Shown here piece after piece: positions 1 to 64,000 of a stretch of DNA of 64,000 nucleotides. The translations under genes were made by a program, and so were the position numbers. Origin of the DNA: Salipaludibacillus sp. LMS25 (lineage in GTDB: Bacteria > Bacillota > Bacilli > Bacillales > Salisediminibacteriaceae); the NCBI RefSeq assembly GCF_024362805.1, contig NZ_CP093299.1, forward strand, positions 992,001-1,056,000, written 5' to 3'. How positions within the stretch are numbered: the stretch's first letter is position 1; every line of letters starts with the position of its first letter. Below the pieces are notes generated by a model, which was not told the DNA's origin, did not search any database, and was given only the letters and a program-made list of their open reading frames with translations.

Positions 1-102
1 ATTAGGTACTTGCAAATGATTTCGTAACCGACTTGTAATTTCGGGATCAGCTTGACGAGTTGTATCATAAGTTAAGCCAATGCTATCGTATAAAGATGTC
101 AT
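1..102 (-). CDS. class I SAM-dependent methyltransferase, N-terminal part
   Basis: Only the first 34 codons lie in the window; the gene runs off the left edge. The start ATG at 102 follows a strong GGAGGAGG site at 109-116. The peptide begins MTSLYDSIGLTYDTTRQADP and continues with an EITSRLRNHL-like stretch. That opening (aromatic residue, G-x-x-Y-D-x-x-R, then a helix) is typical of SAM-dependent methyltransferases just before motif I. Motif I (GxGxG) would lie outside the window, so substrate and subfamily cannot be judged. Family assignment is by resemblance of the N-terminus only. Confidence 0.5.
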   Translation of the reverse strand, partial: MTSLYDSIGLTYDTTRQADPEITSRLRNHLQVPN

Positions 103-415
103 TTCTAACCTCCTCCACTAAATTCTCCTCATGTATCATGAGTGTCGCATAAATGTGGTTTGAAATAACCACACGTCTTGGTATTTAAAGCCAAAAAGAT
201 AAATACCCAATCAAAGGTAGCTTCAGTTATTTGGTGATTATTTTACAATTATACTAGTGCGACGACAATGCCCATTAAGAAATGGCTTTTCCTTCAATCT
301 TTCGAAGCAAAATAAGCGCCAATAAAGTCCTTTAATAACGGCTAATTTGGAGTCGATTCGACCATGATCCGCTTTTCATATGATCAAGTTAAAGAGAAGT
401 TCAGCAAGTGATTAG

Positions 416-529
416 CCGATAGTTCGGGATAAACTGGAACATACGAGTCTATCCTTATTAGAAAAAGAAGTGCTGCGGCTAGCAATTGAAAAAGGAGAAG
501 TCAAATCTCCTATAGAAATTCAGAAGTAA
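416..529 (+). pseudogene. C-terminal remnant of an unrecognised gene
   Basis: An open frame of 37 codons follows directly after an in-frame TAG and ends in TAA. The peptide contains LEHTSLSLLEKEVLRLAIEK, amphipathic and helix-like, and looks like real coding sequence without a start codon or ribosome site. I do not recognise the family. It is most simply the 3' end of a deleted gene. Confidence 0.25.
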
Positions 530-654
530 TTTAAAACTATGTGAAAAGGCGGTGAAAAAAGTACTTTCTCAGCCAGAGTCTGATTCCCGTCTGGGGTCGT
601 GAGGATTTGGTCTTATCAGTTCGGAGATTAGGTTAAGAAGCCGATCAGAGAAAT

Positions 655-860
655 AGACGGAATAAATTCTCTTAAATAGTCATTAGCCTTGACAATCGCT
701 TAAATAGACGGAGAAATTCCGCTAATGATCCGGAAAATCGGAGAAATAGGTCGTTTTACTTTGCATAATCGGAAAATTTCCGCCTATATTCCTAAAATTG
801 AGCTCTCTCCTACCTCTAACCGGAAAATATCCGCTTATTTTACTTCCGCTAATGACGACA
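655..860. repeat. cluster of short CGGAAAA(T/A)TTCCGC palindromes
   Basis: The motifs AGACGGAGAAATTCCGC, CGGAAAATTTCCGC (near 770-784) and CGGAAAATATCCGC (near 821-835) recur with related half-sites. Translation of one frame gives a repeated RKISAY peptide, but this comes from the nucleotide repeat, so I do not call the frame at 725-967 a gene. The pattern resembles the small interspersed repeats common in Bacillaceae. Its function is unknown. Confidence 0.45.
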
Positions 861-975
861 AGATATCTTATCTAAAGATAAAGACATTTAAACCGAGGTT
901 TTTATTAATGACAAGACTGCCTTATTTGGGTTTCACTTGTCCCATTTTTGTCACAAATGTTATCTAGATTTGATG

Positions 976-1095
976 CTCCTTAAAGTTATGTTATACAAAG
1001 AAAAAGGCCTTAAAGTCAGGTGGTAACCCGTCTAAATCCACCTTTAACCGAACATTCTCTTCTTTGCCTCTAAACCAGTTAGAAGCATTAAATTG
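976..1095 (-). pseudogene. unrecognised gene remnant
   Basis: The reverse strand reads FQFNASNWFRGKEENVRLKV followed by DLDGLPPDFKAFF and later a stop. Composition is protein-like, but no start codon or ribosome site is present. I cannot name the family. It probably belongs with the other remnants left of the IS3 scar. Confidence 0.25.
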
Positions 1096-1208
1096 AAAAT
1101 GACGACATTATTTATGCAGTACTAGTACTCATATATATCCATTTAATCCTTTGTATTGAACTAATTGCTCCGTTAGTGCAAACAGTCCTTTTCAAGAAAA
1201 ACTACCCG

Positions 1209-1406
1209 TTAGCTTTCTTCTGAACTATCATCCTTTTTATCACTTTCAGAAAGGACATATGATTGGTCACGCACGACTACTGTTTCAGGTTTAAAACAAA
1301 TTAAAACATTACTTTCATCTAAATTTTTAAAAGGGGGGTCCCATTGTTCCATTTCAGTTCCTAAATAACGTTTAAAATGAACCACTTTTATAATACGAAC
1401 CTTCAA
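1209..1406 (-). CDS. hypothetical protein, probably 5'-truncated
   Basis: Open frame of 65 codons from a TTG at 1406, with no ribosome site in front. The C-terminus is strongly acidic and serine-rich (SESDKKDDSSEES), and the middle contains FKNLDESNVLICFKPETVVV. The upstream edge coincides with a fragment of the CTTCAATCAGTGG repeat at about 1400-1424 and the IS3 scar just beyond. I therefore think this is the surviving C-terminal part of a larger gene cut by those elements. No family is recognised. Confidence 0.3.
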   Translation of the reverse strand: MKVRIIKVVHFKRYLGTEMEQWDPPFKNLDESNVLICFKPETVVVRDQSYVLSESDKKDDSSEES

Positions 1407-1424
1407 TCAGTGGACGTTTTCGCT
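1400..1424 (+). repeat. fragment of the CTTCAATCAGTGGG repeat family
   Basis: CTTCAATCAGTGGACGTTTT matches the left end of the interspersed hairpin repeats found intact at 32170, 40381 and 58148. Only the first arm survives here. It abuts the IS3 terminal sequence. Confidence 0.45.
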
Positions 1425-1445
1425 CTTTGGACTGTCAACACAAAA

Positions 1446-1553
1446 CTAGATAATATTTTTAAGGAGTCTTGATTTATAAGCAACTGGACTTTCATAACTC
1501 AGTGTACTGTGAATTCGGTGATGATTAAATCAGTGAACATAGTCACTTAATTC
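1446..1553 (-). pseudogene. IS3-family transposase, C-terminal scar
   Basis: The reverse strand reads ELSDYVH-stop-FNHHRIHSTLSYESPVAYKS and ends RLLKNII. The HHRIHSTLSYESPVAY segment is the classic C-terminus of IS3/IS150 OrfB transposases, downstream of the last catalytic Glu. A TGA replaces the usual Trp codon in YVHWFN. A TGTTGACAG-like IS3 end follows at about 1430-1440. Everything upstream of this tail is missing, so the element is dead. Confidence 0.7.
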
Positions 1554-1625
1554 TTGATTGTATGGAAAACAGAAAACTGATTGATAATTATCTAACCAGA
1601 ATAATTTGAAACTGCAGCCATGTTT

Positions 1626-1994
1626 CTAACTTTTATTACTAATTAATATAGAACTTAATGCTTCTGAAACATAATGTACTAATAATAAAATAATCAGAAT
1701 CAATGAACCCTCTAATGGACTAAAGAAAAAATGAACTACTGTTAGAATTATTAAAACGGTCCCACTAATTCTATTTGACATATCAGAACTTCTTAAAACA
1801 ATATATTTATATCTTTCATCCTCATCAACGTCAGTTCCCTTTAACTTTAAATCCGTTAAGGTGTTAAGAGCAATTCCTATAATTAATATTCCAATCACCC
1901 AAAGATTCTGTCCCCAAAAAAAGAAAGCTATAGATGTGATTATAAATATTATAGGTGCCCAAAGTGTTAAAAAGACATTCCAAGATTTAGTCAT
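1626..1994 (-). CDS. small membrane protein, DUF2178-like
   Basis: A 122-residue protein with four hydrophobic segments (about residues 10-28, 30-46, 77-92 and 96-113). A polar linker DVDEDERYKYIVLRSSDMSN lies between the second and third. The D-E-R-x-K-x-I-x-x-R-S layout is typical of DUF2178-type membrane proteins, which usually sit beside a small XRE regulator as here. It follows the XRE gene by 3 bases and is surely cotranscribed from the promoter at 2228-2256. Its function is unknown; it is presumably the target that the repressor regulates. Confidence 0.6.
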   Translation of the reverse strand: MTKSWNVFLTLWAPIIFIITSIAFFFWGQNLWVIGILIIGIALNTLTDLKLKGTDVDEDERYKYIVLRSSDMSNRISGTVLIILTVVHFFFSPLEGSLILIILLLVHYVSEALSSILISNKS

Positions 1995-1997
1995 ATG

Positions 1998-2180
1998 CTA
2001 TTCCTCCAGAAAAAATATTTCTTCTACTCTACTATCAAAAAAATCAGCTATTTTCATCCCTAATTTAAGTGATGGATCATACTTTCCATTTTCAATTGAA
2101 ATAACTGTTTGCCTACTAACATTCAAAGACTCACTTAAACTTTTCTGTGATAAATTCTTAAGTTTTCTTAATTCACGCAT
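1998..2180 (-). CDS. small XRE-family repressor
   Basis: About 60 residues, almost entirely a helix-turn-helix: MRELRKLKNLSQKSLSESLN, then VSRQTVISIENGKYDPSLKL, ending FFDSRVEEIFFLEE. Such stand-alone XRE proteins bind DNA as dimers and repress their own operon. The start is uncertain. The ATG at 2180 is 18 bases from the GGAGGG site at 2199-2204. An in-frame ATA at 2190-2192, where relatives usually begin (xKNKxRELR), has ideal spacing. The longer frame to 2228 would overlap the promoter and operators, so I reject it. Confidence 0.8.
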   Translation of the reverse strand: MRELRKLKNLSQKSLSESLNVSRQTVISIENGKYDPSLKLGMKIADFFDSRVEEIFFLEE

Positions 2181-2207
2181 TTTATTTTTTATGAAGATCC
2201 CTCCTTT

Positions 2208-2256
2208 AGTAAAGCGTCCTTTACACAATCATATGTAAAGGACGCTTTACTGTAAA
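2208..2256 (-). promoter_or_regulatory. promoter with two palindromic operators for the XRE gene
   Basis: On the minus strand there is TTTACA (2251-2256), a 17-base spacer and TATGAT (2228-2233). The spacer is filled by the palindrome GTAAAGCGTCCTTTAC. A second copy, GTAAAGGACGCTTTAC, lies just after the -10, over the expected transcription start. The two 16-bp sites also form a perfect 17-bp inverted repeat (2208-2224 with 2235-2251). This is the layout expected for autorepression by the XRE protein. Confidence 0.75.
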
Positions 2257-2480
2257 CAACTAAGCTCTTTTTACATATAATCACATAATTTACAGTGATC
2301 TTATCATCAAATCTTTTTAGATACTATTCCGTAAGTATTCCGAATTTACTTTTTTTTATTTTTTCACATATTAAAATAGCATTTCCATTAAATTTTTTGA
2401 GATATTTTTGATAGATTTGTGTACTTTTGGTAGAGTTGTAACTGTTAGATTTATAAAACAAATTTTAGGAGTAGATTTGA

Positions 2481-2645
2481 ATGAAGATTTTTCGTAAATT
2501 ATCGCTGACTGCTTTGGTGTCTTTAATGACAATAGGAGCATTTACTCCTTACGCACATGCATCAAATCCCAGTGAAAAAACCAATCCTGTTCCCGCTGAA
2601 GAGGTAGATAATGGATTAGATGAAGGTTTAATTGATGGTGAATAA
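2481..2645 (+). CDS. small secreted peptide precursor (54 aa)
   Basis: ATG at 2481 follows TTAGGAG with good spacing. The product begins MKIFRKLSLTALVSLMTIGA and then FTPYAHA, a clear Sec signal peptide with A-H-A cleavage near residue 27. A short acidic, proline-containing tail (SNPSEKTNPVPAEEVDNGLD then EGLIDGE) follows. Size and layout resemble exported signalling peptides such as Phr pro-peptides. However, no Rap-type receptor gene lies next to it, so the role is open. It is divergent from the XRE operon. Confidence 0.55.
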   Translation: MKIFRKLSLTALVSLMTIGAFTPYAHASNPSEKTNPVPAEEVDNGLDEGLIDGE

Positions 2646-3122
2646 CCCTTTTCTACTTTCTCAACACTTGAATAACCAATGAAGAAAGATATTCTATCTA
2701 TTACATTTTCAATGATGTTAAGCATTTCTACCTCCCTAAATACGGACTTAATTTAATTTCTGCTCCATTAGTTCAATAACAATTATTTCAAATAATAAGA
2801 ACTACAATATATCTCTTTAGAAATCAATATAGGTTAAGTAGATTTTGTTCCATATAAAAAACCATGCTTTTTATACGTTTTTATGCTGCTGATGAAATCA
2901 GTGATACCAACATAGGTTTGGTTAAAACAAAAGCAGAATTTAACCTTGCTCTTATCCTCACTTGTCCACGGTTAAAAGCATCCCTTTGTTGATCTATATC
3001 AAATTATGAGAATACCTCCACAATCAAACTCATATGAGCCACAAAAAGAGACTGTGGAAATAAATAGGAAGCAATTACTCTTATACTTGCTCCACTCTCT
3101 CCGCCCAACCAACATATAAATG
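2646..3122. other. intergenic, nothing recognised
   Basis: About 480 bases between the small secreted peptide and the anti-sigma terminator. No open frame with a ribosome site, repeat or structured RNA stands out on either strand. Confidence 0.4.
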
Positions 3123-3154
3123 AAAAAATAAAAACTCCTAAGCAACTAGGAGTT
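3123..3154 (-). terminator. Rho-independent terminator of the sigma/anti-sigma operon
   Basis: The minus strand has AACTCCTAGTTGCTTAGGAG followed by TTTTTATTTTTT: a 6-8 bp stem, short loop and U-run. It lies about 40 bases after the anti-sigma stop codon. Confidence 0.75.
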
Positions 3155-3192
3155 AAATAACATTTCCAATTGAATGATGACTACTTAGATTA

Positions 3193-3816
3193 TCATTTAG
3201 ATAAATCGACCAATTCACCTAAAGTAAAATTTACATCTCCTTGGTTACTAGAAACTGAATCATCATTAATCACGAAAACTTGTTCAGATATGGGAAAGAG
3301 TTGTCCCTGTGGATCACCTTCTAAGAAAAATAAATACTCTTTATTTTCTTCTATAACGACAGTATCAGTTGCGACTTTATCTGGATCTAGTTGTCTAATA
3401 AAGACACTGTTAACTAATGAATCTCCTTTATAGATATTAGAGACAGATAACTCTGTTATTATATAGGATGCCTCTGTTTCACTATCCATTTCTTTTTCTT
3501 GGTTAAGCATAGTACCACTTACAATGATTTGCGCATGATTATAAAGCTCATTAAGGTTATTATAATAAGGACTATCACCGAGAGGAGAGATATTCTCACT
3601 TGAATCACCATCTAAAAAGCCGTTAAAAACTGTCACTATGAAGGCAATAAAAAAGAGAGCAGCAGCTGTGATGACGAAATAGATAGTCTTATTTTTAAAA
3701 TACGTTTTTTTCTGTCTTTTTTTAGCCAATTGTATTTCTTCACTTATTATTTTATTTAATTTTTGACTAGGTACTTCAATTTTATCAAACTCTTCTTTAA
3801 ATTTATCAGAATTCAT
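3193..3816 (-). CDS. anti-sigma factor (transmembrane)
   Basis: A 207-residue protein starting MNSDKFKEEFDKIEVPSQKL. The cytoplasmic N-terminus (residues 1-43) precedes one membrane helix (about 44-67, TIYFVITAAALFFIAFIVTV). An acidic extracytoplasmic domain of about 140 residues follows. The ATG overlaps the sigma stop codon as TAATG, so translation is coupled. Position and topology make it the membrane anti-sigma partner that holds the ECF factor until a surface signal releases it. There is no zinc-finger HxxxCxxC motif, so it belongs to the non-ZAS type. A longer frame extends upstream into the sigma gene without a ribosome site and is rejected. Confidence 0.75.
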   Translation of the reverse strand: MNSDKFKEEFDKIEVPSQKLNKIISEEIQLAKKRQKKTYFKNKTIYFVITAAALFFIAFIVTVFNGFLDGDSSENISPLGDSPYYNNLNELYNHAQIIVSGTMLNQEKEMDSETEASYIITELSVSNIYKGDSLVNSVFIRQLDPDKVATDTVVIEENKEYLFFLEGDPQGQLFPISEQVFVINDDSVSSNQGDVNFTLGELVDLSK

Positions 3817-4346
3817 TATGTTTTCTTCCCTTCTAACATATATTTTAATTCTGCAAGACCTCGATGAATAGTTGTTTTTACTGTTCCGGAAGGCCAATCT
3901 AATATCTTTGCAATCTCATTCACTTTTAAATCTTTATAATATCTTAAGTATAGAACTGATTTACTTTTTGGATTGATTTGCTTAAAGGCATCAATTAAAT
4001 CCATTGCCCCTTCAATATCACCTTTAATGTCTTCAATAATTTTTTCAGCACTTTCATTCTCATCAAAGTGTCTTAATTTTTTTTTGAAATTAAGATGATC
4101 CATTGAGGTGTTAATTAATATTTTTGTTAGCCATGTACTAAAATAGTGTTCATTTTTTAATCCTGACATTTTTTCAAGCGCTTTGACTACAGTTTCTTGA
4201 AAAATTTCTAATGCGTCCTCTTCATTTTTCACATAAGTGAAAGCCAATCTATAAAGTTTATCTTTCTCTAAGTTAATTAAATACTCAAAAGCCTTAATAT
4301 CACCTTTTCTTGCTTTTGATACAAACTCAATAGCCTCCCTTTTCAC
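3816..4346 (-). CDS. ECF RNA polymerase sigma factor
   Basis: A 176-residue sigma-70 family protein of ECF length. Region 2 is at about residues 25-90 (LYRLAFTYVKNEEDALEIFQ, ETVVKALEKM, YFSTWLTKILINTS). Region 4 is at about 125-170 (SVLYLRYYKDLKVNEIAKIL, DWPSGTVKTTIHRG). The start is a GTG at 4346 preceded by AAAGGAGAG at 8 bases. The longer frame to 4424 would run across the promoter, so it is rejected. It is cotranscribed with the downstream anti-sigma gene and probably drives its own operon from the promoter at 4376-4404. The SigW/V/M-like class is likely; the exact regulon is not deducible. Confidence 0.88.
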   Translation of the reverse strand: MKREAIEFVSKARKGDIKAFEYLINLEKDKLYRLAFTYVKNEEDALEIFQETVVKALEKMSGLKNEHYFSTWLTKILINTSMDHLNFKKKLRHFDENESAEKIIEDIKGDIEGAMDLIDAFKQINPKSKSVLYLRYYKDLKVNEIAKILDWPSGTVKTTIHRGLAELKYMLEGKKT

Positions 4347-4375
4347 ATTCCCACTCTCCTTTGTTATACATATAT

Positions 4376-4404
4376 TAGACAGTTTAGGGTGCCAAAACGT
4401 TTCA
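4376..4404 (-). promoter_or_regulatory. ECF-type autoregulatory promoter
   Basis: The minus strand has TGAAAC (4399-4404), GTTTTGGCACCCTAAA as a 16-base spacer, then CTGTCTA. This fits the Bacillus ECF consensus TGAAAC-N16-CGTCTA with one change in the -10. Its position just upstream of the sigma gene supports positive autoregulation. Confidence 0.7.
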
Positions 4405-4449
4405 AAAAAAAGAAGCGATCCCAAAAATATTAGATGACTTTCTTAAAAG

Positions 4450-4580
4450 TATTTATTCAGTTCTCTCTACATCGCTCAACCGCAAATTCACAATTTGTCT
4501 TTCAGTCAGCTCCATAAAAGCCGGCTCGTAAATTAGTGCCGTCTCAATGCCATTAATATTGTTTACATCACCGATTTTCT
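4450..4580 (-). other. possible gene remnant
   Basis: The reverse strand is open and reads NGIETALIYEPAFMELTERQ then IVNLRLSDVERT. It has protein-like composition but no start, ribosome site or complete frame. I do not recognise it. Confidence 0.2.
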
Positions 4581-4643
4581 ATTTTTAATTTCAATTTTTT
4601 GATATCACAAAATCCATAAAAGACAATAAAAGGATGTTAAATA

Positions 4644-5039
4644 ATGAAATATTTTAGTATGTTAATATTTTTACTATTGATATCTTGTTATTCTGATAAT
4701 ATTAATGATGAATATGTTTCGGAAGTTGAATTTTCAGTGCGAGATAGTATTGTGCAAGAGTACATTTTAGAAATTAGACCACTGGAACAACCTCAATATA
4801 TTGGCACTCACCCAATTGAAAGGGAAAATGAGGCTAATAGATACTTATATCTTACAGACCGGAAAAAGGTGGAAGTAGTTATTGAAAATGACCTTTTTTA
4901 CAAACTAAAGGTTTTTGAAATAGGTACTAATGCTGATATAGATAAGGATAAATTAAGTGAGGGAACAGCAGAAATGATATATGAAGAGGAATTTATGATT
5001 GATAAGGGGACAGAACAGTTTATTATTAATACAAAATAA
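4644..5039 (+). CDS. small lipoprotein of unknown function
   Basis: A 131-residue protein with the lipoprotein signal MKYFSMLIFLLLISCYSDN. The lipobox Cys is residue 15 (L-I-S-C), so the protein should be anchored to the outer face of the membrane. The mature part is mixed acidic/basic with predicted beta-strand character, and I see no known domain. The ribosome site is AAAAGGATG. It stands alone between the ECF sigma gene (divergent) and the IS21 insertion. Confidence 0.65.
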   Translation: MKYFSMLIFLLLISCYSDNINDEYVSEVEFSVRDSIVQEYILEIRPLEQPQYIGTHPIERENEANRYLYLTDRKKVEVVIENDLFYKLKVFEIGTNADIDKDKLSEGTAEMIYEEEFMIDKGTEQFIINTK

Positions 5040-5210
5040 TTTTCTATTAAAATGCCTGTGAAAACTTTGGTCATAGGAGTTTAATAGACCAGAATAGTTG
5101 TGGAAAAATAGCCAAAAGTATGAGGAAAAAAATATAAATACGATGATAACTAAAATACTTATGTGAATTATCTTAAATTAATATAATGAGAACCTATTGA
5201 TAAAAGCATT

Positions 5211-5218
5211 TCATGGGT
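5211..5218. repeat. IS21 target-site duplication, left copy
   Basis: TCATGGGT lies directly before the IS left end; the same 8 bases follow the right end at 7655-7662. Confidence 0.85.
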
Positions 5219-5253
5219 TGTTTATGGCAAACTAATAATGTAGGTTATGGCAA

Positions 5254-5291
5254 TTAATTTATGCCGGCCCCGCGGGGCCGGCATAAATTAA
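5254..5291. repeat. 38-bp perfect GC-core palindrome inside the IS left end
   Basis: TTAATTTATGCCGGCCCC-GC and its exact mirror form a 38-bp perfect palindrome. It sits between the ATGGCAATTAA and GCCACTTGCC subterminal repeats, which are nearly adjacent at the right end. No U-run follows on either strand, so it is not a standard terminator. A hairpin shielding the transposase genes from outside transcription or translation is plausible. Confidence 0.8.
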
Positions 5292-5371
5292 AAAGAGCCA
5301 CTTGCCAACCTCTCAAAATAACTTTAAACTCCTCGTTGGACCAACAACGTTCGACAGGAGGCTATTAGGAG

Positions 5372-6877
5372 ATGTTAGCAGTGGCACAAATTGATTATAT
5401 CAGACATGAAGTGAATCAAAAAGGTAAAAAGTATGCCGGTGTGGCAAAGAGCATGGGGATCGATCCCCGTACGGTTACAAAGTATGCAAATAAGGAAGAA
5501 TTCGAGGCTAGACAGCCTCAGAAACGTAAAGCAAGAGTTATGGATCCTGTGAAGCCTATTTTAGATAAATGGATCAAGGAGGATCTGAAAAAGAAAAAGA
5601 AGAACCATCGTACGGCTAAGAAAATGTTTGAGCAGTTAGTAACGTTTCATAGTTTCGAAGGTTCAGATCGATCAGTTAGGGATTATGTTTCTAAACGAAA
5701 AAAGGAACTAGCGGATTATCATAAAGAAGCTGCCCTCCCTCTTGAATCAATTCCAGGAACAGCTCAAGTGGATTTTGGGACAGCCCCTTTTAAATATCAA
5801 GCAGAGGTTATCGACCTTCCGTATTTAGTCATGTCATTCCCGTTTAGTAATACGTTTTATTTTCAGGTGTTTCCTTCGGAAAATACAGAGTGCTTACTAG
5901 AAGGATTACAACGAATGTTTAGTCATATGGGCGGAGTGCCAGCAACAATCCGGTTTGATAATTTATCCCCTGCGGTGAAAAAGATAAAGAGCAAAGGGAA
6001 CCGGGATCTCACCGACACGTTTGAACGCTTTGTCCTGCATTATGGTTTTAAGTATGAGTTCTGTAATCCAGGCAAAGGAAACGAAAAAGGTCATGTGGAA
6101 GCCATGGTTAAGTACGTTCGTAATAATTTTCTTCTTCCGGAGTGTACTGTCGTTAACCTTGATTCGTTTAATGAAACTTTGTGGGGACTGGCAGAACAGG
6201 ATCGGGAACGACTGCATTATAAAAAACAAGGTCTACAATCCGCGTTGTTTAGAGAAGATGAGAAAGCGTGGCTGCTTCTTCCGGAGAAACCCTTCGATTG
6301 TGCACATTATAAGAAAGCGAAAGCAGATAAATATGGGATTGTCACAGTGGACAACAAGGAATACTCCACTTCCCCTCGATTTGCGGGACAGAGCGTAAAA
6401 CTACAGATCACTTATAACTCTATTGTCGTATTGAACGAGGATAACGAGGTGATTGTGAAACATCACCGCTTATACGGTGTGAAGAGGAGATCCATGGTAT
6501 GGCAGCCTTATCTTGATCTTCTTTCGAAGCGCCCAAAAGCCATTAAGTATTCAAGTATATACGATCACTTTCCTTATACCTGGTCAAAATATTTAAAAGA
6601 CTGTACGGAGGAAGAACAAAAATCAGCCTTACGGCTTTTAGGAAAATTGCTTAAAAATAATGATTTCACCCTTTTAAATAAAGCTTTAGAGATGGCATCT
6701 TTCCACGGGCATCCGAACACCGACCAGATTAAACATTGTTTTTATTCGTTACTGAACCAAAATGAAAGTTATAAGACTATCAGGCCACAATTTAAGCTGC
6801 CTGATGTCCCACAAGCGACTCGGGGGCTCTCTCATTATGATTCCTTCTTCCAGGAAGGTGGTGGCGCAAATGAATGA
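5372..6877 (+). CDS. istA: IS21 transposase IstA
   Basis: A 501-residue DDE transposase that joins IS21 ends to target DNA. An N-terminal helix-turn-helix lies at residues 20-43 (KYAGVAKSMGIDPRTVTKYA). The RNase H-like core has the catalytic acids at D134 (AQVDFGTAPF), D196 (IRFDNLSPAV) and a Glu in GNEKGHVEAM (about 238-243). A C-terminal beta-barrel domain follows (VTVDNKEYSTSP onward). Length and order match full IstA proteins. The ribosome site is GGAGG 10 bases before the ATG at 5372. It overlaps istB by 8 bases. Confidence 0.95.
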   Translation: MLAVAQIDYIRHEVNQKGKKYAGVAKSMGIDPRTVTKYANKEEFEARQPQKRKARVMDPVKPILDKWIKEDLKKKKKNHRTAKKMFEQLVTFHSFEGSDRSVRDYVSKRKKELADYHKEAALPLESIPGTAQVDFGTAPFKYQAEVIDLPYLVMSFPFSNTFYFQVFPSENTECLLEGLQRMFSHMGGVPATIRFDNLSPAVKKIKSKGNRDLTDTFERFVLHYGFKYEFCNPGKGNEKGHVEAMVKYVRNNFLLPECTVVNLDSFNETLWGLAEQDRERLHYKKQGLQSALFREDEKAWLLLPEKPFDCAHYKKAKADKYGIVTVDNKEYSTSPRFAGQSVKLQITYNSIVVLNEDNEVIVKHHRLYGVKRRSMVWQPYLDLLSKRPKAIKYSSIYDHFPYTWSKYLKDCTEEEQKSALRLLGKLLKNNDFTLLNKALEMASFHGHPNTDQIKHCFYSLLNQNESYKTIRPQFKLPDVPQATRGLSHYDSFFQEGGGANE

Positions 6878-7589
6878 GCAGATTGAGAATTATGCCAAAC
6901 GACTAAAGTTAAGCTGGATTCGAGAGAACTATAAAGACATAAAAGCAGATACACACGAAGAATATCTTCTCAAGCTATTTGAAAAAGAAGTGGAAAACCG
7001 CGAAGAACGTAAAATTAATTTATTACTCAGCCAGGCCCAGTTGCCAAAGACAGGCACCCAACCATTCCAGTGGGAACACATTCAAATTCCACAAGGAATT
7101 GACCGGTCAACTGTATTAAATGGCAGCTTTATTAAAGAGAAGGAAAACCTCATTTTATATGGTGGAGTCGGCACTGGCAAAACCTATTTGGCAACGTTAA
7201 TATCCTTAAATGCCATACATCGTTTTGGCAGTCGTGTGAAGTTCTTTACGGTGGCAGCTTTAGTTAATAAGTTGATTGAAGAAAATCAGAAAGGATCGCT
7301 TCCGAAGTTTATGAAACAGATTGAAAAGCTTGATCTCCTGGTTCTTGATGAACTGGGGTACATCCCTCTTAATAAAGAAGGGGCCGAGCTGTTATTTCAG
7401 GTCATTTCCATGTGTTATGAAAACCGTAGTATTGTCATCACAACAAACCTGCAATTTGGTCAATGGAATCATGTTTTTGGGGATCCGATCCTCACGGAAG
7501 CAGTCATTGACCGATTAATTCACCACTCTCATTTACTGGTGTTTACCGGAGACAGCTTTCGTTACAAAGAATCATTACTACATCAATAA
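6870..7589 (+). CDS. istB: IS21 helper ATPase IstB
   Basis: A 239-residue AAA+ ATPase that works with IstA in target choice and strand transfer. Walker A is at about residues 98-105 (GGVGTGKT) and Walker B at 156-164 (LLVLDELGY), followed by an arginine-containing C-terminal part. The ATG at 6870 has an AGGAAGGTGG ribosome site inside the istA end. A longer upstream start would sit deep inside istA without a ribosome site. It begins MNEQIENYAKRLKLSWIREN, as expected for IstB. Confidence 0.95.
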   Translation: MNEQIENYAKRLKLSWIRENYKDIKADTHEEYLLKLFEKEVENREERKINLLLSQAQLPKTGTQPFQWEHIQIPQGIDRSTVLNGSFIKEKENLILYGGVGTGKTYLATLISLNAIHRFGSRVKFFTVAALVNKLIEENQKGSLPKFMKQIEKLDLLVLDELGYIPLNKEGAELLFQVISMCYENRSIVITTNLQFGQWNHVFGDPILTEAVIDRLIHHSHLLVFTGDSFRYKESLLHQ

Positions 7590-7654
7590 TTAGAGGCGGC
7601 AAGTGGCATTCATTTTTAATTGCCATTTCATACATTTATTACTTGCCAAATACA

Positions 7655-7662
7655 TCATGGGT
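7655..7662. repeat. IS21 target-site duplication, right copy
   Basis: TCATGGGT directly after the IS right end repeats 5211-5218. Confidence 0.85.
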
Positions 7663-7771
7663 TCTTATTATTTAGTCTTAATTATCCTGTCTAAATAAAA
7701 TCTTATTAAATTTTTCATTTTGTACAATGATGTCAGTTGAAATAATTCTGATGAGATTTAAACAAAGAAAG

Positions 7772-7800
7772 AGCCTTGATAAATTAAGGTTTTATTTTTT
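7772..7800 (+). terminator. weak terminator-like hairpin
   Basis: AGCCTTGATAAATTAAGGTTTT followed by ATTTTTT: a 5-bp stem, 8-base loop and a U-rich tail on the + strand. It may have ended whatever transcript was present before the IS21 insertion. Confidence 0.35.
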
Positions 7801-7930
7801 ATGTCATCGATTTTACCAAAAAAAATTGAAGTAAAAGTGTATACATAACGGTCAATAATATGCAAAGTGTGTATATTAATACAACGATATTAGTGTTTTT
7901 GTCTACTCGAAAAGTACTTTTAGCATCTAT

Positions 7931-8221
7931 TTGCAAGTGGCTTATTTTTTACATAAGCAGAACGATAGGTGGCTCCTTTCAAATGTTGTAAGGGACTATT
8001 TTAAAGAAGTATGTAAACAGGCTAACGTTCCATTTTTGAGTCCTCACGCTCTAAGACATACGCACGCCGTTCATCTCCTGGAGTCCGGCGCAAATATAAA
8101 ATACGTATCTGAGCGACTCGGACACAAGAGTGTTAAAGTCACTGCAGACACGTATTTACATGTTACTGAGAAGATAGAGAATGAAGCTCTAGATCTTTAC
8201 TCAGATTATATTAATTTCTGA
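7931..8221 (+). pseudogene. tyrosine recombinase/phage integrase, C-terminal fragment
   Basis: About 96 codons encode only the catalytic C-terminus: HALRHTHAVHLLESGANIKY (HxxR box), the LGHKS box, and TADTYLHVTEK with the nucleophilic Tyr. The first catalytic Arg region and the whole N-terminal core-binding domain are missing. Full integrases have about 350-400 residues. There is no ribosome site; the frame opens at a TTG. This is the tail of a lost integrative element or phage, ending 75 bases from the suf operon. That neighbourhood may have been an old integration site, although I could not find a clear att repeat. Confidence 0.75.
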
Positions 8222-8295
8222 TGTTCCCCTGTTTTTGGTAGGCAAAAAGTGGGCAAACATCACATGAAACAGTCAAACCCCTTGCAGCTGTAGAG

Positions 8296-9693
8296 TTAAC
8301 CAATACTACCTTCCATCTCGAACTTAATCAGACGGTTCATTTCCACTGCGTATTCCATCGGTAGTTCTTTTGTAAATGGTTCGATGAAGCCCATGACGAT
8401 CATTTCGGTGGCTTCTTGTTCAGAAATACCGCGGCTCATCAAGTAGAACAGCTGCTCTTCTGATACTTTAGAGACTGTGGCCTCATGCTCAAGCGTGATG
8501 TCATTATTGAGGATCTCGTTATATGGGATAGTATCCGATGTGGATTGGTTATCCATAATTAACGTATCACACTCAATATTTGCTTTTGAGCGTTCTGATT
8601 TGCGCCCAAAGTGACAGATTCCTCTGTAAGATACTTTACCACCTTGCTTAGAGATGGATTTAGAGACAATTGTTGATGAACAGTCTGGTGCTAAATGATG
8701 CATTTTCGCCCCAGCATCTTGGTGCTGGCCTTTACCAGCGATGGCAATTGAAAGAACATTTCCACGAGCACCGCGGCCTTTCATGACAACAGCTGGATAC
8801 TTCATGGTCAGCTTAGACCCAATATTGCCATCTACCCATTCCATAACAGCATTCTCTTCTGCTACTGCACGCTTTGTAACGAGATTAAACACGTTAGGCG
8901 CCCAGTTTTGGATGGTTGTGTAACGACAGTAAGCGTCCTTTTTAACGATAATTTCAACGACTGCACTGTGCAATGAATTTGTTGTATAAACAGGCGCTGT
9001 ACAGCCTTCAACGTAGTGCACAGAGCTGTCCTCATCTGCAATAATAAGTGTACGCTCAAATTGCCCCATGTTTTCAGAATTGATGCGGAAATAAGCTTGT
9101 AATGGCGTGTCTGTTTTAACACCCTTCGGTACATAAATGAATGACCCTCCGGACCAAACTGCTGAATTAAGAGCAGAAAATTTGTTATCAGATGGCGGGA
9201 TAACTGTGCCAAAGTGCTTTCGGAAAATCTCTTCGTCTTCTTTTAAAGCCGTATCGGTATCTTTAAAGATAACACCAAGGGCTTCAAGGTCCTCTTGCAT
9301 ATTGTGATAGACGACTTCGGATTCATACTGTGCGGAAACACCTGCAAGGTATTTTTGCTCAGCTTCTGGAATACCTAATTTATCGAACGTGTTTTTGATC
9401 TCTTCTGGTACTTCATCCCATGAACGCTCAGATTTTTCAGATGGCTTAACATAGTACGTAATTTCATCAAAATCCAATTCTGCCAAATTTCCACCCCATT
9501 GTGGCATTGGCATTTTATAAAATTGTTCTAGTGACTTCAAACGGAAATCTAACATCCATTGAGGTTCATCCTTCATACGGGAGATCTCCTCAACGATTTC
9601 ACGAGTTAGTCCTTTTTTTGAACGGAATATCGACACGTCTTTATCTGAAAATCCGTACTGATAGTCACTGATTTCTGGCATTTCTTTCGCCAT
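8296..9693 (-). CDS. sufB: Fe-S cluster scaffold protein SufB
   Basis: A 465-residue SufB. With SufC and SufD it forms the SufBCD complex on which iron-sulfur clusters are built in the cytoplasm. Characteristic stretches are [20 protein letters not shown], the beta-helix region [20 protein letters not shown], and the C-terminal [20 protein letters not shown]. Length is full. It is the last gene of sufCDSUB. A 162-bp gap separates it from sufU, unlike the tight spacing of the other members. The start ATG at 9693 has an AAGGAGGG-type site. Confidence 0.96.
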
Positions 9694-9855
9694 GTGAAAC
9701 CCTCCTTATAGATTTGGAACAGGTATACTGCTCTTCAATTAAATTCTCAACTAACTAAACTTGTCACTCGTTTCACGACGGCAGTATGACTTAAAAGGTT
9801 ATGGTATCTATTTTACAACACACACATAGTAAAAACCAAGTAGACAGACTGATTA

Positions 9856-12825
<2,970 letters not shown>

Positions 12826-12851
12826 CTTCATTCCTCCTCCTTTGACCGGCC

Positions 12852-13634
12852 TTATTCTTGACCTACTGTTTCATCTTCAATTCCAAGCTCTTCTTTTATC
12901 CAGTCATAGCCTTGTTCTTCAAGCTTGTGTGCAAGCTCTGGTCCACCTGATTTCACGATGCGCCCTTGCATCATAACGTGTACGAAATCAGGTTTAATAT
13001 AGTTTAATAGGCGTTGATAGTGGGTAATGATTAAACAGCCGAACTCTTCACTGCGAAGTTCATTAATTCCTTTCGCAACGACTTTAAGAGCGTCAATATC
13101 CAACCCTGAATCAATTTCGTCAAGGATCGCAATTTTCGGTTGAAGCATAAGTAATTGTAAAATTTCATTACGTTTTTTCTCGCCACCAGAGAACCCTTCG
13201 TTTAAATAACGATGTTGAAAGGATTCGTCAATTTCTAATGTCCCCATCTTCTCATCCATCTGACGGATAAACTTCATTAAAGAGACCTCATCACCCTCTT
13301 CACGCCCAGCATTCATGGCAGAACGAATAAAATCGGCATTCGTCACACCAGACACTTCGCTAGGGTATTGCATCGCGAGGAACAATCCTGCTCGTGCACG
13401 CTCATCTACTTCCATTTCAAATAGGTCTTCCCCCATAAGTGACGCTGTTCCTTCGGTTACGTCGTATTTTGGATGACCCATAAGTGCGGAAGCGAGTGTA
13501 GATTTACCTGTTCCATTCGGTCCCATAATAGCGTGAATTTCGCCACCTTTCACCTCAATGCCAAAGCCTTTTAAAATTTCTTTATCTTCGATTGATACAT
13601 GAAGATTTTCTACTGTTAAATTGGGTTTCGTCAT
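12852..13634 (-). CDS. sufC: Fe-S assembly ATPase SufC
   Basis: A 260-residue ABC-type ATPase that energises the SufBCD scaffold; it is not a transporter. Walker A is GPNGTGKST, the signature is FSGGEKKRNEI, and Walker B is IAILDEIDSGLD. These are the SufC-specific variants. The ATG at 13634 follows GGAGG at 8 bases. The ATG five codons upstream overlaps that site and is rejected. It is the first gene of the operon, expressed from the promoter at 13677-13705. Confidence 0.95.
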   Translation of the reverse strand: MTKPNLTVENLHVSIEDKEILKGFGIEVKGGEIHAIMGPNGTGKSTLASALMGHPKYDVTEGTASLMGEDLFEMEVDERARAGLFLAMQYPSEVSGVTNADFIRSAMNAGREEGDEVSLMKFIRQMDEKMGTLEIDESFQHRYLNEGFSGGEKKRNEILQLLMLQPKIAILDEIDSGLDIDALKVVAKGINELRSEEFGCLIITHYQRLLNYIKPDFVHVMMQGRIVKSGGPELAHKLEEQGYDWIKEELGIEDETVGQE

Positions 13635-13676
13635 GATACTTACCTCCATTTATTTTTTGAAAATTTGTTTTAAAAC

Positions 13677-13705
13677 ATGTTAATATGAGAAATGAAAGAT
13701 TTCAA
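13677..13705 (-). promoter_or_regulatory. putative sigma-A promoter of the suf operon
   Basis: TTGAAA (13700-13705), a 17-base spacer and TAACAT (13677-13682) on the minus strand, about 40 bases before the sufC start. No PerR, Fur or IscR-type operator is evident. Confidence 0.5.
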
Positions 13706-13947
13706 CACATTCTCACTTTATTCTCATTACAATCTTATATCAAATGAAAAAGCAGTTCAAGGGAAATGCTCAATTCTTTTCACGTTTCTTTCATAAAATA
13801 TCCAATAGGGAACTTCTTATACAAAAACTGTTACTCTACGCTTTTAAACTTCAATTTCGCTATTTCAACACAGACGTTTTTGCTCGTATTAAAAACATCC
13901 TTTTCATTTTTTTCTTTAATTTAAAAAGGCAAATTCTCTTTTGGTTA

Positions 13948-14002
13948 AAAAACCATTCTCAATTAGTTAGGTGAAAAACCCTTCTAATTGAGAATGGTTT
14001 TT
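13948..14002. terminator. bidirectional terminator-like hairpin
   Basis: AACCATTCTCAATTAG (13951-13966) and its exact complement CTAATTGAGAATGGTT (13984-13999) form a 16-bp stem flanked by A-runs and T-runs on both sides. It can stop transcripts in either direction between the suf operon and the remnant gene. The reading frame at 13744-13974 runs into the stem and is not considered real. The remaining bases from 13706 to 14132 hold nothing else except the hairpin at 14014. Confidence 0.7.
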
Positions 14003-14013
14003 AATTAGAAAAA

Positions 14014-14046
14014 ATAGCCTGAAGGACAAACGTCCTCTCAGGCTAT
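14014..14046. terminator. second hairpin after the remnant gene
   Basis: ATAGCCTGAAGGAC and CGTCCTCTCAGGCTAT form a long interrupted stem (9 bp plus 5 bp). An A-run before it gives U's on the minus transcript, so it probably terminates the minus-strand genes to its right. Confidence 0.55.
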
Positions 14047-14132
14047 TAATGACGCCTACATTATTTAACTTGAAAGCTTAAATAACGGGAAAGCCAAGGG
14101 AAAAAATCACTTTATTAATAAGAAACGTGCTT

Positions 14133-14522
14133 TTAAAGATGTGCTAATTCTTTAACTATTTTCATGCTCTGTTGATAATCTTTTTCCCTTATTCTTTCAA
14201 TCTTCAACAGATTATCTAGATCCTGATTATATTCTTCGTAGCTAATTCCATAACTTTGATACAAAGCTTTTCCCATTTCAACGGTATGCTTCATTGGCGT
14301 TTGTAAAATAATAAATCACATTCCTTTCAAAATGTAGGTGAGAACGTTTTGACGTCCTGACCACTTGCTAACCTTAGCAATATGATTTATTGTAGCATTC
14401 CTGTCTCCACACCCCAACTCGCAAATTGTGTTAAATTTTCTGACAATAATTCGTGAGGAGGTGTCAAGAATTCTCACCACCATTTGCGTTATAATCTCTA
14501 CTGCATCCGTGAAATTGCTCAA
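14133..14522 (-). pseudogene. unrecognised gene split by an in-frame TGA
   Basis: One continuous frame is interrupted only by TGA at 14316-14318. The first part (68 codons) contains FNTICELGCGDRNATINHIA, a helix-turn-helix-like stretch. The second part reads FIILQTPMKHTVEMGKALYQ then SYGISYEEYNQDLDNLLKIE. There is no convincing ribosome site at the TTG at 14522. A 54-codon ORF could restart at the ATG at 14294. I read this as a decaying gene of about 126 codons. Stop-codon readthrough cannot be excluded. Family unknown. Confidence 0.4.
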
Positions 14523-14545
14523 GATACGAACTTCGATGCTTCATT

Positions 14546-14914
14546 CTATGAAAGCATATCACCTGATAACTCTTGAATCGCTTCTTCAACTAATGTCACT
14601 CCTTGGCTTAATGCGGCCCCTCCACCAAATGCCCCAGTCACAGCAACCGTTTCCAATATTTCTTCTCGGCTTGCCCCTTGATCCAGACACCCTTTCACAT
14701 GGTAAATAATACAATACTCATCTTGCGCATGGATGCTAATACCTAATGCTATAAGCTGTTTTTCTTTTTGAGATAACGTCCCCTCTGCAAAACAAGACTC
14801 AGTGAATGTATGATATTTATGAGCAATATCAGGCATTTGCTCTGTGAAATGTCCCATTCCTTCTTTATAGTGATGCAACGCGGCTTCAATTGAAGAATTG
14901 AATTCATTATCCAT
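14546..14914 (-). CDS. carboxymuconolactone decarboxylase/AhpD-like protein
   Basis: A 122-residue all-helical protein of the CMD family. The core is EKQLIALGISIHAQDEYCII, YHVKGCLDQGASREEILETV and TGAFGGGAALSQGVTLVEEA. The active-site region has Cys-x-x-x-His (EYCIIYHVKGC), consistent with AhpD-like thiol chemistry, but not the full C-x-x-C pair. Homologues act as alkylhydroperoxidase-like or lactone decarboxylase-like proteins; the substrate cannot be told. It is a single gene with a GAAGGAGTG ribosome site. Confidence 0.8.
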   Translation of the reverse strand: MDNEFNSSIEAALHHYKEGMGHFTEQMPDIAHKYHTFTESCFAEGTLSQKEKQLIALGISIHAQDEYCIIYHVKGCLDQGASREEILETVAVTGAFGGGAALSQGVTLVEEAIQELSGDMLS

Positions 14915-15042
14915 AAACTGTTCACTCCTTCATAAGGTATATCGTTAGCTTATCCGAAAAAAAAGACTCCTATGTGCAGTTAATTAATAACTTCTCTTAT
15001 CTACTGACAGGGGATCAACGTGATCGGTGATCTTGCAAAATG

Positions 15043-15066
15043 AAGGTGAGTTAGATTCACCTCCTT
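15043..15066 (-). terminator. short hairpin downstream of the hydrolase genes
   Basis: AAGGTGAGTTAGATTCACCTCCTT can fold into a 6-7 bp stem. It may end the transcript from 16785 to 15250. No strong U-run follows. Confidence 0.3.
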
Positions 15067-15249
15067 ATTTTACCTGTATCAACGAATCTCACTATTAATG
15101 ATGTCTTTAACATACCGTTTGCCCTACTTGTGTAACATAAGACAGGAGATACACAACTTATTCTAAAAAGGGAAAGGTCAAAAAACCAAGATTCAAGGCA
15201 TAATTTACTAGCCATTGGCCAAATAATCAGCACTCCACACACATCACGT

Positions 15250-16023
15250 TTAGCTAACCTCCGCCTCTCCTTTAAAAAAAGCAAGTGATTTTTGGATGTA
15301 TAGCTCCGGATTACCAATACATAATTCGCCATGATCAAAACCTTGAAAAACTTCTATCTGTGTTGAAGGCAGCATTTGCGAAATAGCTTCAGCCGATTTT
15401 TTTAAGAAAAATACTTCCTTTGAGCCATACCAGTAAGTCATTTTTGTTTGTATATTTTTGATGAACGGTGATAAAACATAGGAAAAGGCTGATTGATGAA
15501 CATTTTTACACGTCATCTCCGACATGCGTGCGCATATGTTGAAGACTTCCTCAGCCATTAATTCAGGATAAAACATGTTACGCATTCTCTTAATCATTCG
15601 ACGATTACCGTTTCTCATTCGGTTGTTCTGCGTTAATCTGACCCTAGTTGCCAAGCTGAGCATGACTTTATTCATCGGAACAAGGGGAGCGCCATCGATG
15701 ATCGCCATTTCAACATTGAGCTTGTTTTGTGCAAGAATATCAACGGCGATGGTCCCGCCAAGCGATGTGCCGCAAATAGCGAATATGTTGGCTTGAAACA
15801 TGTTTTCAATGTAATCAATGATAGCTTCAGCTGATCGGTCAACAGAAATAAAATCAGACTTATTTTCTTCATCGTGACCGTCCAATACTGGCACCACTAC
15901 AAAATATGAGTGACGAAAGCTTTCGATTTGTGGCAGCCACATCTTCCACGAAATACCATAACCGTGGATTAACACGATGACGGGGTTTTGCTTCTCTCCA
16001 AATGTGAGATAACGCATATTCAC
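15250..16023 (-). CDS. alpha/beta hydrolase (copy 2 of tandem pair)
   Basis: A 257-residue alpha/beta-fold hydrolase. The oxyanion region is VIVLIHGYGISWKMW and the nucleophile elbow is GTSLGG with S87. A late His in GFDHGELCIG (near 233) would complete the triad. It lacks a signal peptide, so it should be cytoplasmic. It is clearly a paralogue of the neighbour at 16036-16785 (shared VVVPVLDGHDEE, YWYGSKE and GNPxLxIxxxxAFF), which it follows by 12 bases. The substrate is unknown. Confidence 0.82.
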   Translation of the reverse strand: MNMRYLTFGEKQNPVIVLIHGYGISWKMWLPQIESFRHSYFVVVPVLDGHDEENKSDFISVDRSAEAIIDYIENMFQANIFAICGTSLGGTIAVDILAQNKLNVEMAIIDGAPLVPMNKVMLSLATRVRLTQNNRMRNGNRRMIKRMRNMFYPELMAEEVFNICARMSEMTCKNVHQSAFSYVLSPFIKNIQTKMTYWYGSKEVFFLKKSAEAISQMLPSTQIEVFQGFDHGELCIGNPELYIQKSLAFFKGEAEVS

Positions 16024-16035
16024 TTTCTCCTTACT

Positions 16036-16785
16036 TTAAGAGGATGTTTTAAAAAATGCGCGTGCTCTTTCAATATGAAGATCAGGGTTGCCAATACATA
16101 GTTCAGCGTGCCCATATCCTTGAAAGATTTCTACTCTCGTATCCTTTACTGCCTTTGCCATCTGTTTTGCCATTCGTTTGCATACGAATGCTTCTTTTGA
16201 GCCATACCAATAAGCTAATTTTGTGTTTATATCAAGTACTTGTGGTATAGAATGATTATGGCAGGCTAATTGGACATTTTTCACGGTCTCGTCTGACATT
16301 CGACGACATATGTGTAAAGCGTGATCGGCTATTTCATCCGGGTAAAAACTAAATTTTTTTCGATAAATATTTTCTCCCCCTCGCATTTTTTTTAATAGTC
16401 GCCTAATTAATAGTGTCGTTGTAAGGTAAAGAATTCTATTCGTCTTAGCAACAGGAGCACCGTCGATAATGGCCTTCTCAACCATGATACGTTTTTGTCC
16501 AAGAATATGAACAGCAATCGCTCCGCCAAGCGAAACACCACACAAGGCGAAAATCCTCGCCTTATGGTGGGTTTCAATGTATCGTATGAGCTTATCTGCT
16601 ACCTTTTCAATAGAATGAAAGCTTGCGTCACTTTCTTCATCATGCCCGTCCAATACAGGTACAACAACATAATACGTTTTACTAAACGCGTTTATTTGCG
16701 GAAACCACATTTTCCATGAAACAAACCCTCCATGAATCAAAAAAAGAACTGGGTTGTTTTTGTCCCCAAATTTTTCAAAACGCAT
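16036..16785 (-). CDS. alpha/beta hydrolase (copy 1 of tandem pair)
   Basis: A 249-residue paralogue of the next gene. It has LFLIHGGFVSWKMW near the N-terminus, the nucleophile elbow GVSLGG with S85, and the His region GYGHAELCIG. The two copies share gene order, length and motif spacing but have diverged to roughly half identity by eye, so this is an old duplication. It lies 126 bases after a TetR regulator, with a long palindrome (16865-16898) between them. Confidence 0.82.
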   Translation of the reverse strand: MRFEKFGDKNNPVLFLIHGGFVSWKMWFPQINAFSKTYYVVVPVLDGHDEESDASFHSIEKVADKLIRYIETHHKARIFALCGVSLGGAIAVHILGQKRIMVEKAIIDGAPVAKTNRILYLTTTLLIRRLLKKMRGGENIYRKKFSFYPDEIADHALHICRRMSDETVKNVQLACHNHSIPQVLDINTKLAYWYGSKEAFVCKRMAKQMAKAVKDTRVEIFQGYGHAELCIGNPDLHIERARAFFKTSS

Positions 16786-16864
16786 AAATAATCCTCCCTA
16801 ACCGCATAATTGTTCTATATGTTTAGTACGCTTTTCAGTGGATAGGTGCTATCACACTATGTTC

Positions 16865-16898
16865 TGACATATTTGACACTCTAGTGCCAAATATGTCA
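16865..16898. promoter_or_regulatory. palindromic operator, probable TetR-family site
   Basis: TGACATATTTGACACTC and TAGTGCCAAATATGTCA form a 34-bp palindrome (one mismatched pair, centre at 16881/16882). Its core TTGACACT-AGTGCCAA resembles TetR-family operators. It lies between the TetR gene and the first hydrolase, so the regulator probably controls the hydrolase pair from here. A transcription-terminating hairpin is the alternative, but no U-run follows. Confidence 0.65.
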
Positions 16899-16911
16899 GC
16901 ACCAGTTGTAC

Positions 16912-17577
16912 CTATCCCGACACCTTCCTTTCAAATTTATTCTCATCTCGCTCTTCCACTTGAAGCAAATATTCTTTTTTATAGACACTGATCTTGAAGA
17001 AATCAATGACATCAACAATGTCTTGATAGATTTTTTCAAGTGATTGTTGACCATTCCCCATTTCGCTCCAAATTCCCTCGAAGCACCAGTTAATCATCTT
17101 ATCCACCCTTTTAATATCAATACCTGCCTTAAATTTTTTATTATCGATGCAACCATATAATTTCCGATAGACACAGACTTCTTTTTCTCTGTTAATTTCA
17201 GCGATTGCGGTCATTAGCTCCGGATCCAGTTCTTCATTTACCTTAATGAAGAACTGGTATAAATTTGAATACTTCTTTTGCAATGCCATTTGCAATTGAA
17301 GACTTTTCTTTAATATGACAAAATAATCATTTTCTTCAAAATTGAAAAGACCATCCACTTCTTCCTCTATTCGTCCCAACGCATACTCATACAAAAATAA
17401 ATAAAGTGACTTCTTGTTTTTGAAATACTGAAACAAGGAACCTTTCGAAATGTGAGCTATCGCTGCAATATCATCGGTTGAGGCCTGCTTAAAATCCCTT
17501 TTAGAAAAAACTTGTAACGCTGCCTGAATAATACGCTGCTGCTTTTCCATATCTAACTTGTAAAATGCCTGACACAT
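16912..17577 (-). CDS. TetR/AcrR family transcriptional regulator
   Basis: A 221-residue protein with an N-terminal TetR helix-turn-helix at about residues 11-56 (IIQAALQVFSKRDFKQASTD, DIAAIAHISKGSLFQYFKNK, KSLYLFLYEY). A divergent ligand-binding helical domain follows. I use the ATG at 17577, which has TTGGAGGGGG at a good distance. A 68-codon upstream extension in the same frame lacks a ribosome site. It probably represses the two hydrolase genes through the operator at 16865-16898. The 350 bases upstream to metQ hold nothing else except the metQ terminator. Confidence 0.85.
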   Translation of the reverse strand: MCQAFYKLDMEKQQRIIQAALQVFSKRDFKQASTDDIAAIAHISKGSLFQYFKNKKSLYLFLYEYALGRIEEEVDGLFNFEENDYFVILKKSLQLQMALQKKYSNLYQFFIKVNEELDPELMTAIAEINREKEVCVYRKLYGCIDNKKFKAGIDIKRVDKMINWCFEGIWSEMGNGQQSLEKIYQDIVDVIDFFKISVYKKEYLLQVEERDENKFERKVSG

Positions 17578-17875
17578 AGTAATCCCCCTCCAACTAAGTA
17601 TTTTAGCCCGTCCCACTTCATTAAAACTCATCATTTCAATGGAGACCATTGGCAAAAGAGTGAACTCTCCCCCTCCTCGAAAGAACTGAAACGACTCTTT
17701 TTCTTTAAGTCTAGTGAAATGACTCAACAAAACAACCCCCTGTATCAAAATGATAAGGAAACCTATAAGAGAGGAACTCATTCTAAAGTTAACCTCTAAT
17801 ATTGGCTCCTTGCCATGGATACTGGGTGCTGGTTTTACTGAAACCTAACCCTTTGATAGCGTTTAGTCATGGTGA

Positions 17876-17909
17876 ACAAAAAAAACAATACCCGTAAAAT
17901 ACGGATATT
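17876..17909 (-). terminator. terminator of metNIQ
   Basis: The minus strand reads CAATATCCGTATTTTACGGG then TATTGTTTTTTTT: a 9-bp stem with a U-run, about 20 bases after the metQ stop. Confidence 0.8.
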
Positions 17910-17930
17910 GCTTTTCAAATGACCGGACCA

Positions 17931-18818
17931 TTATTCATCTACTGGCACGACAGCACTCTCATATGTTTCAAGAATAAAGTCACTCACTTCTTCAGAACGA
18001 AGCACTTCTACTAACGTTAAAATACGCTCATCGTTTTCATCACCACTGTTAACGGCAATCACGTTAGCATATGGGTTATCTCCGTCAGCTGTTTCTGTAA
18101 GGATGGCGTCTTCAAGAGGGTTTAGTCCCGCATCTAGTGCATAGTTTGAGTTAATAAGAATAGCATCACCTTCACCATTTTCGTAAGCTGTTGGTAGTAG
18201 GGCCGCTTCTACATTTGCTTGGAACTCAAAGTTATTCGGGTTCTCCTCAATGTCATCGATCGTCGCGTTTATACCGACACCTTCAGTAAGTGTAATTAGG
18301 CCTTCGTTTTCAAGCATTGATAAAATACGCCCGTGATCCGCCACACTATCACTCATAATAATTTCAGCACCTTCAGGTAATGCCTCAACACTATCATACT
18401 CTTGAGAATACAAACCAATCGGTTCAATGTGAATACCACCGACATTCACGAAATCATAACCGTGCTCTTCAATTTGGCTCTCAAGGTATGGCACATGTTG
18501 GAAGTAGTTAGCGTCCAACTCACCATCAGCTAAAGCTCTGTTTGGTAAATTATAATCATTAAATGTGACGATTTCGAGCTCAATTCCTTCGTCTTCAAGA
18601 AGTGATTCAGCAAATTCTAAAATTTGAGCATGGGGAACATTAGAAGCTCCAATGACTAATGGTCCCTCTTCCTCAGTAGCTTCAGAGTTGTTTGCTTCTT
18701 TATTATTGCCTGTGTTGTTGCCAATCTCAGTTGTGTTATTTTCCTCTTCTTGTCCACAAGCAGCTAGAACACCAACTGTTAGTGTTACAGCGGTTAAAGT
18801 TTTAACTAATTTTTTCAT
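17931..18818 (-). CDS. metQ: methionine-binding lipoprotein MetQ
   Basis: A 295-residue substrate-binding lipoprotein of the NlpA/MetQ family. The lipobox is LAAC near residue 21, followed by an acidic Asn/Glu-rich linker. The binding domain includes VIGASNVPHAQILEFAESLL, ELDANYFQHVPYLESQIEEH and NSNYALDAGLNPLEDAI. It delivers D/L-methionine to MetNI on the outer membrane face. It is last in metN-metI-metQ, 29 bases after metI. Confidence 0.94.
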   Translation of the reverse strand: MKKLVKTLTAVTLTVGVLAACGQEEENNTTEIGNNTGNNKEANNSEATEEEGPLVIGASNVPHAQILEFAESLLEDEGIELEIVTFNDYNLPNRALADGELDANYFQHVPYLESQIEEHGYDFVNVGGIHIEPIGLYSQEYDSVEALPEGAEIIMSDSVADHGRILSMLENEGLITLTEGVGINATIDDIEENPNNFEFQANVEAALLPTAYENGEGDAILINSNYALDAGLNPLEDAILTETADGDNPYANVIAVNSGDENDERILTLVEVLRSEEVSDFILETYESAVVPVDE

Positions 18819-18847
18819 AATGTTGTTACCCCCTAAGTTTTTTGCGC

Positions 18848-19534
18848 TTAGCGCTTATCTAATTTATTTGTTAAATAATCACCTAACATTTGAAGTAAAA
18901 AGACGATTATTAAAACAATCACTGTAGCTACAAACGTAATATCTGGGTTGTTTCGTTGAAAACCATCCCGAAAAGCTAAATCACCTAATCCACCAGCACC
19001 GATCACGCCAGCCATTGCTGTATAACTGACGAGCGCAATCGCTGTAACTGTAATTCCTGATACAATAGCTGGCATCGACTCTGGCAACAAGACTTTAAAA
19101 ACAATTTGGCTGTTACTAGCTCCCATCGCTTTCGACGCTTCTACAACACCTTTGTCAATCTCTCGAAGGCCAATTTGTACCATCCTTGCATAAAATGGTG
19201 CCGCACCAATAATGAGTGCTGGTAAGGCTGCAGAGGGACCGAGCATTGTTCCCACTAAAGACCTTGTAAATGGAATAAGCAGTACAATTAGAATGATAAA
19301 AGGAATTGATCGAAATACATTCACGAATAAGGCAGTAATAAAGTTAATCGCTTTGTTTTGCCAAATTTGACCACTTTCTGTCAAGAACAACAATAAACCT
19401 AACAACACACCAAATATGAAGGTGAAAATAAGTGCTATCGCCGTCATGTACAGGGTTTCTTCCGTTGCCACCCACATATTATCCCAATTGACGTTCGGAA
19501 ATAATCCTTCTTCATTATAGAACTTCTCAAACAT
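18848..19534 (-). CDS. metI: methionine ABC transporter permease MetI
   Basis: A 228-residue permease with five or six membrane helices. The cytoplasmic coupling loop is EASKAMGASNSQIVFKVLLP. It forms the channel of the methionine importer. Its ATG at 19534 lies inside the end of metN (8-base overlap). B. subtilis calls the orthologue metP. Confidence 0.93.
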   Translation of the reverse strand: MFEKFYNEEGLFPNVNWDNMWVATEETLYMTAIALIFTFIFGVLLGLLLFLTESGQIWQNKAINFITALFVNVFRSIPFIILIVLLIPFTRSLVGTMLGPSAALPALIIGAAPFYARMVQIGLREIDKGVVEASKAMGASNSQIVFKVLLPESMPAIVSGITVTAIALVSYTAMAGVIGAGGLGDLAFRDGFQRNNPDITFVATVIVLIIVFLLQMLGDYLTNKLDKR

Positions 19535-20552
19535 AGTGGATCACCTCCACGTCAACTTTTTGTTCTCTAATGTAGGTGATCGCTTCTTCAATCACAGGCT
19601 TTTCGCCAGTAACATTCACAAACAATGACCCGTATGATCCGTCTCTCGTCTGTGAAATCTTCCCTTGCAAAATGCTGATGGAGATATCAAAACGCCTGAC
19701 GACATCGGTTATAAGTGAGCGTTTAGCATCACTTCCTACAAATGTGAGCTGTAGGACGTGTCCGATACCATCATCTTTGAAGAGGTGTTTGATGGCTTCC
19801 TCAGTTTCTTCAGGCTCCGTCACTTGCTTAACAAATTCTTTTGTCATCTCTTCTTGAGGGCTCCTAAACACATCAAGAACTGGTCCCTCTTCAACAATTT
19901 GACCGTTTTCCATCACGGCTACGCGATGACAGATCTTTCGAATGACGTGCATTTCATGCGTAATCAGTATGATCGTTAAGCTTAACTTCTTATTAATACC
20001 TACTAATAAATCTAAAATAGAGTCGGTTGTTTTTGGATCTAAAGCCGAGGTGGCTTCATCACACAGCAAAACCTTCGGGTTAGTGGCTAACGCCCTTGCT
20101 ATTCCAACCCTCTGCTTCTGCCCACCACTCAGTTGAGAAGGATAAGATCCCCCTCGCCCTTCAAGACCAACGAGCGTAATAAGTTCTTGCACTCGCTTTT
20201 TCTGTTCGGCTTTTGAAACACCCTTTATTTCAAGTGGGAAAGCAATATTTTCTGCCACCGTACGCGACCAGAGTAGATTAAAGTGTTGAAAAATCATGCC
20301 GATTTCCTGACGTGCTTTTCGAAGTTCTTTTTTTGAAAGAGTCGTCATGTTTTTCCCAGCAACCGTTATATCCCCTGAGGAAGGCGTCTCAAGCATATTT
20401 AATAAGCGAATTAAAGTGCTTTTCCCTGCACCACTATATCCGATAATTCCGAATATTTCACCTTCATCAACAGTCAAATCAACGTGATCAACAGCGGTCA
20501 CGTCGCCGTCTTTCGTTTGAAACGTTTTAGCTATTCTTTGTAACGAAATCAT
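19527..20552 (-). CDS. metN: methionine ABC transporter ATPase MetN
   Basis: A 341-residue ATPase with Walker A GYSGAGKST, signature LSGGQKQRVGIARAL and Walker B VLLCDEATSALD. The C-terminal NIL domain (about residues 265-340, IGHVLQLTFVGSDAKRSLIT onward) senses methionine and causes trans-inhibition. The ribosome site is AGAGAGGA before the ATG at 20552. The gene follows a SAM-I riboswitch, so methionine import is switched off when SAM is plentiful. Confidence 0.95.
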   Translation of the reverse strand: MISLQRIAKTFQTKDGDVTAVDHVDLTVDEGEIFGIIGYSGAGKSTLIRLLNMLETPSSGDITVAGKNMTTLSKKELRKARQEIGMIFQHFNLLWSRTVAENIAFPLEIKGVSKAEQKKRVQELITLVGLEGRGGSYPSQLSGGQKQRVGIARALATNPKVLLCDEATSALDPKTTDSILDLLVGINKKLSLTIILITHEMHVIRKICHRVAVMENGQIVEEGPVLDVFRSPQEEMTKEFVKQVTEPEETEEAIKHLFKDDGIGHVLQLTFVGSDAKRSLITDVVRRFDISISILQGKISQTRDGSYGSLFVNVTGEKPVIEEAITYIREQKVDVEVIHYV

Positions 20553-20653
20553 GTCTATCCTCTCTTTCTTCCTTTACACAGACATGTCAACTCTCAATTT
20601 TGAAGTGACAGCAAGTCAGTCTAGGCTTATGTTAAGTGTGACTTTTTACCATA

Positions 20654-20828
20654 TAAAAAACCTTCCCGCTTGCAAAAAGATAAGCAGAAAGGTTTTATCA
20701 TAACTGAAAAGCCTTCCTCTCATCTTTCAAAGCTATTACGCTTTGTGGAATTGGCACCTTCCAGATATTAAATCTGGTGGTTGCCGGGCTTCACAGGGCC
20801 AGTCCCTCCGCCACTCTTGATAAGAAGA
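20654..20828 (-). ncRNA. SAM-I (S-box) riboswitch of metNIQ, with terminator
   Basis: The aptamer (about 20709-20828) shows the S-box core on the minus strand: CTTATCAAGAG, then GGAGGGACTGGCCC, then GAAGCCCGGCAACC, then AAGGTGCCAATTCC, closing with GATGAGAG. A terminator at 20654-20695 follows (AAAACCTTTCTGC pairing with GGGAAGGTTTTTT). SAM binding should end transcription before metN. Confidence 0.96.
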
Positions 20829-20859
20829 TAATGTCATATTAATTTTAAGTCTGATCTGA

Positions 20860-20888
20860 ATATTATCATTAGCTCATAATGTTGTCAA
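20860..20888 (-). promoter_or_regulatory. sigma-A promoter of the metNIQ leader
   Basis: TTGACA (20883-20888), a 17-base spacer and TAATAT (20860-20865), about 30 bases before the aptamer on the minus strand. Confidence 0.8.
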
Positions 20889-20989
20889 TACGTTTTTAAA
20901 ATTGGATGATATTCCTAAAGAAGGGCGGTATCTAATAGGAAGAACAAACTAACGGAGTAGGATAAAAAAATATAAAAGAAGACAAGTAG

Positions 20990-21331
20990 TCAATATGATT
21001 CTTTTGAATAGTAGAGGTAAAAGAGGGCTTCCAGCCAAAGTAAGTACTTTAAATCACCCTCTGCTATAAGGTCTCCCCTTTTTGACATAGCTAGTAAGAA
21101 GTCTTCTCCTTTTAAAAGTGACGTTAGTGCTTCTTCATCACCACTAATAAAAACAGCTACTTCTTGCTCCTCCACCGCCTGTCTCACATGGACAGCACTT
21201 TGTTGAAAATCTAAGTACCACACCCGATTGTTACATGAAAGCTTCACCTTAATATCGTATTTTTTTAGTAATTCAGATGCTTGCTCCTGTTTACCCATTT
21301 GATTTATAGCTGAATGCAGCAATGTTTCCAT
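20990..21331 (-). CDS. SCP2 sterol-binding-domain protein (YusD-like)
   Basis: About 113 residues resembling small SCP2-type lipid-carrier domains (VKLSCNNRVWYLDFQQSAVH, VAVFISGDEEALTSLLKGED). B. subtilis has yusD at this same position next to metNPQ, which supports the assignment. The ATG at 21331 is 10 bases after AAGGA; a GTG three codons upstream is too close to it. Its role is not established in Bacilli. The neighbouring fatty-acid degradation genes make a lipid-binding role plausible. Confidence 0.65.
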   Translation of the reverse strand: METLLHSAINQMGKQEQASELLKKYDIKVKLSCNNRVWYLDFQQSAVHVRQAVEEQEVAVFISGDEEALTSLLKGEDFLLAMSKRGDLIAEGDLKYLLWLEALFYLYYSKESY

Positions 21332-21417
21332 CTTGTTCACGTCCTTAATAATAGTCCCCTATAAATCTATATCATTAATATATTCGACGTGAATCGATTA
21401 ATTCCTGCTAGAAATAG

Positions 21418-21576
21418 TTTATCCCACTCTTAAGGGGCAGTAAAACCCCCACCTCAAAACTTAAGAAGAGCGAAACGTTTAGGTGGGGAATAAACTGCCC
21501 CTAAAGGTCCCATAAGTTAAACGAACAATCAGTGGGGGATGAAGGAAAACGCCCACTGATTGAAGCTTAGCTTTAT
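21418..21576 (-). repeat. type-1 hairpin repeat, copy A
   Basis: Full-length copy of the interspersed repeat in minus orientation. It starts ATAAAGCTAAGCTTCAATCA and ends CTTAAGAGTGGGATAAA. It contains the hairpin CAATCAGTGGG/CCCACTGATTG and a larger hairpin with arms AGGGGCAGT-x-CCCACCT and AGGTGGGGG-x-ACTGCCCCT. It lies between two minus-strand genes and fills most of this gap. Confidence 0.9.
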
Positions 21577-21608
21577 CAGTAGGTGGAGAATATTTGAGCT
21601 AATGTTTT

Positions 21609-21977
21609 TTAACACCAGCCCATATCACATCCTTCAACATATGACTGTGGATACTCCTTTTTTTTATTTTGAGTGTTCTTATAAAATTTTTCATTTTTAA
21701 ATTCAAATCCATCTGCCATTTCATAGTTATAACTATGCCCATTTTGTTTTAATTTGCCAATTTTTTCGGTTTGATAAAATAACGCCGTTTCGCCATCCTC
21801 TTCCTGTTTTTTTTCTATCTCAGATGAAATATCAACCAGGGCATCTTGCGCAATGATCGTTTCTTCTGATGATTCTTCTTTAACGGCGTCATCATCAGTA
21901 TTATTCGTCATCTCGTTTACCATTGCTAACGCCTCCTTCCACACCTTATCATGTAACTTTTTTTCTCCGTTATTCAC
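21609..21977 (-). CDS. hypothetical cytoplasmic protein
   Basis: A 122-residue soluble, acidic protein with a helical N-terminus (KLHDKVWKEALAMVNEMTNN). The middle is Glu-rich, and the C-terminal stretch FYQTEKIGKLKQNGHSYNYE is followed by a tail ending GCDMGWC. The two terminal cysteines (C-x4-C) are unusual for this compartment. No family is recognised. Its position between yusD-like and gcvH is where B. subtilis carries small yus genes of unknown function. Confidence 0.5.
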   Translation of the reverse strand: MNNGEKKLHDKVWKEALAMVNEMTNNTDDDAVKEESSEETIIAQDALVDISSEIEKKQEEDGETALFYQTEKIGKLKQNGHSYNYEMADGFEFKNEKFYKNTQNKKKEYPQSYVEGCDMGWC

Positions 21978-22088
21978 GAATAGGCGTGGGAGTTACAGGA
22001 AGTAGCAATATGAATGAAAACCATTTTCACTTTCGACAAGAAATAGAAAAAACGCCCTTCACCTTTAAAGGCAGTGGGCGTTCACACA

Positions 22089-22472
22089 TTAATCTTCTTT
22101 CGTCATTTCCTCGTATGCTGCTGCATCCATCAAATTATCTATTTCTGACTTATCAGATGGCTCCACAACAACCATCCAAGCTTTTTCATATGGAGATTCG
22201 TTTACAAATTCAGGTGAATCATCCAACTCTTCATTTACTTCTACAACTTTTCCACTGATCGGAGCATAGAGCTCAGATACCGTTTTAACAGACTCAACAC
22301 TCCCAAAAGGCTCGTCAGCTTCTAATTCGTCTCCTACTTCTGGTAACTCAACGAATACAATATCTCCTAGCTCTGATTGTGCAAAGTCTGTAATACCAAT
22401 CCTTACTTTACCGTCTTCTTCTTTAACCCACTCGTGCTCTTCTGAATACTTTAATTCTTTTGGTAAATCCAT
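22089..22472 (-). CDS. gcvH: glycine cleavage system H protein
   Basis: A 127-residue lipoyl carrier. The lipoylated lysine is K63 in [17 protein letters not shown], and the flanking [13 protein letters not shown] fits the family. It shuttles the methylamine group between glycine decarboxylase subunits. In Bacillus it is also the obligatory relay for lipoate attachment (LipM/LipL pathway). The ATG at 22472 has GGAGGGATAAAC in front; the longer frame includes that site and is rejected. No gcvPT genes are nearby, as in B. subtilis. Confidence 0.96.
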
Positions 22473-22609
22473 GTTTATCCCTCCGAGTATCATTTAAAGT
22501 AAGTGCTAAGATGGTGACATCTTAGTATGTATCACACAGCTTTCATCTGTCTCCACCCTACTATAATATATTTACAGAAAGGGGAGCAACAATGTTGATA
22601 AAAACGTCA

Positions 22610-22969
22610 TTATTTTTTCCACGTTTGTGTAAAAGTCTCTTCGTTAAAACCAACTGTCACGCTTTCGCCATCTGTTGTGAGTGGACGCTTAATCAGCATA
22701 CCATCTGAAGCAAGAACGGCTAATAATTCGTCCTCAGAAGCTGTTTTTACTTTGTCTTTCAAACCGAGTTCACGGTATTTTTTTCCACTTGTGTTAAAGA
22801 ATTTTTTTAGTTCTAGCCCACTTTTTTGATACATTTCCTGCAACTCATCTTTAGAAGGGGGGTTTTCGACAATATGGATTGCATCGTAGGCAATACCCTC
22901 GTTGTCTAACCATGCCTTTGCTTTCCGGCACGTGCCACACTTCGGATAATGATAAAATGTGATGCTCAT
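22610..22969 (-). CDS. ArsC/Spx family protein (YusI-like)
   Basis: A 119-residue thioredoxin-fold protein with the redox motif C11-x-x-C14 (YPKCGTCRKAKAWLDNEG) and the family's C-terminal LLIKRPLT motif (here MLIKRPLTTDG). It aligns with YusI of B. subtilis, which has the same neighbours (gcvH and fadE). It is probably a glutaredoxin-like oxidoreductase or regulator rather than a proven arsenate reductase. It lacks the residues that tether Spx to RNA polymerase as far as I can judge. Confidence 0.85.
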   Translation of the reverse strand: MSITFYHYPKCGTCRKAKAWLDNEGIAYDAIHIVENPPSKDELQEMYQKSGLELKKFFNTSGKKYRELGLKDKVKTASEDELLAVLASDGMLIKRPLTTDGESVTVGFNEETFTQTWKK

Positions 22970-23165
22970 CAGTGACCTCCTTTTTTTTGCATAACTTATG
23001 TTTACAGTTTACATTTTTTATTAGCATCCGAAATAGACACTTGATTATTCTTGTCTGTAAACATCGTAGTTAAATTCATTCTATCTTATTTTGTGAGGGA
23101 TATCACGAAAGATGCCTATCGCCTTATTTTATGGTAAAGATCCACTGTTTATTTTACATATGTAA

Positions 23166-23193
23166 GCGAGGCCTTAACGTAACGAGGCCTCGC
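23166..23193 (-). terminator. hairpin downstream of fadNAE
   Basis: GCGAGGCC (23166-23173) and GGCCTCGC (23186-23193) form an 8-bp GC-rich stem. A second hairpin TTTGGGACA/TGTCCCAAA lies at 23238-23262, just after fadE. Neither has a full U-run. Together they probably end or stabilise the fad transcript. Nothing else is seen in 22970-23278. Confidence 0.45.
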
Positions 23194-23278
23194 CATAAGA
23201 GAGAAGTATGCCTTCTACACTGAAAGAAGGATATTTTTATTTGGGACAGGGGAGTGTCCCAAAAAGAGATAACATGAT

Positions 23279-25060
23279 TTAAACAACGTATTTTTCTTGT
23301 TCTAATATTTTTGCGGCTAATGTTCGCTTTTTCTCGATCATATTTATCGGGGTATGTCTTGTTAATTTTTTTAAGATAGATAACATAGTACGCAAGTTAT
23401 CACCCTCTTCTAAAGCAACAAGAGATTCTTTAGCAATAGCCTCAATATCATTAAACGCTTCCTGGGTATATATTTGTGTCATAAGTAGCTTCTGAGTAGA
23501 TTTTTCTAATCCTTTGTTTTCAATCCCTTTTTCAGTTCTAAGGATACATGATTCTATATTAAAAATTTCATTAACAAGATCTGCCACATTGCTCAGAAGT
23601 TCCTGCTCTTTTTGTAACTTATCACCATACGTTTGAGCAGCAGTCCCTGCAATCATTAAAGCGATTTTCTTAGCATTTGCTAATAAATATTTTTCTTGTT
23701 CCAGAGGTTCATCTCCCACCTCTTCCGGCATCATCATCATGAGCTCTTCTTGTAATCCTCCTGCCTTTTCAAGTAAAGCAAGTTCACCTTTCATCGCTTT
23801 ACGCATAAGGGTTGCCGGCACTAACATACGATTAATTTCATTTGTCCCTTCAAAGATTCGATTAATCCGTGAATTTCGATACATAGATTCCACTTCATAT
23901 TCAGCCATAAAGCCGTAGCCTCCATGTATTTGAACTGCTTCATCCACCACAAAATCAAGAACTTCAGAACAGAAGAATTTATTTAAGGAACATTCTATCG
24001 CATAATCACTTATCGCTTTCCCCACTTTTGCCCCGTCTTGTTGGTCTTCTTCAGACAGTTGGGCAAAGGCAGCATCTATGAGTCCACCTGTTCGATAAAT
24101 CGTACTTTCAGCCGCATACGTCTTTACGGCCATTTCTGCCAGTTTCTTTTGAATGAGTGTAAACTTAGCAATCGGTACTTTGAATTGCTTGCGTTCATTA
24201 GCATAAGCTGCCGATACTTCAATTGCTCTTTTCGCACTTCCTACACAGCCAACACCTAATTTATAACGCCCAATATTAAGAATGTTAAAGGCGATCACGT
24301 GACCTTTCCCTATTTCACCTAGTACATTCTCCTTCGGCACAAGTGCCTCGTTAAGAATTAATGTTCTTGTAGAGGACCCCTTAATTCCCATCTTCTTTTC
24401 TTCTGTCCCTGTCGATACTCCTTCATAATCTTTTTCAACGATAAAAGCGGTAAAATGTTCTCCGTCGACTTTTGCATAAACGATAAAAACTTCAGCAAAT
24501 CCGGCATTTGTAATCCATTGTTTTTCTCCATTTAAAACGTAATGCGTTCCTGCCTCATTTAAAACAGCCGTTGTTTTTGCACTTAAAGCATCAGACCCTG
24601 AGCTCGGTTCGGTTAACGCATAAGCTGCGACCGTCTCCCCTGTAGCTAACCCTGGTAAATACGTTTTCTTTTGTGTTTCTGTGCCAAAAAACACAATTGG
24701 AAGGGATCCAATTCCCACATGGGCCCCATGCGTTAATGAAAAAGACCCTGCTATGGCAAATTTTTCAGTAATGAGTGTCGAACTTATTTTATCAAGCCCA
24801 ATACCGCCATATTGCTCGGGGACATCCGCTCCAAGAAGCCCTAGTTCACCTGCTTCTTTTAACAGCCTGACAGATCGGTCAAATTCATGATTTTCGATAA
24901 ATTCAACTTCCGGTACGACTTTCTCTTTAACAAAATCTTCTGTTGTTTTTGCAATCATGAGGTGTTCATCGGTAAAATCCTCTGGTGTAAAAATGTGATC
25001 TGCGGACGTGTCGTCTAACAGAAAACTACCGCCTTTTAACGTTTTGTCTGCCGTTTCCAT
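23279..25060 (-). CDS. fadE: acyl-CoA dehydrogenase FadE
   Basis: About 593 residues. This FAD enzyme introduces the trans-2 double bond in fatty acyl-CoA. Family motifs are YALTEPSSGSDALSAKT and NRIFEGTNEINRMLV. A C-terminal helical extension of about 170 residues is typical of Bacillus FadE (YusJ). The ATG at 25060 has GAGGAGG at 7-8 bases. It is last in the fadN-fadA-fadE operon and carries out the first oxidation step of the cycle. Confidence 0.93.
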   Translation of the reverse strand: METADKTLKGGSFLLDDTSADHIFTPEDFTDEHLMIAKTTEDFVKEKVVPEVEFIENHEFDRSVRLLKEAGELGLLGADVPEQYGGIGLDKISSTLITEKFAIAGSFSLTHGAHVGIGSLPIVFFGTETQKKTYLPGLATGETVAAYALTEPSSGSDALSAKTTAVLNEAGTHYVLNGEKQWITNAGFAEVFIVYAKVDGEHFTAFIVEKDYEGVSTGTEEKKMGIKGSSTRTLILNEALVPKENVLGEIGKGHVIAFNILNIGRYKLGVGCVGSAKRAIEVSAAYANERKQFKVPIAKFTLIQKKLAEMAVKTYAAESTIYRTGGLIDAAFAQLSEEDQQDGAKVGKAISDYAIECSLNKFFCSEVLDFVVDEAVQIHGGYGFMAEYEVESMYRNSRINRIFEGTNEINRMLVPATLMRKAMKGELALLEKAGGLQEELMMMMPEEVGDEPLEQEKYLLANAKKIALMIAGTAAQTYGDKLQKEQELLSNVADLVNEIFNIESCILRTEKGIENKGLEKSTQKLLMTQIYTQEAFNDIEAIAKESLVALEEGDNLRTMLSILKKLTRHTPINMIEKKRTLAAKILEQEKYVV

Positions 25061-25120
25061 CGTCATTCCTCCTCGAATCATTTAAATTGAACGCTTACAA
25101 TACAAAGGTTGGTACAGGGA

Positions 25121-26302
25121 CTAGAGTAACTCAAACACACCAGCGGCTCCCATTCCGCCTCCAATACACATGGTTACAACACCAAACTGTTCCTGTCTTC
25201 GCTTCATTTCATGCAAAAGGGTTAACGTCAATTTTGTTCCCGTACAACCGAGCGGGTGTCCAATAGCGATTGCCCCGCCATTGACATTCACTTTGTCATA
25301 ATCAAGTTTTAATTCTCTTATCACGTGTAAAGATTGAGAAGCAAATGCCTCATTAAGTTCAAATAATCCTATATCCGAGAGCTTAAGGCCCGCTAATTTG
25401 ACGGCTTTTGGAATAGCTTCTACTGGCCCTACCCCCATAATGTCCGGTGCTACACCTGCGACGGCGAATGAGCGAAACTTCGCTATAGGTGTCATTCTTT
25501 CCGCAATCGCCGTCTCCCGTTCCATCACGAGGACTGACGCCGCACCATCACTCATTTGTGAAGCATTTCCTGCTGTCACAGTTCCCCCCTTTGGTTGAAA
25601 GGCTGGTTTTAATGCTGCTAATGCTTCCACCGTTGTCTGTTCACGAATCCCTTCATCTTCTTGAATAATCACTTCTTTTTCACTTAATGTGTTTTTATCA
25701 TCCACAGCTCTTAACGTAACAGGAACTGGTACGATCTCATCAGAAAATTTCCCAGCTTTACGAGCTTCAGCAGCACGTCTATGACTTTCTGCTGCAAATG
25801 CATCTTGATCTTTGCGACTAATGTTAAAACGTTTGGCTACTTCTTCTGCTGTATGTCCCATTCCCATGTAATATTCAGGAGCATTTTCAACGAGTCTTAG
25901 ATTAGGCGCTATCACGTGTCCTCCCATAGGAATAAGACTCATAGATTCTGCTCCCCCAGCAATAATGGCTTCAGCGTGACCAAGCATAATTCTTTCTGCT
26001 GCGTACGCGATACTTTGCAAGCCAGATGAACAATAACGATTAATCGTGATGGCTGGCACTTGTTCAGGAAGACCTGCAAGCACGGAAGCAAAGCGGGCCA
26101 TATTCATACCTTGTTCTGCTTCTGGCATGGCACATCCAACTATTACATCGTCGATTCTTTCTGGTGATAAATCATTTGCTCGCTTCAACGTTTCCCTTAT
26201 GGTAATAGCCGCGAGATCATCTGGCCTAACTGCGGCGAAGCTTCCCTTTTTCGCTTTTCCTACAGGTGTTCTTGCACCTGTTACGATCACTGCATCTTTC
26301 AA
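25121..26302 (-). CDS. fadA: acetyl-CoA acyltransferase (3-ketoacyl-CoA thiolase) FadA
   Basis: About 393 residues. The nucleophile is C91 (NRYCSSGLQSIAYAAER), the His motif is GGAIAIGHPLGCTG, and the second active-site Cys is in TMCIGGGMGA. It releases acetyl-CoA in the last step of beta-oxidation. I start at the TTG at 26302, which has GGAGGGG at 7 bases. The frame continues upstream through the ribosome site. It lies 25 bases after fadN. Confidence 0.93.
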   Translation of the reverse strand: MKDAVIVTGARTPVGKAKKGSFAAVRPDDLAAITIRETLKRANDLSPERIDDVIVGCAMPEAEQGMNMARFASVLAGLPEQVPAITINRYCSSGLQSIAYAAERIMLGHAEAIIAGGAESMSLIPMGGHVIAPNLRLVENAPEYYMGMGHTAEEVAKRFNISRKDQDAFAAESHRRAAEARKAGKFSDEIVPVPVTLRAVDDKNTLSEKEVIIQEDEGIREQTTVEALAALKPAFQPKGGTVTAGNASQMSDGAASVLVMERETAIAERMTPIAKFRSFAVAGVAPDIMGVGPVEAIPKAVKLAGLKLSDIGLFELNEAFASQSLHVIRELKLDYDKVNVNGGAIAIGHPLGCTGTKLTLTLLHEMKRRQEQFGVVTMCIGGGMGAAGVFELL

Positions 26303-26327
26303 ATGATTCCCCTCCTTCACAGGTGAT

Positions 26328-28715
26328 TTAATTGCGTAACGGCTTCCCTTTTGTCAGCATATGTTGCATTCGCTGTTGTGTCTTTGGCTCTCCTGTTAAA
26401 CTTAAAAATGCTTCTCGTTCTATATCTAATAAATAGTCTTCATCCACTTCAGTGCCTTTCGGTACGCGACCACCAGCAATAACAAAAGCTAACTTTTCTG
26501 CAATTTTCATATCGTGGTCTGATAAAAGTCCACTGAATTTCATTGATTTTGCTCCAAGAAGCATTGTGGCATAACCTGATTCCCCAACGACTCGTATTTT
26601 CTTACGTGTTGGTGGGCGATACCCTTGTGCAGCTAAGTGCCGGACACTTTCCTTAGCATCATGTAAAAGATGGTCGTTATTAATACTAATACCATCCTGT
26701 GGTCTTATAAACCCATATTCAGCAGCTTCCTGCGCACTCGTGCTTACCTTCGCCATTGCGATCGTCTCAAATACGTTATTCGCAATCGCTTGATAATCAC
26801 TAATGGCCCCTTGCGGCAAACGTTCTACCTGCCTGAGGTAAAGCTCTTTATTGCCACCACCTCCTGGAATCAGTCCCACACCCGTTTCTACTAATCCCAT
26901 ATACGTTTCCATTGAGGCTTGAATACGTGCCGATGGCAGACAAATCTCCGTTCCACCGCCTAGTGTCATGGCAAAGGGGGCACTCACAACTGGTTTAGCA
27001 GAGTAGCGAATAGCTGTCATCGCTTTTTGAAATTGGCGCACAACGAGATCTATTTCTGGAAAATTCATGTCTTGTGCTTCCATCAATATCATCATCAAAT
27101 TGGCACCGACACAAAAGTTTTTACCTTGATTATTAATTACGAGCCCTTGATAGTTTTTTTCTACTTCTTCAATTGATTTATTAATCATTTGTAAAACATC
27201 GAGTCCAACTGAGTTATTTCGTGAGGTAAATTCAAGGCATGCTACGTCATCACCTATATCAATTAAGGCAGCGCCAGTATTTTTCATAATGACCTGGTCA
27301 TTTTCCTTAAGAGTAGCAAGGTTAATCACTTTTGAATTGAACTTTACCGATTTATACTCTCCTTGGTGATAATAAGAGTGCCTATCTTTATAAAAGCGAG
27401 TGAATCCTTCCTCAAGCATCGTATCAATCCATGGAGGTATTGTGTCCCCTTCTTTTTTCATCCGATTAACAGAGTCTTCAACCCCTATAGCATCCCATGT
27501 TTCAAACGGCCCCAACTCCCAGCCAAAGCCCCATTTCATCGCTTGATCAATATCATATAGTGAATCAGCCACTTCACCGCACTTTTCCGCTGCATAGAGC
27601 AGTGTTGGCTTTAACACGCTCCACACGAGCTCTCCCGCTCGATCGTCAGCGTATACAAGCGCTTTCATTTTACTAGCTTTGCCTTTCGCCTGTTTGCTCT
27701 TTTCCACAGAGGATGCAGTTAATTTCTGTCTCGGTTCATATGTCATTTTTTTGTAATTAAGTTCTAGAATCTCACTGCCCTTTTCACTTTTTTCCTTATA
27801 ATAAAATCCTTGTCCTGTTTTACTCCCAAGCATTTTTTTATGTGCCATGTCTTTCATAAAAGCAGGTGGATCAAACATCTCCTTTTCCTTGCCTTCTACC
27901 TGATCATAAACATTTTTCGCCACATGCAGGAATGTATCCAGCCCTACCACATCCAAGGTTCTAAACGTCGCGCTTTTAGGCCGACCAAGAACAGGCCCTG
28001 TGACAGAGTCAACTTCTCCAATGCTGTAACCACGAGCTTCCATTTCCCGTACTGTCACTAACAGCCCATAAGTACCAATCCGATTAGCAATAAAGTTAGG
28101 CGTATCCTTCGCTTCAACAACTCCTTTCCCTAATGTGTTTTCTGCGAATTGTTTCATATATTCAAAGATTTCATCTGACGTATCTTTTGTACGAATTAAT
28201 TCAAGCAGCTTCAAATACCTCGGTGGATTAAAGAAATGTGTACCTAGAAAGTGCCGTTTAAAATCATCTGACCTTTCTTCTGCCATGGCTTCGATCGAAA
28301 TTCCTGACGTATTTGAACTGACCACTGTCCCTTTTTTTCTGTATTTATCAACTGTTGCGAACACGTCTTTTTTTACTTCAAGGTTTTCAGTGACGACTTC
28401 AATAATCCAGTCTACTTCTGAAAGGCGTGGCATGTCGTCAGCCATGTTTCCAGCTTCAATTAAATCTGCGTTACTTTTCTTCGCTAATGGAGCAGGTTTT
28501 TGTTTTCTCAACTGTTGGATGGACGCAGCGGCTAACCGATTTCTAACCTGTTTGTCGTTAAGAGTCAGACCTTGTTTCTTTTCTTTCTCAGACAAATCTT
28601 TTGGCAAAATGTCAAGTAATAATGAGGGTATGCCAATATTGGCTAAATGAGCAGCAATAGCTGAGCCCATAATTCCTGATCCCAATACAGCAACCTTTTT
28701 AATTGTTCGTGACAT
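26328..28715 (-). CDS. fadN: bifunctional 3-hydroxyacyl-CoA dehydrogenase/enoyl-CoA hydratase FadN
   Basis: A 795-residue multifunctional protein. The N-terminal Rossmann domain has VAVLGSGIMGSAIAAHL (residues 9-25) and the dehydrogenase helical domains follow (FLGTHFFNPPRYLKLLELI). A C-terminal crotonase domain starts near residue 500 (GLVINNQGKNFCVGANLMM, MTLGGGTEICLPSARIQ, GLIPGGGGNKELYL). It performs hydration and the second oxidation of beta-oxidation. AAAGGAGG precedes the ATG. First gene of the operon, under the FadR box at 28740. Confidence 0.95.
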   Translation of the reverse strand: MSRTIKKVAVLGSGIMGSAIAAHLANIGIPSLLLDILPKDLSEKEKKQGLTLNDKQVRNRLAAASIQQLRKQKPAPLAKKSNADLIEAGNMADDMPRLSEVDWIIEVVTENLEVKKDVFATVDKYRKKGTVVSSNTSGISIEAMAEERSDDFKRHFLGTHFFNPPRYLKLLELIRTKDTSDEIFEYMKQFAENTLGKGVVEAKDTPNFIANRIGTYGLLVTVREMEARGYSIGEVDSVTGPVLGRPKSATFRTLDVVGLDTFLHVAKNVYDQVEGKEKEMFDPPAFMKDMAHKKMLGSKTGQGFYYKEKSEKGSEILELNYKKMTYEPRQKLTASSVEKSKQAKGKASKMKALVYADDRAGELVWSVLKPTLLYAAEKCGEVADSLYDIDQAMKWGFGWELGPFETWDAIGVEDSVNRMKKEGDTIPPWIDTMLEEGFTRFYKDRHSYYHQGEYKSVKFNSKVINLATLKENDQVIMKNTGAALIDIGDDVACLEFTSRNNSVGLDVLQMINKSIEEVEKNYQGLVINNQGKNFCVGANLMMILMEAQDMNFPEIDLVVRQFQKAMTAIRYSAKPVVSAPFAMTLGGGTEICLPSARIQASMETYMGLVETGVGLIPGGGGNKELYLRQVERLPQGAISDYQAIANNVFETIAMAKVSTSAQEAAEYGFIRPQDGISINNDHLLHDAKESVRHLAAQGYRPPTRKKIRVVGESGYATMLLGAKSMKFSGLLSDHDMKIAEKLAFVIAGGRVPKGTEVDEDYLLDIEREAFLSLTGEPKTQQRMQHMLTKGKPLRN

Positions 28716-28739
28716 AAAGTACCTCCTTTAATTATTTTT

Positions 28740-28757
28740 TGAATGAATATTCATTCA
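28740..28757. promoter_or_regulatory. FadR operator
   Basis: TGAATGAATATTCATTCA is a perfect palindrome matching the Bacillus FadR consensus TGAATGAxTAxTCATTCA. It sits 25 bases before the fadN start, so long-chain acyl-CoA should relieve repression of fadNAE. Confidence 0.92.
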
Positions 28758-29092
28758 TTTTTAAAGCTAAAAAAAAGAGTCCTGCTTTCCAAATTGATTT
28801 CTCTAGTGTCTCTTCATGTATTACTATATTAAATTTTTTGCTTTCATGCAACCATATTGGCCGAAACTTTTTATTTTTTCTTTCGTCTAGTTCGTATATC
28901 AACTAAGATAGCTTCAAAAGTGGGGACGTCGCTTTCATATTAAAAACAGATTGCTCCAACGTTCACAATTAACTTCTTTCCTTTATGTTCGGAAAATAAC
29001 TCCATTTATATTTGTAAAACGGTGCATAGTTCAGGTTTTGTTGAGAAAGCTATCTTAATGAGAGTTATTTTTATGATAAAAAGGAGGATATT
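28758..29092. other. divergent intergenic region between fadN and coat genes
   Basis: It holds the fadN promoter side and the upstream region of the coat genes. I see no further operator, repeat or ORF. A sporulation promoter for the coat genes is expected here but is not clear by eye. Confidence 0.35.
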
Positions 29093-29359
29093 ATGCAACA
29101 ACAATCAGCGATGAATCAAGGGCAAAACATGCCCCAGCCCCCATCTGTCATCACGACGAAAGATCATCTTTATATTAATGACATGCTAGCTTGGAATCTA
29201 CTTGCCATGAAGAAAGCCCACACCTTTTCACAGCAGTGTTCTGACCAAGAGATTTCACAAGCATTGGACAGAGCAGGAAGAATGCATCAAGAACATTACC
29301 AAAAATTATTAACTCATTTACAAACCCAGGGACAAAACGGCTCCCAAACGCTTCAATAA
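29093..29359 (+). CDS. CotF-like spore coat protein, small (first of two)
   Basis: An 88-residue protein with a Gln/Met-rich N-terminus (MQQQSAMNQGQNMPQPPSVI). A helical CotF-like core follows: DHLYINDMLAWNLLAMKKAH and ISQALDRAGRMHQEHYQKLL. CotF-family proteins are deposited in the inner spore coat. AAAAGGAGGA lies before the ATG. It lies 15 bases before the second coat gene in the slot where B. subtilis has yusN. Confidence 0.75.
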   Translation: MQQQSAMNQGQNMPQPPSVITTKDHLYINDMLAWNLLAMKKAHTFSQQCSDQEISQALDRAGRMHQEHYQKLLTHLQTQGQNGSQTLQ

Positions 29360-29374
29360 AGAGGAGGGATTTAG

Positions 29375-29722
29375 ATGAATCAACAACAACCGCAAGCCGG
29401 CACGCAACAGCAATCTAAAATTCAAAATCCAAAGACACAAATTTCTGAGACACCTCAAATGAACGATAAAGATTACATTAATGATATTCTAACTATGGAA
29501 AAGTATATGACCAGTTCCTACTCCACCGCCATGAATGAAGCTAGTCATGAAACACTCTACATGGATATTGAGACTATTTGTACGGAAGCTCAGCGTTGCC
29601 AACGTGAACTATTTAATCTCATGTTTGAAAAAGGCTGGTATAGCTTAGAAGCTAGTGATGCTCAAAAGTTAGATCAATCTTATCAGCAATACCAAGGCTA
29701 CTCCAATCAGTTCCCATACTAA
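29375..29722 (+). CDS. CotF-family spore coat protein (second of two)
   Basis: A 115-residue protein with a Gln-rich start (MNQQQPQAGTQQQSKIQNPK) and a CotF domain (DYINDILTMEKYMTSSYSTA, MNEASHETLYMDIETICTEA, FNLMFEKGWYSLEASD). The GWYxLE motif is typical of the family. It ends in a Tyr-rich tail. Strong AGAGGAGGG site. Expected to be made in the mother cell late in sporulation. Confidence 0.85.
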   Translation: MNQQQPQAGTQQQSKIQNPKTQISETPQMNDKDYINDILTMEKYMTSSYSTAMNEASHETLYMDIETICTEAQRCQRELFNLMFEKGWYSLEASDAQKLDQSYQQYQGYSNQFPY

Positions 29723-29724
29723 TA

Positions 29725-29753
29725 AAAAGCTGGAGAGTTATTCTCCAGCTTTT
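29725..29753 (+). terminator. terminator of the coat-protein pair
   Basis: AAAAGCTGGAGA-gttat-TCTCCAGCTTTT directly follows the stop codon: an 8-bp stem and a short U-run. Confidence 0.85.
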
Positions 29754-29803
29754 ACCTTTGTTTACCGAGACTATTTTTTTATAAAACCGTCAAAACTAGT
29801 TAT

Positions 29804-30367
29804 ATGGTAAACGAAGTTATTTTATTAAGTACACTGACTGTAGGGTGTTTTGCTGAGTGGTTTCTCCACATGAAAAGAGATAATAAACGAAAGGAGGGAA
29901 TGAGACGAACCTTTCCCCATCACGCACTCACGACTATCGTATTTAGTCTATCTCTTTTCTTATGCTATTTACTCAAAGATACGTCCTCTGCTCAAGAAGG
30001 AACATTTATAAAATGGATCGGAATCAGTGTGTTTTTATATGGCAGTGTTATCCGTTGTTGGACGTATAGGTTGATGTACATCCATAGCAGGCATTTTCAC
30101 TTACCTCTTTATGAACGCCCACTGTACACACGTGGCCCATACCGTCACCACCGTCATCCCCTGCATACTAGCCTATTTCTCATGACACTGGGGAGCGGTT
30201 TATTAATTAGTAATCATTGGTTAGCAGCACCATTGATGTTTCTGTTAATCGGAAGTGCTCTCCATCCCATTATGCGTGATGAAGAACAATTCTTAACACA
30301 CAAATATGGGGATATTTATGCTTGCTGGTGTAAACACCGTTTCAGACTGCTTCCATTTTTCTATTGA
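29804..30367 (+). CDS. integral membrane methyltransferase-like protein (ICMT/PEMT fold)
   Basis: A 187-residue protein with four or five membrane helices. The C-terminal part has the isoprenylcysteine/phospholipid methyltransferase signature YTRGPYRHHRHPLHTSLFL followed by RDEEQFLTHKYGDIYACWCK. In this family these residues bind SAM near the membrane face. Many bacterial members lack a known substrate. The ATG at 29804 has no clear ribosome site, so the exact start is uncertain. Confidence 0.72.
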   Translation: MVNEVILLSTLTVGCFAEWFLHMKRDNKRKEGMRRTFPHHALTTIVFSLSLFLCYLLKDTSSAQEGTFIKWIGISVFLYGSVIRCWTYRLMYIHSRHFHLPLYERPLYTRGPYRHHRHPLHTSLFLMTLGSGLLISNHWLAAPLMFLLIGSALHPIMRDEEQFLTHKYGDIYACWCKHRFRLLPFFY

Positions 30368-30452
30368 TAACTCCTCATCGATTCTTTCTTTGATATTGGT
30401 GTCCATTTCATTTTTTAAGCCTGTCACAACGTGATGATAGGTTAATTTTTTA

Positions 30453-31754
30453 TTAAGAGCTTTTCTTTAAAAAACCTGTGTATTTTCTGTCAATAAGTTG
30501 GCTTTCAATTTGCTTCATTGTGTCAAGCGCCACCCCTACCACAATTAATAACCCTGTTCCTCCGATTTGAACAGCTGAAGGTAAGCCAGCTATTTGTGCA
30601 AACAAGATCGGTAAAATAGCAATTGTCGCAAGGAAAATAGAGCCTACGAATGTTAATCGATACAACACTTTCACAATGAATCTTTCCGTGGATTTTCCAG
30701 GTCTCACGCCAGGAATAAACCCATTTTGTTTTCTCAAGTTATCGGCCATCTGCTCAGGATTCATTTGAACCATCGTATAGAAATAAGAAAAAGCAATAAT
30801 AAGCAGAGCATAAATAACCATACCTGCCGGATGCGTGTAATCAAATACTTTAATCACCCAGCGAGCAACATCGTTTTGCTCCCCCACAATTCGGGCAATT
30901 GTAGAAGGAAAGATAAATAATGCCATTGCAAAGATAACAGGAATAACACCAGCGGCATTAACTTTTATCGGTATATGTGAAGCATCACCACCCGTAGGTT
31001 TCCTTCCAGAAATGAGTTTCTTAGCATATTGGATAGGTACTTTTCTAATGGCTTGTTGCACGAAAATAACGCCCACAACAAGACAAAGGATTGCAAGTAA
31101 TATAAGAAGAACTGTAATGACATTTAAAAATAGGCCATCCCCTGCATCTGCAAAATAAATGGTATAAAGTTGCATAACACCATTAGGTATGCCAGCTGCA
31201 ATTCCAGCAAAAATCATAATTGAGATCCCGTTCCCTACTCCTTTAGCGGTGATTTGCTCACCAAGCCAGAGTAAAAAGGCAGTCCCTGCTGTTAATACGA
31301 GAGCGATTGTTAAATATGTGATTACCGAAGGGTTAGGTACAAGCCCTGGCATAATATTATTAAATCCCATCGATAAACCGATTGCTTGTACAAAGGCAAT
31401 GACAATCGTACTGTAGCGAGTCACTTGAGCTAGTTTTTTCCGCCCTGCTTCTCCCTGCTTCGACCATTCGGAGAACTTTGGAACCACATCCATACGTAAC
31501 AACTGTACAATAATAGAAGCTGTAATATAAGGCATAATTCCAGTAGCAAAAATTGAGAAATTCTCTAAAGCCCCTCCACCAAACGCATTTAAAAAACCAA
31601 GAGCTCCCAGCCCATCAAAATTCAGGACATCTGCGTTTACACCTGGAGCAGGAATATGGGCCCCAATACGAAAGACAATTAATAATGACAAGGTAAAGAA
31701 AATCTTTTTACGTAAATCTTTCATTTTAAATATATTACTAATAGATTGAAACAT
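30453..31754 (-). CDS. secY: protein translocase subunit SecY (stand-alone copy)
   Basis: About 433 residues with ten membrane helices. Family hallmarks are FRIGAHIPAPGVN near the start, the plug/TM2 region AFGGGALENFSIFATGIMPY, RKVPIQYAKK, and ADNLRKQNGFIPGVRPG. It forms the Sec channel with SecEG. It stands alone here, with no ribosomal protein, adk or map genes, whereas housekeeping secY sits in the spc operon. It is therefore probably a second SecY. I use the ATG at 31754; a GTG three codons upstream is inside the AGGTGG site. Plug and hinge look intact, so it should be functional. Confidence 0.88.
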   Translation of the reverse strand: MFQSISNIFKMKDLRKKIFFTLSLLIVFRIGAHIPAPGVNADVLNFDGLGALGFLNAFGGGALENFSIFATGIMPYITASIIVQLLRMDVVPKFSEWSKQGEAGRKKLAQVTRYSTIVIAFVQAIGLSMGFNNIMPGLVPNPSVITYLTIALVLTAGTAFLLWLGEQITAKGVGNGISIMIFAGIAAGIPNGVMQLYTIYFADAGDGLFLNVITVLLILLAILCLVVGVIFVQQAIRKVPIQYAKKLISGRKPTGGDASHIPIKVNAAGVIPVIFAMALFIFPSTIARIVGEQNDVARWVIKVFDYTHPAGMVIYALLIIAFSYFYTMVQMNPEQMADNLRKQNGFIPGVRPGKSTERFIVKVLYRLTFVGSIFLATIAILPILFAQIAGLPSAVQIGGTGLLIVVGVALDTMKQIESQLIDRKYTGFLKKSS

Positions 31755-32169
31755 TGTGGCCACCTCATAATATTAAGACGTATGTATATTTTTACTAATT
31801 TATAGAATACCATAAATTTCAACGAAAGCTAGTCTCTTTTTGCATTTTCGACAAAAGTGATATTATTTCGCCAATTCGTGAGCGTTTTCAAGCTCTGTGT
31901 TTAATTATTTTCACTATCACACTCTAAAGAGAAAAAACCATCCGGTCAGGGATGAAAGGGAAACTTGGTGGGGAAATTCACGACTGCGTTTCCATATACT
32001 GAGGGACTGAATAACTGAGGGAGAAAACGTGTGACTGAGCTCCATATTAGAGGTGGATCGAGTAACTAAGCGAGGCAACTCTAGCTAAGTTTTCCTGGCT
32101 GAGACGGACTTAGTGTGAGTCTTAACATACCTGAACCAACATCTATATTTCAGATTTTTTATGCAACAT
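31755..32169. other. gap with degenerate tandem motif
   Basis: No gene is visible. On the minus strand, between 31930 and 32110, two near copies of a unit of about 32 bases occur: CTTAGTTACTCGATCCACCT and CTCAGTTATTCAGTCCCTC, each followed by a TATGGA stretch. They look like a decayed repeat. The rest is featureless. Confidence 0.35.
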
Positions 32170-32330
32170 AAAGCTAAGCTTCAATCAGTGGGAGATTTCC
32201 TTCATCCCTCCCACTGATTGTTCATTTAACTTATGGGACCTTTAGGGGCAGTTTATCCCCCACCTAAACGTTTCGACCTTCTAAAGTTTTGAAGTGGGGG
32301 TTTTACTGCCCCCTTAAGAGTGGGATAAAA
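32170..32330 (+). repeat. type-1 hairpin repeat, copy B
   Basis: Full copy from AAAGCTAAGCTTCAATCAG to CTTAAGAGTGGGATAAA, with both hairpins. It is bordered by ATAAA on each side as in all copies. It is directly followed by a type-2 repeat. Confidence 0.9.
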
Positions 32331-32334
32331 CGAA

Positions 32335-32483
32335 CCTTCAATCAGTGAGAGTCCGTTCTTCTCCTACTGATTGAAGGTTGAGTGAATCAGGACCTGAGCG
32401 TCCATTATCTCCCGCCTATGTAGATTTTTCTCTCTTCTCTCTTCTCTCTTTTCAGGCCGGAGTTTTTCTGGCGGTTAGCTGTG
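32335..32483 (+). repeat. type-2 hairpin repeat
   Basis: It starts CTTCAATCAGTGAGAGTCCG and continues with a loop and CTACTGATTGAAGG, then GTTGAGTGAATCAGGAC, CTCCCGCC and, after a TCTCTTC-rich spacer, GCCGGAG...GGCGGTTAG. It shares the opening hairpin with type-1 repeats but has a different second half. Other copies are at 41217 and 61483. Confidence 0.75.
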
Positions 32484-32547
32484 ATTTTTAAAAACGATGC
32501 AACAAATCATCACTGGCATAGTTTACATATAATGACCCAATTAAATT

Positions 32548-33822
32548 TTAACGACTAAACACAGCTTTTTTATTCATGTTTTCCAACTTCTCTAACTGTG
32601 CCCCTGTCACAGGATAAATGGTGATAGAATCATTAAGTTTGGTCATCGTACTGATCACTTCTCGCTCGTTGCCAGTGAGTAATACTGCCTCTTTCCCTTC
32701 GTGATATACTATATTAGACAACGTATCAATCGACCGGATCCCTTCTAACTGCAACGTTAATTGCTTTCCGGTTACAAACCATATTTTTGTCTGTTTAGCA
32801 GTAAATGAATTATTCTCTTCCAAACTAACAGGATCTTTAAAAATATCCGGCTGTCGCTCACTCGTGTGGGACAAATGGTTAACAAGGTCTTCCACAATGG
32901 CACTAGCTGTTGGAAATTTACCGGCTCCCGGTCCTTGAAAAGCAATCGACCCTACAATACTTCCCACTATATGAATCCCATTATTAACGTCTTCTACTGC
33001 GTAAAGAGGATGATCGGCTAAAATCAGATGAGGACGTATAGAAGCCACAGGCTGTCCCTTTACATTCGCTATGGCTGCCACATGTTTAATTCGCCCGCCT
33101 ATTTTTTCTGCAAGGGCTAAGTCCTCAAGCCCAATTTCTCTAATACCTATAGGAATAGCACTCTGCCACACAGGTGATCGGCCATATAGCCATTGACTGA
33201 AGATCGTCGTTTTAAAATACGCATCCCAGCCATCCACGTCTTTATCAGGGACGGCCTCCGCATAGCCTTTTTCCTGCGCTTCAGCTAAAGCAACATCAAA
33301 CGCCGCTCCTTCCTCTCTCATTTTCGTTAAAATGAAATTAGACGTCCCATTCACAATGCCTTCCAATCGTAAAATATCATTCGTTTTTAACGTGTGACGA
33401 ATGCTGGACAAAACGGGGATACCACCAGCTACCGCAGCTTCGTAATATAATCGACAGTTGTTTGCTTCCGCTAATGGCAAAAGCGTTTCTCCATGTTTTG
33501 CAACTAATTCTTTATTCGCTGTTATGACAGTTATTCCTTTGCTTAATAACCCGTGCACATAAGGATAGCCTGTTTCAGCATCTGGTGACACTTCAATGAC
33601 CACATCTAAATCAGCCGCAATTATCTCTTCAAAACGATCCGTTACCTTTGTATCGTTGGCTACATGACGTTTACGCGCAGCATCTTTTACAAGAATAATG
33701 GGTATTTGAAAGTCACTCCCTATTAAATAAGTTATTTTTTCTCTTTTTGTCACCAGTGTTTCATAGACACCACTTCCCACTGTCCCAAAGCCGATGATGC
33801 CTAATTTTTTCACCTTGCTCAT
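32548..33822 (-). CDS. hom: homoserine dehydrogenase
   Basis: About 424 residues. The NAD(P)-binding motif is GIIGFGTVGSGVYETL at the N-terminus. The catalytic domain contains VNGTSNFILTKMREEG, EAQEKGYAEAVPDKDVDGWD and GPGAGKFPTASAIVEDL. It reduces aspartate semialdehyde to homoserine. The C-terminal part does not look like the usual ACT domain, so threonine feedback may be absent. That would fit a copy dedicated to methionine. I use the ATG at 33822 (AGGGGG in front). It is last in a SAM-riboswitch operon and overlaps no neighbour. Confidence 0.9.
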   Translation of the reverse strand: MSKVKKLGIIGFGTVGSGVYETLVTKREKITYLIGSDFQIPIILVKDAARKRHVANDTKVTDRFEEIIAADLDVVIEVSPDAETGYPYVHGLLSKGITVITANKELVAKHGETLLPLAEANNCRLYYEAAVAGGIPVLSSIRHTLKTNDILRLEGIVNGTSNFILTKMREEGAAFDVALAEAQEKGYAEAVPDKDVDGWDAYFKTTIFSQWLYGRSPVWQSAIPIGIREIGLEDLALAEKIGGRIKHVAAIANVKGQPVASIRPHLILADHPLYAVEDVNNGIHIVGSIVGSIAFQGPGAGKFPTASAIVEDLVNHLSHTSERQPDIFKDPVSLEENNSFTAKQTKIWFVTGKQLTLQLEGIRSIDTLSNIVYHEGKEAVLLTGNEREVISTMTKLNDSITIYPVTGAQLEKLENMNKKAVFSR

Positions 33823-33836
33823 CACTTTAGTCCCCC

Positions 33837-35546
33837 TCATTGCTTTTTTCTTAGCTCTTGCTCCTTAAGTACTCGTCGTAATATTTTTCCGCTAATCTTC
33901 GTTTTTGGTAGTTCATCAACGATCTCGATTTCTTTTGGAGCAGCATGGGCAGCCAATTTAAGCTTGACGAATTGACGAATAGCTTCTTTTAAGGCATCGC
34001 TAGCTGTATACCCCTTATTAATCGTAATAAAGGCTTTAATAATATTTCCTCTCAGTTGATCTGGCTTTCCAATCACGCCTGCTTCGCACACAGCTGGGTG
34101 CTCAATTAATTTACTTTCCACTTCAAATGGTCCTACTTGTTCACCCGATGTTTTTATCAAATCGTCATCACGTCCCTGAAAGAACACATAGCCTTCGTCA
34201 TCTTGATAAGCATTGTCACCTGATAGGTACCAGCCATTGTCTGTAAAATATGAGTTATATTTTTCTCTGTTTTTCCAAATTGTTTTCATCATCCCAGGCC
34301 AAGACGCTTTCACAGCTAATTTACCTACTTCCCCTGCCGGTAACGGGTTATTATTTTCATCAAGTATACCTACTTTGATCCCTGGAAATGCCCGCCCCAT
34401 CGACCCTGGCTTAATCGGCTGTGAAGGTAAATTAACGATCAGATGCCCGCCTGTTTCTGTCATCCACCACGTGTCATGAATACGGACATTAAAGGTTTCC
34501 TTTGCCCAGTAAATGGCTTCAGGATTTAATGGTTCACCAACGCTAAGGACGTGACGAAGACTTGATAAATCATACGCTTCATGGGTATTTCCTTCACTCA
34601 TAAGTAAACGAAAAGCTGTTGGAGCACTATACCAAATTGACACTTTGAACCGCTCAATCAGTTCATACCATGCTTTAGCTTCAAAACGTCCTCCGTGAAT
34701 CACGACTGTTGCTCTGTTAAGCCATGGGGCAAATACCCCATAGACACTGCCAGTCACCCACCCAGGGTGCGAGGTGCACCAAAAAACATCATCATCATGG
34801 ACATCTAGCACCCATTTTCCAGAAATATAATGATGAGAAAGCGCTCTTTGAGCATGTAGCACTCCTTTTGGTTTACCCGTTGATCCAGACGTGTAATGAA
34901 TGAGCATGCCATCCTCTTCTTCAAGCCATACGATAGGAGACGCTGTATCTGCATCAGCAAGGCCCCGCCCTTCTTCTCTTAATTCATGAATATGCCATGT
35001 TTTTTTTAGGGAAGGAAGCTCGTTGAACGGCACTCGTTTCGCTAATGTCTCATCCGTAATTAAGTATTGTGCTTCACAATCGTACATCCGTTCTTTAACA
35101 GCCTCTTCCATGAAAGCTTCAAATAAGGGGCCAGCTATTGCCCCCACTTTAATAGCTGCAAGAATGGAAAAGTAACAATCCGGAGACTTAGGTAGGAAAA
35201 TAAACACTCTGTCTCCCTTTTCGACTCCTGCCTGTTTTAACACGTTGGCATATTGATCCGTAATCGCCTTAACGTCAGAAAATGTATACGTTTCTTCTGA
35301 ATGGCCATCGGTGAATAACAGCGCCTTCTTATCGCCATAACCGTCATCTACATGCCGATCAATACATTCATAGGCAGCATTCCAACGATCATTAGGGGCT
35401 TCTGACAGGCCATTGACAGCGTCCTTCCATGAAAAGGTATTGAGCACGTCTTTATAATCTGTCAAGCTAGCACTCTCTCTATCTTGTTGTCTTGGATAGA
35501 TAATGGTTTGTCGGTTACTATGCGATGCTGTGTTAGCTCCCATCAT
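33837..35546 (-). CDS. acetyl-CoA synthetase-like AMP-forming enzyme
   Basis: A 569-residue ANL-superfamily ligase, close to AcsA. Motifs are HYTSGSTGKPKGVLH (A3), DTWWMTETGG (A5), FFQGRDDDLIKTSGEQVGPF (A8) and PKTKISGKILRRVL with the catalytic Lys (A10). It activates acetate or a similar short acid to acyl-CoA. The first ATG overlaps the end of the upstream ATPase gene. Its place among methionine genes suggests it feeds acyl-CoA for homoserine acylation or recovers acetate released by the MetY reaction (inference). The B. subtilis-type acsA neighbours (acuABC) are absent. Confidence 0.85.
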   Translation of the reverse strand: MMGANTASHSNRQTIIYPRQQDRESASLTDYKDVLNTFSWKDAVNGLSEAPNDRWNAAYECIDRHVDDGYGDKKALLFTDGHSEETYTFSDVKAITDQYANVLKQAGVEKGDRVFIFLPKSPDCYFSILAAIKVGAIAGPLFEAFMEEAVKERMYDCEAQYLITDETLAKRVPFNELPSLKKTWHIHELREEGRGLADADTASPIVWLEEEDGMLIHYTSGSTGKPKGVLHAQRALSHHYISGKWVLDVHDDDVFWCTSHPGWVTGSVYGVFAPWLNRATVVIHGGRFEAKAWYELIERFKVSIWYSAPTAFRLLMSEGNTHEAYDLSSLRHVLSVGEPLNPEAIYWAKETFNVRIHDTWWMTETGGHLIVNLPSQPIKPGSMGRAFPGIKVGILDENNNPLPAGEVGKLAVKASWPGMMKTIWKNREKYNSYFTDNGWYLSGDNAYQDDEGYVFFQGRDDDLIKTSGEQVGPFEVESKLIEHPAVCEAGVIGKPDQLRGNIIKAFITINKGYTASDALKEAIRQFVKLKLAAHAAPKEIEIVDELPKTKISGKILRRVLKEQELRKKQ

Positions 35547-36310
35547 TAAGCCTCCCTTATGTGTTTTTGAGATGTCGATGCTACTTTCTTGGTTACTTCC
35601 AAACTGTCTATAATATCTTCTTTAAGTTTCGCTAGCCCAGCATCTCCCTTTGAGCGAGGCTTCGGCTGCTTCACTTCGATGTTTTTATATAGTTCTCCAG
35701 GCTGACCCTTTAATATAATGACGCGGTCACACAATGTTAAAGCTTCATCAATATCATGAGTCACAATGACCATAGTGGGTTGATAACTTTGCCATAAATC
35801 CAGCAGCATATCTTGCAATTGTAATTTAGTAAAAGCATCCAATGCGCTAAATGGTTCATCTAATAACAGCGTGTCTGGCTCAGTGACAAGTGCTCTTGCG
35901 ATGGCTGTACGCTGAGCCATCCCTCCGGATAACTGCTTCGGGTAATAGTGCTCAAACCCTTCAAGTCCAACGTCTTGTAATAATTCCCTTGCTTTTCTTT
36001 TATTTTCTTTTGCTTTTCCTTCTAAGCCAAAGCACACGTTTTCTATCACGGTTAACCACGGCATAAGTCTTGGTTCCTGAAAGATAAGCCCCAGATCCTT
36101 CGATGTCCCACGACGTACCTGACCATTAATCTCAATCGTGCCATCATATCCAGTATCAAGCCCTGAGATGGCTCTTAAAATCGTACTTTTCCCACAACCA
36201 CTTGTTCCTAATAGACCGACAATTTCGCCTTTTTTAGCTTTAAAAGAGACGTGTTGTACCGCTGGTTCCCCGTTGAACACTCTGCTGACATGTTGAATTT
36301 TAATACTCAT
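35546..36310 (-). CDS. ABC transporter ATPase, nitrate/sulfonate/taurine type
   Basis: A 254-residue ATPase with Walker A GTSGCGKSTILRAI, signature LSGGMAQRTAIARAL and Walker B LLLDEPFSALD, as in SsuB/TauB. It pairs with the permease and binding protein upstream. The stop overlaps the start of the ligase gene. Family membership does not fix the substrate. The SAM-riboswitch context argues for a sulfur compound or methionine precursor. Confidence 0.88.
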   Translation of the reverse strand: MSIKIQHVSRVFNGEPAVQHVSFKAKKGEIVGLLGTSGCGKSTILRAISGLDTGYDGTIEINGQVRRGTSKDLGLIFQEPRLMPWLTVIENVCFGLEGKAKENKRKARELLQDVGLEGFEHYYPKQLSGGMAQRTAIARALVTEPDTLLLDEPFSALDAFTKLQLQDMLLDLWQSYQPTMVIVTHDIDEALTLCDRVIILKGQPGELYKNIEVKQPKPRSKGDAGLAKLKEDIIDSLEVTKKVASTSQKHIREA

Positions 36311-36328
36311 TCTTCCCGTCTCCTTTCG

Positions 36329-37183
36329 CTATTTAGAACTTTCAATGCGGTCTTGCCAGTGCAAAGCCCTTGTCTGAAGTTTCTTAAGTGCGTAATCTGT
36401 GATTTTACCTAAAATAGCAAATAAAATAATGCTGGCTAAAATTAATTGAGGCTGTAAGGTATTTTGACCTAAGACGAGTAAATAGCCTAGCCCTTGGCTA
36501 GCTCCCATTAATTCAGCCGCCACCACAAACATCCAGCCTAAACCTAACCCACTTCGTAAGCCCGTTAAAAAAGAAGGCATTGATGCCGGTAGAATAATTC
36601 GTCGCACGAGTTGAAATGAAGAAAAACCATATGTTTTCCCTACTTCAATTAGCTTTCGATCGACTGATTGTATCCCGCCTACAATATTTAGATAGACTGG
36701 GAAGAACACACCTACAGCGATTAATGTCACTTTAGATGGTTCACCAATTCCGAGCCAGAGGATAAACAACGGAACCCACGCTAAAGATGGGATAGCACGA
36801 AAAGCCTGAATTAACGGATCAAACAACGCTTCTAGTTTTCGTGACATCCCAACTAGTGAACCAAGCGCTACTGCTGCTAAAGAACCCCAAATAAAGCCCC
36901 AAAATATACGGTATAAAGTGATTGAGCTATGTTGCCACAATGTCCCTTCCACTGCCATTGATGTGATAGCCTGAACAATATCACTAGGAGATGGCAATAG
37001 ATGACTTTCTACATAATTAAACCTTGTAACAATTTCCCAAACGAGGATAAGCGTTAAAGGTAACACAAGTGAGAGACCTACGTTTCTAAGAAAGATCGGC
37101 TTTATTGGTTTTAAGTTTTTCTTCCCCTTTAACGTGACGGCTTCTACCGATCTTTTTTTTATTTGTCCTTCTGAAATAGCCAT
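36329..37183 (-). CDS. ABC transporter permease, nitrate/sulfonate/taurine type
   Basis: About 284 residues with six membrane helices. The coupling motif is EVGKTYGFSSFQLVRRIILP, typical of SsuC/TauC permeases. The ATG at 37183 follows AGGGGGAG; 25 upstream codons in frame lack a ribosome site. It forms the membrane channel of the importer encoded at 35546-38287. Confidence 0.88.
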   Translation of the reverse strand: MAISEGQIKKRSVEAVTLKGKKNLKPIKPIFLRNVGLSLVLPLTLILVWEIVTRFNYVESHLLPSPSDIVQAITSMAVEGTLWQHSSITLYRIFWGFIWGSLAAVALGSLVGMSRKLEALFDPLIQAFRAIPSLAWVPLFILWLGIGEPSKVTLIAVGVFFPVYLNIVGGIQSVDRKLIEVGKTYGFSSFQLVRRIILPASMPSFLTGLRSGLGLGWMFVVAAELMGASQGLGYLLVLGQNTLQPQLILASIILFAILGKITDYALKKLQTRALHWQDRIESSK

Positions 37184-37248
37184 GAGCCATCTCCCCCTTA
37201 AAGAAGATACATTTATTCTTAATTTTCGTAATATTCCGATTATATAGA

Positions 37249-37290
37249 TGACACACATCCTAGAAGTTAAATCATCGGATATGTGTCATT
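37249..37290. terminator. intercistronic hairpin between binding protein and permease
   Basis: GATGACACACATCC and GGATATGTGTCAT form a 12-13 bp stem with one mismatch. The U-run is on the + side only, so on the operon transcript it may act as a stability hairpin or partial terminator. That would favour high output of the binding protein. Confidence 0.5.
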
Positions 37291-37294
37291 TTTA

Positions 37295-38287
37295 TTACTG
37301 TTTAATCACTGCCTCTGCAAAAGATGAGTCAATTAACTCATTTACGAGTGCCTCAATATCTACCCCATCGTCTAAATTACCTGACTCTTGAAGGACAACA
37401 CCTGCTTCTGTAATGCTTTCTCGCTGAGCGTCACCTGGGATTGGATTGTCAAAGTTATTTCTCTCCAATTGTAAAGCTGCTACCTCAGGATCAATTTCCG
37501 CTTCTTGAACGATAATGTCAATCGTCTCGTCCGGATGATCCTCAACCCACTGTCTTGCTTTTTCATACGCTTCAATTACTTTCTCCACGACTTCTGGATG
37601 CTCATCTGCAAAATCTTCTCTTACATTCAAAAATCCGTACGTGTTAAATGCTTCATTTCTATAAAACAACTCTGCATTCGTTTCTAACTCTTGTCGTGCC
37701 ATGTGAGGATCTAAGCCCGCCCATGCATCAACATCTCCATTGGCGAGAGCATTAGCGCCATCGCTATGTTGCAAAGGAACCACTTCTATATCGCTCTCTG
37801 AAAGACCAACTTCATTTAGTGCTCGAATGAGGAAAATGTATGGGTCCGTCCCTAATGTTGCTGCCACGCGCTGTCCTTCAAGATCTTCCACACTGTCAAT
37901 ATCACTATCTTCATTCGTCACAAGCGCGGTCCATTCTGGTTGAGAATAGATATAGACATTTTTGATAGGTGTCCCATTGCTCTTTGCCATAAGCGCTGCT
38001 GCTCCAGCTGTTGAGCCAAAATCCACACTACCCCCAGCTAAAAATTCCAGTGCTCGGTTACTCCCTTGGCTAAAGACATACTCAATCTCTATTCCATCAC
38101 CTTCAAAAGCTTCTTCTAAATAGCCATTTTCTTTTAAGACGAGGCTCGTCGGTGAGTAATGAGCATAATCAATTGTAATTTTATCAAGTGAAGACGAATT
38201 ATCCGCCTCGGTGTCGTCGTTACAAGCCGCTAATAAAGCCCCTGCGGAAAGGATTAATAAACTTGAAAGTACCCGTTTAATCGCCAT
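37295..38287 (-). CDS. substrate-binding lipoprotein, aliphatic sulfonate (SsuA) type
   Basis: A 330-residue lipoprotein. The signal ends LLAAC (Cys near residue 22), then an acidic linker. The binding domain starts ITIDYAHYSPTSLVLKENGY and contains LAGGSVDFGSTAGAAALMAK and GDVDAWAGLDPHMARQELE, the NMT1/SsuA-like fold. It should capture a sulfonate or related small molecule outside the cell. It follows metY by 52 bases and shares its riboswitch control. Confidence 0.87.
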   Translation of the reverse strand: MAIKRVLSSLLILSAGALLAACNDDTEADNSSSLDKITIDYAHYSPTSLVLKENGYLEEAFEGDGIEIEYVFSQGSNRALEFLAGGSVDFGSTAGAAALMAKSNGTPIKNVYIYSQPEWTALVTNEDSDIDSVEDLEGQRVAATLGTDPYIFLIRALNEVGLSESDIEVVPLQHSDGANALANGDVDAWAGLDPHMARQELETNAELFYRNEAFNTYGFLNVREDFADEHPEVVEKVIEAYEKARQWVEDHPDETIDIIVQEAEIDPEVAALQLERNNFDNPIPGDAQRESITEAGVVLQESGNLDDGVDIEALVNELIDSSFAEAVIKQ

Positions 38288-38339
38288 TCGTCATCGCTCC
38301 ATTTCAATTCTGTTATTGTCTTTGTTGAAAAATCCTACA

Positions 38340-40124
38340 TTAAAGTTCACAAGCAAATGTTGAAATTGTTCCCCTAAGTCGTTGTGCTTCTTTATACGTG
38401 CAACGGTTATGAACGACTTCAAGACCAGCCTCTTTCGCTATGACCGCAGCCTCTTCAGAAATAACCCCTTCTTGCAACCAGAATATTTTCGGTTGCACCT
38501 CAGCTGCTTCTTTTGCTAGTTCTATAGCTGCTTCTGGGCTTCTAAATACTTGAACGATATCGATTGGAGCATCCACTGACTTTAAATCTGGGTAGGCTTT
38601 TTCACCTAATATTTCTGATTCTCGTGGATTAACTGGAATAATTTTATAGCCTAATCGCTGCATTTTTCGTGCTAACCTGTGACTCGGACGAGATTCGTTA
38701 CCACTCAGTCCTACCACGGCAATCGTTTTTAATCTCGGTGTATCGCCGTCTGTATTAGTAGGGCTTAATAATGCCCAGCGGATGACACCTTCATCATTAA
38801 TAACAGTTGAGTCCTCTTTAGTCCCTTCTCCTGTCGCAAGCTTTAACGCCTGATCCAAATCTTTTGCGAGATCGTCAGTATGTTCTAGTCCTACTGAAAG
38901 CCTAATTAAATCCGGCTTAACACCTGTTTTAATAAGTTCGTCATCAGATAGTTGCTGATGCGTCGTTGATGCCGGGTGAATGATTAAACTTTTGGCATCT
39001 CCTACATTGGCTAGATGAGACCAAAGCGACACATTATCGATCAATCTACGTCCAGCATCCCGACCACCTTTAATTCCGAAATTCAACACGGCGCCATACC
39101 CATTTTTCAGTAGCTTAGTTGCCCGTTCATGTGAAGGGTGGCTTTCAAGACCTGGGTACGACACCCACTCTACCGCTGGATGCTCCTCAAGGTACTTTGC
39201 TAGCTTCAACGTATTCTCATTATGTCGCACGATACGTAAATGCAATGTTTCTAGCCCTTGTATAAGCTGGAAGGCATTGAATGGGCTTAGGCACGAGCCA
39301 AAATCACGTAACAATTGGACACGAAGTTTCGTACTGAAAGCGAGTGTTCCGAAGTCTTTTGCATACACAATACCGTTATAACTTGGATCTGGCTCATTAA
39401 ATCCCGGGTATTTGTCTGATTGCCAGTTAAAGCGTCCGCCGTCAATAACAACCCCACCGATTGATGTTCCGTGACCACCTATCCATTTTGTAGCAGAGTG
39501 TACGACGATGTCCGCTCCGTGTTCAATCGGCTTGCATACATAAGGCGTGGCAAAGGTATTATCAATAATCAAAGGTATGCCTGCTTCATGAGCGATATCA
39601 GCCACCGCTTCAATATCAAGCACATGCAAACTTGGATTACCAATTGTCTCAGCAAAGACAGCTCGTGTTTTATCGGTAATGGCTTTTCTGAAGTTTTCCG
39701 GATCTTCCGGGTCCACAAAGGTCACTTTAATACCGTATCTTGGCAACGTGACAGCAAATAAGTTATACGTTCCACCGTAAAGATTCGTAGCCGCCACAAT
39801 CTCATCCCCTGCATGTGCCACATTCAAGATGGATAAAGAGATAGCTGCCATTCCTGAAGATGTAGCAACAGAGGCAACTCCTTCCTCTAATAGCGCCAGC
39901 CGTTTCTCAAGTACATCTACTGTTGGATTGCCAATACGGCTATAGATATTCCCCGGTTCATCAAGGGCGAACAGACTTTCCGCATGTGCTGTATCGTGAA
40001 ACAAGTAAGATGTTGTCTGATAAATTGGTACCGCTCTCGATCCTGTTGTTGGATCTGGTGATTGACCACCGTGTAATAGCACTGTTTCTGGGTTATACGT
40101 TTGAAATGGAATTTTTCCGCTCAT
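38340..40124 (-). CDS. metY: O-acetylhomoserine sulfhydrylase fused to a CoA-binding domain
   Basis: A 594-residue protein. Residues 1-430 are a PLP enzyme of the Cys/Met metabolism family: [22 protein letters not shown] lysine K213 in [15 protein letters not shown], and [18 protein letters not shown]. MetY converts O-acetylhomoserine plus sulfide to homocysteine. Usual length is about 430, so residues about 455-594 are an extra domain. It looks like the CoA_binding_2/YccU type: [37 protein letters not shown], and [27 protein letters not shown] precedes the ATG. First gene of the operon. Confidence 0.9.
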
Positions 40125-40178
40125 GATAAAGCCTCCTTATTGATCTTATTGTTTAGTGTCCGAATGACATGTTTTGCA

Positions 40179-40361
40179 AAATAAAACGTCTCCCTGCTTT
40201 AAATAGACAGAGAGACGAATGCATGACAACTTCCGCTCTCTTATCTCTCAAAGTGCCGCTACACTTTGTTGGAATTGGCACCTTACGTGGCACGTTTCCG
40301 TACGCACGCTGGTTGCCGGGTTTCATCGGGCCAGTCCCTCCACCTCTCTTGATAAGAGCTT
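40179..40361 (-). ncRNA. SAM-I riboswitch proximal to metY, with terminator
   Basis: The aptamer (about 40234-40361) on the minus strand has CTTATCAAGAGAGGTGGAGG, ACTGGCCC, GAAACCCGGCAACC, AAGGTGCCAATTCC and closing GAGATAAGAG. The terminator at 40179-40217 is CGTCTCTCTGTC pairing with CAGGGAGACG, followed by TTTTATTTT. It should shut the metY operon when SAM is high. Confidence 0.95.
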
Positions 40362-40367
40362 AAATGA

Positions 40368-40395
40368 ATTATGAAATTATAAAGCTAAGCTTCAA
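40368..40395 (-). promoter_or_regulatory. putative promoter for the proximal riboswitch, -35 inside repeat C
   Basis: TTGAAG (40390-40395) lies in the left end of repeat copy C. A 16-base spacer and CATAAT (40368-40373) follow on the minus strand. The start would fall at the first base of the aptamer region. No better promoter is visible here. Confidence 0.4.
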
Positions 40396-40538
40396 TCAGT
40401 GGGAGTTTTCCTGCATCCCCCAATGATTGTTCGTTTAACTTATCGGACCTTTAGGGGCAGTTTATCCCCCACCTAAACTTTTCGACCTTCTTAAGTTTTG
40501 AGGTGGGGGTTTTACTGCCCCTTAAGAGTGGGATAAAA
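40381..40538 (+). repeat. type-1 hairpin repeat, copy C
   Basis: Full copy between the two SAM riboswitches. It runs from AAAGCTAAGCTTCAATCAG to TTAAGAGTGGGATAAA. The first hairpin has a one-base change (CCCCAATGATTG). Confidence 0.9.
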
Positions 40539-40693
40539 CTGAGTAAACCAATATACTTAGTTAATTTTGATTAATTCGAATATTAACATAATTCAAATTA
40601 TTCGTCAAACCTTTTTATAAAATATTTTCTTTCTGATGATCCTTGATCGTTCAATGGTGCTATCTAATTAATCTTTGTTAACGGCTCCCTATC

Positions 40694-40893
40694 AAAAAAC
40701 TCCCTTACAAAATGTAAGGGAGTTTAACGTAAATGTTTGCAAAAGTAGCTGCATTGACATGTCGTCCTTATCTCCCAAAGCATTCAGCAATGAATTCTTT
40801 GCAGGAATTAGCACCTTGCGAAAAAAAGATCTCTCTTCTTCTCACTGGTTGCCGGGCTTCGTCGGGCCAGTCCCTCCACCTCTCTTGATAAGC
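40694..40893 (-). ncRNA. SAM-I riboswitch distal to metY, with terminator
   Basis: The aptamer (about 40764-40893) on the minus strand has CTTATCAAGAGAGGTGGAGG, ACTGGCCC, GAAGCCCGGCAACC, AAGGTGCTAATTCC and closing GGGAGATAAGG. The terminator at 40694-40725 is AAACTCCCTTACATTTTGTA followed by AGGGAGTTTTTT. There is no gene between it and the second riboswitch 330 bases on, so the two act in series on metY, or this one has lost its gene. Confidence 0.93.
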
Positions 40894-40968
40894 AAAACGA
40901 TGAGTCGTCCAAATGAGCATCACGTTTCAATGTCATCTATTCTGGACGCTATTTATAATATTGAGGAA

Positions 40969-40998
40969 AGTCTATCACAAGCGTTTGTAATCTGTCAA
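40969..40998 (-). promoter_or_regulatory. promoter of the distal SAM riboswitch
   Basis: TTGACA (40993-40998), an 18-base spacer and TAGACT (40969-40974) preceded by TGA, giving an extended -10. It reads on the minus strand into the distal aptamer. Confidence 0.65.
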
Positions 40999-41216
40999 TT
41001 CATTTTACACTGTATTTTTACTAATTGAACCAATTTTATCAGACAACATACACGTGTAAAAAACGACTAATACATGGACCATCCACTACAGATGGACCTT
41101 TCATAAGGACTCGTCTTCAGCTAAACGATGCGGTAAAAACCTTTCGCATCATTGGATCTTCAGACTTCGCTGACTCTCCAGAAGTCACCCTATCACTAAA
41201 GCTCTTTTTTAAAACC

Positions 41217-41352
41217 CCTTCAATCAGTGGGAGTTTCGCCCTCCTCCCAGTTATTGGTAGTTGAGTGAATCAGAATATTAGCATCCGTTAGCTCCCACCT
41301 AAATAGATTTATTCCTCTCTATTTTGGGCGGGAGTTTTACGGACGGTTAACT
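41217..41352 (+). repeat. type-2 hairpin repeat
   Basis: CTTCAATCAGTGGGAGTTTC, CTCCCAGTTATTGGTAGTTG, AGTGAATCAGAATATTAGC, then CTCCCACCTAAATAG...GGCGGGAGTTTTACGGACGG. It pairs the CATCCGTTAGCTCCC and GGGAGTTTTACGGACGG arms. The bases from 40999 to 41216 hold nothing recognised. Confidence 0.75.
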
Positions 41353-41510
41353 AGTTAACATTTTACGCTTCTTCATGTTGAAAATGTCATTGTGCATCCA
41401 TTCAATTATATTAAAATAATAATATTAATGATACATACAACTTTTTCACCACTAGTTCTATAAAAGAATAAGCACCGGGAACATTCTTGAAGAATAGGTC
41501 TATTTATGTG

Positions 41511-42743
41511 TTACGACATTAACCTTTTTTCGCCACTTATCTCTTGAATCGATTTAATATTTTGCGTAAATTCTACTGTCCCTCTATAGTTACCTTCTTT
41601 ATCTCTTACAGCGAAGTATCGGATTAAAACAAATTTATCTTTGAACGGTATCCAGAAGTCTTCTACGTCTTTTTTACCAGACTTAAAATCATCTAGTAAG
41701 GCATTGACAATATGAGCACTTTGAGGGGGATGACAGTTTTGTACCGATCTTCCGATAACTGTTTTTGTCCGATGAAAAATGCGTTCTTTCCCATGTGAAA
41801 AATAACGCACCACATCATGCTCATCAATAAACGTGATATCTACTGGTAAATGATTCATCATTAATTCGAGCTGTTGAACTGACATGATACCCGTTTCAAG
41901 CTGAACGACCCCATCCTTCATAAACCCTTCTGATTGCAGGTCTTCCCTAGCCGGTTGCCACGGGGATGGAGGAGTAATAAATGTATAGCCGATCACATCG
42001 CCTTCGCGCTCAATCTTTAACCATTCATCCTCGGTTAATTTTTCTAATGCCATTGGTAACAAAATATTTTCCTCTTTAAAGATCATTTCTGATACTTCAC
42101 TAATTATATAATCAATCGCCTCTAACAGTTCACTCATTTCCCAAGAATCCGTCTCTAGCTTTAACTTGGCTGCTTTAATGGCATCTCTTATTCTGTCGTC
42201 TACTCCCCACATGACTTTTGTCGGTCCGAAGATACCGTACTTTTCTAAATAAGGGAAAAGTAAATTTTCTTTTCTACTATAATGGTTATCAATTTTTAAT
42301 AAACGAGTTAAATCGTCTAAAAGAAGTTGTGACGTCATCTTAGATGGGTCCTTTGCAAACTTGTCACGATGTAATGTTAACGTGAAATTAACGAGCCGAT
42401 CAATTTCTTTATTTTCTTGAATAAATGTGTGAACAGGATGGCCAGGCGTATGACCTAGCTTTTCTTCCTGATGGATCTCTTCTATTGAGCCTTTGAACAC
42501 AGCAGTATGCACCGAGCAAAGCCGTTGTACTTCCTCTACTGAAATCCCCTCTTCCTCCATTAACGCCTGCTCCATTTGTGAGATTTCACTCACACTAATA
42601 CGATCGATGGCCTGCTCAAACTTTTGTCTCACCGCTTCAACAGGTTTGCCATCGTGTAATTCTTTAATGATTTCTTTTAATAAACGTTGGCGCTCTGATT
42701 GCTCGCCACTTGTTTTTTCTCGATTATTGATCATTTCACTCAT
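41511..42743 (-). CDS. DUF438/hemerythrin/PAS domain protein
   Basis: A 410-residue soluble protein. An N-terminal DUF438 helical domain lies at about residues 15-85 (LLKEIIKELHDGKPVEAVRQ). A hemerythrin HHE-type domain with HPVHTFIQENKEI, HYSRKENLLFPYLEKYG and IFKEENILLPMALEKL follows; such His/Glu sets bind di-iron. A C-terminal PAS-like domain comes last (LPVDITFIDEHDVVRYFSHG, GRSVQNCHPPQSAHIV). Related proteins respond to oxygen or nitric oxide. It overlaps the DUF1858 gene by 8 bases. Confidence 0.87.
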   Translation of the reverse strand: MSEMINNREKTSGEQSERQRLLKEIIKELHDGKPVEAVRQKFEQAIDRISVSEISQMEQALMEEEGISVEEVQRLCSVHTAVFKGSIEEIHQEEKLGHTPGHPVHTFIQENKEIDRLVNFTLTLHRDKFAKDPSKMTSQLLLDDLTRLLKIDNHYSRKENLLFPYLEKYGIFGPTKVMWGVDDRIRDAIKAAKLKLETDSWEMSELLEAIDYIISEVSEMIFKEENILLPMALEKLTEDEWLKIEREGDVIGYTFITPPSPWQPAREDLQSEGFMKDGVVQLETGIMSVQQLELMMNHLPVDITFIDEHDVVRYFSHGKERIFHRTKTVIGRSVQNCHPPQSAHIVNALLDDFKSGKKDVEDFWIPFKDKFVLIRYFAVRDKEGNYRGTVEFTQNIKSIQEISGEKRLMS

Positions 42744-42999
42744 TTTCTTCCGCCCCCTTCTGAGAATGGCCAGTCACTCTATAACCATAACTTTCGAGCT
42801 TTTGCACAACATCATCTAGATCTACGCCTCTCGCCCTACATCCTTTTGGAATCGTCATGACTCTGCCAGCGGACTGTAGCATGCCTGGCATCGTAATGTT
42901 AACAAAGCCAATGTCTTTCATTACCTCTATAAATTCAGGGTCATTATTACAAAGTTCATAAACTGTCTTATTTAGTGATATTTCTTTCACTACTCCCAC
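42736..42999 (-). CDS. DUF1858 domain protein
   Basis: An 87-residue protein that begins with a DUF1858-type domain (LNKTVYELCNNDPEFIEVMK, DIGFVNITMPGMLQSAGRVM). Its charged C-terminus ends YGYRVTGHSQKGAEENE. DUF1858 and DUF438-hemerythrin proteins are often paired or fused, so the two likely work together in redox or nitric-oxide sensing (inference). First gene of the pair, with GGGGTGGGAG in front and a possible Fnr site upstream. Confidence 0.82.
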   Translation of the reverse strand: MGVVKEISLNKTVYELCNNDPEFIEVMKDIGFVNITMPGMLQSAGRVMTIPKGCRARGVDLDDVVQKLESYGYRVTGHSQKGAEENE

Positions 43000-43303
43000 C
43001 CCTTTGATTATAAATAAATCGCCATTTTTGGCTTAACAATGTCATTCATATAACTTATTAACGCTCGTTATTTAGTTGAGAATCACTTTCAATTAGATCG
43101 TACCATGTAGAGAAAAAATGGTTAGTGATCTACATCACCACAAGTGAAAAAAGTCACAAACACGGGAGCCCTTTAAATATATGGTAATTTCATTAAAGTA
43201 ATAGCACATCTTATGAAAGAAGGACTTACTTTGTAAAACCGGTTTCATCCGATACTTCTGCCTTCACACCCCCTAAAGAATGGGTGATGCCTGGTACACC
43301 TAA
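43000..43303. other. upstream region of the DUF1858/DUF438 operon
   Basis: It contains the Fnr-like site at 43143-43158 and a palindrome GTGATCTACATCAC just before it (about 43123-43138). No gene is present. Confidence 0.4.
43143..43158. promoter_or_regulatory. possible Fnr/Crp-family site
   Basis: AGTGAAAAAAGTCACA differs at one position from the consensus TGTGA-N6-TCACA. It lies 144 bases before the DUF1858 start. Anaerobic control would fit the hemerythrin content. No nearby fnr gene is seen. Confidence 0.4.
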
Positions 43304-43305
43304 AA

Positions 43306-43332
43306 AACGCACACATTCAAAGTGTGAGCGTT
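43306..43332 (-). terminator. terminator after a small minus-strand ORF
   Basis: The minus strand has AACGCTCACACTTTGAATGT then GTGCGTTTTTT: a bulged 9-bp stem and U-run. Confidence 0.6.
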
Positions 43333-43363
43333 AAAATAGTTAAATCAACATCCTATAACCTTG

Positions 43364-43480
43364 CTATTTCTTCTCTTTAGGGTGTCGTTTTATTAATTTT
43401 GTAGCGTTAGCATTTGTAGTAATAAACATAGCTTTCAACCGTCTCACATCAGGATCAACGGCTAACATTTCTCTATACAA
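43364..43480 (-). CDS. possible 38-residue basic protein
   Basis: A TTG at 43480 has AAAGGA at 8 bases. The frame reads MYREMLAVDPDVRRLKAMFI then TTNANATKLIKRHPKEKK and stops. A good terminator 30 bases on (43306-43332) supports a transcript ending here. I do not recognise the family. It could be a small DNA- or membrane-associated basic peptide, or a chance frame. Confidence 0.35.
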   Translation of the reverse strand: MYREMLAVDPDVRRLKAMFITTNANATKLIKRHPKEKK

Positions 43481-43684
43481 GCGCACAATCCTTTTGCTGC
43501 TCTATGTCTAACGATCTGATAGGGGTAGCGTCAGGAAAATGGAAAAGGAGACGGTGTAGTTGGTTTGACGATGACTTTATATATGTGTTTTTTGAATAAT
43601 TTCCCTTATAAGTGTTGGCGCGAGGAATTGTCAGTGTTATCGTATACACGTAGCAAAAAATGACAGAGAAAGGATGTTGACAGC

Positions 43685-43879
43685 TTGAAAAGACGATCAC
43701 TTTCTTCAGTATTTCTCTATGGATTCATATTTGCAGTTAGCACAGTGATAGTGTCACTAGGGTCATTCTTATTTTTTGATTTTGAAATTAACGTACTGAT
43801 GACTGCACTTTTAGGTGTGTTAGCTTTTATATTCTCTTCCATGGAAGCTCTAATTATCAAGAAATTGAATGAGGTTTGA
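43685..43879 (+). CDS. small two-helix membrane protein
   Basis: A TTG at 43685 is preceded by GAAAGGATG. The 64-residue product MKRRSLSSVFLYGFIFAVST and onward has two hydrophobic segments (about residues 9-30 and 35-53) and a short basic end. No family recognised. It stands alone, divergent from the small ORF at 43364. Confidence 0.5.
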   Translation: MKRRSLSSVFLYGFIFAVSTVIVSLGSFLFFDFEINVLMTALLGVLAFIFSSMEALIIKKLNEV

Positions 43880-43942
43880 AGAACCATTAACATGGTTTTT
43901 TAAGATATAAATGCCTAGCAACAACAAAGAATAAGGCCTTCT

Positions 43943-44173
43943 TTAGGTCGTTGTGTCCATCGCCCGTTTTAGAGCTGTTACGACAAGCTTCTTCGTCATG
44001 CGTTCAGCCATCTCCCACCCAATAATACGCCTTGAATAAAGAGCCATCACCGAGGCTAAGTACAACCACCCTTCGCTTGTCCAGATAGATGTGATATCAC
44101 CTACCCACACTTGGCTTGGGCGCTCGACATGAAAGTCTTGGTTTAAGAGATTCGGATAAACAGGTAAGGTGTG
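43943..44173 (-). pseudogene. IS3-family transposase, central fragment
   Basis: 77 codons read HTLPVYPNLLNQDFHVERPS then QVWVGDITSIWTSEGWLYLA and SVMALYSRRIIGWEMAERMT. This is the rve/DDE core around the first catalytic Asp (GDIT) of an IS150-like OrfB. Both ends are missing. Together with the scar at 45600 it suggests repeated IS3 insertion and loss here. Confidence 0.8.
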
Positions 44174-44203
44174 TTTAGAGGTCGTTGTTTAGTAGCAAAT
44201 GCT

Positions 44204-44239
44204 ATTATAAGAGCCCCTCAACTTGAGGAGCTCTTATAA
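44204..44239. terminator. bidirectional hairpin terminator
   Basis: TTATAAGAGC-cc-CTCAA and its complement CTTGAG-ga-GCTCTTATAA form a stem of about 14 bp directly after the small ORF at 44240-44374. Confidence 0.7.
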
Positions 44240-44374
44240 TTAGTTCACTGTCTTTCCAAATAGATCTTTAAAGAAGAAAAATGCCCATCTTATAATTTTA
44301 TACGCAACAAAAATTACTATTCCAAGCATAAAAGCGAGTAATAAAATACCTTTCCAGTTATAAGCCTCAATCAT
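44240..44374 (-). CDS. 44-residue membrane protein
   Basis: The ATG at 44374 has a strong AAGGAGGACTTATA site. The product MIEAYNWKGILLLAFMLGIV then IFVAYKIIRWAFFFFKDLFG is a single membrane helix followed by an aromatic-rich amphipathic stretch. Ribosome site and terminator (44204-44239) frame it tightly, so I consider it real. No family recognised. A toxin, immunity or regulatory membrane peptide is possible. Confidence 0.6.
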   Translation of the reverse strand: MIEAYNWKGILLLAFMLGIVIFVAYKIIRWAFFFFKDLFGKTVN

Positions 44375-44546
44375 TATAAGTCCTCCTTTTTTTCCCTTTA
44401 GATAAATAATAGCAGATTTTTCATTAATGTGGTAATATATTAAAGTTCCAATGAGAGAAGAGGGGATAGGTTGTTAGACTAGCATTTACAGTGTTTTCAA
44501 AGAGGGGAATTGTATAAAAAGTAAGAGAAAAAATATAAGACTTGAC

Positions 44547-45310
44547 ATGAGGCTGTGTATATTGTTTAAGAATGTTTATAATTTAACTGCTTTCTTTACG
44601 ATTTTGCTATTATCTTCATTTACAACTTCTGCTTTGGCAGAAGAGCCATCTGACTATCTAAGTACTCCAGAGAGCTATATTGACTACCTAACTAATTTCG
44701 ATAAAGAAGAAGCTTTGGAATTGGGCGTCGATCCACGCATGGTACCAACTGCCGTTGGTGGAGCAAGTGAAATAAAAGAAGAATTTGAAAAATTATCAGT
44801 AGAAGATCAAGAGTTATTTCTTGAGTATATGAGAAATCCTGAAGAACTAATTGAAGATACTCTTTCGGGTGAAGATGAAAATTTAGAGTTTGAAATAGTA
44901 GAGGAAGAAGAGCCGATGTATATGACCCCATCTAGCCCGATGTCTGGTTATCTTGGCGTAGTTTCGAGAAATACTAAAGCACGGAGTAGAACTGTTAGTC
45001 ATACAGGTACTATGAAGACTCTAGGCGTTACGTGGATTGAGTATAAAATCACAGGGGATTACGAATACAATTCGAAGAAAGCAACAAAACATTTGTCAAC
45101 AAGAGCCTTTGTAAACAAAAATTACAATCCGACAGTTGCTACAGAGAAAACAAGTGAACAGGATATATTAGTGGTGGAAAATATGTAGGGAAGGCTAGTT
45201 TCAGCTATTCAGTAGGAATGAAAGCGATAGGAGTTCAAATTTCTACATGTAATATTTCCGTTACAGGAGACCACAGGGGAAAAACTGGCGGTTCTTTTAA
45301 AAGAAGATAA
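44547..45310 (+). pseudogene. secreted protein of unknown family, broken by a -1 frameshift
   Basis: The first frame (44547-45188) encodes 213 residues: a Sec signal (about 1-31, ending TTSALA), an acidic propeptide-like part (SVEDQELFLEYMRNPEELIE) and a basic beta-rich part (YKITGDYEYNSKKATKHLST). Near 45156-45165 the coding sense moves to the -1 frame and continues TGYISGGKYVGKASFSYSVG to GKTGGSFKRR, stopping at 45310. Restored length is about 255 residues. The acidic pro-region followed by a basic C-terminal domain recalls secreted toxins or bacteriocin precursors, but I cannot name it. Confidence 0.55.
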
Positions 45311-45323
45311 TGGAGGATGAAAA

Positions 45324-45425
45324 ATGAAGTCAAATACAAAGAAGTTAATATTAATAACAGTCGGAGTGGTATTAACCATTTATGTAATCTTATTACTTAT
45401 TGGCGTGCTTGCTATATTCCAATAA
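45324..45425 (+). CDS. 33-residue membrane peptide
   Basis: The ATG at 45324 has GGAGGATGAAAA in front. The product is MKSNTKKLILITVGVVLTIY then VILLLIGVLAIFQ: a basic N-terminus and one membrane helix. It lies 13 bases after the restored end of the secreted protein, so the two are probably one operon. Immunity peptide or membrane partner are guesses only. Confidence 0.55.
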   Translation: MKSNTKKLILITVGVVLTIYVILLLIGVLAIFQ

Positions 45426-45599
45426 ACTCATAAATATAGTTAAACAATAGATTAATAGATAAAATAATAAAATCAGACTTTTATAAAGTTATGAATCTAG
45501 CAAAAATCGTACTAGGGTTGCCAAATTGTCAAAAAATTTGACAGCCTTCTTTTATTTATATTATAAGTTAGTAAGTTGTATGCCCCCATTAAAACAACG

Positions 45600-45925
45600 C
45601 ATATAAACACGAAGCGGTCATTCTAACGCCTATCACTAGGTCTATCGAAGTGTACCAAACCAAAGTCCCCCATGATTCTCTTCCAAAGCTCCCTATCACG
45701 AGCTCCGCCGTACTACCGATTCTGACTCACCCATTTATCTAAAGACGAAGAAGTAAGGTCGTATTCTTGAATAATATGGTTTACCGCTGTTGTAAAGCGG
45801 CACAATCTGTTGTTTAAATTCCTCAGTAAATGTTCGCCGTTCTCTGTTAGTCATCGTAGATTCCCCTTGATTATATTATCTGTAGTCTACTTGACCTTAA
45901 TTTTTCTGTCTAGTTCAGTGTAGCC
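45600..45925 (-). pseudogene. IS3-family orfA remnant and IS end
   Basis: The minus strand starts at the ATG at 45854: MTNRERRTFTEEFKQQIVPL then YNSGKP. A frameshift is followed by IIQEYDLTSSSLDKWVSQNR. This is the HTH part of an IS3/IS150 OrfA. The upstream sequence TGTAGTCTACTTGACC to about 45925 looks like the IS terminus. OrfB is missing. From 45426 to 45600 nothing else is recognised apart from a TGTCAAAAAATTTGACA palindrome. Confidence 0.7.
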
Positions 45926-45967
45926 GATTCAGCCCTTTATACGACATCTCTTTTTTGAATCATATAA

Positions 45968-45992
45968 ATCAGTGGGAACATGCCCCACTGAT
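45968..45992 (-). terminator. CAGTGGG-type hairpin terminator
   Basis: ATCAGTGGG-aacatgc-CCCACTGAT is a 9-bp stem just after the small ORF at 45994. Its arms match the first hairpin of the type-1 repeats. Confidence 0.5.
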
Positions 45993-45993
45993 T

Positions 45994-46170
45994 TTATATC
46001 ACTCTAAAGAAATAAGAGACAATGAGAATAACGGCTGTTTCAATCAAGGATAGCCATATCCAAAACGTCTTACTTACGCCTCGGTTCCCTCGTAAAAAAC
46101 CAAAGTATCCGAACCCATTACAGGCTAATAAACTACCTAAAATAACGAAACTAAATATAATAATAGCCAT
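45994..46170 (-). CDS. 58-residue membrane protein
   Basis: The product MAIIIFSFVILGSLLACNGF then GYFGFLRGNRGVSKTFWIWL ends in a second hydrophobic segment (SLIETAVILIVSYFFRVI). AGGTGA lies 5 bases before the chosen ATG at 46170; another ATG precedes it directly. There are two helices with a basic loop. LLAC resembles a lipobox but lies within a longer helix. No family recognised. Confidence 0.5.
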   Translation of the reverse strand: MAIIIFSFVILGSLLACNGFGYFGFLRGNRGVSKTFWIWLSLIETAVILIVSYFFRVI

Positions 46171-46433
46171 CATTCACCTCACTAAAAGAATTATCGATTA
46201 GGAAATAATATAAAATGAAAAGACTTGGTTTAAGAGATGTTGTTGTGTTAAAGGAACAAGGTATCCAATAAAGGAAGTAATTGCTTTACAACACTCATAA
46301 TAGTATCTCTTCGATTTGAGAAATTGTTAATATTTTCATTTCCTTGTTACTTCTTAATAATAGACAGCTTTTATTGAAAATTCAATAGACATTTTATCCC
46401 GATTTACACTAAAAACTAGAAAATACCTTACTA
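46171..46433. other. intergenic, nothing recognised
   Basis: A short start-like stretch at 46215 (MKRLGLRDVVVLKEQGIQ, then stop) has no continuation. No repeat or structured signal is evident. Confidence 0.3.
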
Positions 46434-46609
46434 TTAATTTGCATTGGAAATGTATGCTTCCAAAAACTCTCGGTACTTTAAGCTTCCAACTAAGTGATGA
46501 TTAATAATGTCATTATAATCATCTTTATCGAGATCTTGAATTAATCCACCTGTATCTGAATGCATATCATCACGAATCTCGGTTAATAAATCCTTAACTG
46601 AATGTAAAT
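46434..46609 (-). pseudogene. C-terminal gene fragment next to repeat D
   Basis: An open frame without a start reads LHSVKDLLTEIRDDMHSDTG then GLIQDLDKDDYNDIINHHLV and SLKYREFLEAYISNAN. It looks like genuine coding sequence, 58 codons long. Its upstream side ends exactly at repeat copy D (46610), so the repeat seems to have cut the gene, or a deletion joined them. Family unknown. Confidence 0.45.
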
Positions 46610-46731
46610 AAAGCTAAGCTTCAATCAGTGGGTGTTTTCCTTCATCCCCCACTGATTGTTAGTTTAACTTATGGGACCTTTAGGGGCAGTTTATCCCCCA
46701 CCTAAACTACTGCCCCTTAAGAGTGGGATAA
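46610..46731 (+). repeat. type-1 hairpin repeat, copy D (internal deletion)
   Basis: It starts AAAGCTAAGCTTCAATCAG and ends TTAAGAGTGGGATAAA. About 35-40 bases between CACCTAAACT and ACTGCCCC are missing, removing the right inner arm of the large hairpin. The 3-base identity ACT at the joint suggests slippage. Confidence 0.88.
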
Positions 46732-46757
46732 ACTGTTTCCTCTGGCCTTAATGACAG

Positions 46758-46886
46758 TCATTTTCTAAAAGATGGAATCGTGTAACCTTCATAACTATTC
46801 TTATAATTAATTGTTTGTGATACTTTACCTATATCGTTTGGAAAGCGGCCGATACCCTCAGTATAATAAGGTACTCTCTTGAAACA
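46758..46886 (-). pseudogene. second gene fragment on the far side of repeat D
   Basis: The minus strand reads FKRVPYYTEGIGRFPNDIGK then VSQTINYKNSYEGYTIPSFR and ends K-stop. It is protein-like but has no start with a ribosome site. Whether it and the fragment at 46434-46609 were one gene cannot be told, because a stop lies between them. Confidence 0.3.
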
Positions 46887-46888
46887 CC

Positions 46889-46938
46889 AACAAAAAACCT
46901 GTACCAACAGCCAGTTAGCGGCTGATAGGACAGGTTTC
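46889..46938 (-). terminator. terminator of ilvD
   Basis: On the minus strand AAACCTGTCC, an inner CAGCCGCTAACTGGCTG hairpin, then ACAGGTTTTTT. A clear U-run. It starts a few bases after the ilvD stop. Confidence 0.85.
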
Positions 46939-46943
46939 ATAAG

Positions 46944-48638
46944 CTATTCTAAATCCCCGTCTGTTACGGCACCTTTCGCCGATGACGAGACGAGTTTAGC
47001 ATATTTCGCTAGTACACCACTTTTATATTTCAGTTCTGGCTTTTTCCACTCACTTTTACGTTTAGCCAGTTCTTCTTCAGAGACATGCATATTGATTTCC
47101 TGTGTGTCACTGTCAATCGCCACTTTATCACCGTTTTTCAATAAGCCAATCGGCCCACCAACTGCGGCTTCAGGGGCAATATGACCGATTACAAAACCAT
47201 GAGAGCCACCGGAAAAACGCCCGTCTGTCATTAATGCCACTTTACCATTTAGTCCCCGACCTACAATCATAGCGGTTATAGACAGCATTTCAGGCATACC
47301 TGGCCCGCCTTTTGGTCCTACATACCTGACAACGAGCACATCACCTTCAACGATTTCACCCGCTTCAATCGCTACAGTGGCTTCCGCTTCGCTATCATAC
47401 ACCTTCGCTATACCTTCAAAGCGGCTAATTTTCTGTCCTGACATTTTGGCCACGCCTCCTTCAGGTGCGAGGTTGCCTCGTAAAACGACGAGAGGGCCTG
47501 TCTTTTTAATTGGTTCACTGAACGGCATGATGACTTGTTGACCATTTTTTAAGGATGGTGCCTCCGCCAAATTCTCTGCCAATGTCTTCCCTGTGACAGT
47601 GAGGCAATCGCCATGTAAAAGTCCCTCTTCAAGTAGCAATTTCATGACAGCTGGTACACCACCAACCTCATATAAATCTTGCATGACATACTTGCCACTC
47701 GGTTTTAGGTCAGCAAGATGAGGTACTTTCTTACGGATTTTTTCAAAATCATCGAGTGTTAAATCGACTCCTGCCGAGTGAGCAATCGCCAATAAATGTA
47801 AGAACGCATTTGTTGAGCCACCGAGTGCCATGACAACGGTTATAGCGTTCTCAAAGGCTTTTTTCGTCATAATATCACGGGGATAAATATCTTTTTCTAG
47901 CAACTTAACAACGAGTTCACCTGCTTGTCGACACTCTTGTCCTTTGTAATCATCAACTGCAGGGGTCGATGAGGAGCCTGGAATACTCATACCGAGGGCT
48001 TCTACAGCGGCAGCCATCGTATTAGCCGTATACATCCCCCCGCAAGCTCCCGGACCAGGGCATGCACTACATTCTACTTTATGGAGCTCGCTATCATCAA
48101 TCGTTCCTTGCTGATGTTGGCCAACAGCTTCAAAGGACGACACAATATCAATATCTTCATTATTTAGTCGGCCAGGCTTAATGGTGCCACCATAGACATA
48201 TACGGATGGTACATTAATACGCCCGATAGAAATAAGGCACCCTGGCGTCGTTTTGTCACAACCACCAATCGCCACAATACCATCTAATCGTTCTGCGCCT
48301 ACAACTGTTTCAATGGAATCTGCAATCACTTCTCGGCTCGGCAACGAATAATTCATGCCTTCATGCCCCATAGCGATCCCATCCGCCACGGTAATCGTGT
48401 TAAAAATCATCGGAGCCCCTCCGCCATGTTGGGCGCCACTCTTCGCCTCTCTAGCTAGGGCATCAATATGTATGTTACAAGGTGTCACCTCACTCCATGT
48501 ACTTGCAACACCGATCATTGGCTTTTTGAAATCTTCGTCTGTAAACCCGATCGCACGCAGCATGGCGCGATTAGGCACTCTGTTTACGCCTTCACTTATA
48601 ACTTTACTGCGAATACGCAAATCTTTTTTCTCTTCCAT
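46944..48638 (-). CDS. ilvD: dihydroxy-acid dehydratase
   Basis: A 564-residue Fe-S dehydratase for the penultimate step of valine/isoleucine synthesis. The cluster cysteines lie in [20 protein letters not shown] and [20 protein letters not shown]. Other conserved stretches are [19 protein letters not shown] and [20 protein letters not shown]. Length is full. It is alone rather than in an ilv-leu operon. AAAGGATG is the ribosome site. A CodY-like box lies 110 bases upstream. It depends on the Fe-S assembly encoded by suf. Confidence 0.96.
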
Positions 48639-48747
48639 TCTATGTTCATCCTTTCTGCCTGCTTTCAGGTTATCGTGATGTTTTCTGACATACTAATCAG
48701 TCAACTATACCCTTTATCATACGCCATTTTAACGCACAAACGCAATG

Positions 48748-48762
48748 AATTTTCTGAAAACA
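48748..48762. promoter_or_regulatory. CodY-box-like site upstream of ilvD
   Basis: AATTTTCTGAAAACA matches AATTTTCWGAAAATT at 13 of 15 positions. A partial second copy (TTTTCTGACTGAAA) follows 8 bases on. Repression by CodY with branched-chain amino acids and GTP is the expected control. Confidence 0.6.
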
Positions 48763-48918
48763 TTTTGTTTTCTGACTGAAACTCTGTCAGCTTTGTGACT
48801 ACCAGGAACGTGTCACTACCAATTAAACCATTTATTGTTGAAGGTCACCTTTAGTTTCCCCGCCCCATTAAAAAAAATGAGGCAACGCGCTTTATTTTTG
48901 ACAAGCTTGGGTCCCTTT

Positions 48919-49731
48919 TTAAGGAATAAACAAAATTAAACTAACAGCCATTACTCCCATGCCCGTCATCAAGCCATAAATCGGAATATGTGTCTCATCA
49001 TATTTTTTCGCCGCTGGCAGTAATTCGTCCAACGAAATAAATATCATAATACCTGCAACTGAGGCAAAAATGAGGCCAAACAAGATATCACTTAAATATG
49101 GCATGAGTATAAAATAAACGGCTAACGCTCCAAGTGGTTCAGCCAGCCCTGATAAAAACGACAGTTTAAAAGCCTTTTTTTTATCACCTGTGGCATAATA
49201 AATCGGCACAGAAATAGCAACCCCTTCTGGAATATTGTGAATGGCCACAGCAACTGCTAAAGCGATTCCTAATGACGGCTCTTGCAAAGCTGCCATAAAT
49301 GTGGCCATCCCTTCAGGAAAATTGTGAATGGCAATAGCTAGCGCTGTGAAAGACCCCATTTTTAATAATTCATCATTTGTCTCCCTTCTCTTAAAGCGAT
49401 ACATATCTTCTACTTTTTTTATATTGTGGGGGTTACCAGGCTCCGGAATAAGCTGGTCAATAATAGCGATCATTACCATACCGCTAAAAAAAGCAGCAAT
49501 AGTAGCCCAATTACCAGAGATGGTTCCCAATTCATTCACGAGCAGAACTTTTGCTTTCACAAAAATATCGACCATCGCTAAATAAATCATGACGCCTGCC
49601 GAAAAACCAAGGGCGAACGATAAAAACTTTGTATTCGTGCGAGACGTAAAAAAAGCAAGTAAACTGCCAATACCTGTCGCCGCTCCAGCTATCAATGTCA
49701 TATTAAATGCAAACACGAGATTTTCCGTCAT
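48919..49731 (-). CDS. ZIP-family divalent metal transporter
   Basis: A 270-residue ZupT-like protein with eight membrane helices. The paired metal-binding helices carry HNFPEGMATFMAAL and HNIPEGVAISVPIY, the hallmark of ZIP importers (zinc, possibly iron or manganese). The ATG at 49731 has GGAGGCG in front; 18 upstream codons in frame lack a site. It is a single gene. I see no Zur or MntR box. Confidence 0.9.
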   Translation of the reverse strand: MTENLVFAFNMTLIAGAATGIGSLLAFFTSRTNTKFLSFALGFSAGVMIYLAMVDIFVKAKVLLVNELGTISGNWATIAAFFSGMVMIAIIDQLIPEPGNPHNIKKVEDMYRFKRRETNDELLKMGSFTALAIAIHNFPEGMATFMAALQEPSLGIALAVAVAIHNIPEGVAISVPIYYATGDKKKAFKLSFLSGLAEPLGALAVYFILMPYLSDILFGLIFASVAGIMIFISLDELLPAAKKYDETHIPIYGLMTGMGVMAVSLILFIP

Positions 49732-49911
49732 GGCTACGCCTCCATCACTGTCACACACGTCTTGTATAATGTATGCTTGTCTCACCGTGATATTTACAAA
49801 AAACTTTTGCTACCGTAGAGTTTCATAGAAAAATATGACACAATAGTAAACATGGCCCCTGTTAACACCGCCAACTAACACGCACGCTCAACTGCAAAGG
49901 AGGAAAAGAAG

Positions 49912-51279
49912 ATGACACAAGCAGTTTATACTTATTTGGAAAATAACCGAGAAAATCTACTTAAAAAATTAGAGACATTCCTTGCTATTCCAAGTATTAG
50001 CACTGATCGTACATACACAAAAGAGGTGTTACAAGCTGGCCAATTCGTGGCTGACTATTTAAATGAAATCGGTTTCAACAAAGTGGAGATTAAAGAGACA
50101 GGTGGACACCCGCTCGTTTATGGTGAATGGCTTGAAGCAAAAGGGGCCCCAACGGTCTTATTTTATGGCCATTACGATGTTCAGCCGGCTGATCCTTATG
50201 AATTATGGGAGAGCGATCCATTTTCTCCAGAGATTCGAGCTGGTAAACTTTTTGCTCGTGGGGCAAGTGACGATAAAGGCCAAGTTTTCATGCACCTTGC
50301 CGTGTTCGAAGCGTTTATGAAAACGGAAGGAACGTTACCGATTAATGTGAAAGTGATCATTGAAGGAGAAGAAGAGATCGGGAGTGAGAACCTTTATTCT
50401 TTTTTAGAAGCTAACCAAGCCATGCTTGCGGCAGACTTTGCCCTTATTTCTGACTCTGGCATGGTAGAAAAAGGACAGCCTACAATGCTTTATGGTTTAA
50501 AAGGCTTTACAGGGTTAGAAGTAACCGTGCATGGACCTAATCGGGATCTCCATTCAGGCTTATACGGGGGAGCAGTTAAAAATCCCGTCATGGCACTGAG
50601 CCATCTTATTGCTTCTTTAAAGCACGAAAACGAACAGGTCGCCGTGGCTGGCTTTTATGATGGTGTAGAAGCTTTAACAGCAGATGAACGCCAGCTAATG
50701 AATGACGCACCGATAGAAGATTACGTTAAAACGACCGGTGTCCCAACCACGGTCCCAGAAGAGGGGTATACGGTAAATGAACATATTATGGCACGTCCTA
50801 CTTTAGAGCTAAATGGCCTGTACGGTGGGTATCAAGGAGAAGGCACTAAAACAATTATTCCGTCCTCAGCTACTGCCAAAATCACGTGCCGATTAGTTCC
50901 GGGACAAGACCCTAATGTCATTCAAGACCTCATTATCCAGCATCTGAAAGCCCGAACACCAAAAGGGGTTACGCTTGATGTGAAACCTGAACCTCTATCC
51001 GCAAAAGCTTATAAGGTCGATCCAGATCATCCCCTCATTCAAAAAGCGGCTGATAGTTTAACAAAAGCGTTTAATAAAGAGACTGTTTTCGTTCGTCTTG
51101 GCGGCTCCATTCCTGTCGTTGAACAGCTTGATCACTTATTTCATATTCCTGTTATATTACTTGGCTTTGGTACGCCTGAAGATAACCTTCATTCCCCAAA
51201 TGAAAGCTTTCCTCTTGATCATTACGATAAAGGGCTTGAGGTACTCGTCAATTATTACAACAAAGTAGCTACAATTTAA
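49912..51279 (+). CDS. M20-family dipeptidase
   Basis: A 455-residue metallopeptidase. Metal-ligand motifs are VLFYGHYDVQPADPYELWES, RGASDDKGQ, IEGEEEIGSENL, ALISDSGM and the C-terminal FGTPEDNLHSPNE. The lid domain lies around residues 190-330. No signal peptide, so it works in the cytoplasm on di- or oligopeptides (CNDP/PepV-like, also similar to DapE). AAAGGAGGAAAAGAAG precedes the ATG. A terminator follows. Confidence 0.92.
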   Translation: MTQAVYTYLENNRENLLKKLETFLAIPSISTDRTYTKEVLQAGQFVADYLNEIGFNKVEIKETGGHPLVYGEWLEAKGAPTVLFYGHYDVQPADPYELWESDPFSPEIRAGKLFARGASDDKGQVFMHLAVFEAFMKTEGTLPINVKVIIEGEEEIGSENLYSFLEANQAMLAADFALISDSGMVEKGQPTMLYGLKGFTGLEVTVHGPNRDLHSGLYGGAVKNPVMALSHLIASLKHENEQVAVAGFYDGVEALTADERQLMNDAPIEDYVKTTGVPTTVPEEGYTVNEHIMARPTLELNGLYGGYQGEGTKTIIPSSATAKITCRLVPGQDPNVIQDLIIQHLKARTPKGVTLDVKPEPLSAKAYKVDPDHPLIQKAADSLTKAFNKETVFVRLGGSIPVVEQLDHLFHIPVILLGFGTPEDNLHSPNESFPLDHYDKGLEVLVNYYNKVATI

Positions 51280-51284
51280 CAAAT

Positions 51285-51316
51285 AAGTGTCTGGGACTGT
51301 GGCGTCTCAGACACTT
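51285..51316 (+). terminator. hairpin after the dipeptidase
   Basis: AAGTGTCTGGGAC and GTCTCAGACACTT form a stem of about 12 bp. The tail is not U-rich, so strength is uncertain. Confidence 0.55.
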
Positions 51317-51484
51317 CCTGTCAGTTCTCTAGAATGATTCCTTAAAATCTTAGGCTATGGACATATCGTGACATCTCACTTCTTACTTTCTACGCTCCAT
51401 TCCCCCTACTCGTCGCCATTTCCGCCGATTTCTCCAGACAAAAAGCACTTATTTTGCGTAGTGCTTAGAAAAAAGCAAAAACTT

Positions 51485-52228
51485 TTATTCATCATCAAGG
51501 AGTTGGAGAAATTGTTGCGTTCTTTCCTTTTTTGGTTGGGAGAGAACCTCTTTTGCAGATCCTGCTTCTACTATGATGCCATCGTCCATAAATAATGCTT
51601 TATCAGCTATCCGTCTAGCGAAATTCATTTCATGTGTGACAATCACCATCGTTTGACCTTCCTTAGCTAAGCTTTCAATAACACGAAGGACTTCCTTAAC
51701 TAACTGAGGATCTAAAGCTGAGGTCGGTTCATCAAATAACATGACCTCCGGCTCCATCATCAAGGCTCTTGCAATGGCGACCCTTTGCTGTTGGCCACCT
51801 GACAACGCATCAGGGTATTTTGCAATATGCTCCAGCATTCCTACTTTCTCCAATAATGATTTACCTTTATCAATAAGCGTTTTTCTGTTAGCTTTTTTTA
51901 CCACTAACGGGGCTTCAATGATATTCTCAATCACAGTTTTATGTGGAAAGAGATGAAACCCTTGAAAAACCATTCCAGAGTAACGTCTTAATTGAGCGAT
52001 GTCTTTTTTGGAAAGGGTTTTTTCGCCAAAAGTAACAGTCTTATCTCCAATCGTAACCGTACCGCCATTCGGGATTTCCAATAGGTTCAAACATCGTAAA
52101 AGAGTTGTTTTGCCTGAACCTGAAGGCCCGACCAAGCAGACCACTTCCCCCTTATTTACTGAAAAATCAATCGACTCCAAGACAGTTGTTTGATCAAATT
52201 TTTTATTTAACTTGCTAACTGTAATCAT
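51485..52228 (-). CDS. polar amino acid ABC transporter ATPase
   Basis: A 247-residue GlnQ/TcyC-type ATPase with Walker A GPSGSGKTTLLRCL, signature LSGGQQQRVAIARAL and Walker B VMLFDEPTSALD. Third gene of a binding-protein, permease, ATPase operon. The specificity is most likely cystine or another polar amino acid, but it cannot be fixed from the sequence. Confidence 0.9.
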   Translation of the reverse strand: MITVSKLNKKFDQTTVLESIDFSVNKGEVVCLVGPSGSGKTTLLRCLNLLEIPNGGTVTIGDKTVTFGEKTLSKKDIAQLRRYSGMVFQGFHLFPHKTVIENIIEAPLVVKKANRKTLIDKGKSLLEKVGMLEHIAKYPDALSGGQQQRVAIARALMMEPEVMLFDEPTSALDPQLVKEVLRVIESLAKEGQTMVIVTHEMNFARRIADKALFMDDGIIVEAGSAKEVLSQPKKERTQQFLQLLDDE

Positions 52229-52240
52229 GCCTTTCCCCCC

Positions 52241-52942
52241 TCATCGCCTGCTTAAGTACCGATTATAACGCTTTTCTAAATAGTCTTGGAAGAAGCCTAT
52301 AATAATACAAACTACCCAATATATAAGGGCTGCCGTAATATACATGGTCATACTATCATAAGTTTGGCCAGCTACGAGCCTCGCGCTATAAAATAACTCT
52401 TGAACAGTAATAACAGAAACTAAGGACGTTCCTTTTATTACATCCATAAAAATATTAAAAATAGGCGGCAACGCAATTCTCGTCGCTTGTGGAATAATAA
52501 TTCGACGTAATGTCTGGATATAATTCATTTGGAGTGACGCTGCCGCTTCCCATTGCCCACGAGGAACTGACATGATGGCAGAGCGCACCACCTCAGCTAT
52601 ATAAGCTGCAAAATTTAAACTTATGCCTACAATCCCTGCAACCATCGCACTTTTGAATTCGATACCAAGCACTGGAATGCCATAATAGAGAATAAAAATA
52701 AAAATTAATAATGGCGTTCCCCGCATAAATGAAATATATAACTTTGCAGGAAGGCGCAAAAACCAAAATTTAGACATACGCATGACCCCAAGTACGACAC
52801 CCAGCATGAGCGCAAAAAACATACTGAATAACGCAATGATCATCGTGACTTTTAGCCCTTCAAGTAATAACTCTCTAGAATCGTAGGCTAATTGTGGATT
52901 ATATAAGTATTCCCATTGTATTTGTGTAAACCATTCAATCAT
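52241..52942 (-). CDS. polar amino acid ABC transporter permease
   Basis: A 233-residue His/Glu/Gln/Arg-type permease with about five helices. The coupling loop is EAAASLQMNYIQTLRRIIIP. The N-terminal part (residues 1-20) is aromatic-rich. It lies 12 bases before the ATPase gene and after an intercistronic terminator hairpin. Confidence 0.9.
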   Translation of the reverse strand: MIEWFTQIQWEYLYNPQLAYDSRELLLEGLKVTMIIALFSMFFALMLGVVLGVMRMSKFWFLRLPAKLYISFMRGTPLLIFIFILYYGIPVLGIEFKSAMVAGIVGISLNFAAYIAEVVRSAIMSVPRGQWEAAASLQMNYIQTLRRIIIPQATRIALPPIFNIFMDVIKGTSLVSVITVQELFYSARLVAGQTYDSMTMYITAALIYWVVCIIIGFFQDYLEKRYNRYLSRR

Positions 52943-53000
52943 GTAATCTCCCCCCTAGATACTTTCAAATAAATTATCTTTCAGAGAGTGGTGACGTGAA

Positions 53001-53035
53001 AAAAGAAATACAAGGAACTTTTCCTTGTATTTCTC
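53001..53035 (-). terminator. intercistronic terminator between binding protein and permease
   Basis: On the minus strand GAAATACAAGGAA-aag-TTCCTTGTATTTC is followed by TTTTTT: a 13-bp stem and U-run inside the operon. Partial termination here would give more binding protein than membrane components. Confidence 0.85.
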
Positions 53036-53042
53036 TCACACT

Positions 53043-53936
53043 TTACTCGCCATCTAAGCTAACGACTTCCGATTCATCAACCGGCTGTGACACATCTTCC
53101 CCTAAAAACTCTTCTGCCAAGTTAGCGACCGTCCCATTATCAATAAGCTCTTGGACAGCATCATCAAGTTGTTCTTTAAGGGACGTATTGCCTTTCAAGA
53201 CTGCCATAGCACTTTCAGTAGCATGATATTTAACATCAGTGGCAACAGCTAGACGATCATCACCGAACTCGTCTAAAGTTCGTTGAAGCACGAGGTAATC
53301 ATTTAAATAAGCATCTTGATTCCCGTTAATCACATCGCGAAGAATCGCCTCGGTACCACCATCGTAAGCCGTACCGTTAGCCCCGATATTATCAGCAAAT
53401 ATCGCATAATTACTCGTTAATGATCCGAGCGCCACGTCGACCCCTTCCAAATCGTGGGCAGAGTCAAATGCGTCCACATCTTCATCTCTCACGATAATAG
53501 AACCATAAGAATACTTATGGGGTATAACGAAATCAAATGTTTCCAGTCTTTCTTCCGTAATGGCAAAGTCATGGGCCGCAACGTCAATCTGTCCATTTCT
53601 TAGCGCTGGTAAAATACCGTCAAAGTCCATTGTACTGAATTCAATTTCCAAGTCGAGAATTTCAGCCACTTCGCGAGCAAGCTCCACTTCAAAACCCGTT
53701 AATTCATTATTGTCATCCATAAAGGTAATAGGGGCATATGTTCCTGATGTCCCAACAACTAACGTACCGCTCTCCTCTACCTCTGCCCAAGATGTATCCT
53801 CATCAGCCGCAGATTCATTCGTCTTATTGCCGTCATTATTCCCTGTTTCATTATTATCTTCATTCACTGCTTGACACGCTGTAATCATCAGTAAAGACGT
53901 CATAGCAAGCCCTGCAATACTCATTTTCTTCATCAT
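53043..53936 (-). CDS. polar amino acid-binding lipoprotein
   Basis: About 297 residues. The lipoprotein signal is MMKKMSIAGLAMTSLLMITAC, followed by an Asn/Asp-rich linker. The SBP_bac_3 domain is recognisable: GTSGTYAPITFMDDNNELTG, FEVELAREVAEILDLEIEFS, and LRNGQIDVAAHDFAITEER. It captures an amino acid, with cystine/glutamine-type proteins the nearest. The ATG at 53936 has GGAGG at 7 bases. A decayed copy of its 5' end lies 400 bases upstream (54318-54455). Confidence 0.9.
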   Translation of the reverse strand: MMKKMSIAGLAMTSLLMITACQAVNEDNNETGNNDGNKTNESAADEDTSWAEVEESGTLVVGTSGTYAPITFMDDNNELTGFEVELAREVAEILDLEIEFSTMDFDGILPALRNGQIDVAAHDFAITEERLETFDFVIPHKYSYGSIIVRDEDVDAFDSAHDLEGVDVALGSLTSNYAIFADNIGANGTAYDGGTEAILRDVINGNQDAYLNDYLVLQRTLDEFGDDRLAVATDVKYHATESAMAVLKGNTSLKEQLDDAVQELIDNGTVANLAEEFLGEDVSQPVDESEVVSLDGE

Positions 53937-54317
53937 TTTCATCCTCCACTATTCAATAACGTATTAAACATACCTTTTTAGTATGAATTAGTCACTTTAT
54001 AGTACCACTGGGGGTTCATGATTGTCAAGAAGACTCGCAATGCTTTCTATGTTTTCAGTTATAAGCTCCTAGCTAAACTCATATTCTCAAATGGGAATCT
54101 CGTTAAATGAGCATGACATAGTTCGGTTAAATATGAAAGCGACGGCTTTTTAACAGCTGTGTTTAATAAGGATAAATACGTGTTTCTTTTTTCAAGTAAG
54201 CTCATTTTCCCATCATCCCCTTGTCACTTTGTTTCTTTCTATCATACGTATAATATACTAGATGACGTTGCTCTCCTCCTCTGATAAGCTCACCCACCCG
54301 ATACTCTTTACTACAAT

Positions 54318-54455
54318 CATCAATAACAATGTCATAGCAAGGTCTACAAAACCCATTTTCTTCGTAAACTTCAGCCTACCTCCGTAATTAAAGAACGTAT
54401 TGAACATACCTTTTAAGTATCAACTAGTCACTCTATAGCACCATTGGAGGCATAA
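54318..54455 (-). pseudogene. decayed duplicate of the binding-protein leader and signal peptide
   Basis: The minus strand has GGAGGTAGG and then MKFTKKMGFVDLAMTLLLMI, which mirrors the living gene's MKMMKKMSIAGLAMTSLLMI. The upstream DNA (GAACGTATTGAACATACC, CTAGTCACTCTATAGCACCA) also matches 53960-54020 at roughly three positions in four. So the promoter and 5' end of the gene were once duplicated and this copy has decayed, with no coding sequence beyond the signal. The rest of 53943-55013 shows no gene. Confidence 0.65.
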
Positions 54456-54937
54456 TTCAGCAAGGTAACCAACTCACCCGTCACGACTTTAAAAAGGTGG
54501 ATACATTCGTTTTATAGGTTCATTCACGATCGTATGGAAAATCTGCTTTAGGCTATTTAATTTGTGACTCATCTACAACATACTTCAAAAGTTATATTGT
54601 TTTTTGTGAGTTACTTCACAATATAATATCCATTTTTTATAAAATAGGTATTATAACCTATTGAAGAGATTTTTTCCTAATCTATAATTATATTTGATAT
54701 TAACAGACTCTTATTATATCCATGTCGTACTAAATAACTTGTAACCTTTGAAATGTCTGCAATGACAGGCGATTATTTCCAAATCAAATGCGGAGAAATC
54801 CTCCTATTAGATTTAGTCATAATCGCTGACAGGTTTTTATGAAAGAATCCGCTTTAACTGAGGAAAAGGAACTTCTTGTTTCGAAGGTGGGTTACTCAGC
54901 AGCCTTCATAATAAAAGCATATATGTTGATCTTCCAA

Positions 54938-54973
54938 TGCTGCTACTCTTCTAAATTAGAAGAGTAGCAGCAT
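54938..54973. repeat. 36-bp palindrome upstream of the ABC-2 operon
   Basis: ATGCTGCTACTCTTCTAA and ATTAGAAGAGTAGCAGCAT form a stem of about 17 bp with almost no loop. No U-run follows on +. It lies 40 bases before the first permease start, so it could be a leader hairpin or an operator. Confidence 0.6.
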
Positions 54974-55013
54974 TATCCGTGACAATAGAAGATGTGAAAG
55001 TGAGCGAAGTGCC

Positions 55014-55826
55014 ATGATAATGAACGAATTAAAACGAGGAATGTTTAACAAACGAATGTTATTGGCTTGTTTCGTTGGCCTTCTTGTTATTATATTAGAG
55101 GCTTATGATAATGTCCTTGAAGGAATGACATTTGCTAATTTAACTGCACCAGATCTAGTAGACGACCCTGACACACAACAATGGTTATATGAGACAGGCC
55201 ACAACAAGTATACTATTTGGATGAATAGCTTATTTTTTTTAGTTATGGTCCTTCCACTACTATCAGTATTTAGCTATTCCGCTTCTTTCCTCGAAGAACG
55301 AAATAGTCATTTTCATTACTTTATACAAATGAGAAAGTCCTTTGTGAGCTATATAAGAGGCAAATATATTGCTGTAGCCCTTACAGGCGGGTTAGCCATT
55401 TTAATCCCACATCTCATATTCTATATGGCTATCTCGATTTTTTTCATTAATGATCCAAACCCAGCATTTATAGAGGGAAGTGTCAATGGCCCATTTTCAA
55501 CGTCGTTCTCTTTTCACCCTGAAGCTTATATATGGCTCACCTTTTTAACGCATTTTTTGTTAGGTGCTTGTTTTGCCAGTATAGCGTTATGTTTATCGAG
55601 TTTCGTAAAGAAAGCAGTTATTGTCTATGTGGCCCCGTTTTTTATCTTTGCCATTTGGGAAATCAGTTTTGGCTTTTTAAATTTAGATTATTACATGAGT
55701 ACTAGTTGGTACGACATGGACATGTTTGCTGACCCTATAAGAATGTCCCTTTCCTTCCTCACTATTTTCGTAGCTACTTATACTCTTTTTACGTGGAAGG
55801 CAAAGGAGATGAACGCACATGGATAA
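55014..55826 (+). CDS. ABC-2 type permease subunit 1
   Basis: A 270-residue protein with six hydrophobic segments. An N-terminal MFNKRMLLACFVGLLVIILE helix is followed by an extracellular loop with TAPDLVDDPDTQQWLYETGH. The layout is typical of ABC-2 exporters. It overlaps the next gene by 8 bases. The start is either 55014 or the ATG at 55020; the ribosome site is weak (GTGAGCG). Three such permeases and one ATPase form one operon. Confidence 0.7.
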   Translation: MIMNELKRGMFNKRMLLACFVGLLVIILEAYDNVLEGMTFANLTAPDLVDDPDTQQWLYETGHNKYTIWMNSLFFLVMVLPLLSVFSYSASFLEERNSHFHYFIQMRKSFVSYIRGKYIAVALTGGLAILIPHLIFYMAISIFFINDPNPAFIEGSVNGPFSTSFSFHPEAYIWLTFLTHFLLGACFASIALCLSSFVKKAVIVYVAPFFIFAIWEISFGFLNLDYYMSTSWYDMDMFADPIRMSLSFLTIFVATYTLFTWKAKEMNAHG

Positions 55827-56634
55827 ACGCCAACATATGCCAAATCATGTCATCAATTTTTATAAGCTCCTATTTGCAGATATGATTAAAAATAAAAAAA
55901 TGTACTTATTGCCTATTATAGTCATTGGACTCACCTTTTTTAAAAACGCTCAACTGCAAGGCAGCGTTCCTATTAATATGTGGGACTTAGTTTACGGCAT
56001 ACTTTATAACCCTTATTACCAGCTCTTTCTGTTTTTATTACTTTATATTTTTATTGTAAGAGATATTTGCGATGATGGGCCACTGACTATCTCAATTTTG
56101 CTGAAATTGAACAAGCGCACCTCATGGCTATGGGCAAAATGGATTGTTTTATTCCTAACAAGTTCTCTCTATACGCTTATTTTTTTCACGATTGTTATTG
56201 GGCTTCCAATGCTTCTATATGGGTTTGATAAGACGTGGAGTTTAGCAGCACATGACCTTTGGCACGGGGTTCTTACCCCATATATTGCCCCTTTGCCAGG
56301 CTGTGCCTTTCTGTTTATGAGGTATTATTTGAGTATTTTATTTATCAGTGTTGTTTACCTTCTTATTTATTTAATAGCTAACAAGTTCAAGCATGTTAAA
56401 GCGACTCTTACTGTATTAATTATTATTTTTATGAATTACCTTTTCCAACTATCTTTTTTAGTCACTTATTCACCTTTTATTTATTTAAACAATGATTATA
56501 TCGCCATTATTACACATGTTGATAACGGTTTAGACGCCTTGATGAAACTAAATCTCGCTCTATTGTCTTCTCTCATTTTAATACTATTACTAACTCGTTG
56601 GTTTATTCGTAGAGCAGAATGGGGAGAAACTTGA
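55819..56634 (+). CDS. ABC-2 type permease subunit 2
   Basis: A 271-residue membrane protein with about six helices and the cytoplasmic segment ILLKLNKRTSWLWAKWIVLF between helices, as in ABC-2 permeases. Start and stop overlap both neighbours, so translation is coupled along the operon. I see no specific subfamily. Confidence 0.7.
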   Translation: MDKRQHMPNHVINFYKLLFADMIKNKKMYLLPIIVIGLTFFKNAQLQGSVPINMWDLVYGILYNPYYQLFLFLLLYIFIVRDICDDGPLTISILLKLNKRTSWLWAKWIVLFLTSSLYTLIFFTIVIGLPMLLYGFDKTWSLAAHDLWHGVLTPYIAPLPGCAFLFMRYYLSILFISVVYLLIYLIANKFKHVKATLTVLIIIFMNYLFQLSFLVTYSPFIYLNNDYIAIITHVDNGLDALMKLNLALLSSLILILLLTRWFIRRAEWGET

Positions 56635-57410
56635 TGAAAACATGGTTATCACTCTTTCCGTTTAATATTAAGACGATTAAATTAAAACAATGGGGTTTTG
56701 CATTACTTGTGATAGCATCGCTATGTTTATTTACACACTACTACTTTACTGGACTTCCTCACTCTTTATATGATGCGGTAGTGATACACTTTGGGGTGTT
56801 TAGCGGGACTTCTGTAGTAACAATACTTTTAATGGTACTTCCTTTTGCACTACTTGCTTATTATGTTGAATTCTATATAGACATGGCAATTAATAAAAAT
56901 CTTTTATATACATTACTTAGAGTTGGTCACCTTAAGTGGTGGGCTTTATCCCACGTCATCACGCTCTTTTCTATCCACGTCATCTTTTTACTCGTTCATT
57001 TTAGCGTGTGCTTGGGAATATTGTCAGTGTTTTATACATCACAACAACTTACACTTACTTCTTGGTTAGAGCTTGATTTACATACCATATACCCAATGGG
57101 ACGCATGTTATTTTGCCTCTTTTTGTTACAATTAGCTGGCTCCTTAAGTATGACGCTACTCCAAGTCGTATGCTTTCTTATATTTCGGCAGTCCGGATAT
57201 GGTTATATGATAGTTATTTCCATGTATATCCTCACATTTCTTTTATATGATGCTAACCTTTGGATTGGCAGTTTTGTAACACCTGAGAAGTATCCAATCC
57301 TGTCTAGTGACAGCGTCTTCTCACATTCAACCTTTTTCATTATCCAGCTCATCTCCATCGTGATGATGTGTGGTTTATCTTATTATTTATTAAAAAGACG
57401 ATTGAATTAA
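56634..57410 (+). CDS. ABC-2 type permease subunit 3
   Basis: About 258 residues, strongly hydrophobic with six helices (for example WGFALLVIASLCLFTHYYF and ILLMVLPFALLAYYVEFYID). The ATG at 56634 overlaps the previous stop as ATGA and has GGGGAGAAAC in front. It is less similar to subunits 1 and 2 than they are to each other in layout. Confidence 0.68.
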   Translation: MKTWLSLFPFNIKTIKLKQWGFALLVIASLCLFTHYYFTGLPHSLYDAVVIHFGVFSGTSVVTILLMVLPFALLAYYVEFYIDMAINKNLLYTLLRVGHLKWWALSHVITLFSIHVIFLLVHFSVCLGILSVFYTSQQLTLTSWLELDLHTIYPMGRMLFCLFLLQLAGSLSMTLLQVVCFLIFRQSGYGYMIVISMYILTFLLYDANLWIGSFVTPEKYPILSSDSVFSHSTFFIIQLISIVMMCGLSYYLLKRRLN

Positions 57411-57435
57411 ATTGAAAAAGAAAGGCGTGTAACTT

Positions 57436-58077
57436 ATGGCCCTTGCGATAAAAGTAAAGGATTTATCTAAATCCTTTAAAGGTGAAGCTATTTTTTCAAA
57501 TATTAACTTAGATATCGAGGTAGGTAAGATCTATGGCTTTACAGGCCACAACGGCTGTGGAAAAACCGTTTTATTTAAAATTCTCTGTGGGGTCATTTTC
57601 CCTGACAGTGGGGAGATTACTATTATGAATAAAACGCTTGGAAAGGATATAGATTTCCCCAATAATGTAGGTGCCATTATCGAAACCCCTGGCTTTCTCA
57701 CTGATTATTCAGGATTTAAAAACTTAAACTATTTAGCATCTATTAGACAGATGATTGACGACGAGCAAATTAAAGAAGCTATGAAAAAAGTCGGTTTGGA
57801 GCCAGATAGTAAAAAAAGTGTTAAAAAATATTCGTTAGGCATGAAGCAACGCTTGGGCATTGCTCAAGCCATTATGGAGAATCCTAAAATTTTAATTATG
57901 GATGAACCTATGAACAGCCTTGATAAAAGTGGCGTTAAACAAATAAGAGAATTACTCTTATCCTTAAAACAACAAGACACAACGATTTTAATGACGAGCC
58001 ATATGGCTGAGGATATTAATATTCTATGTGACCACGTTTATGAGTTTGATCAACAGACACTTATTAATGTGAAATAA
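57436..58077 (+). CDS. ABC-2 exporter ATPase
   Basis: A 213-residue ATPase with Walker A GHNGCGKTVLFKIL, signature YSLGMKQRLGIAQAIM and Walker B ILIMDEPMNSLD. The class resembles CcmA/BcrA/SkfE-type exporters used in peptide immunity or drug export. It lacks the C-terminal extension of BcrA. It should power the three permeases upstream. A role in bacteriocin immunity or envelope stress is plausible but not shown. Confidence 0.85.
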   Translation: MALAIKVKDLSKSFKGEAIFSNINLDIEVGKIYGFTGHNGCGKTVLFKILCGVIFPDSGEITIMNKTLGKDIDFPNNVGAIIETPGFLTDYSGFKNLNYLASIRQMIDDEQIKEAMKKVGLEPDSKKSVKKYSLGMKQRLGIAQAIMENPKILIMDEPMNSLDKSGVKQIRELLLSLKQQDTTILMTSHMAEDINILCDHVYEFDQQTLINVK

Positions 58078-58147
58078 CTATTATGGTAGAAACTAAAAGC
58101 GACGTATAATTGATACTAGACTAAAAATAGACACAGACAGTTATCAT

Positions 58148-58305
58148 AAAGCTAAGCTTCAATCAGTGGGCGTTTTCCTTCATCCCCCACTGATTGTTCG
58201 TTTAACTTATGGGACCTTTAGAGGCAGTTTATCCCCCACCTAAACTTTTCGATCTTCTTATGTTTTCAGGTGGGGGTTTGACTGCCCCTTAAGAGTGGGA
58301 TAAAA
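58148..58305 (+). repeat. type-1 hairpin repeat, copy E
   Basis: Full-length copy between the ABC-2 operon and the CobW pseudogene. ATAAA borders it on each side. Small changes affect the arms (GAGGCAGT for GGGGCAGT). Confidence 0.9.
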
Positions 58306-58329
58306 TCGAATAATCGTAACGAGGTAGGT

Positions 58330-58830
58330 CTATTGACTGAGGAAACAGGAAAGGTCGTTGAAAACATCTTCAAAAAAAGAAACGGTCAAAATCACCTACC
58401 TAGTAGAGAATCACATAGTCATTAAACAAGCGACGAGGGCGATAAATATAAACGAACATCCAGTACGATTACGTCAGTGGAGGGAAGAATGGCCTGAAGA
58501 AGTGGTGCGTGCAAAAGGCTTCCTTTGGATTGCAACTCAGAATTCCACCGCTGCTCTTGTTTCTCAAACCGGCTCAATTGTCACGCTGCAATGGGGTAGG
58601 CAAATGGATAGCTGCTCTCAATAAAAAAGAACAAGAGCAACTATTAAATAGAGGAACCAGAACTTCGCAACAAGTGGGATGACCAATTTGGTGACAGGCA
58701 GACAGAGCTTGTCCTCATTGGCATCGATATGAATCAAGCGGACGTCACTGAATCTCTAGATCAGTGTTTGTTAACGGATGACGAGATGACGATAGATTGG
58801 AACACCCTCCCTGCCTTTGTTGAGGGTTAA
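58330..58830 (+). pseudogene. CobW-family GTPase (metallochaperone), C-terminal ruin
   Basis: Pieces in different frames give the CobW C-terminal domain: REEWPEEVVRAKGFLWIATQ NSTA, then EEPELRNKWDDQFGDRQTEL, VLIGIDMNQADVTESLDQC and LLTDDEMTIDW. The relatives are ZagA/YciC-type zinc chaperones. At least two frameshifts and internal stops are present. The GTPase N-terminus (Walker A) is absent. It is a dead gene, adjoining repeat E. Confidence 0.75.
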
Positions 58831-58834
58831 TAAA

Positions 58835-58873
58835 CGAGGCTGTAAGCATGACTATCTCACAGCCTCGTTTCCC
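58835..58873. terminator. terminator hairpin
   Basis: CGAGGCTGT and ACAGCCTCG form a 9-bp stem with a 15-base loop, followed by TTTCCC. It ends the pseudogene transcript and may also serve the convergent nucleotidase gene. Confidence 0.6.
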
Positions 58874-58891
58874 TTATCATCCTCAAATCAA

Positions 58892-59419
58892 CTAACTTCC
58901 TAAAAAATACGCTCTAACGTCCTGCCAGTTATCGACCCGTGGATAGCCTGTTTCGTGTATATTATGATGGGCAGTATACAAAATCCCTTGCCCACTAAAT
59001 CGTTTAAAGTGCCTCACGTTATCATCAATCAGATAATCAGCATGAATAATACTTTTATCCCCGCAAAAAACAAAATTCAAGTCATTTAAGAAACTAAAAT
59101 GTTCTTTTAACCACTCATATTTAGCGGTGAAAGAGGTGGGGAATTCCATCGCTGCTGTCGTAATAAAAATCTCATAATGCTCATGTAAGTCACGAATGAC
59201 TTCCTGACTGTCCGGCATAACAGCAAGATCACGAAAGAAGGATGGTTCTCTTAAATAGTTACCCAACTGTTCAACGTGATCAGACCGTAACTCACGAAGC
59301 TTTTTGCCTTGTAAATCATTAATGGTGATATTTTCTCCATTATCGTCATTAAATAACTTCAAATGTTTCGGCATAAAATCAGCCATAACCTCGTCCATAT
59401 CGATGGCAATTCGTTTCAC
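58892..59419 (-). CDS. 5'(3')-deoxyribonucleotidase
   Basis: A 175-residue HAD-superfamily enzyme of the NT5C type. The nucleophile/acid motif is IAIDMDEVMADF (residues 4-15). Further motifs are IFITTAAMEFP and FVFCGDKSIIHADYLIDDN (motif IV acids). It dephosphorylates deoxynucleoside monophosphates. The GTG at 59419 has GGAGG at 8 bases. A tiny ORF upstream overlaps this start by 3 bases. Confidence 0.88.
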   Translation of the reverse strand: MKRIAIDMDEVMADFMPKHLKLFNDDNGENITINDLQGKKLRELRSDHVEQLGNYLREPSFFRDLAVMPDSQEVIRDLHEHYEIFITTAAMEFPTSFTAKYEWLKEHFSFLNDLNFVFCGDKSIIHADYLIDDNVRHFKRFSGQGILYTAHHNIHETGYPRVDNWQDVRAYFLGS

Positions 59420-59550
59420 CTTGTTGACCTCCTATGTTTAGGTGTAGTGGTATTTATTCGTTCCGCATCCTTAATTACCTTTACGATTTTAATGGTCCCC
59501 CCGCTGGAAACATGCCAATGTAAATGCTCGATCTTAAAAATCTCTATCAC
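59416..59550 (-). CDS. possible 44-residue leader ORF
   Basis: A GTG at 59550 opens a frame reading MIEIFKIEHLHWHVSSGGTI then KIVKVIKDAERINTTTPKHR and ends at TGA overlapping the nucleotidase GTG. No ribosome site is visible at its own start. The overlap could couple translation, but a chance frame is equally likely. The bases 59551-59849 hold nothing clear. Confidence 0.22.
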   Translation of the reverse strand: MIEIFKIEHLHWHVSSGGTIKIVKVIKDAERINTTTPKHRRSTR

Positions 59551-59849
59551 TATCTGTCAGCTAAAAAGGATTGCCCCTCTCTTCTAGCACAAATAAATAG
59601 GAAATATACCGTTTAGAAATGACAACATATGAACTGGTTAAAGCGGTAGTGTATCAAAAACTACTCATACATTATCCATTTCTAACACTATGCCCGTAGC
59701 AATTTCCTCAGTGATTCCCTTCATCACAGAAGTCATCTGTCATTAGCTACCTCCGAAAAGCACAGCTAAGTAATCCCGTTAGACAGCACTTTTTACTGTC
59801 ATGGCCCGACACCTTCACCATCAAGCTCGTTATCATACATTGTACAGCT

Positions 59850-60377
59850 CTAATGAGTGGTTTTTGGTTTCTTATTACAACGCCAGCCTTTTTTTCGTAA
59901 CTGTTTTGCAATTAACCTATTGAAAACACCATGACCTACAAGCACGACAGAGCCCTCTTTTTCAGCATAAGAGATAAGTTTGGCAGCTACTTTTCCAGAT
60001 TCTTGCAATGATTCACATCCTTTTGTCACCCCTACAAGCCACAGACTCCGTAAGAGAACAAGCCATATAGATGGACGCAGTTTAACCAAACTTGGGAAAA
60101 AATAAGGTATCGGCAATTCTGCTTCTCGAAATAGCGAATCTACCTCTCTATTACTGTCAGAATTCAAGACATCTGCTGATTCAATAGCTCGTGTAAAATC
60201 ACTGGTTACAACTAAGGACGACAGTGTAACAGCTTTTATTGTATCAGAAGGATACGTTTCTGCTTCCCTAATGCCACTTTTATTGTAAGCCTCTATCCAC
60301 TGGCTCACCTGCGCCTTCGTTATAGGGATAGCATCACGATGACGTAATACCTCATGCCTGATTAATGCCATTCTCAT
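59850..60377 (-). CDS. histidine phosphatase (phosphoglycerate mutase-like) protein
   Basis: A 175-residue protein of the histidine phosphatase fold. It starts LIRHEVLRH, in place of the classic R-H-G. SSLVVTSDFTRAIESADVL carries the second Arg, FREAELPIPYFFPSL the acid region, and GSVVLVGHGVFNRLIAKQL the second His. RHE instead of RHG is tolerated in some members. Substrate unknown. It lies 30 bases after the NTF2-like gene and is probably cotranscribed. Confidence 0.75.
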   Translation of the reverse strand: MRMALIRHEVLRHRDAIPITKAQVSQWIEAYNKSGIREAETYPSDTIKAVTLSSLVVTSDFTRAIESADVLNSDSNREVDSLFREAELPIPYFFPSLVKLRPSIWLVLLRSLWLVGVTKGCESLQESGKVAAKLISYAEKEGSVVLVGHGVFNRLIAKQLRKKGWRCNKKPKTTH

Positions 60378-60407
60378 TTTTCTCTCCTTAACTGATAAAT
60401 CACTAGA

Positions 60408-60776
60408 TTACGGCAAAGGACTTAAGTGCTCATGGATCAATTTCCAATCACCACTTTCATCTACGACAAACACATTTGTTGCCCGGCCGCTTCCAGTGAC
60501 AAAACGCCCTTCAATATAACCTTCATACTTATATGTATACGTACATACCGCCGTCGTATCCGTTGCTGTGAGCCACATCACGTCTTTTGCTTCGTAGATC
60601 TCATTTTTGACTATGTGCCACGCTTGCTCGAAATACTGCTGTATGTCTTCATGCGTTGTACACGTTTTATCCGTAAACCAATACACCGCCTCGGGATGCA
60701 GCACCTGAGCAACCTCTTCAAATTGATGTGAATTTGTCGCTTTAATATAAGCTTCTAACGCAGATTGATAGGTCAT
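60408..60776 (-). CDS. NTF2-like (SnoaL-type) protein
   Basis: A 122-residue alpha+beta barrel protein: ALEAYIKATNSHQFEEVAQV, LHPEAVYWFTDKTCTTHEDI and GSGRATNVFVVDESGDWKLI HEHLS. This is the pattern of nuclear transport factor 2-like domains, which bind or convert small molecules. Catalytic residues cannot be assigned. AGGAGGCAACC precedes the ATG. Confidence 0.78.
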   Translation of the reverse strand: MTYQSALEAYIKATNSHQFEEVAQVLHPEAVYWFTDKTCTTHEDIQQYFEQAWHIVKNEIYEAKDVMWLTATDTTAVCTYTYKYEGYIEGRFVTGSGRATNVFVVDESGDWKLIHEHLSPLP

Positions 60777-61482
60777 TGGTTGCCTCCTAAATGATTTTTA
60801 TTATACTTTTATTAATCAATTTAGCTTTTCTATCAATAACATTTGATAATAACGACAGTTTCCCAATCTCTTTTACTCAAATTGATTGTTAATCTGTATA
60901 AAAGTCATACGCATTGATACCCTATGTTCTTCCACATGTAAAGTCCTGGGAATAGCGCGATTTGAGCTCCGTACTCGATTCTCAACAAAAAGTATGTCTA
61001 GCAGCCATTTCTCTTCAAAAATTTCCTATGCTTCTTTCGATGAGGTGCACCCATGATCATTAAATCTTTCATTAGCTGTTAATCCAACTTCATGCTGGTG
61101 TACAAGACTTTATAAAATCACCCTCACACCCCAAGTTCGTTTCTTGTGATTCACCGATAAACATATTTCCCCAATCTATTCACGACACCTTCCTTTCTAT
61201 TTGACTGAATTATACTTAATTAGAATAACAATTATTTTCCTAATTCATTTTAGCATATATAACCATCGAATATCTTTTTTAAACATAGGTCTTAATACCT
61301 CCGAACAATAAACTATTAGACCTCCAAATAATAAAATAGCGTCTTTTTTTGTAAAAGATAATCATATATACTTATTTATCCCTAAGCTGTATTCATTTAA
61401 TATTATTAGTTGTGCTTCTAAAAATAACACAAGTATTAGTTACTTAAAGTTTATTCGCAACCTCAACATATTTCCAAAAGGA
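60777..61482. other. long gap without recognised gene
   Basis: The minus strand at about 60960-61110 has a broken frame (GLTANERFNDHGCTSSKEA, stop, EIFEEKWLLDILFVENRV) that may be an old gene. Otherwise the sequence is AT-rich with stops in all frames. Confidence 0.3.
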
Positions 61483-61580
61483 TAAAGCTAAACTTCCATC
61501 AGTGGGAGTTTTCGTTCTTCTCCCACTGATTGGTAATTGAGTAAATCAGGGACATTAGCGTTCGCTATCTCTGTGATAAA
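61483..61580 (+). repeat. type-2 hairpin repeat, partial
   Basis: It starts ATAAAGCTAAACTTCCATCA, then GTGGGAGTTTTCG, TCTCCCACTGATTGG, TAATTGAGTAAATCAGGGAC, ATTAGCGTTCGCTATCTC. Its left end equals that of type-1 repeats, linking the two families. The right half is missing. Confidence 0.75.
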
Positions 61581-61690
61581 AAAAGCAATGGCGTTGTTTA
61601 TGCCACAAGTAGCCTACTTTCATTTTGATTCATGGTGGTGTAAATCTCAAATAAAATTCGAAATGATATTAGAAAGCGACTGATTTTTAT

Positions 61691-62794
61691 ATGGTAGAAA
61701 TCGATTTTTTTAGCATCCTCTCTTTAACTTTATTGGCTTTAGCGTTGTACTATTTTATTTACCTTTTCCATCATACATCTAACAAAAACTATCTCTTTTT
61801 AATTGCAATTGTTATAATAAATGCCCTTGGTCATTTTAATGTCATGAACCTCTATATTTTAAATATTTCAGCCAGTATTGTCGCTTTTGGAAGCTTTCTT
61901 TTTGAAAAGCGTCGCACTTGGCTTTACCTTGTTTTTTGCTACCTCTCTTATACAATGTTTCTTTATTTTTACTGGCTAACATGGAATGATTATTTTTTTT
62001 ATGGCAGCATAGTTATTAAGATAATCAAAATCTTTTTTGTAATTAGATTAATAAATGAGCTTTATAAGGAACCGCTTCCACATAAACAAATTATTCGAAG
62101 AAAAAATAAATTCGAGCGCATGTCAAACAAATCCAAAATCAACTATTTAAATCGATTATTGAAACATACTCCCGAGCGTGAAAACTATCTTGTACGAGCT
62201 AATGTTTTTAAAGCTATGGGTAACTATAAAGCAGCTGAAGCCGATTATCGCCAAGTTATCGACTTGGCACCAAGTCATTTTTCCGGATATTTCAATATTG
62301 GTTTATTATATATGGAACAAAAGGATTACAATGAATCTATAGCACAATTTAGCAAAGCTCTTGATTTGGCTAAAGGTAATGATAAAGCAAGAATTTATTT
62401 CAATAAAGCCCTGTCTTACTATCATCTTGGAAATTATCAAAAAGCTTTACAGGATGTTAAAAAAAGTCAGAAGAAATTTCCCGGGGATGTGGACATTTTT
62501 ATACTTCGGGCCCGTCTTTTTCTTGCTATGGGTCATCTTCACAAGGCCTTAACCGAAATCAGAACAGCTCTTACTACAATTCAACAATACCAACTTGATA
62601 ATAAAGAGGAAGTCAAAGCTAAAACGCTAATATTGTACGCTGAACTCCTTGCCAAACAAGATAAAAAAACATCCACTAATAAATCTGATAAAAAAATTAT
62701 TAAAATGATAACTGAAGCGCGCCAGCTTGGCTTTTCAGAAGAAAAACTTAATAAGATCTATCAACTAAAACCTTACCTATCAAGAATTCAATAG
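61691..62794 (+). CDS. membrane protein with C-terminal TPR domain
   Basis: A 367-residue protein. Residues 1-125 hold five or six hydrophobic helices (for example LFLIAIVIINALGHFNVMNL). A basic linker (IIRRKNKFERMSNKSKINYL) follows. Residues about 165-300 carry four tetratricopeptide repeats: NYLVRANVFKAMGNYKAAEA, SGYFNIGLLYMEQKDYNESI, ARIYFNKALSYYHLGNYQKA and VDIFILRARLFLAMGHLHKA. TPRs bind protein partners, here on the cytoplasmic side. No family name recognised. The ribosome site is weak. Confidence 0.7.
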   Translation: MVEIDFFSILSLTLLALALYYFIYLFHHTSNKNYLFLIAIVIINALGHFNVMNLYILNISASIVAFGSFLFEKRRTWLYLVFCYLSYTMFLYFYWLTWNDYFFYGSIVIKIIKIFFVIRLINELYKEPLPHKQIIRRKNKFERMSNKSKINYLNRLLKHTPERENYLVRANVFKAMGNYKAAEADYRQVIDLAPSHFSGYFNIGLLYMEQKDYNESIAQFSKALDLAKGNDKARIYFNKALSYYHLGNYQKALQDVKKSQKKFPGDVDIFILRARLFLAMGHLHKALTEIRTALTTIQQYQLDNKEEVKAKTLILYAELLAKQDKKTSTNKSDKKIIKMITEARQLGFSEEKLNKIYQLKPYLSRIQ

Positions 62795-62814
62795 AAAACA
62801 AAACATTAGTCGAT

Positions 62815-62867
62815 AAAGCTAAGCTTCAATCAGTGGGGGTTTTACTGCCCCTTAAGAGTAGGATAAA
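62815..62867 (+). repeat. type-1 hairpin repeat, copy F (large internal deletion)
   Basis: Only 53 bases remain: AAAGCTAAGCTTCAATCAGT directly joined to GGGGGTTTTACTGCCCC and TTAAGAGTAGGATAAA. The joint lies in the GTGGG-x-GTTTT sequence that occurs twice in a full copy, so recombination between these direct repeats explains it. From 62868 to 63082 nothing is recognised. Confidence 0.88.
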
Positions 62868-63082
62868 TAACTATTATTCACCATATGTACAGGACAGTAG
62901 AATAACAATTAATTACCTCTAACAACCAACACTCATCCAGCCCCACCATCACTGTAACAAAGGGTGAGAATGTTATTAGGCTTAACAACAGAATCTTAAC
63001 TTAGCCAGGGCTTTACTTTATGGGAAATAAGGCAATACTTCACATCCACACGAAATAATACGTAGCTTTAAGAGTCATCACC

Positions 63083-63112
63083 TTGATTGACGTTATTTAA
63101 ATAGGGTATAAT
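63083..63112 (+). promoter_or_regulatory. promoter of antitoxin RNA 1
   Basis: TTGATT, an 18-base spacer and TATAAT. The same layout recurs at 63484. Confidence 0.75.
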
Positions 63113-63118
63113 AACATT

Positions 63119-63260
63119 AAGAAAATCGTATGATAAAAAAGACCGCTAGTGCGGCTAACACTAACGGTCTGTAATAGCTCAGTTCCCTTCAAAGGGGATT
63201 GGCAGTGGACTAGAAAATAAGCCCTTAATGCCTTCAACTCATCAGGGGCTTATTTTTTAT
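63119..63260 (+). ncRNA. antisense antitoxin RNA 1 (RatA-like arrangement)
   Basis: Expected transcript from the promoter at 63083-63112 to the hairpin AAATAAGCCC/GGGGCTTATTT with U-run at 63214-63258. It runs opposite to toxin gene 1 and overlaps its 3' untranslated region and last codons, so base pairing can silence the toxin mRNA. No ORF is likely. The frames on this strand come from the antisense of the toxin. Confidence 0.65.
63135..63169 (-). terminator. terminator of toxin mRNA 1
   Basis: On the minus strand GACCGTTAGTG-ttagc-CGCACTAGCGGTC followed by TTTTTT. Confidence 0.8.
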
Positions 63261-63336
63261 GGTTGAATGTCAACAACGCCACGATCAACATCCCAAACGA
63301 GATCATTAATGTTAACGCTTCTGTCACGCTCACCAT
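63250..63336 (-). CDS. holin-like type I toxin, copy 1
   Basis: A 28-residue peptide MVSVTEALTLMISFGMLIVA LLTFNHKK: one membrane helix with a short basic end, the pattern of putative holin-like toxins (TxpA/BsrG/YonT-related). AAGGAGGTGAT, a nearly complete match to the 16S anti-Shine-Dalgarno, lies 8 bases before the ATG. Free expression should harm the membrane. The convergent antisense RNA at 63119-63260 is the presumed antitoxin. Confidence 0.8.
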   Translation of the reverse strand: MVSVTEALTLMISFGMLIVALLTFNHKK

Positions 63337-63401
63337 ATAGGCATCACCTCCTTTTGGAAGGTGCGCCAACCCCCTATGAGTTACTAAACTATTACATGGA
63401 A

Positions 63402-63407
63402 ATTATA
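63402..63407 (-). promoter_or_regulatory. extended -10 of toxin gene 1
   Basis: TGGTATAAT on the minus strand (TATAAT at 63402-63407), about 65 bases before the toxin start. There is no good -35, so the TGn extension probably matters. Confidence 0.65.
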
Positions 63408-63483
63408 CCATATTTGAGTAATAGTTCTATTATATCCACACTTATTCAAGTAAATAGCATGTAGTACTTTATATGCCATCTTC

Positions 63484-63513
63484 TTGATTGACATCTTTCA
63501 ATTAGGGTATAAT
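63484..63513 (+). promoter_or_regulatory. promoter of antitoxin RNA 2
   Basis: TTGATT, an 18-base spacer and TATAAT, as in copy 1. Confidence 0.75.
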
Positions 63514-63519
63514 AAAATT

Positions 63520-63672
63520 GTAAAGTCATATTATAAAAAAGACCGCTAGTGCGGCTAACACTAACGGTCCGCAATAGCTCAGTTCCCTTCAAAGGGGATT
63601 GGCAAAGGGTTAGACAAATAAGCCTTCCCACAGAGCCGTTAACTCATACGTGTGGGGGGCTTATTTTTTATG
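63520..63672 (+). ncRNA. antisense antitoxin RNA 2
   Basis: Same arrangement as copy 1. The terminator hairpin at 63615-63670 is longer (AAATAAGCC and TCCCACA pairing with TGTGGGG and GGCTTATTT). This loop region differs from copy 1, which could give each RNA specificity for its own toxin mRNA. Confidence 0.65.
63535..63569 (-). terminator. terminator of toxin mRNA 2
   Basis: GACCGTTAGTG/CGCACTAGCGGTC stem and TTTTTT on the minus strand, identical in the stem to copy 1. Confidence 0.8.
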
Positions 63673-63747
63673 GCTGAATGTCAACAACGCCACGATTAAC
63701 ATCCCAAACGAGATCATTAATGTTAACGCTTCTGTCACACTCATCAT
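63661..63747 (-). CDS. holin-like type I toxin, copy 2
   Basis: A 28-residue peptide MMSVTEALTLMISFGMLIVA LLTFSHKK, differing from copy 1 at two residues (V2M, N25S). It has the same AAGGAGGTGAT site. Its promoter TGGTATAAT lies at 63813-63818 on the minus strand. The two modules repeat over about 360 bases with a period near 400, so they arose by tandem duplication. Confidence 0.8.
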   Translation of the reverse strand: MMSVTEALTLMISFGMLIVALLTFSHKK

Positions 63748-63812
63748 ATAGGCATCACCTCCTTTCGGAAGGTGCGCCAACCCCCTATGAGTTACTAAAC
63801 TATCACATGGAA

Positions 63813-63818
63813 ATTATA
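63813..63818 (-). promoter_or_regulatory. extended -10 of toxin gene 2
   Basis: TGGTATAAT on the minus strand, same layout as for copy 1. Beyond it, 63840-64000 shows nothing recognised. Confidence 0.65.
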
Positions 63819-64000
63819 CCATATTTAAGGAGTTATTCTATTGTATTCTCGCTTGTTCTGAGTACATTTGCTTTAAGCTGAGTCTCTTCTCCATTTTGTG
63901 AATTAAACATATTGATCCATACCATGAATAACACCACGGAGCTTTCTGTTATGCTATTCCATCAAGTGAAGATGTAAGATACATTTAAAATATTTAAATT

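Follow-up and report, generated by a model that had tools for sequence, protein, structure and literature searches.

The bcr1 repeat of the Bacillus cereus group, reportedly the subject of studies by Okstad in 2004 and Kristoffersen in 2011, is about 155 bp long, intergenic and structured, with TTTAT at both ends. The repeat family described here answers to that description and, compared by description and not by sequence, is very like bcr1, the closest published repeat. The length of bcr1 is given as 147 in a literature column and as 167 in the study itself, in the accessible part of PMC2267715. The accessible part of PMC6542083 ascribes to it the TTTAT motif and mobile features, and reports that it does not occur outside the B. 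cereus group. In the available excerpts on the bcr repeats of B. cereus, the sole mechanism offered is a possible site-specific recombination at TTTAT.

Insertion sequences of the IS200/IS605 type insert 3′ of a fixed short target. According to the accessible part of PMC6006769, they have no terminal inverted repeats, use the lagging-strand template and carry subterminal secondary structures, which the known Y1 transposases recognise.

Copies in the window and anatomy of the element

The initial annotation had placed six copies in the window, the whole stretch of 64,000 nucleotides analysed, and the left end AAAGCTAAGCTTCAATCAG is exact at all six positions, with two more matches of 2–3 mismatches (61484 and 32327) for a chance expectation of 0.05 in the window. 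The right end CTTAAGAGTGGGATAAA (chance expectation 0.37) occurs five times exactly, once with one mismatch (62851) and once with three (45993), the last probably by chance. The features, mostly delimited by end matches, are as follows.

21418..21576, minus strand: type-A element, full length, with both ATAAA/TTTAT borders (end matches)
21418..21502, plus strand: left end of the proposed active strand of copy 21418, with TTTAT target, CCCACTCTTAAG and H2 (AGGGGCAGT...ACTGCCCCT)
21526..21576, plus strand: right end of the proposed active strand of copy 21418, with H1 (CAATCAGTGGG/CCCACTGATTG), AAGC-TTA-GCTT foot and terminal TTTAT
32168..32329, plus strand: type-A element, full length, adjoining a type-B element at a common ATAAA (end matches)
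32325..32440, plus strand: related type-B element (family D6), right limit approximate; ATAAA at 32325-32329 common with the type-A 32168 copy
40379..40537, plus strand: type-A element, full length, flanked by two SAM riboswitches (end matches)
46608..46732, plus strand: type-A element, 125 bp, with a deletion of the inner portion of the large hairpin
58146..58304, plus strand: type-A element, full length (end matches)
61482..61580, plus strand: diverged related element, a seventh member (left-end match with mismatches), right limit by eye
62813..62867, plus strand: miniature of 55 bp, a 5-bp border and a 50-bp element without either hairpin (end matches)

As annotated, each of the six copies is bordered by ATAAA on either side, and their description as intergenic and ORF-free agrees with the absence of overlap with the listed window ORFs of at least 90 aa. 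The annotated make-up, a length of about 160 bp and two hairpins, fits the four full-length copies and fails for the internally deleted copy at 46608-46732, in which the large hairpin is cut, and for the hairpin-less miniature at 62813-62867. All six copies are real, but the diverged seventh at 61482 and the type-B element beside the 32168 copy had been overlooked. The statement that the repeat is not recognised as a named family stands as far as Rfam is concerned, which gives no match at the window copies; the published description of bcr1 fits it closely.

The modal element is 154 bp long (47 of 107 copies) plus the 5-bp border, and TTTAT is found at the left border in 98 and at the right border in 102 of these 107 copies. 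It is gene-less, without any ORF. There are no terminal inverted repeats; one end agrees with the reverse complement of the other at 6–8 of 20 bases. Full-length copies carry subterminal hairpins at both ends, H1 and H2. The inner of the two covaries, and the covariance analysis proposed at the outset yielded compensatory changes in H2.

Copy number, target sites and orientation with replication

The search for further copies, also proposed in the initial annotation, revealed that the copies of the family in this genome of 4.53 Mb run into the hundreds. A first look gave 692 places, 40 of which were scored and returned 42 matches, with an identity of 95% or more in 40 cases; exact H1 hairpins number 293. 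First-look places amount to 233 and 283 in the related genomes G001 and G005, respectively, and the family is present in many Bacillales genera (in the class sample, 48 of 398 genomes and 28 of 146 genera). The median nearest-neighbour identities of 91.2 (G001), 95.6 (G005) and 96.6 percent (G000, 60 copies used) are just suggestive, since the G001 and G005 sets are smaller (18 and 11 copies) and consist of best matches to a window copy rather than random ones. No match was obtained in a hairpin scan of viral contigs or in phages with two element queries, and the plasmid matches to four different element queries included no B. cereus-group record. The B. cereus-group marker TIGR03720 gave no match, as was also the case for the controls, and a literature search did not find the hairpin sequence string. 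Among the 80 loci listed none bears the name of a B. cereus-group species, though several are labelled 'Bacillus sp.'. In some loci of other genera, the Bacillaceae-1 RNA (RF01690) is located inside the element beside H1 (9 of 18 loci, 11 matches). It is absent from the window copies and seems to be a passenger nested in the element rather than the element as such.

Insertion takes place at TTTAT-like sites. The copies are flanked by unrelated sequence, and the comparison of empty with occupied sites, another check proposed initially, provided a clean junction with one TTTAT-like pentamer in a related genome for 4 of 27 elements; of the 16 alignments obtained, those of elements other than these four were too gapped to read or showed the relative to be occupied. 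The site of 21418..21576 is empty in G001 and G005, that of 40379..40537 is empty in the same two genomes, with TTTAA there, and that of 62813..62867 is empty in G005, with one TTTAT. Taken together, the copy number, the unrelated flanks and the empty sites support the suggested non-autonomous mobile element. A 5-bp duplication of a target with fixed sequence would equally place TTTAT at either border. In 8 of 11 cases in which the target side departs from TTTAT, the element side still has it, and such one-sided deviations favour a TTTAT borne by the element rather than a target duplication.

With the origin and terminus placed by dnaA and GC skew, a strand bias towards the lagging-strand template was observed: the same strand lies in this template for 128 of the 142 listed or sampled type-A copies, and 21418..21576 is the sole window copy oriented against the rule. 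By gene context, the copies with and against the fork number 12:2 (convergent), 15:1 (divergent), 24:4 (co-directional) and 8:1 (head-on), a count that leaves aside the 6 copies overlapping short predicted ORFs in this larger sample and those missing a gene on one side. Genes are co-oriented with the fork in 544 of 707 cases, and TTTAT occurs 589 times on the lagging template versus 708 times on the opposite strand. The bias is present in every gene context and the supply of TTTAT is not skewed in its direction; it follows neither the orientation of the genes nor the supply of TTTAT. The rule extends, by local GC skew, to stretches of G019 (29:7), G001 (7:2) and G005 (22:1). The orientation with replication is a hint at the mode of jumping.

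An internally deleted form of 50 bp spreads independently, with 70 pattern matches in this genome, 61 of them oriented with the fork, and it has no stable hairpin (z −0.35). The orientation is 3:4 for seven copies of intermediate length and 5:4 for nine CAGG minis (post hoc Fisher test against the remaining minis, p 0.013).

Mode of insertion and candidate enzyme

We consider it reasonably probable that the family is a non-autonomous element that, like IS200/IS605 elements, inserts in single-stranded form into the lagging-strand template, 3′ of TTTAT. The mobile unit would comprise about 154 bp and the 5-bp border, without a transposase gene of its own, and the moving strand would run from CCCACTCTTAAGGGGCAG, directly after TTTAT, to CCCACTGATTGAAGCTTAGCTTTAT. 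It would enter 3′ of a TTTAT-like pentamer while this is exposed as lagging-strand template at the fork, bringing its own TTTAT as its final five bases. We infer both this 'peel and paste' mechanism and the TTTAT carried by the element. The leading candidate for the enzyme is a Y1 HUH transposase of the IS200/IS605 type, which would act in trans.

All six Y1 matches in this genome correspond to copies of IS200 or to what remains of them. Four IS200 copies are intact; all four genes run with the fork, and at the boundary read from the aligned copies TTTAT stands upstream of three and TTTTT upstream of the fourth. This IS200 was rejected as the direct source, for it has the same target but ends and hairpins unlike those of the repeat. 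The degenerate TnpA sequences at 321398 and 2533685 are IS200 remnants close to repeats, and no TnpA with matching ends was found in this genome. Y1_Tnp gave no match in G001 and G005, both rich in copies, which speaks against a Y1 transposase as a requirement. The association was therefore tested in the class sample, where a Y1 transposase is present in 39 of 48 repeat-bearing versus 178 of 350 other genomes, a comparison confounded by phylogeny. Seven of the nine repeat-bearing genomes without a Y1 match were assigned by absence among the 217 listed positives. A search of 1.504 Mb in stretches of G000, G001 and G005, the lesser part of each genome, revealed no autonomous copy. The eight left ends there without a right end inside 230 bp were dismissed as parents, being by eye tandem, truncated or diverged copies. 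One of them, on the minus strand of G000 at offset 3095 of the joined stretch, is split by some 0.4 kb of DNA whose broken reading frame is presumably akin to the start of an insertion-sequence transposase; we regard it as a repeat that received an insertion, not as a parent.

Several results count against the preferred reading: the missing Y1 matches in G001 and G005 and in nine of the 48 repeat-bearing genomes, the unlike IS200 hairpins, the amplification of the 50-bp form despite its lack of stable hairpins, the near-even fork orientation of the intermediate-length copies and the CAGG minis, the compatibility of the borders with a target duplication, and the absence of an autonomous copy from the stretches covered. 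A Bacillales-wide gene-less superfamily, transposed by way of lagging-strand DNA by a non-Y1 enzyme for which 50 bp and no stable hairpin suffice, is a possible but doubtful alternative. It is unlikely that a TTTAT-specific recombinase or transposase inserts the element in duplex DNA both ways and that selection later purges one orientation, for instance where hairpins disturb the fork: the border pentamer is indeed alike on both sides in most copies and G001 and G005 have no Y1 match, but the hairpin-less 50-bp form still follows the fork and the bias holds in all four gene contexts.

The structured RNA of the initial annotation, here taken to be a terminator, mRNA stabiliser or small RNA, would be under RNA-level selection with mobility secondary. 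The strong fold as RNA (z −5.5), the compensatory changes in H2 and the expression of about half the bcr repeats in B. cereus, mentioned in the accessible part of PMC3446304, agree with it. Nevertheless, G·T (43) and A·C (53) stem mismatches are about balanced, so neither strand bears an RNA signature, the orientation is independent of transcription and Rfam is silent on the window copies; as the main reading it is thus not upheld, and we regard it as quite improbable. A classical MITE with DDE transposase, terminal inverted repeats and TTTAT as 5-bp target duplication is very improbable in spite of the small, gene-less, multicopy element with a 5-bp repeat at each border and of the listing of Bcr1 among bacterial MITEs (PMC3733652, accessible part), given the one-sided TTTAT deviations and the strong fork bias. 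With ends that do not form an inverted repeat, the annotation as a MITE in the strict sense lacks support.

Comparison with described repeats

The family resembles IS200/IS605 elements (IS608, ISDra2) and their non-autonomous derivatives in its lack of terminal inverted repeats, in the subterminal hairpins of full-length copies, in the lagging-strand template and in the fixed short target. Unlike IS200/IS605, it has no transposase gene, and its 50-bp form, which narrows the cis-acting ends, is without stable hairpins. REP/REPIN sequences with RAYT are likewise short palindromic intergenic repeats in high copy number. The REPIN-like assignment considered initially finds no support: GTAG, CTAC, CGTC and GACG tags are all missing from the modal copy (each occurs in just 3–7 of 86 copies) and the Y1 matches are IS200 copies or remnants; nor does the modal copy consist of two inverted REPs. 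As for the Bacillaceae-1 RNA, its nested position provides it with a context.

By description, bcr1 resembles this family in small size, predicted structure, TTTAT motif and mobile features, and is also repetitive, with tens of copies per genome. Fork orientation and the 50-bp form are features of this family that the accessible parts of the bcr1 sources do not mention, and the fork orientation in four genomes is a direct and testable pointer to a single-strand route for repeats that answer to the bcr description. While bcr1 is reported as restricted to the B. cereus group, the present family extends far beyond it, into many other Bacillales genera.

Copies, borders and empty sites

All six copies of the type-A repeat (about 154 bp plus a 5-bp border, gene-less) which the initial annotation had proposed in the window are real, chance being excluded. 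The length of about 160 bp ascribed to them holds for the four full-length copies (159-162 bp including both borders) and fails for the other two, which are given here with two further members.

Additional and shortened members in the window
46608-46732, shortened type-A copy, 125 bp
62813-62867, miniature copy, 55 bp
61482, diverged seventh member, additional to the six copies
32325, related type-B element, adjoining a type-A copy

The annotation had also proposed a search for copies genome-wide and in related genomes, a comparison of empty with occupied sites and a covariance analysis of the hairpins, all of which were carried out. In the host genome (G000, a single contig of 4.53 Mb, of which the window takes up bases 992001-1056000), a one-copy query found at least 42 matches, 40 of them with at least 95 percent identity (40 of the 692 candidate places were scored), while the exact pattern of the smaller hairpin, H1, occurs 293 times. 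Sampling of 864 kb gave 138 merged matches, full and partial, and this density extrapolates to ~700 genome-wide, a rough figure because half of the 40 sampled stretches were picked near the origin and terminus.

Among the 107 copies having both ends, TTTAT forms the flank-side pentamer, the proposed target, 98 times and the pentamer on the element side 102 times. Border-free motifs give a flank-side TTTAT for 96 of the 107; three of the 11 deviants are owing to a shifted left end, and in eight of the 11 the element side still reads TTTAT. Comparison of 27 elements with orthologous stretches gave four clean empty junctions, at which the empty site carries one pentamer and the occupied site two. 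G001 and G005 are repeat-bearing relatives of the same genus.

Clean empty sites
Window copy 21418: CTTAT, in G001 and G005
Window copy 40379: TTTAA, in G001 and G005
Window copy 62813: TTTAT, in G005
G001:3579229: T-rich, in G000

Hairpins, passengers and neighbours

In 27 diverse sequences, 96.0 percent of the cells were paired and 10 base pairs were altered on both sides. The covariation score of 0.213 exceeds both the shuffled mean (0.080) and the highest value obtained with slid partners (0.077); the larger hairpin, H2, covaries and H1 is almost invariant. The stem mismatches of 91 sequences comprise 43 G.T and 53 A.C, and therefore give no sign of either strand working as RNA. A small foot hairpin, seen by eye, overlaps the terminal TTTAT (AAGC/GCTT in G000, AAGT/ACTT in many others).

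The Bacillaceae-1 RNA (RF01690) adjoins H1 within the element in nine of 18 scanned loci of other Bacillales (L161, L164, where it is inverted, L192, L206, L207, L209, L219, L230 and L234). Sixteen of these 18 had been chosen by eye for an insert; the two insert-free loci and seven with an insert gave no match to this RNA. The window also holds the following neighbours.

Other features of the window
20717-20826, 40238-40358 and 40765-40894, minus strand, three SAM riboswitches (RF00162), type-A copy 40379 lying between the last two
63144-63394 and 63544-63810, minus strand, two tandem BsrG RNAs (RF01412), presumably type I toxin-antitoxin, within a duplicated stretch (families D3 and D4)
5372-7589, plus strand, two-gene insertion sequence, which we take to resemble IS21 istA/istB; its second gene has six equal-score matches and a seventh, shorter one, and the matches are, by eye, inconsistent in fork orientation

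Orientation relative to replication

In G000, dnaA lies at 1.890 Mb. The GC skew changes from negative at 1.80 Mb to positive at 1.95 Mb and beyond, and declines to nearly zero around 4.20 Mb. The active strand was taken as TTTAT/CCCACTC...GCTTTAT/ and called with the fork when located in the lagging-strand template. This holds for 73 of 82 copies among the matches listed, 70 of 78 sampled full copies and 128 of 142 in the union of both. The same orientation is seen in 44 of 57 copies that are partial or belong to type B, and in five of the six window copies, 21418 being the exception. By length class (n = 107), full copies gave 79/86, intermediate ones 3/7 and minis, the 50-bp internally deleted form, 14/14.

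Gene context was examined for 67 copies between predicted genes, after dropping six that overlap short ORFs and those missing a flanking gene on one side. The with:against ratios were 12:2 (convergent), 15:1 (divergent), 24:4 (co-directional) and 8:1 (head-on), and 544 of 707 genes are co-directional with the fork. As the bias is present in every context, the fork rule does not simply mirror transcription. Intergenic DNA has 589 TTTAT sites on the lagging template and 708 on the other strand, if anything fewer on the lagging one. Judged by local GC skew, in stretches only, the rule gave 29:7 in G019, a genome of another genus, 7:2 in G001 and 22:1 in G005.

A genome-wide pattern (at most three mismatches) found 70 minis in G000; G001 has 5, G005 has 15, and the five remaining genomes of the genus lack them. 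Of the 70 in G000, 61 run with the fork. Nine of the 70 minis carry the base change CAGG, which none of the 86 full copies has (Fisher p 0.0005; a dozen full copies were missed by the motif and judged by eye), and the nine have unrelated flanks, TTTAT preceding seven. Since CAGG is private to minis and found in unrelated flanks, the mini form, which is without a stable fold, multiplies by itself. Unlike other minis, those with CAGG obey the fork rule only 5:4, an unexplained exception (against the fork at G000 30774, 1242600, 1308109 and 2777523).

Distribution, candidate enzyme and known families

Exact hairpin scanning of named genomes gave at least 120 stretches. The 80 listed include Sporosarcina, Lysinibacillus, Oceanobacillus, Cytobacillus, Niallia, Neobacillus, Peribacillus, Evansella, Paenibacillus sp. 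FJAT-29882, Anaerobacillus, several 'Bacillus sp.' and others, with no B. cereus-group species label among them. ATAAA stands at the expected position ahead of H1 in 77 of 81 hairpins from named-genome loci, and end motifs delimit a complete element of 140-172 nt in 48 of the 81; the remainder have inserts, run past the locus edge or are degenerate. Among the 398 genomes of the class sample (146 genera), a covariance model detected the family in 48, which belong to 28 genera. Within the genus, matches to the repeat occur in G000, G001 and G005 and in none of the five other genomes. A partial element (H1 side, 79-82 percent identity) on Klebsiella grimontii plasmid pNY3A (CP079755.1 221561-221640, L392) may reflect ancient transfer, chance or assembly mixture.

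G000 carries four identical intact genes and two remnants of an IS200-type TnpA, a Y1 transposase. The intact genes all run with the fork, and the IS200 starts 3' of TTTAT in three of four copies and of TTTTT in the fourth. Two copies lie about 10 bp or less upstream of a type-A repeat (L031 and L034; G000 1704857 and 3942745). A Y1 match is present in 39 of the 48 repeat-bearing members of the class sample, G000 among them, and in 178 of the 350 remaining genomes (p 8e-5, a statistic which ignores phylogeny). This association suggests a Y1 enzyme as candidate mobiliser, but the Y1_Tnp profile has no match in G001 or G005, nor in 9 of the 48 repeat-bearing genomes of the class sample.

The hairpins of the G000 IS200 itself are unlike those of the type-A repeat. 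Among the papers that searches of an open-access library brought up, none reports in its title or the opening of its abstract a fork orientation of bcr-like repeats or their occurrence outside the B. cereus group. Compared by published description only, the type-A repeat agrees with bcr1 of the B. cereus group (PMC6542083, PMC2267715).
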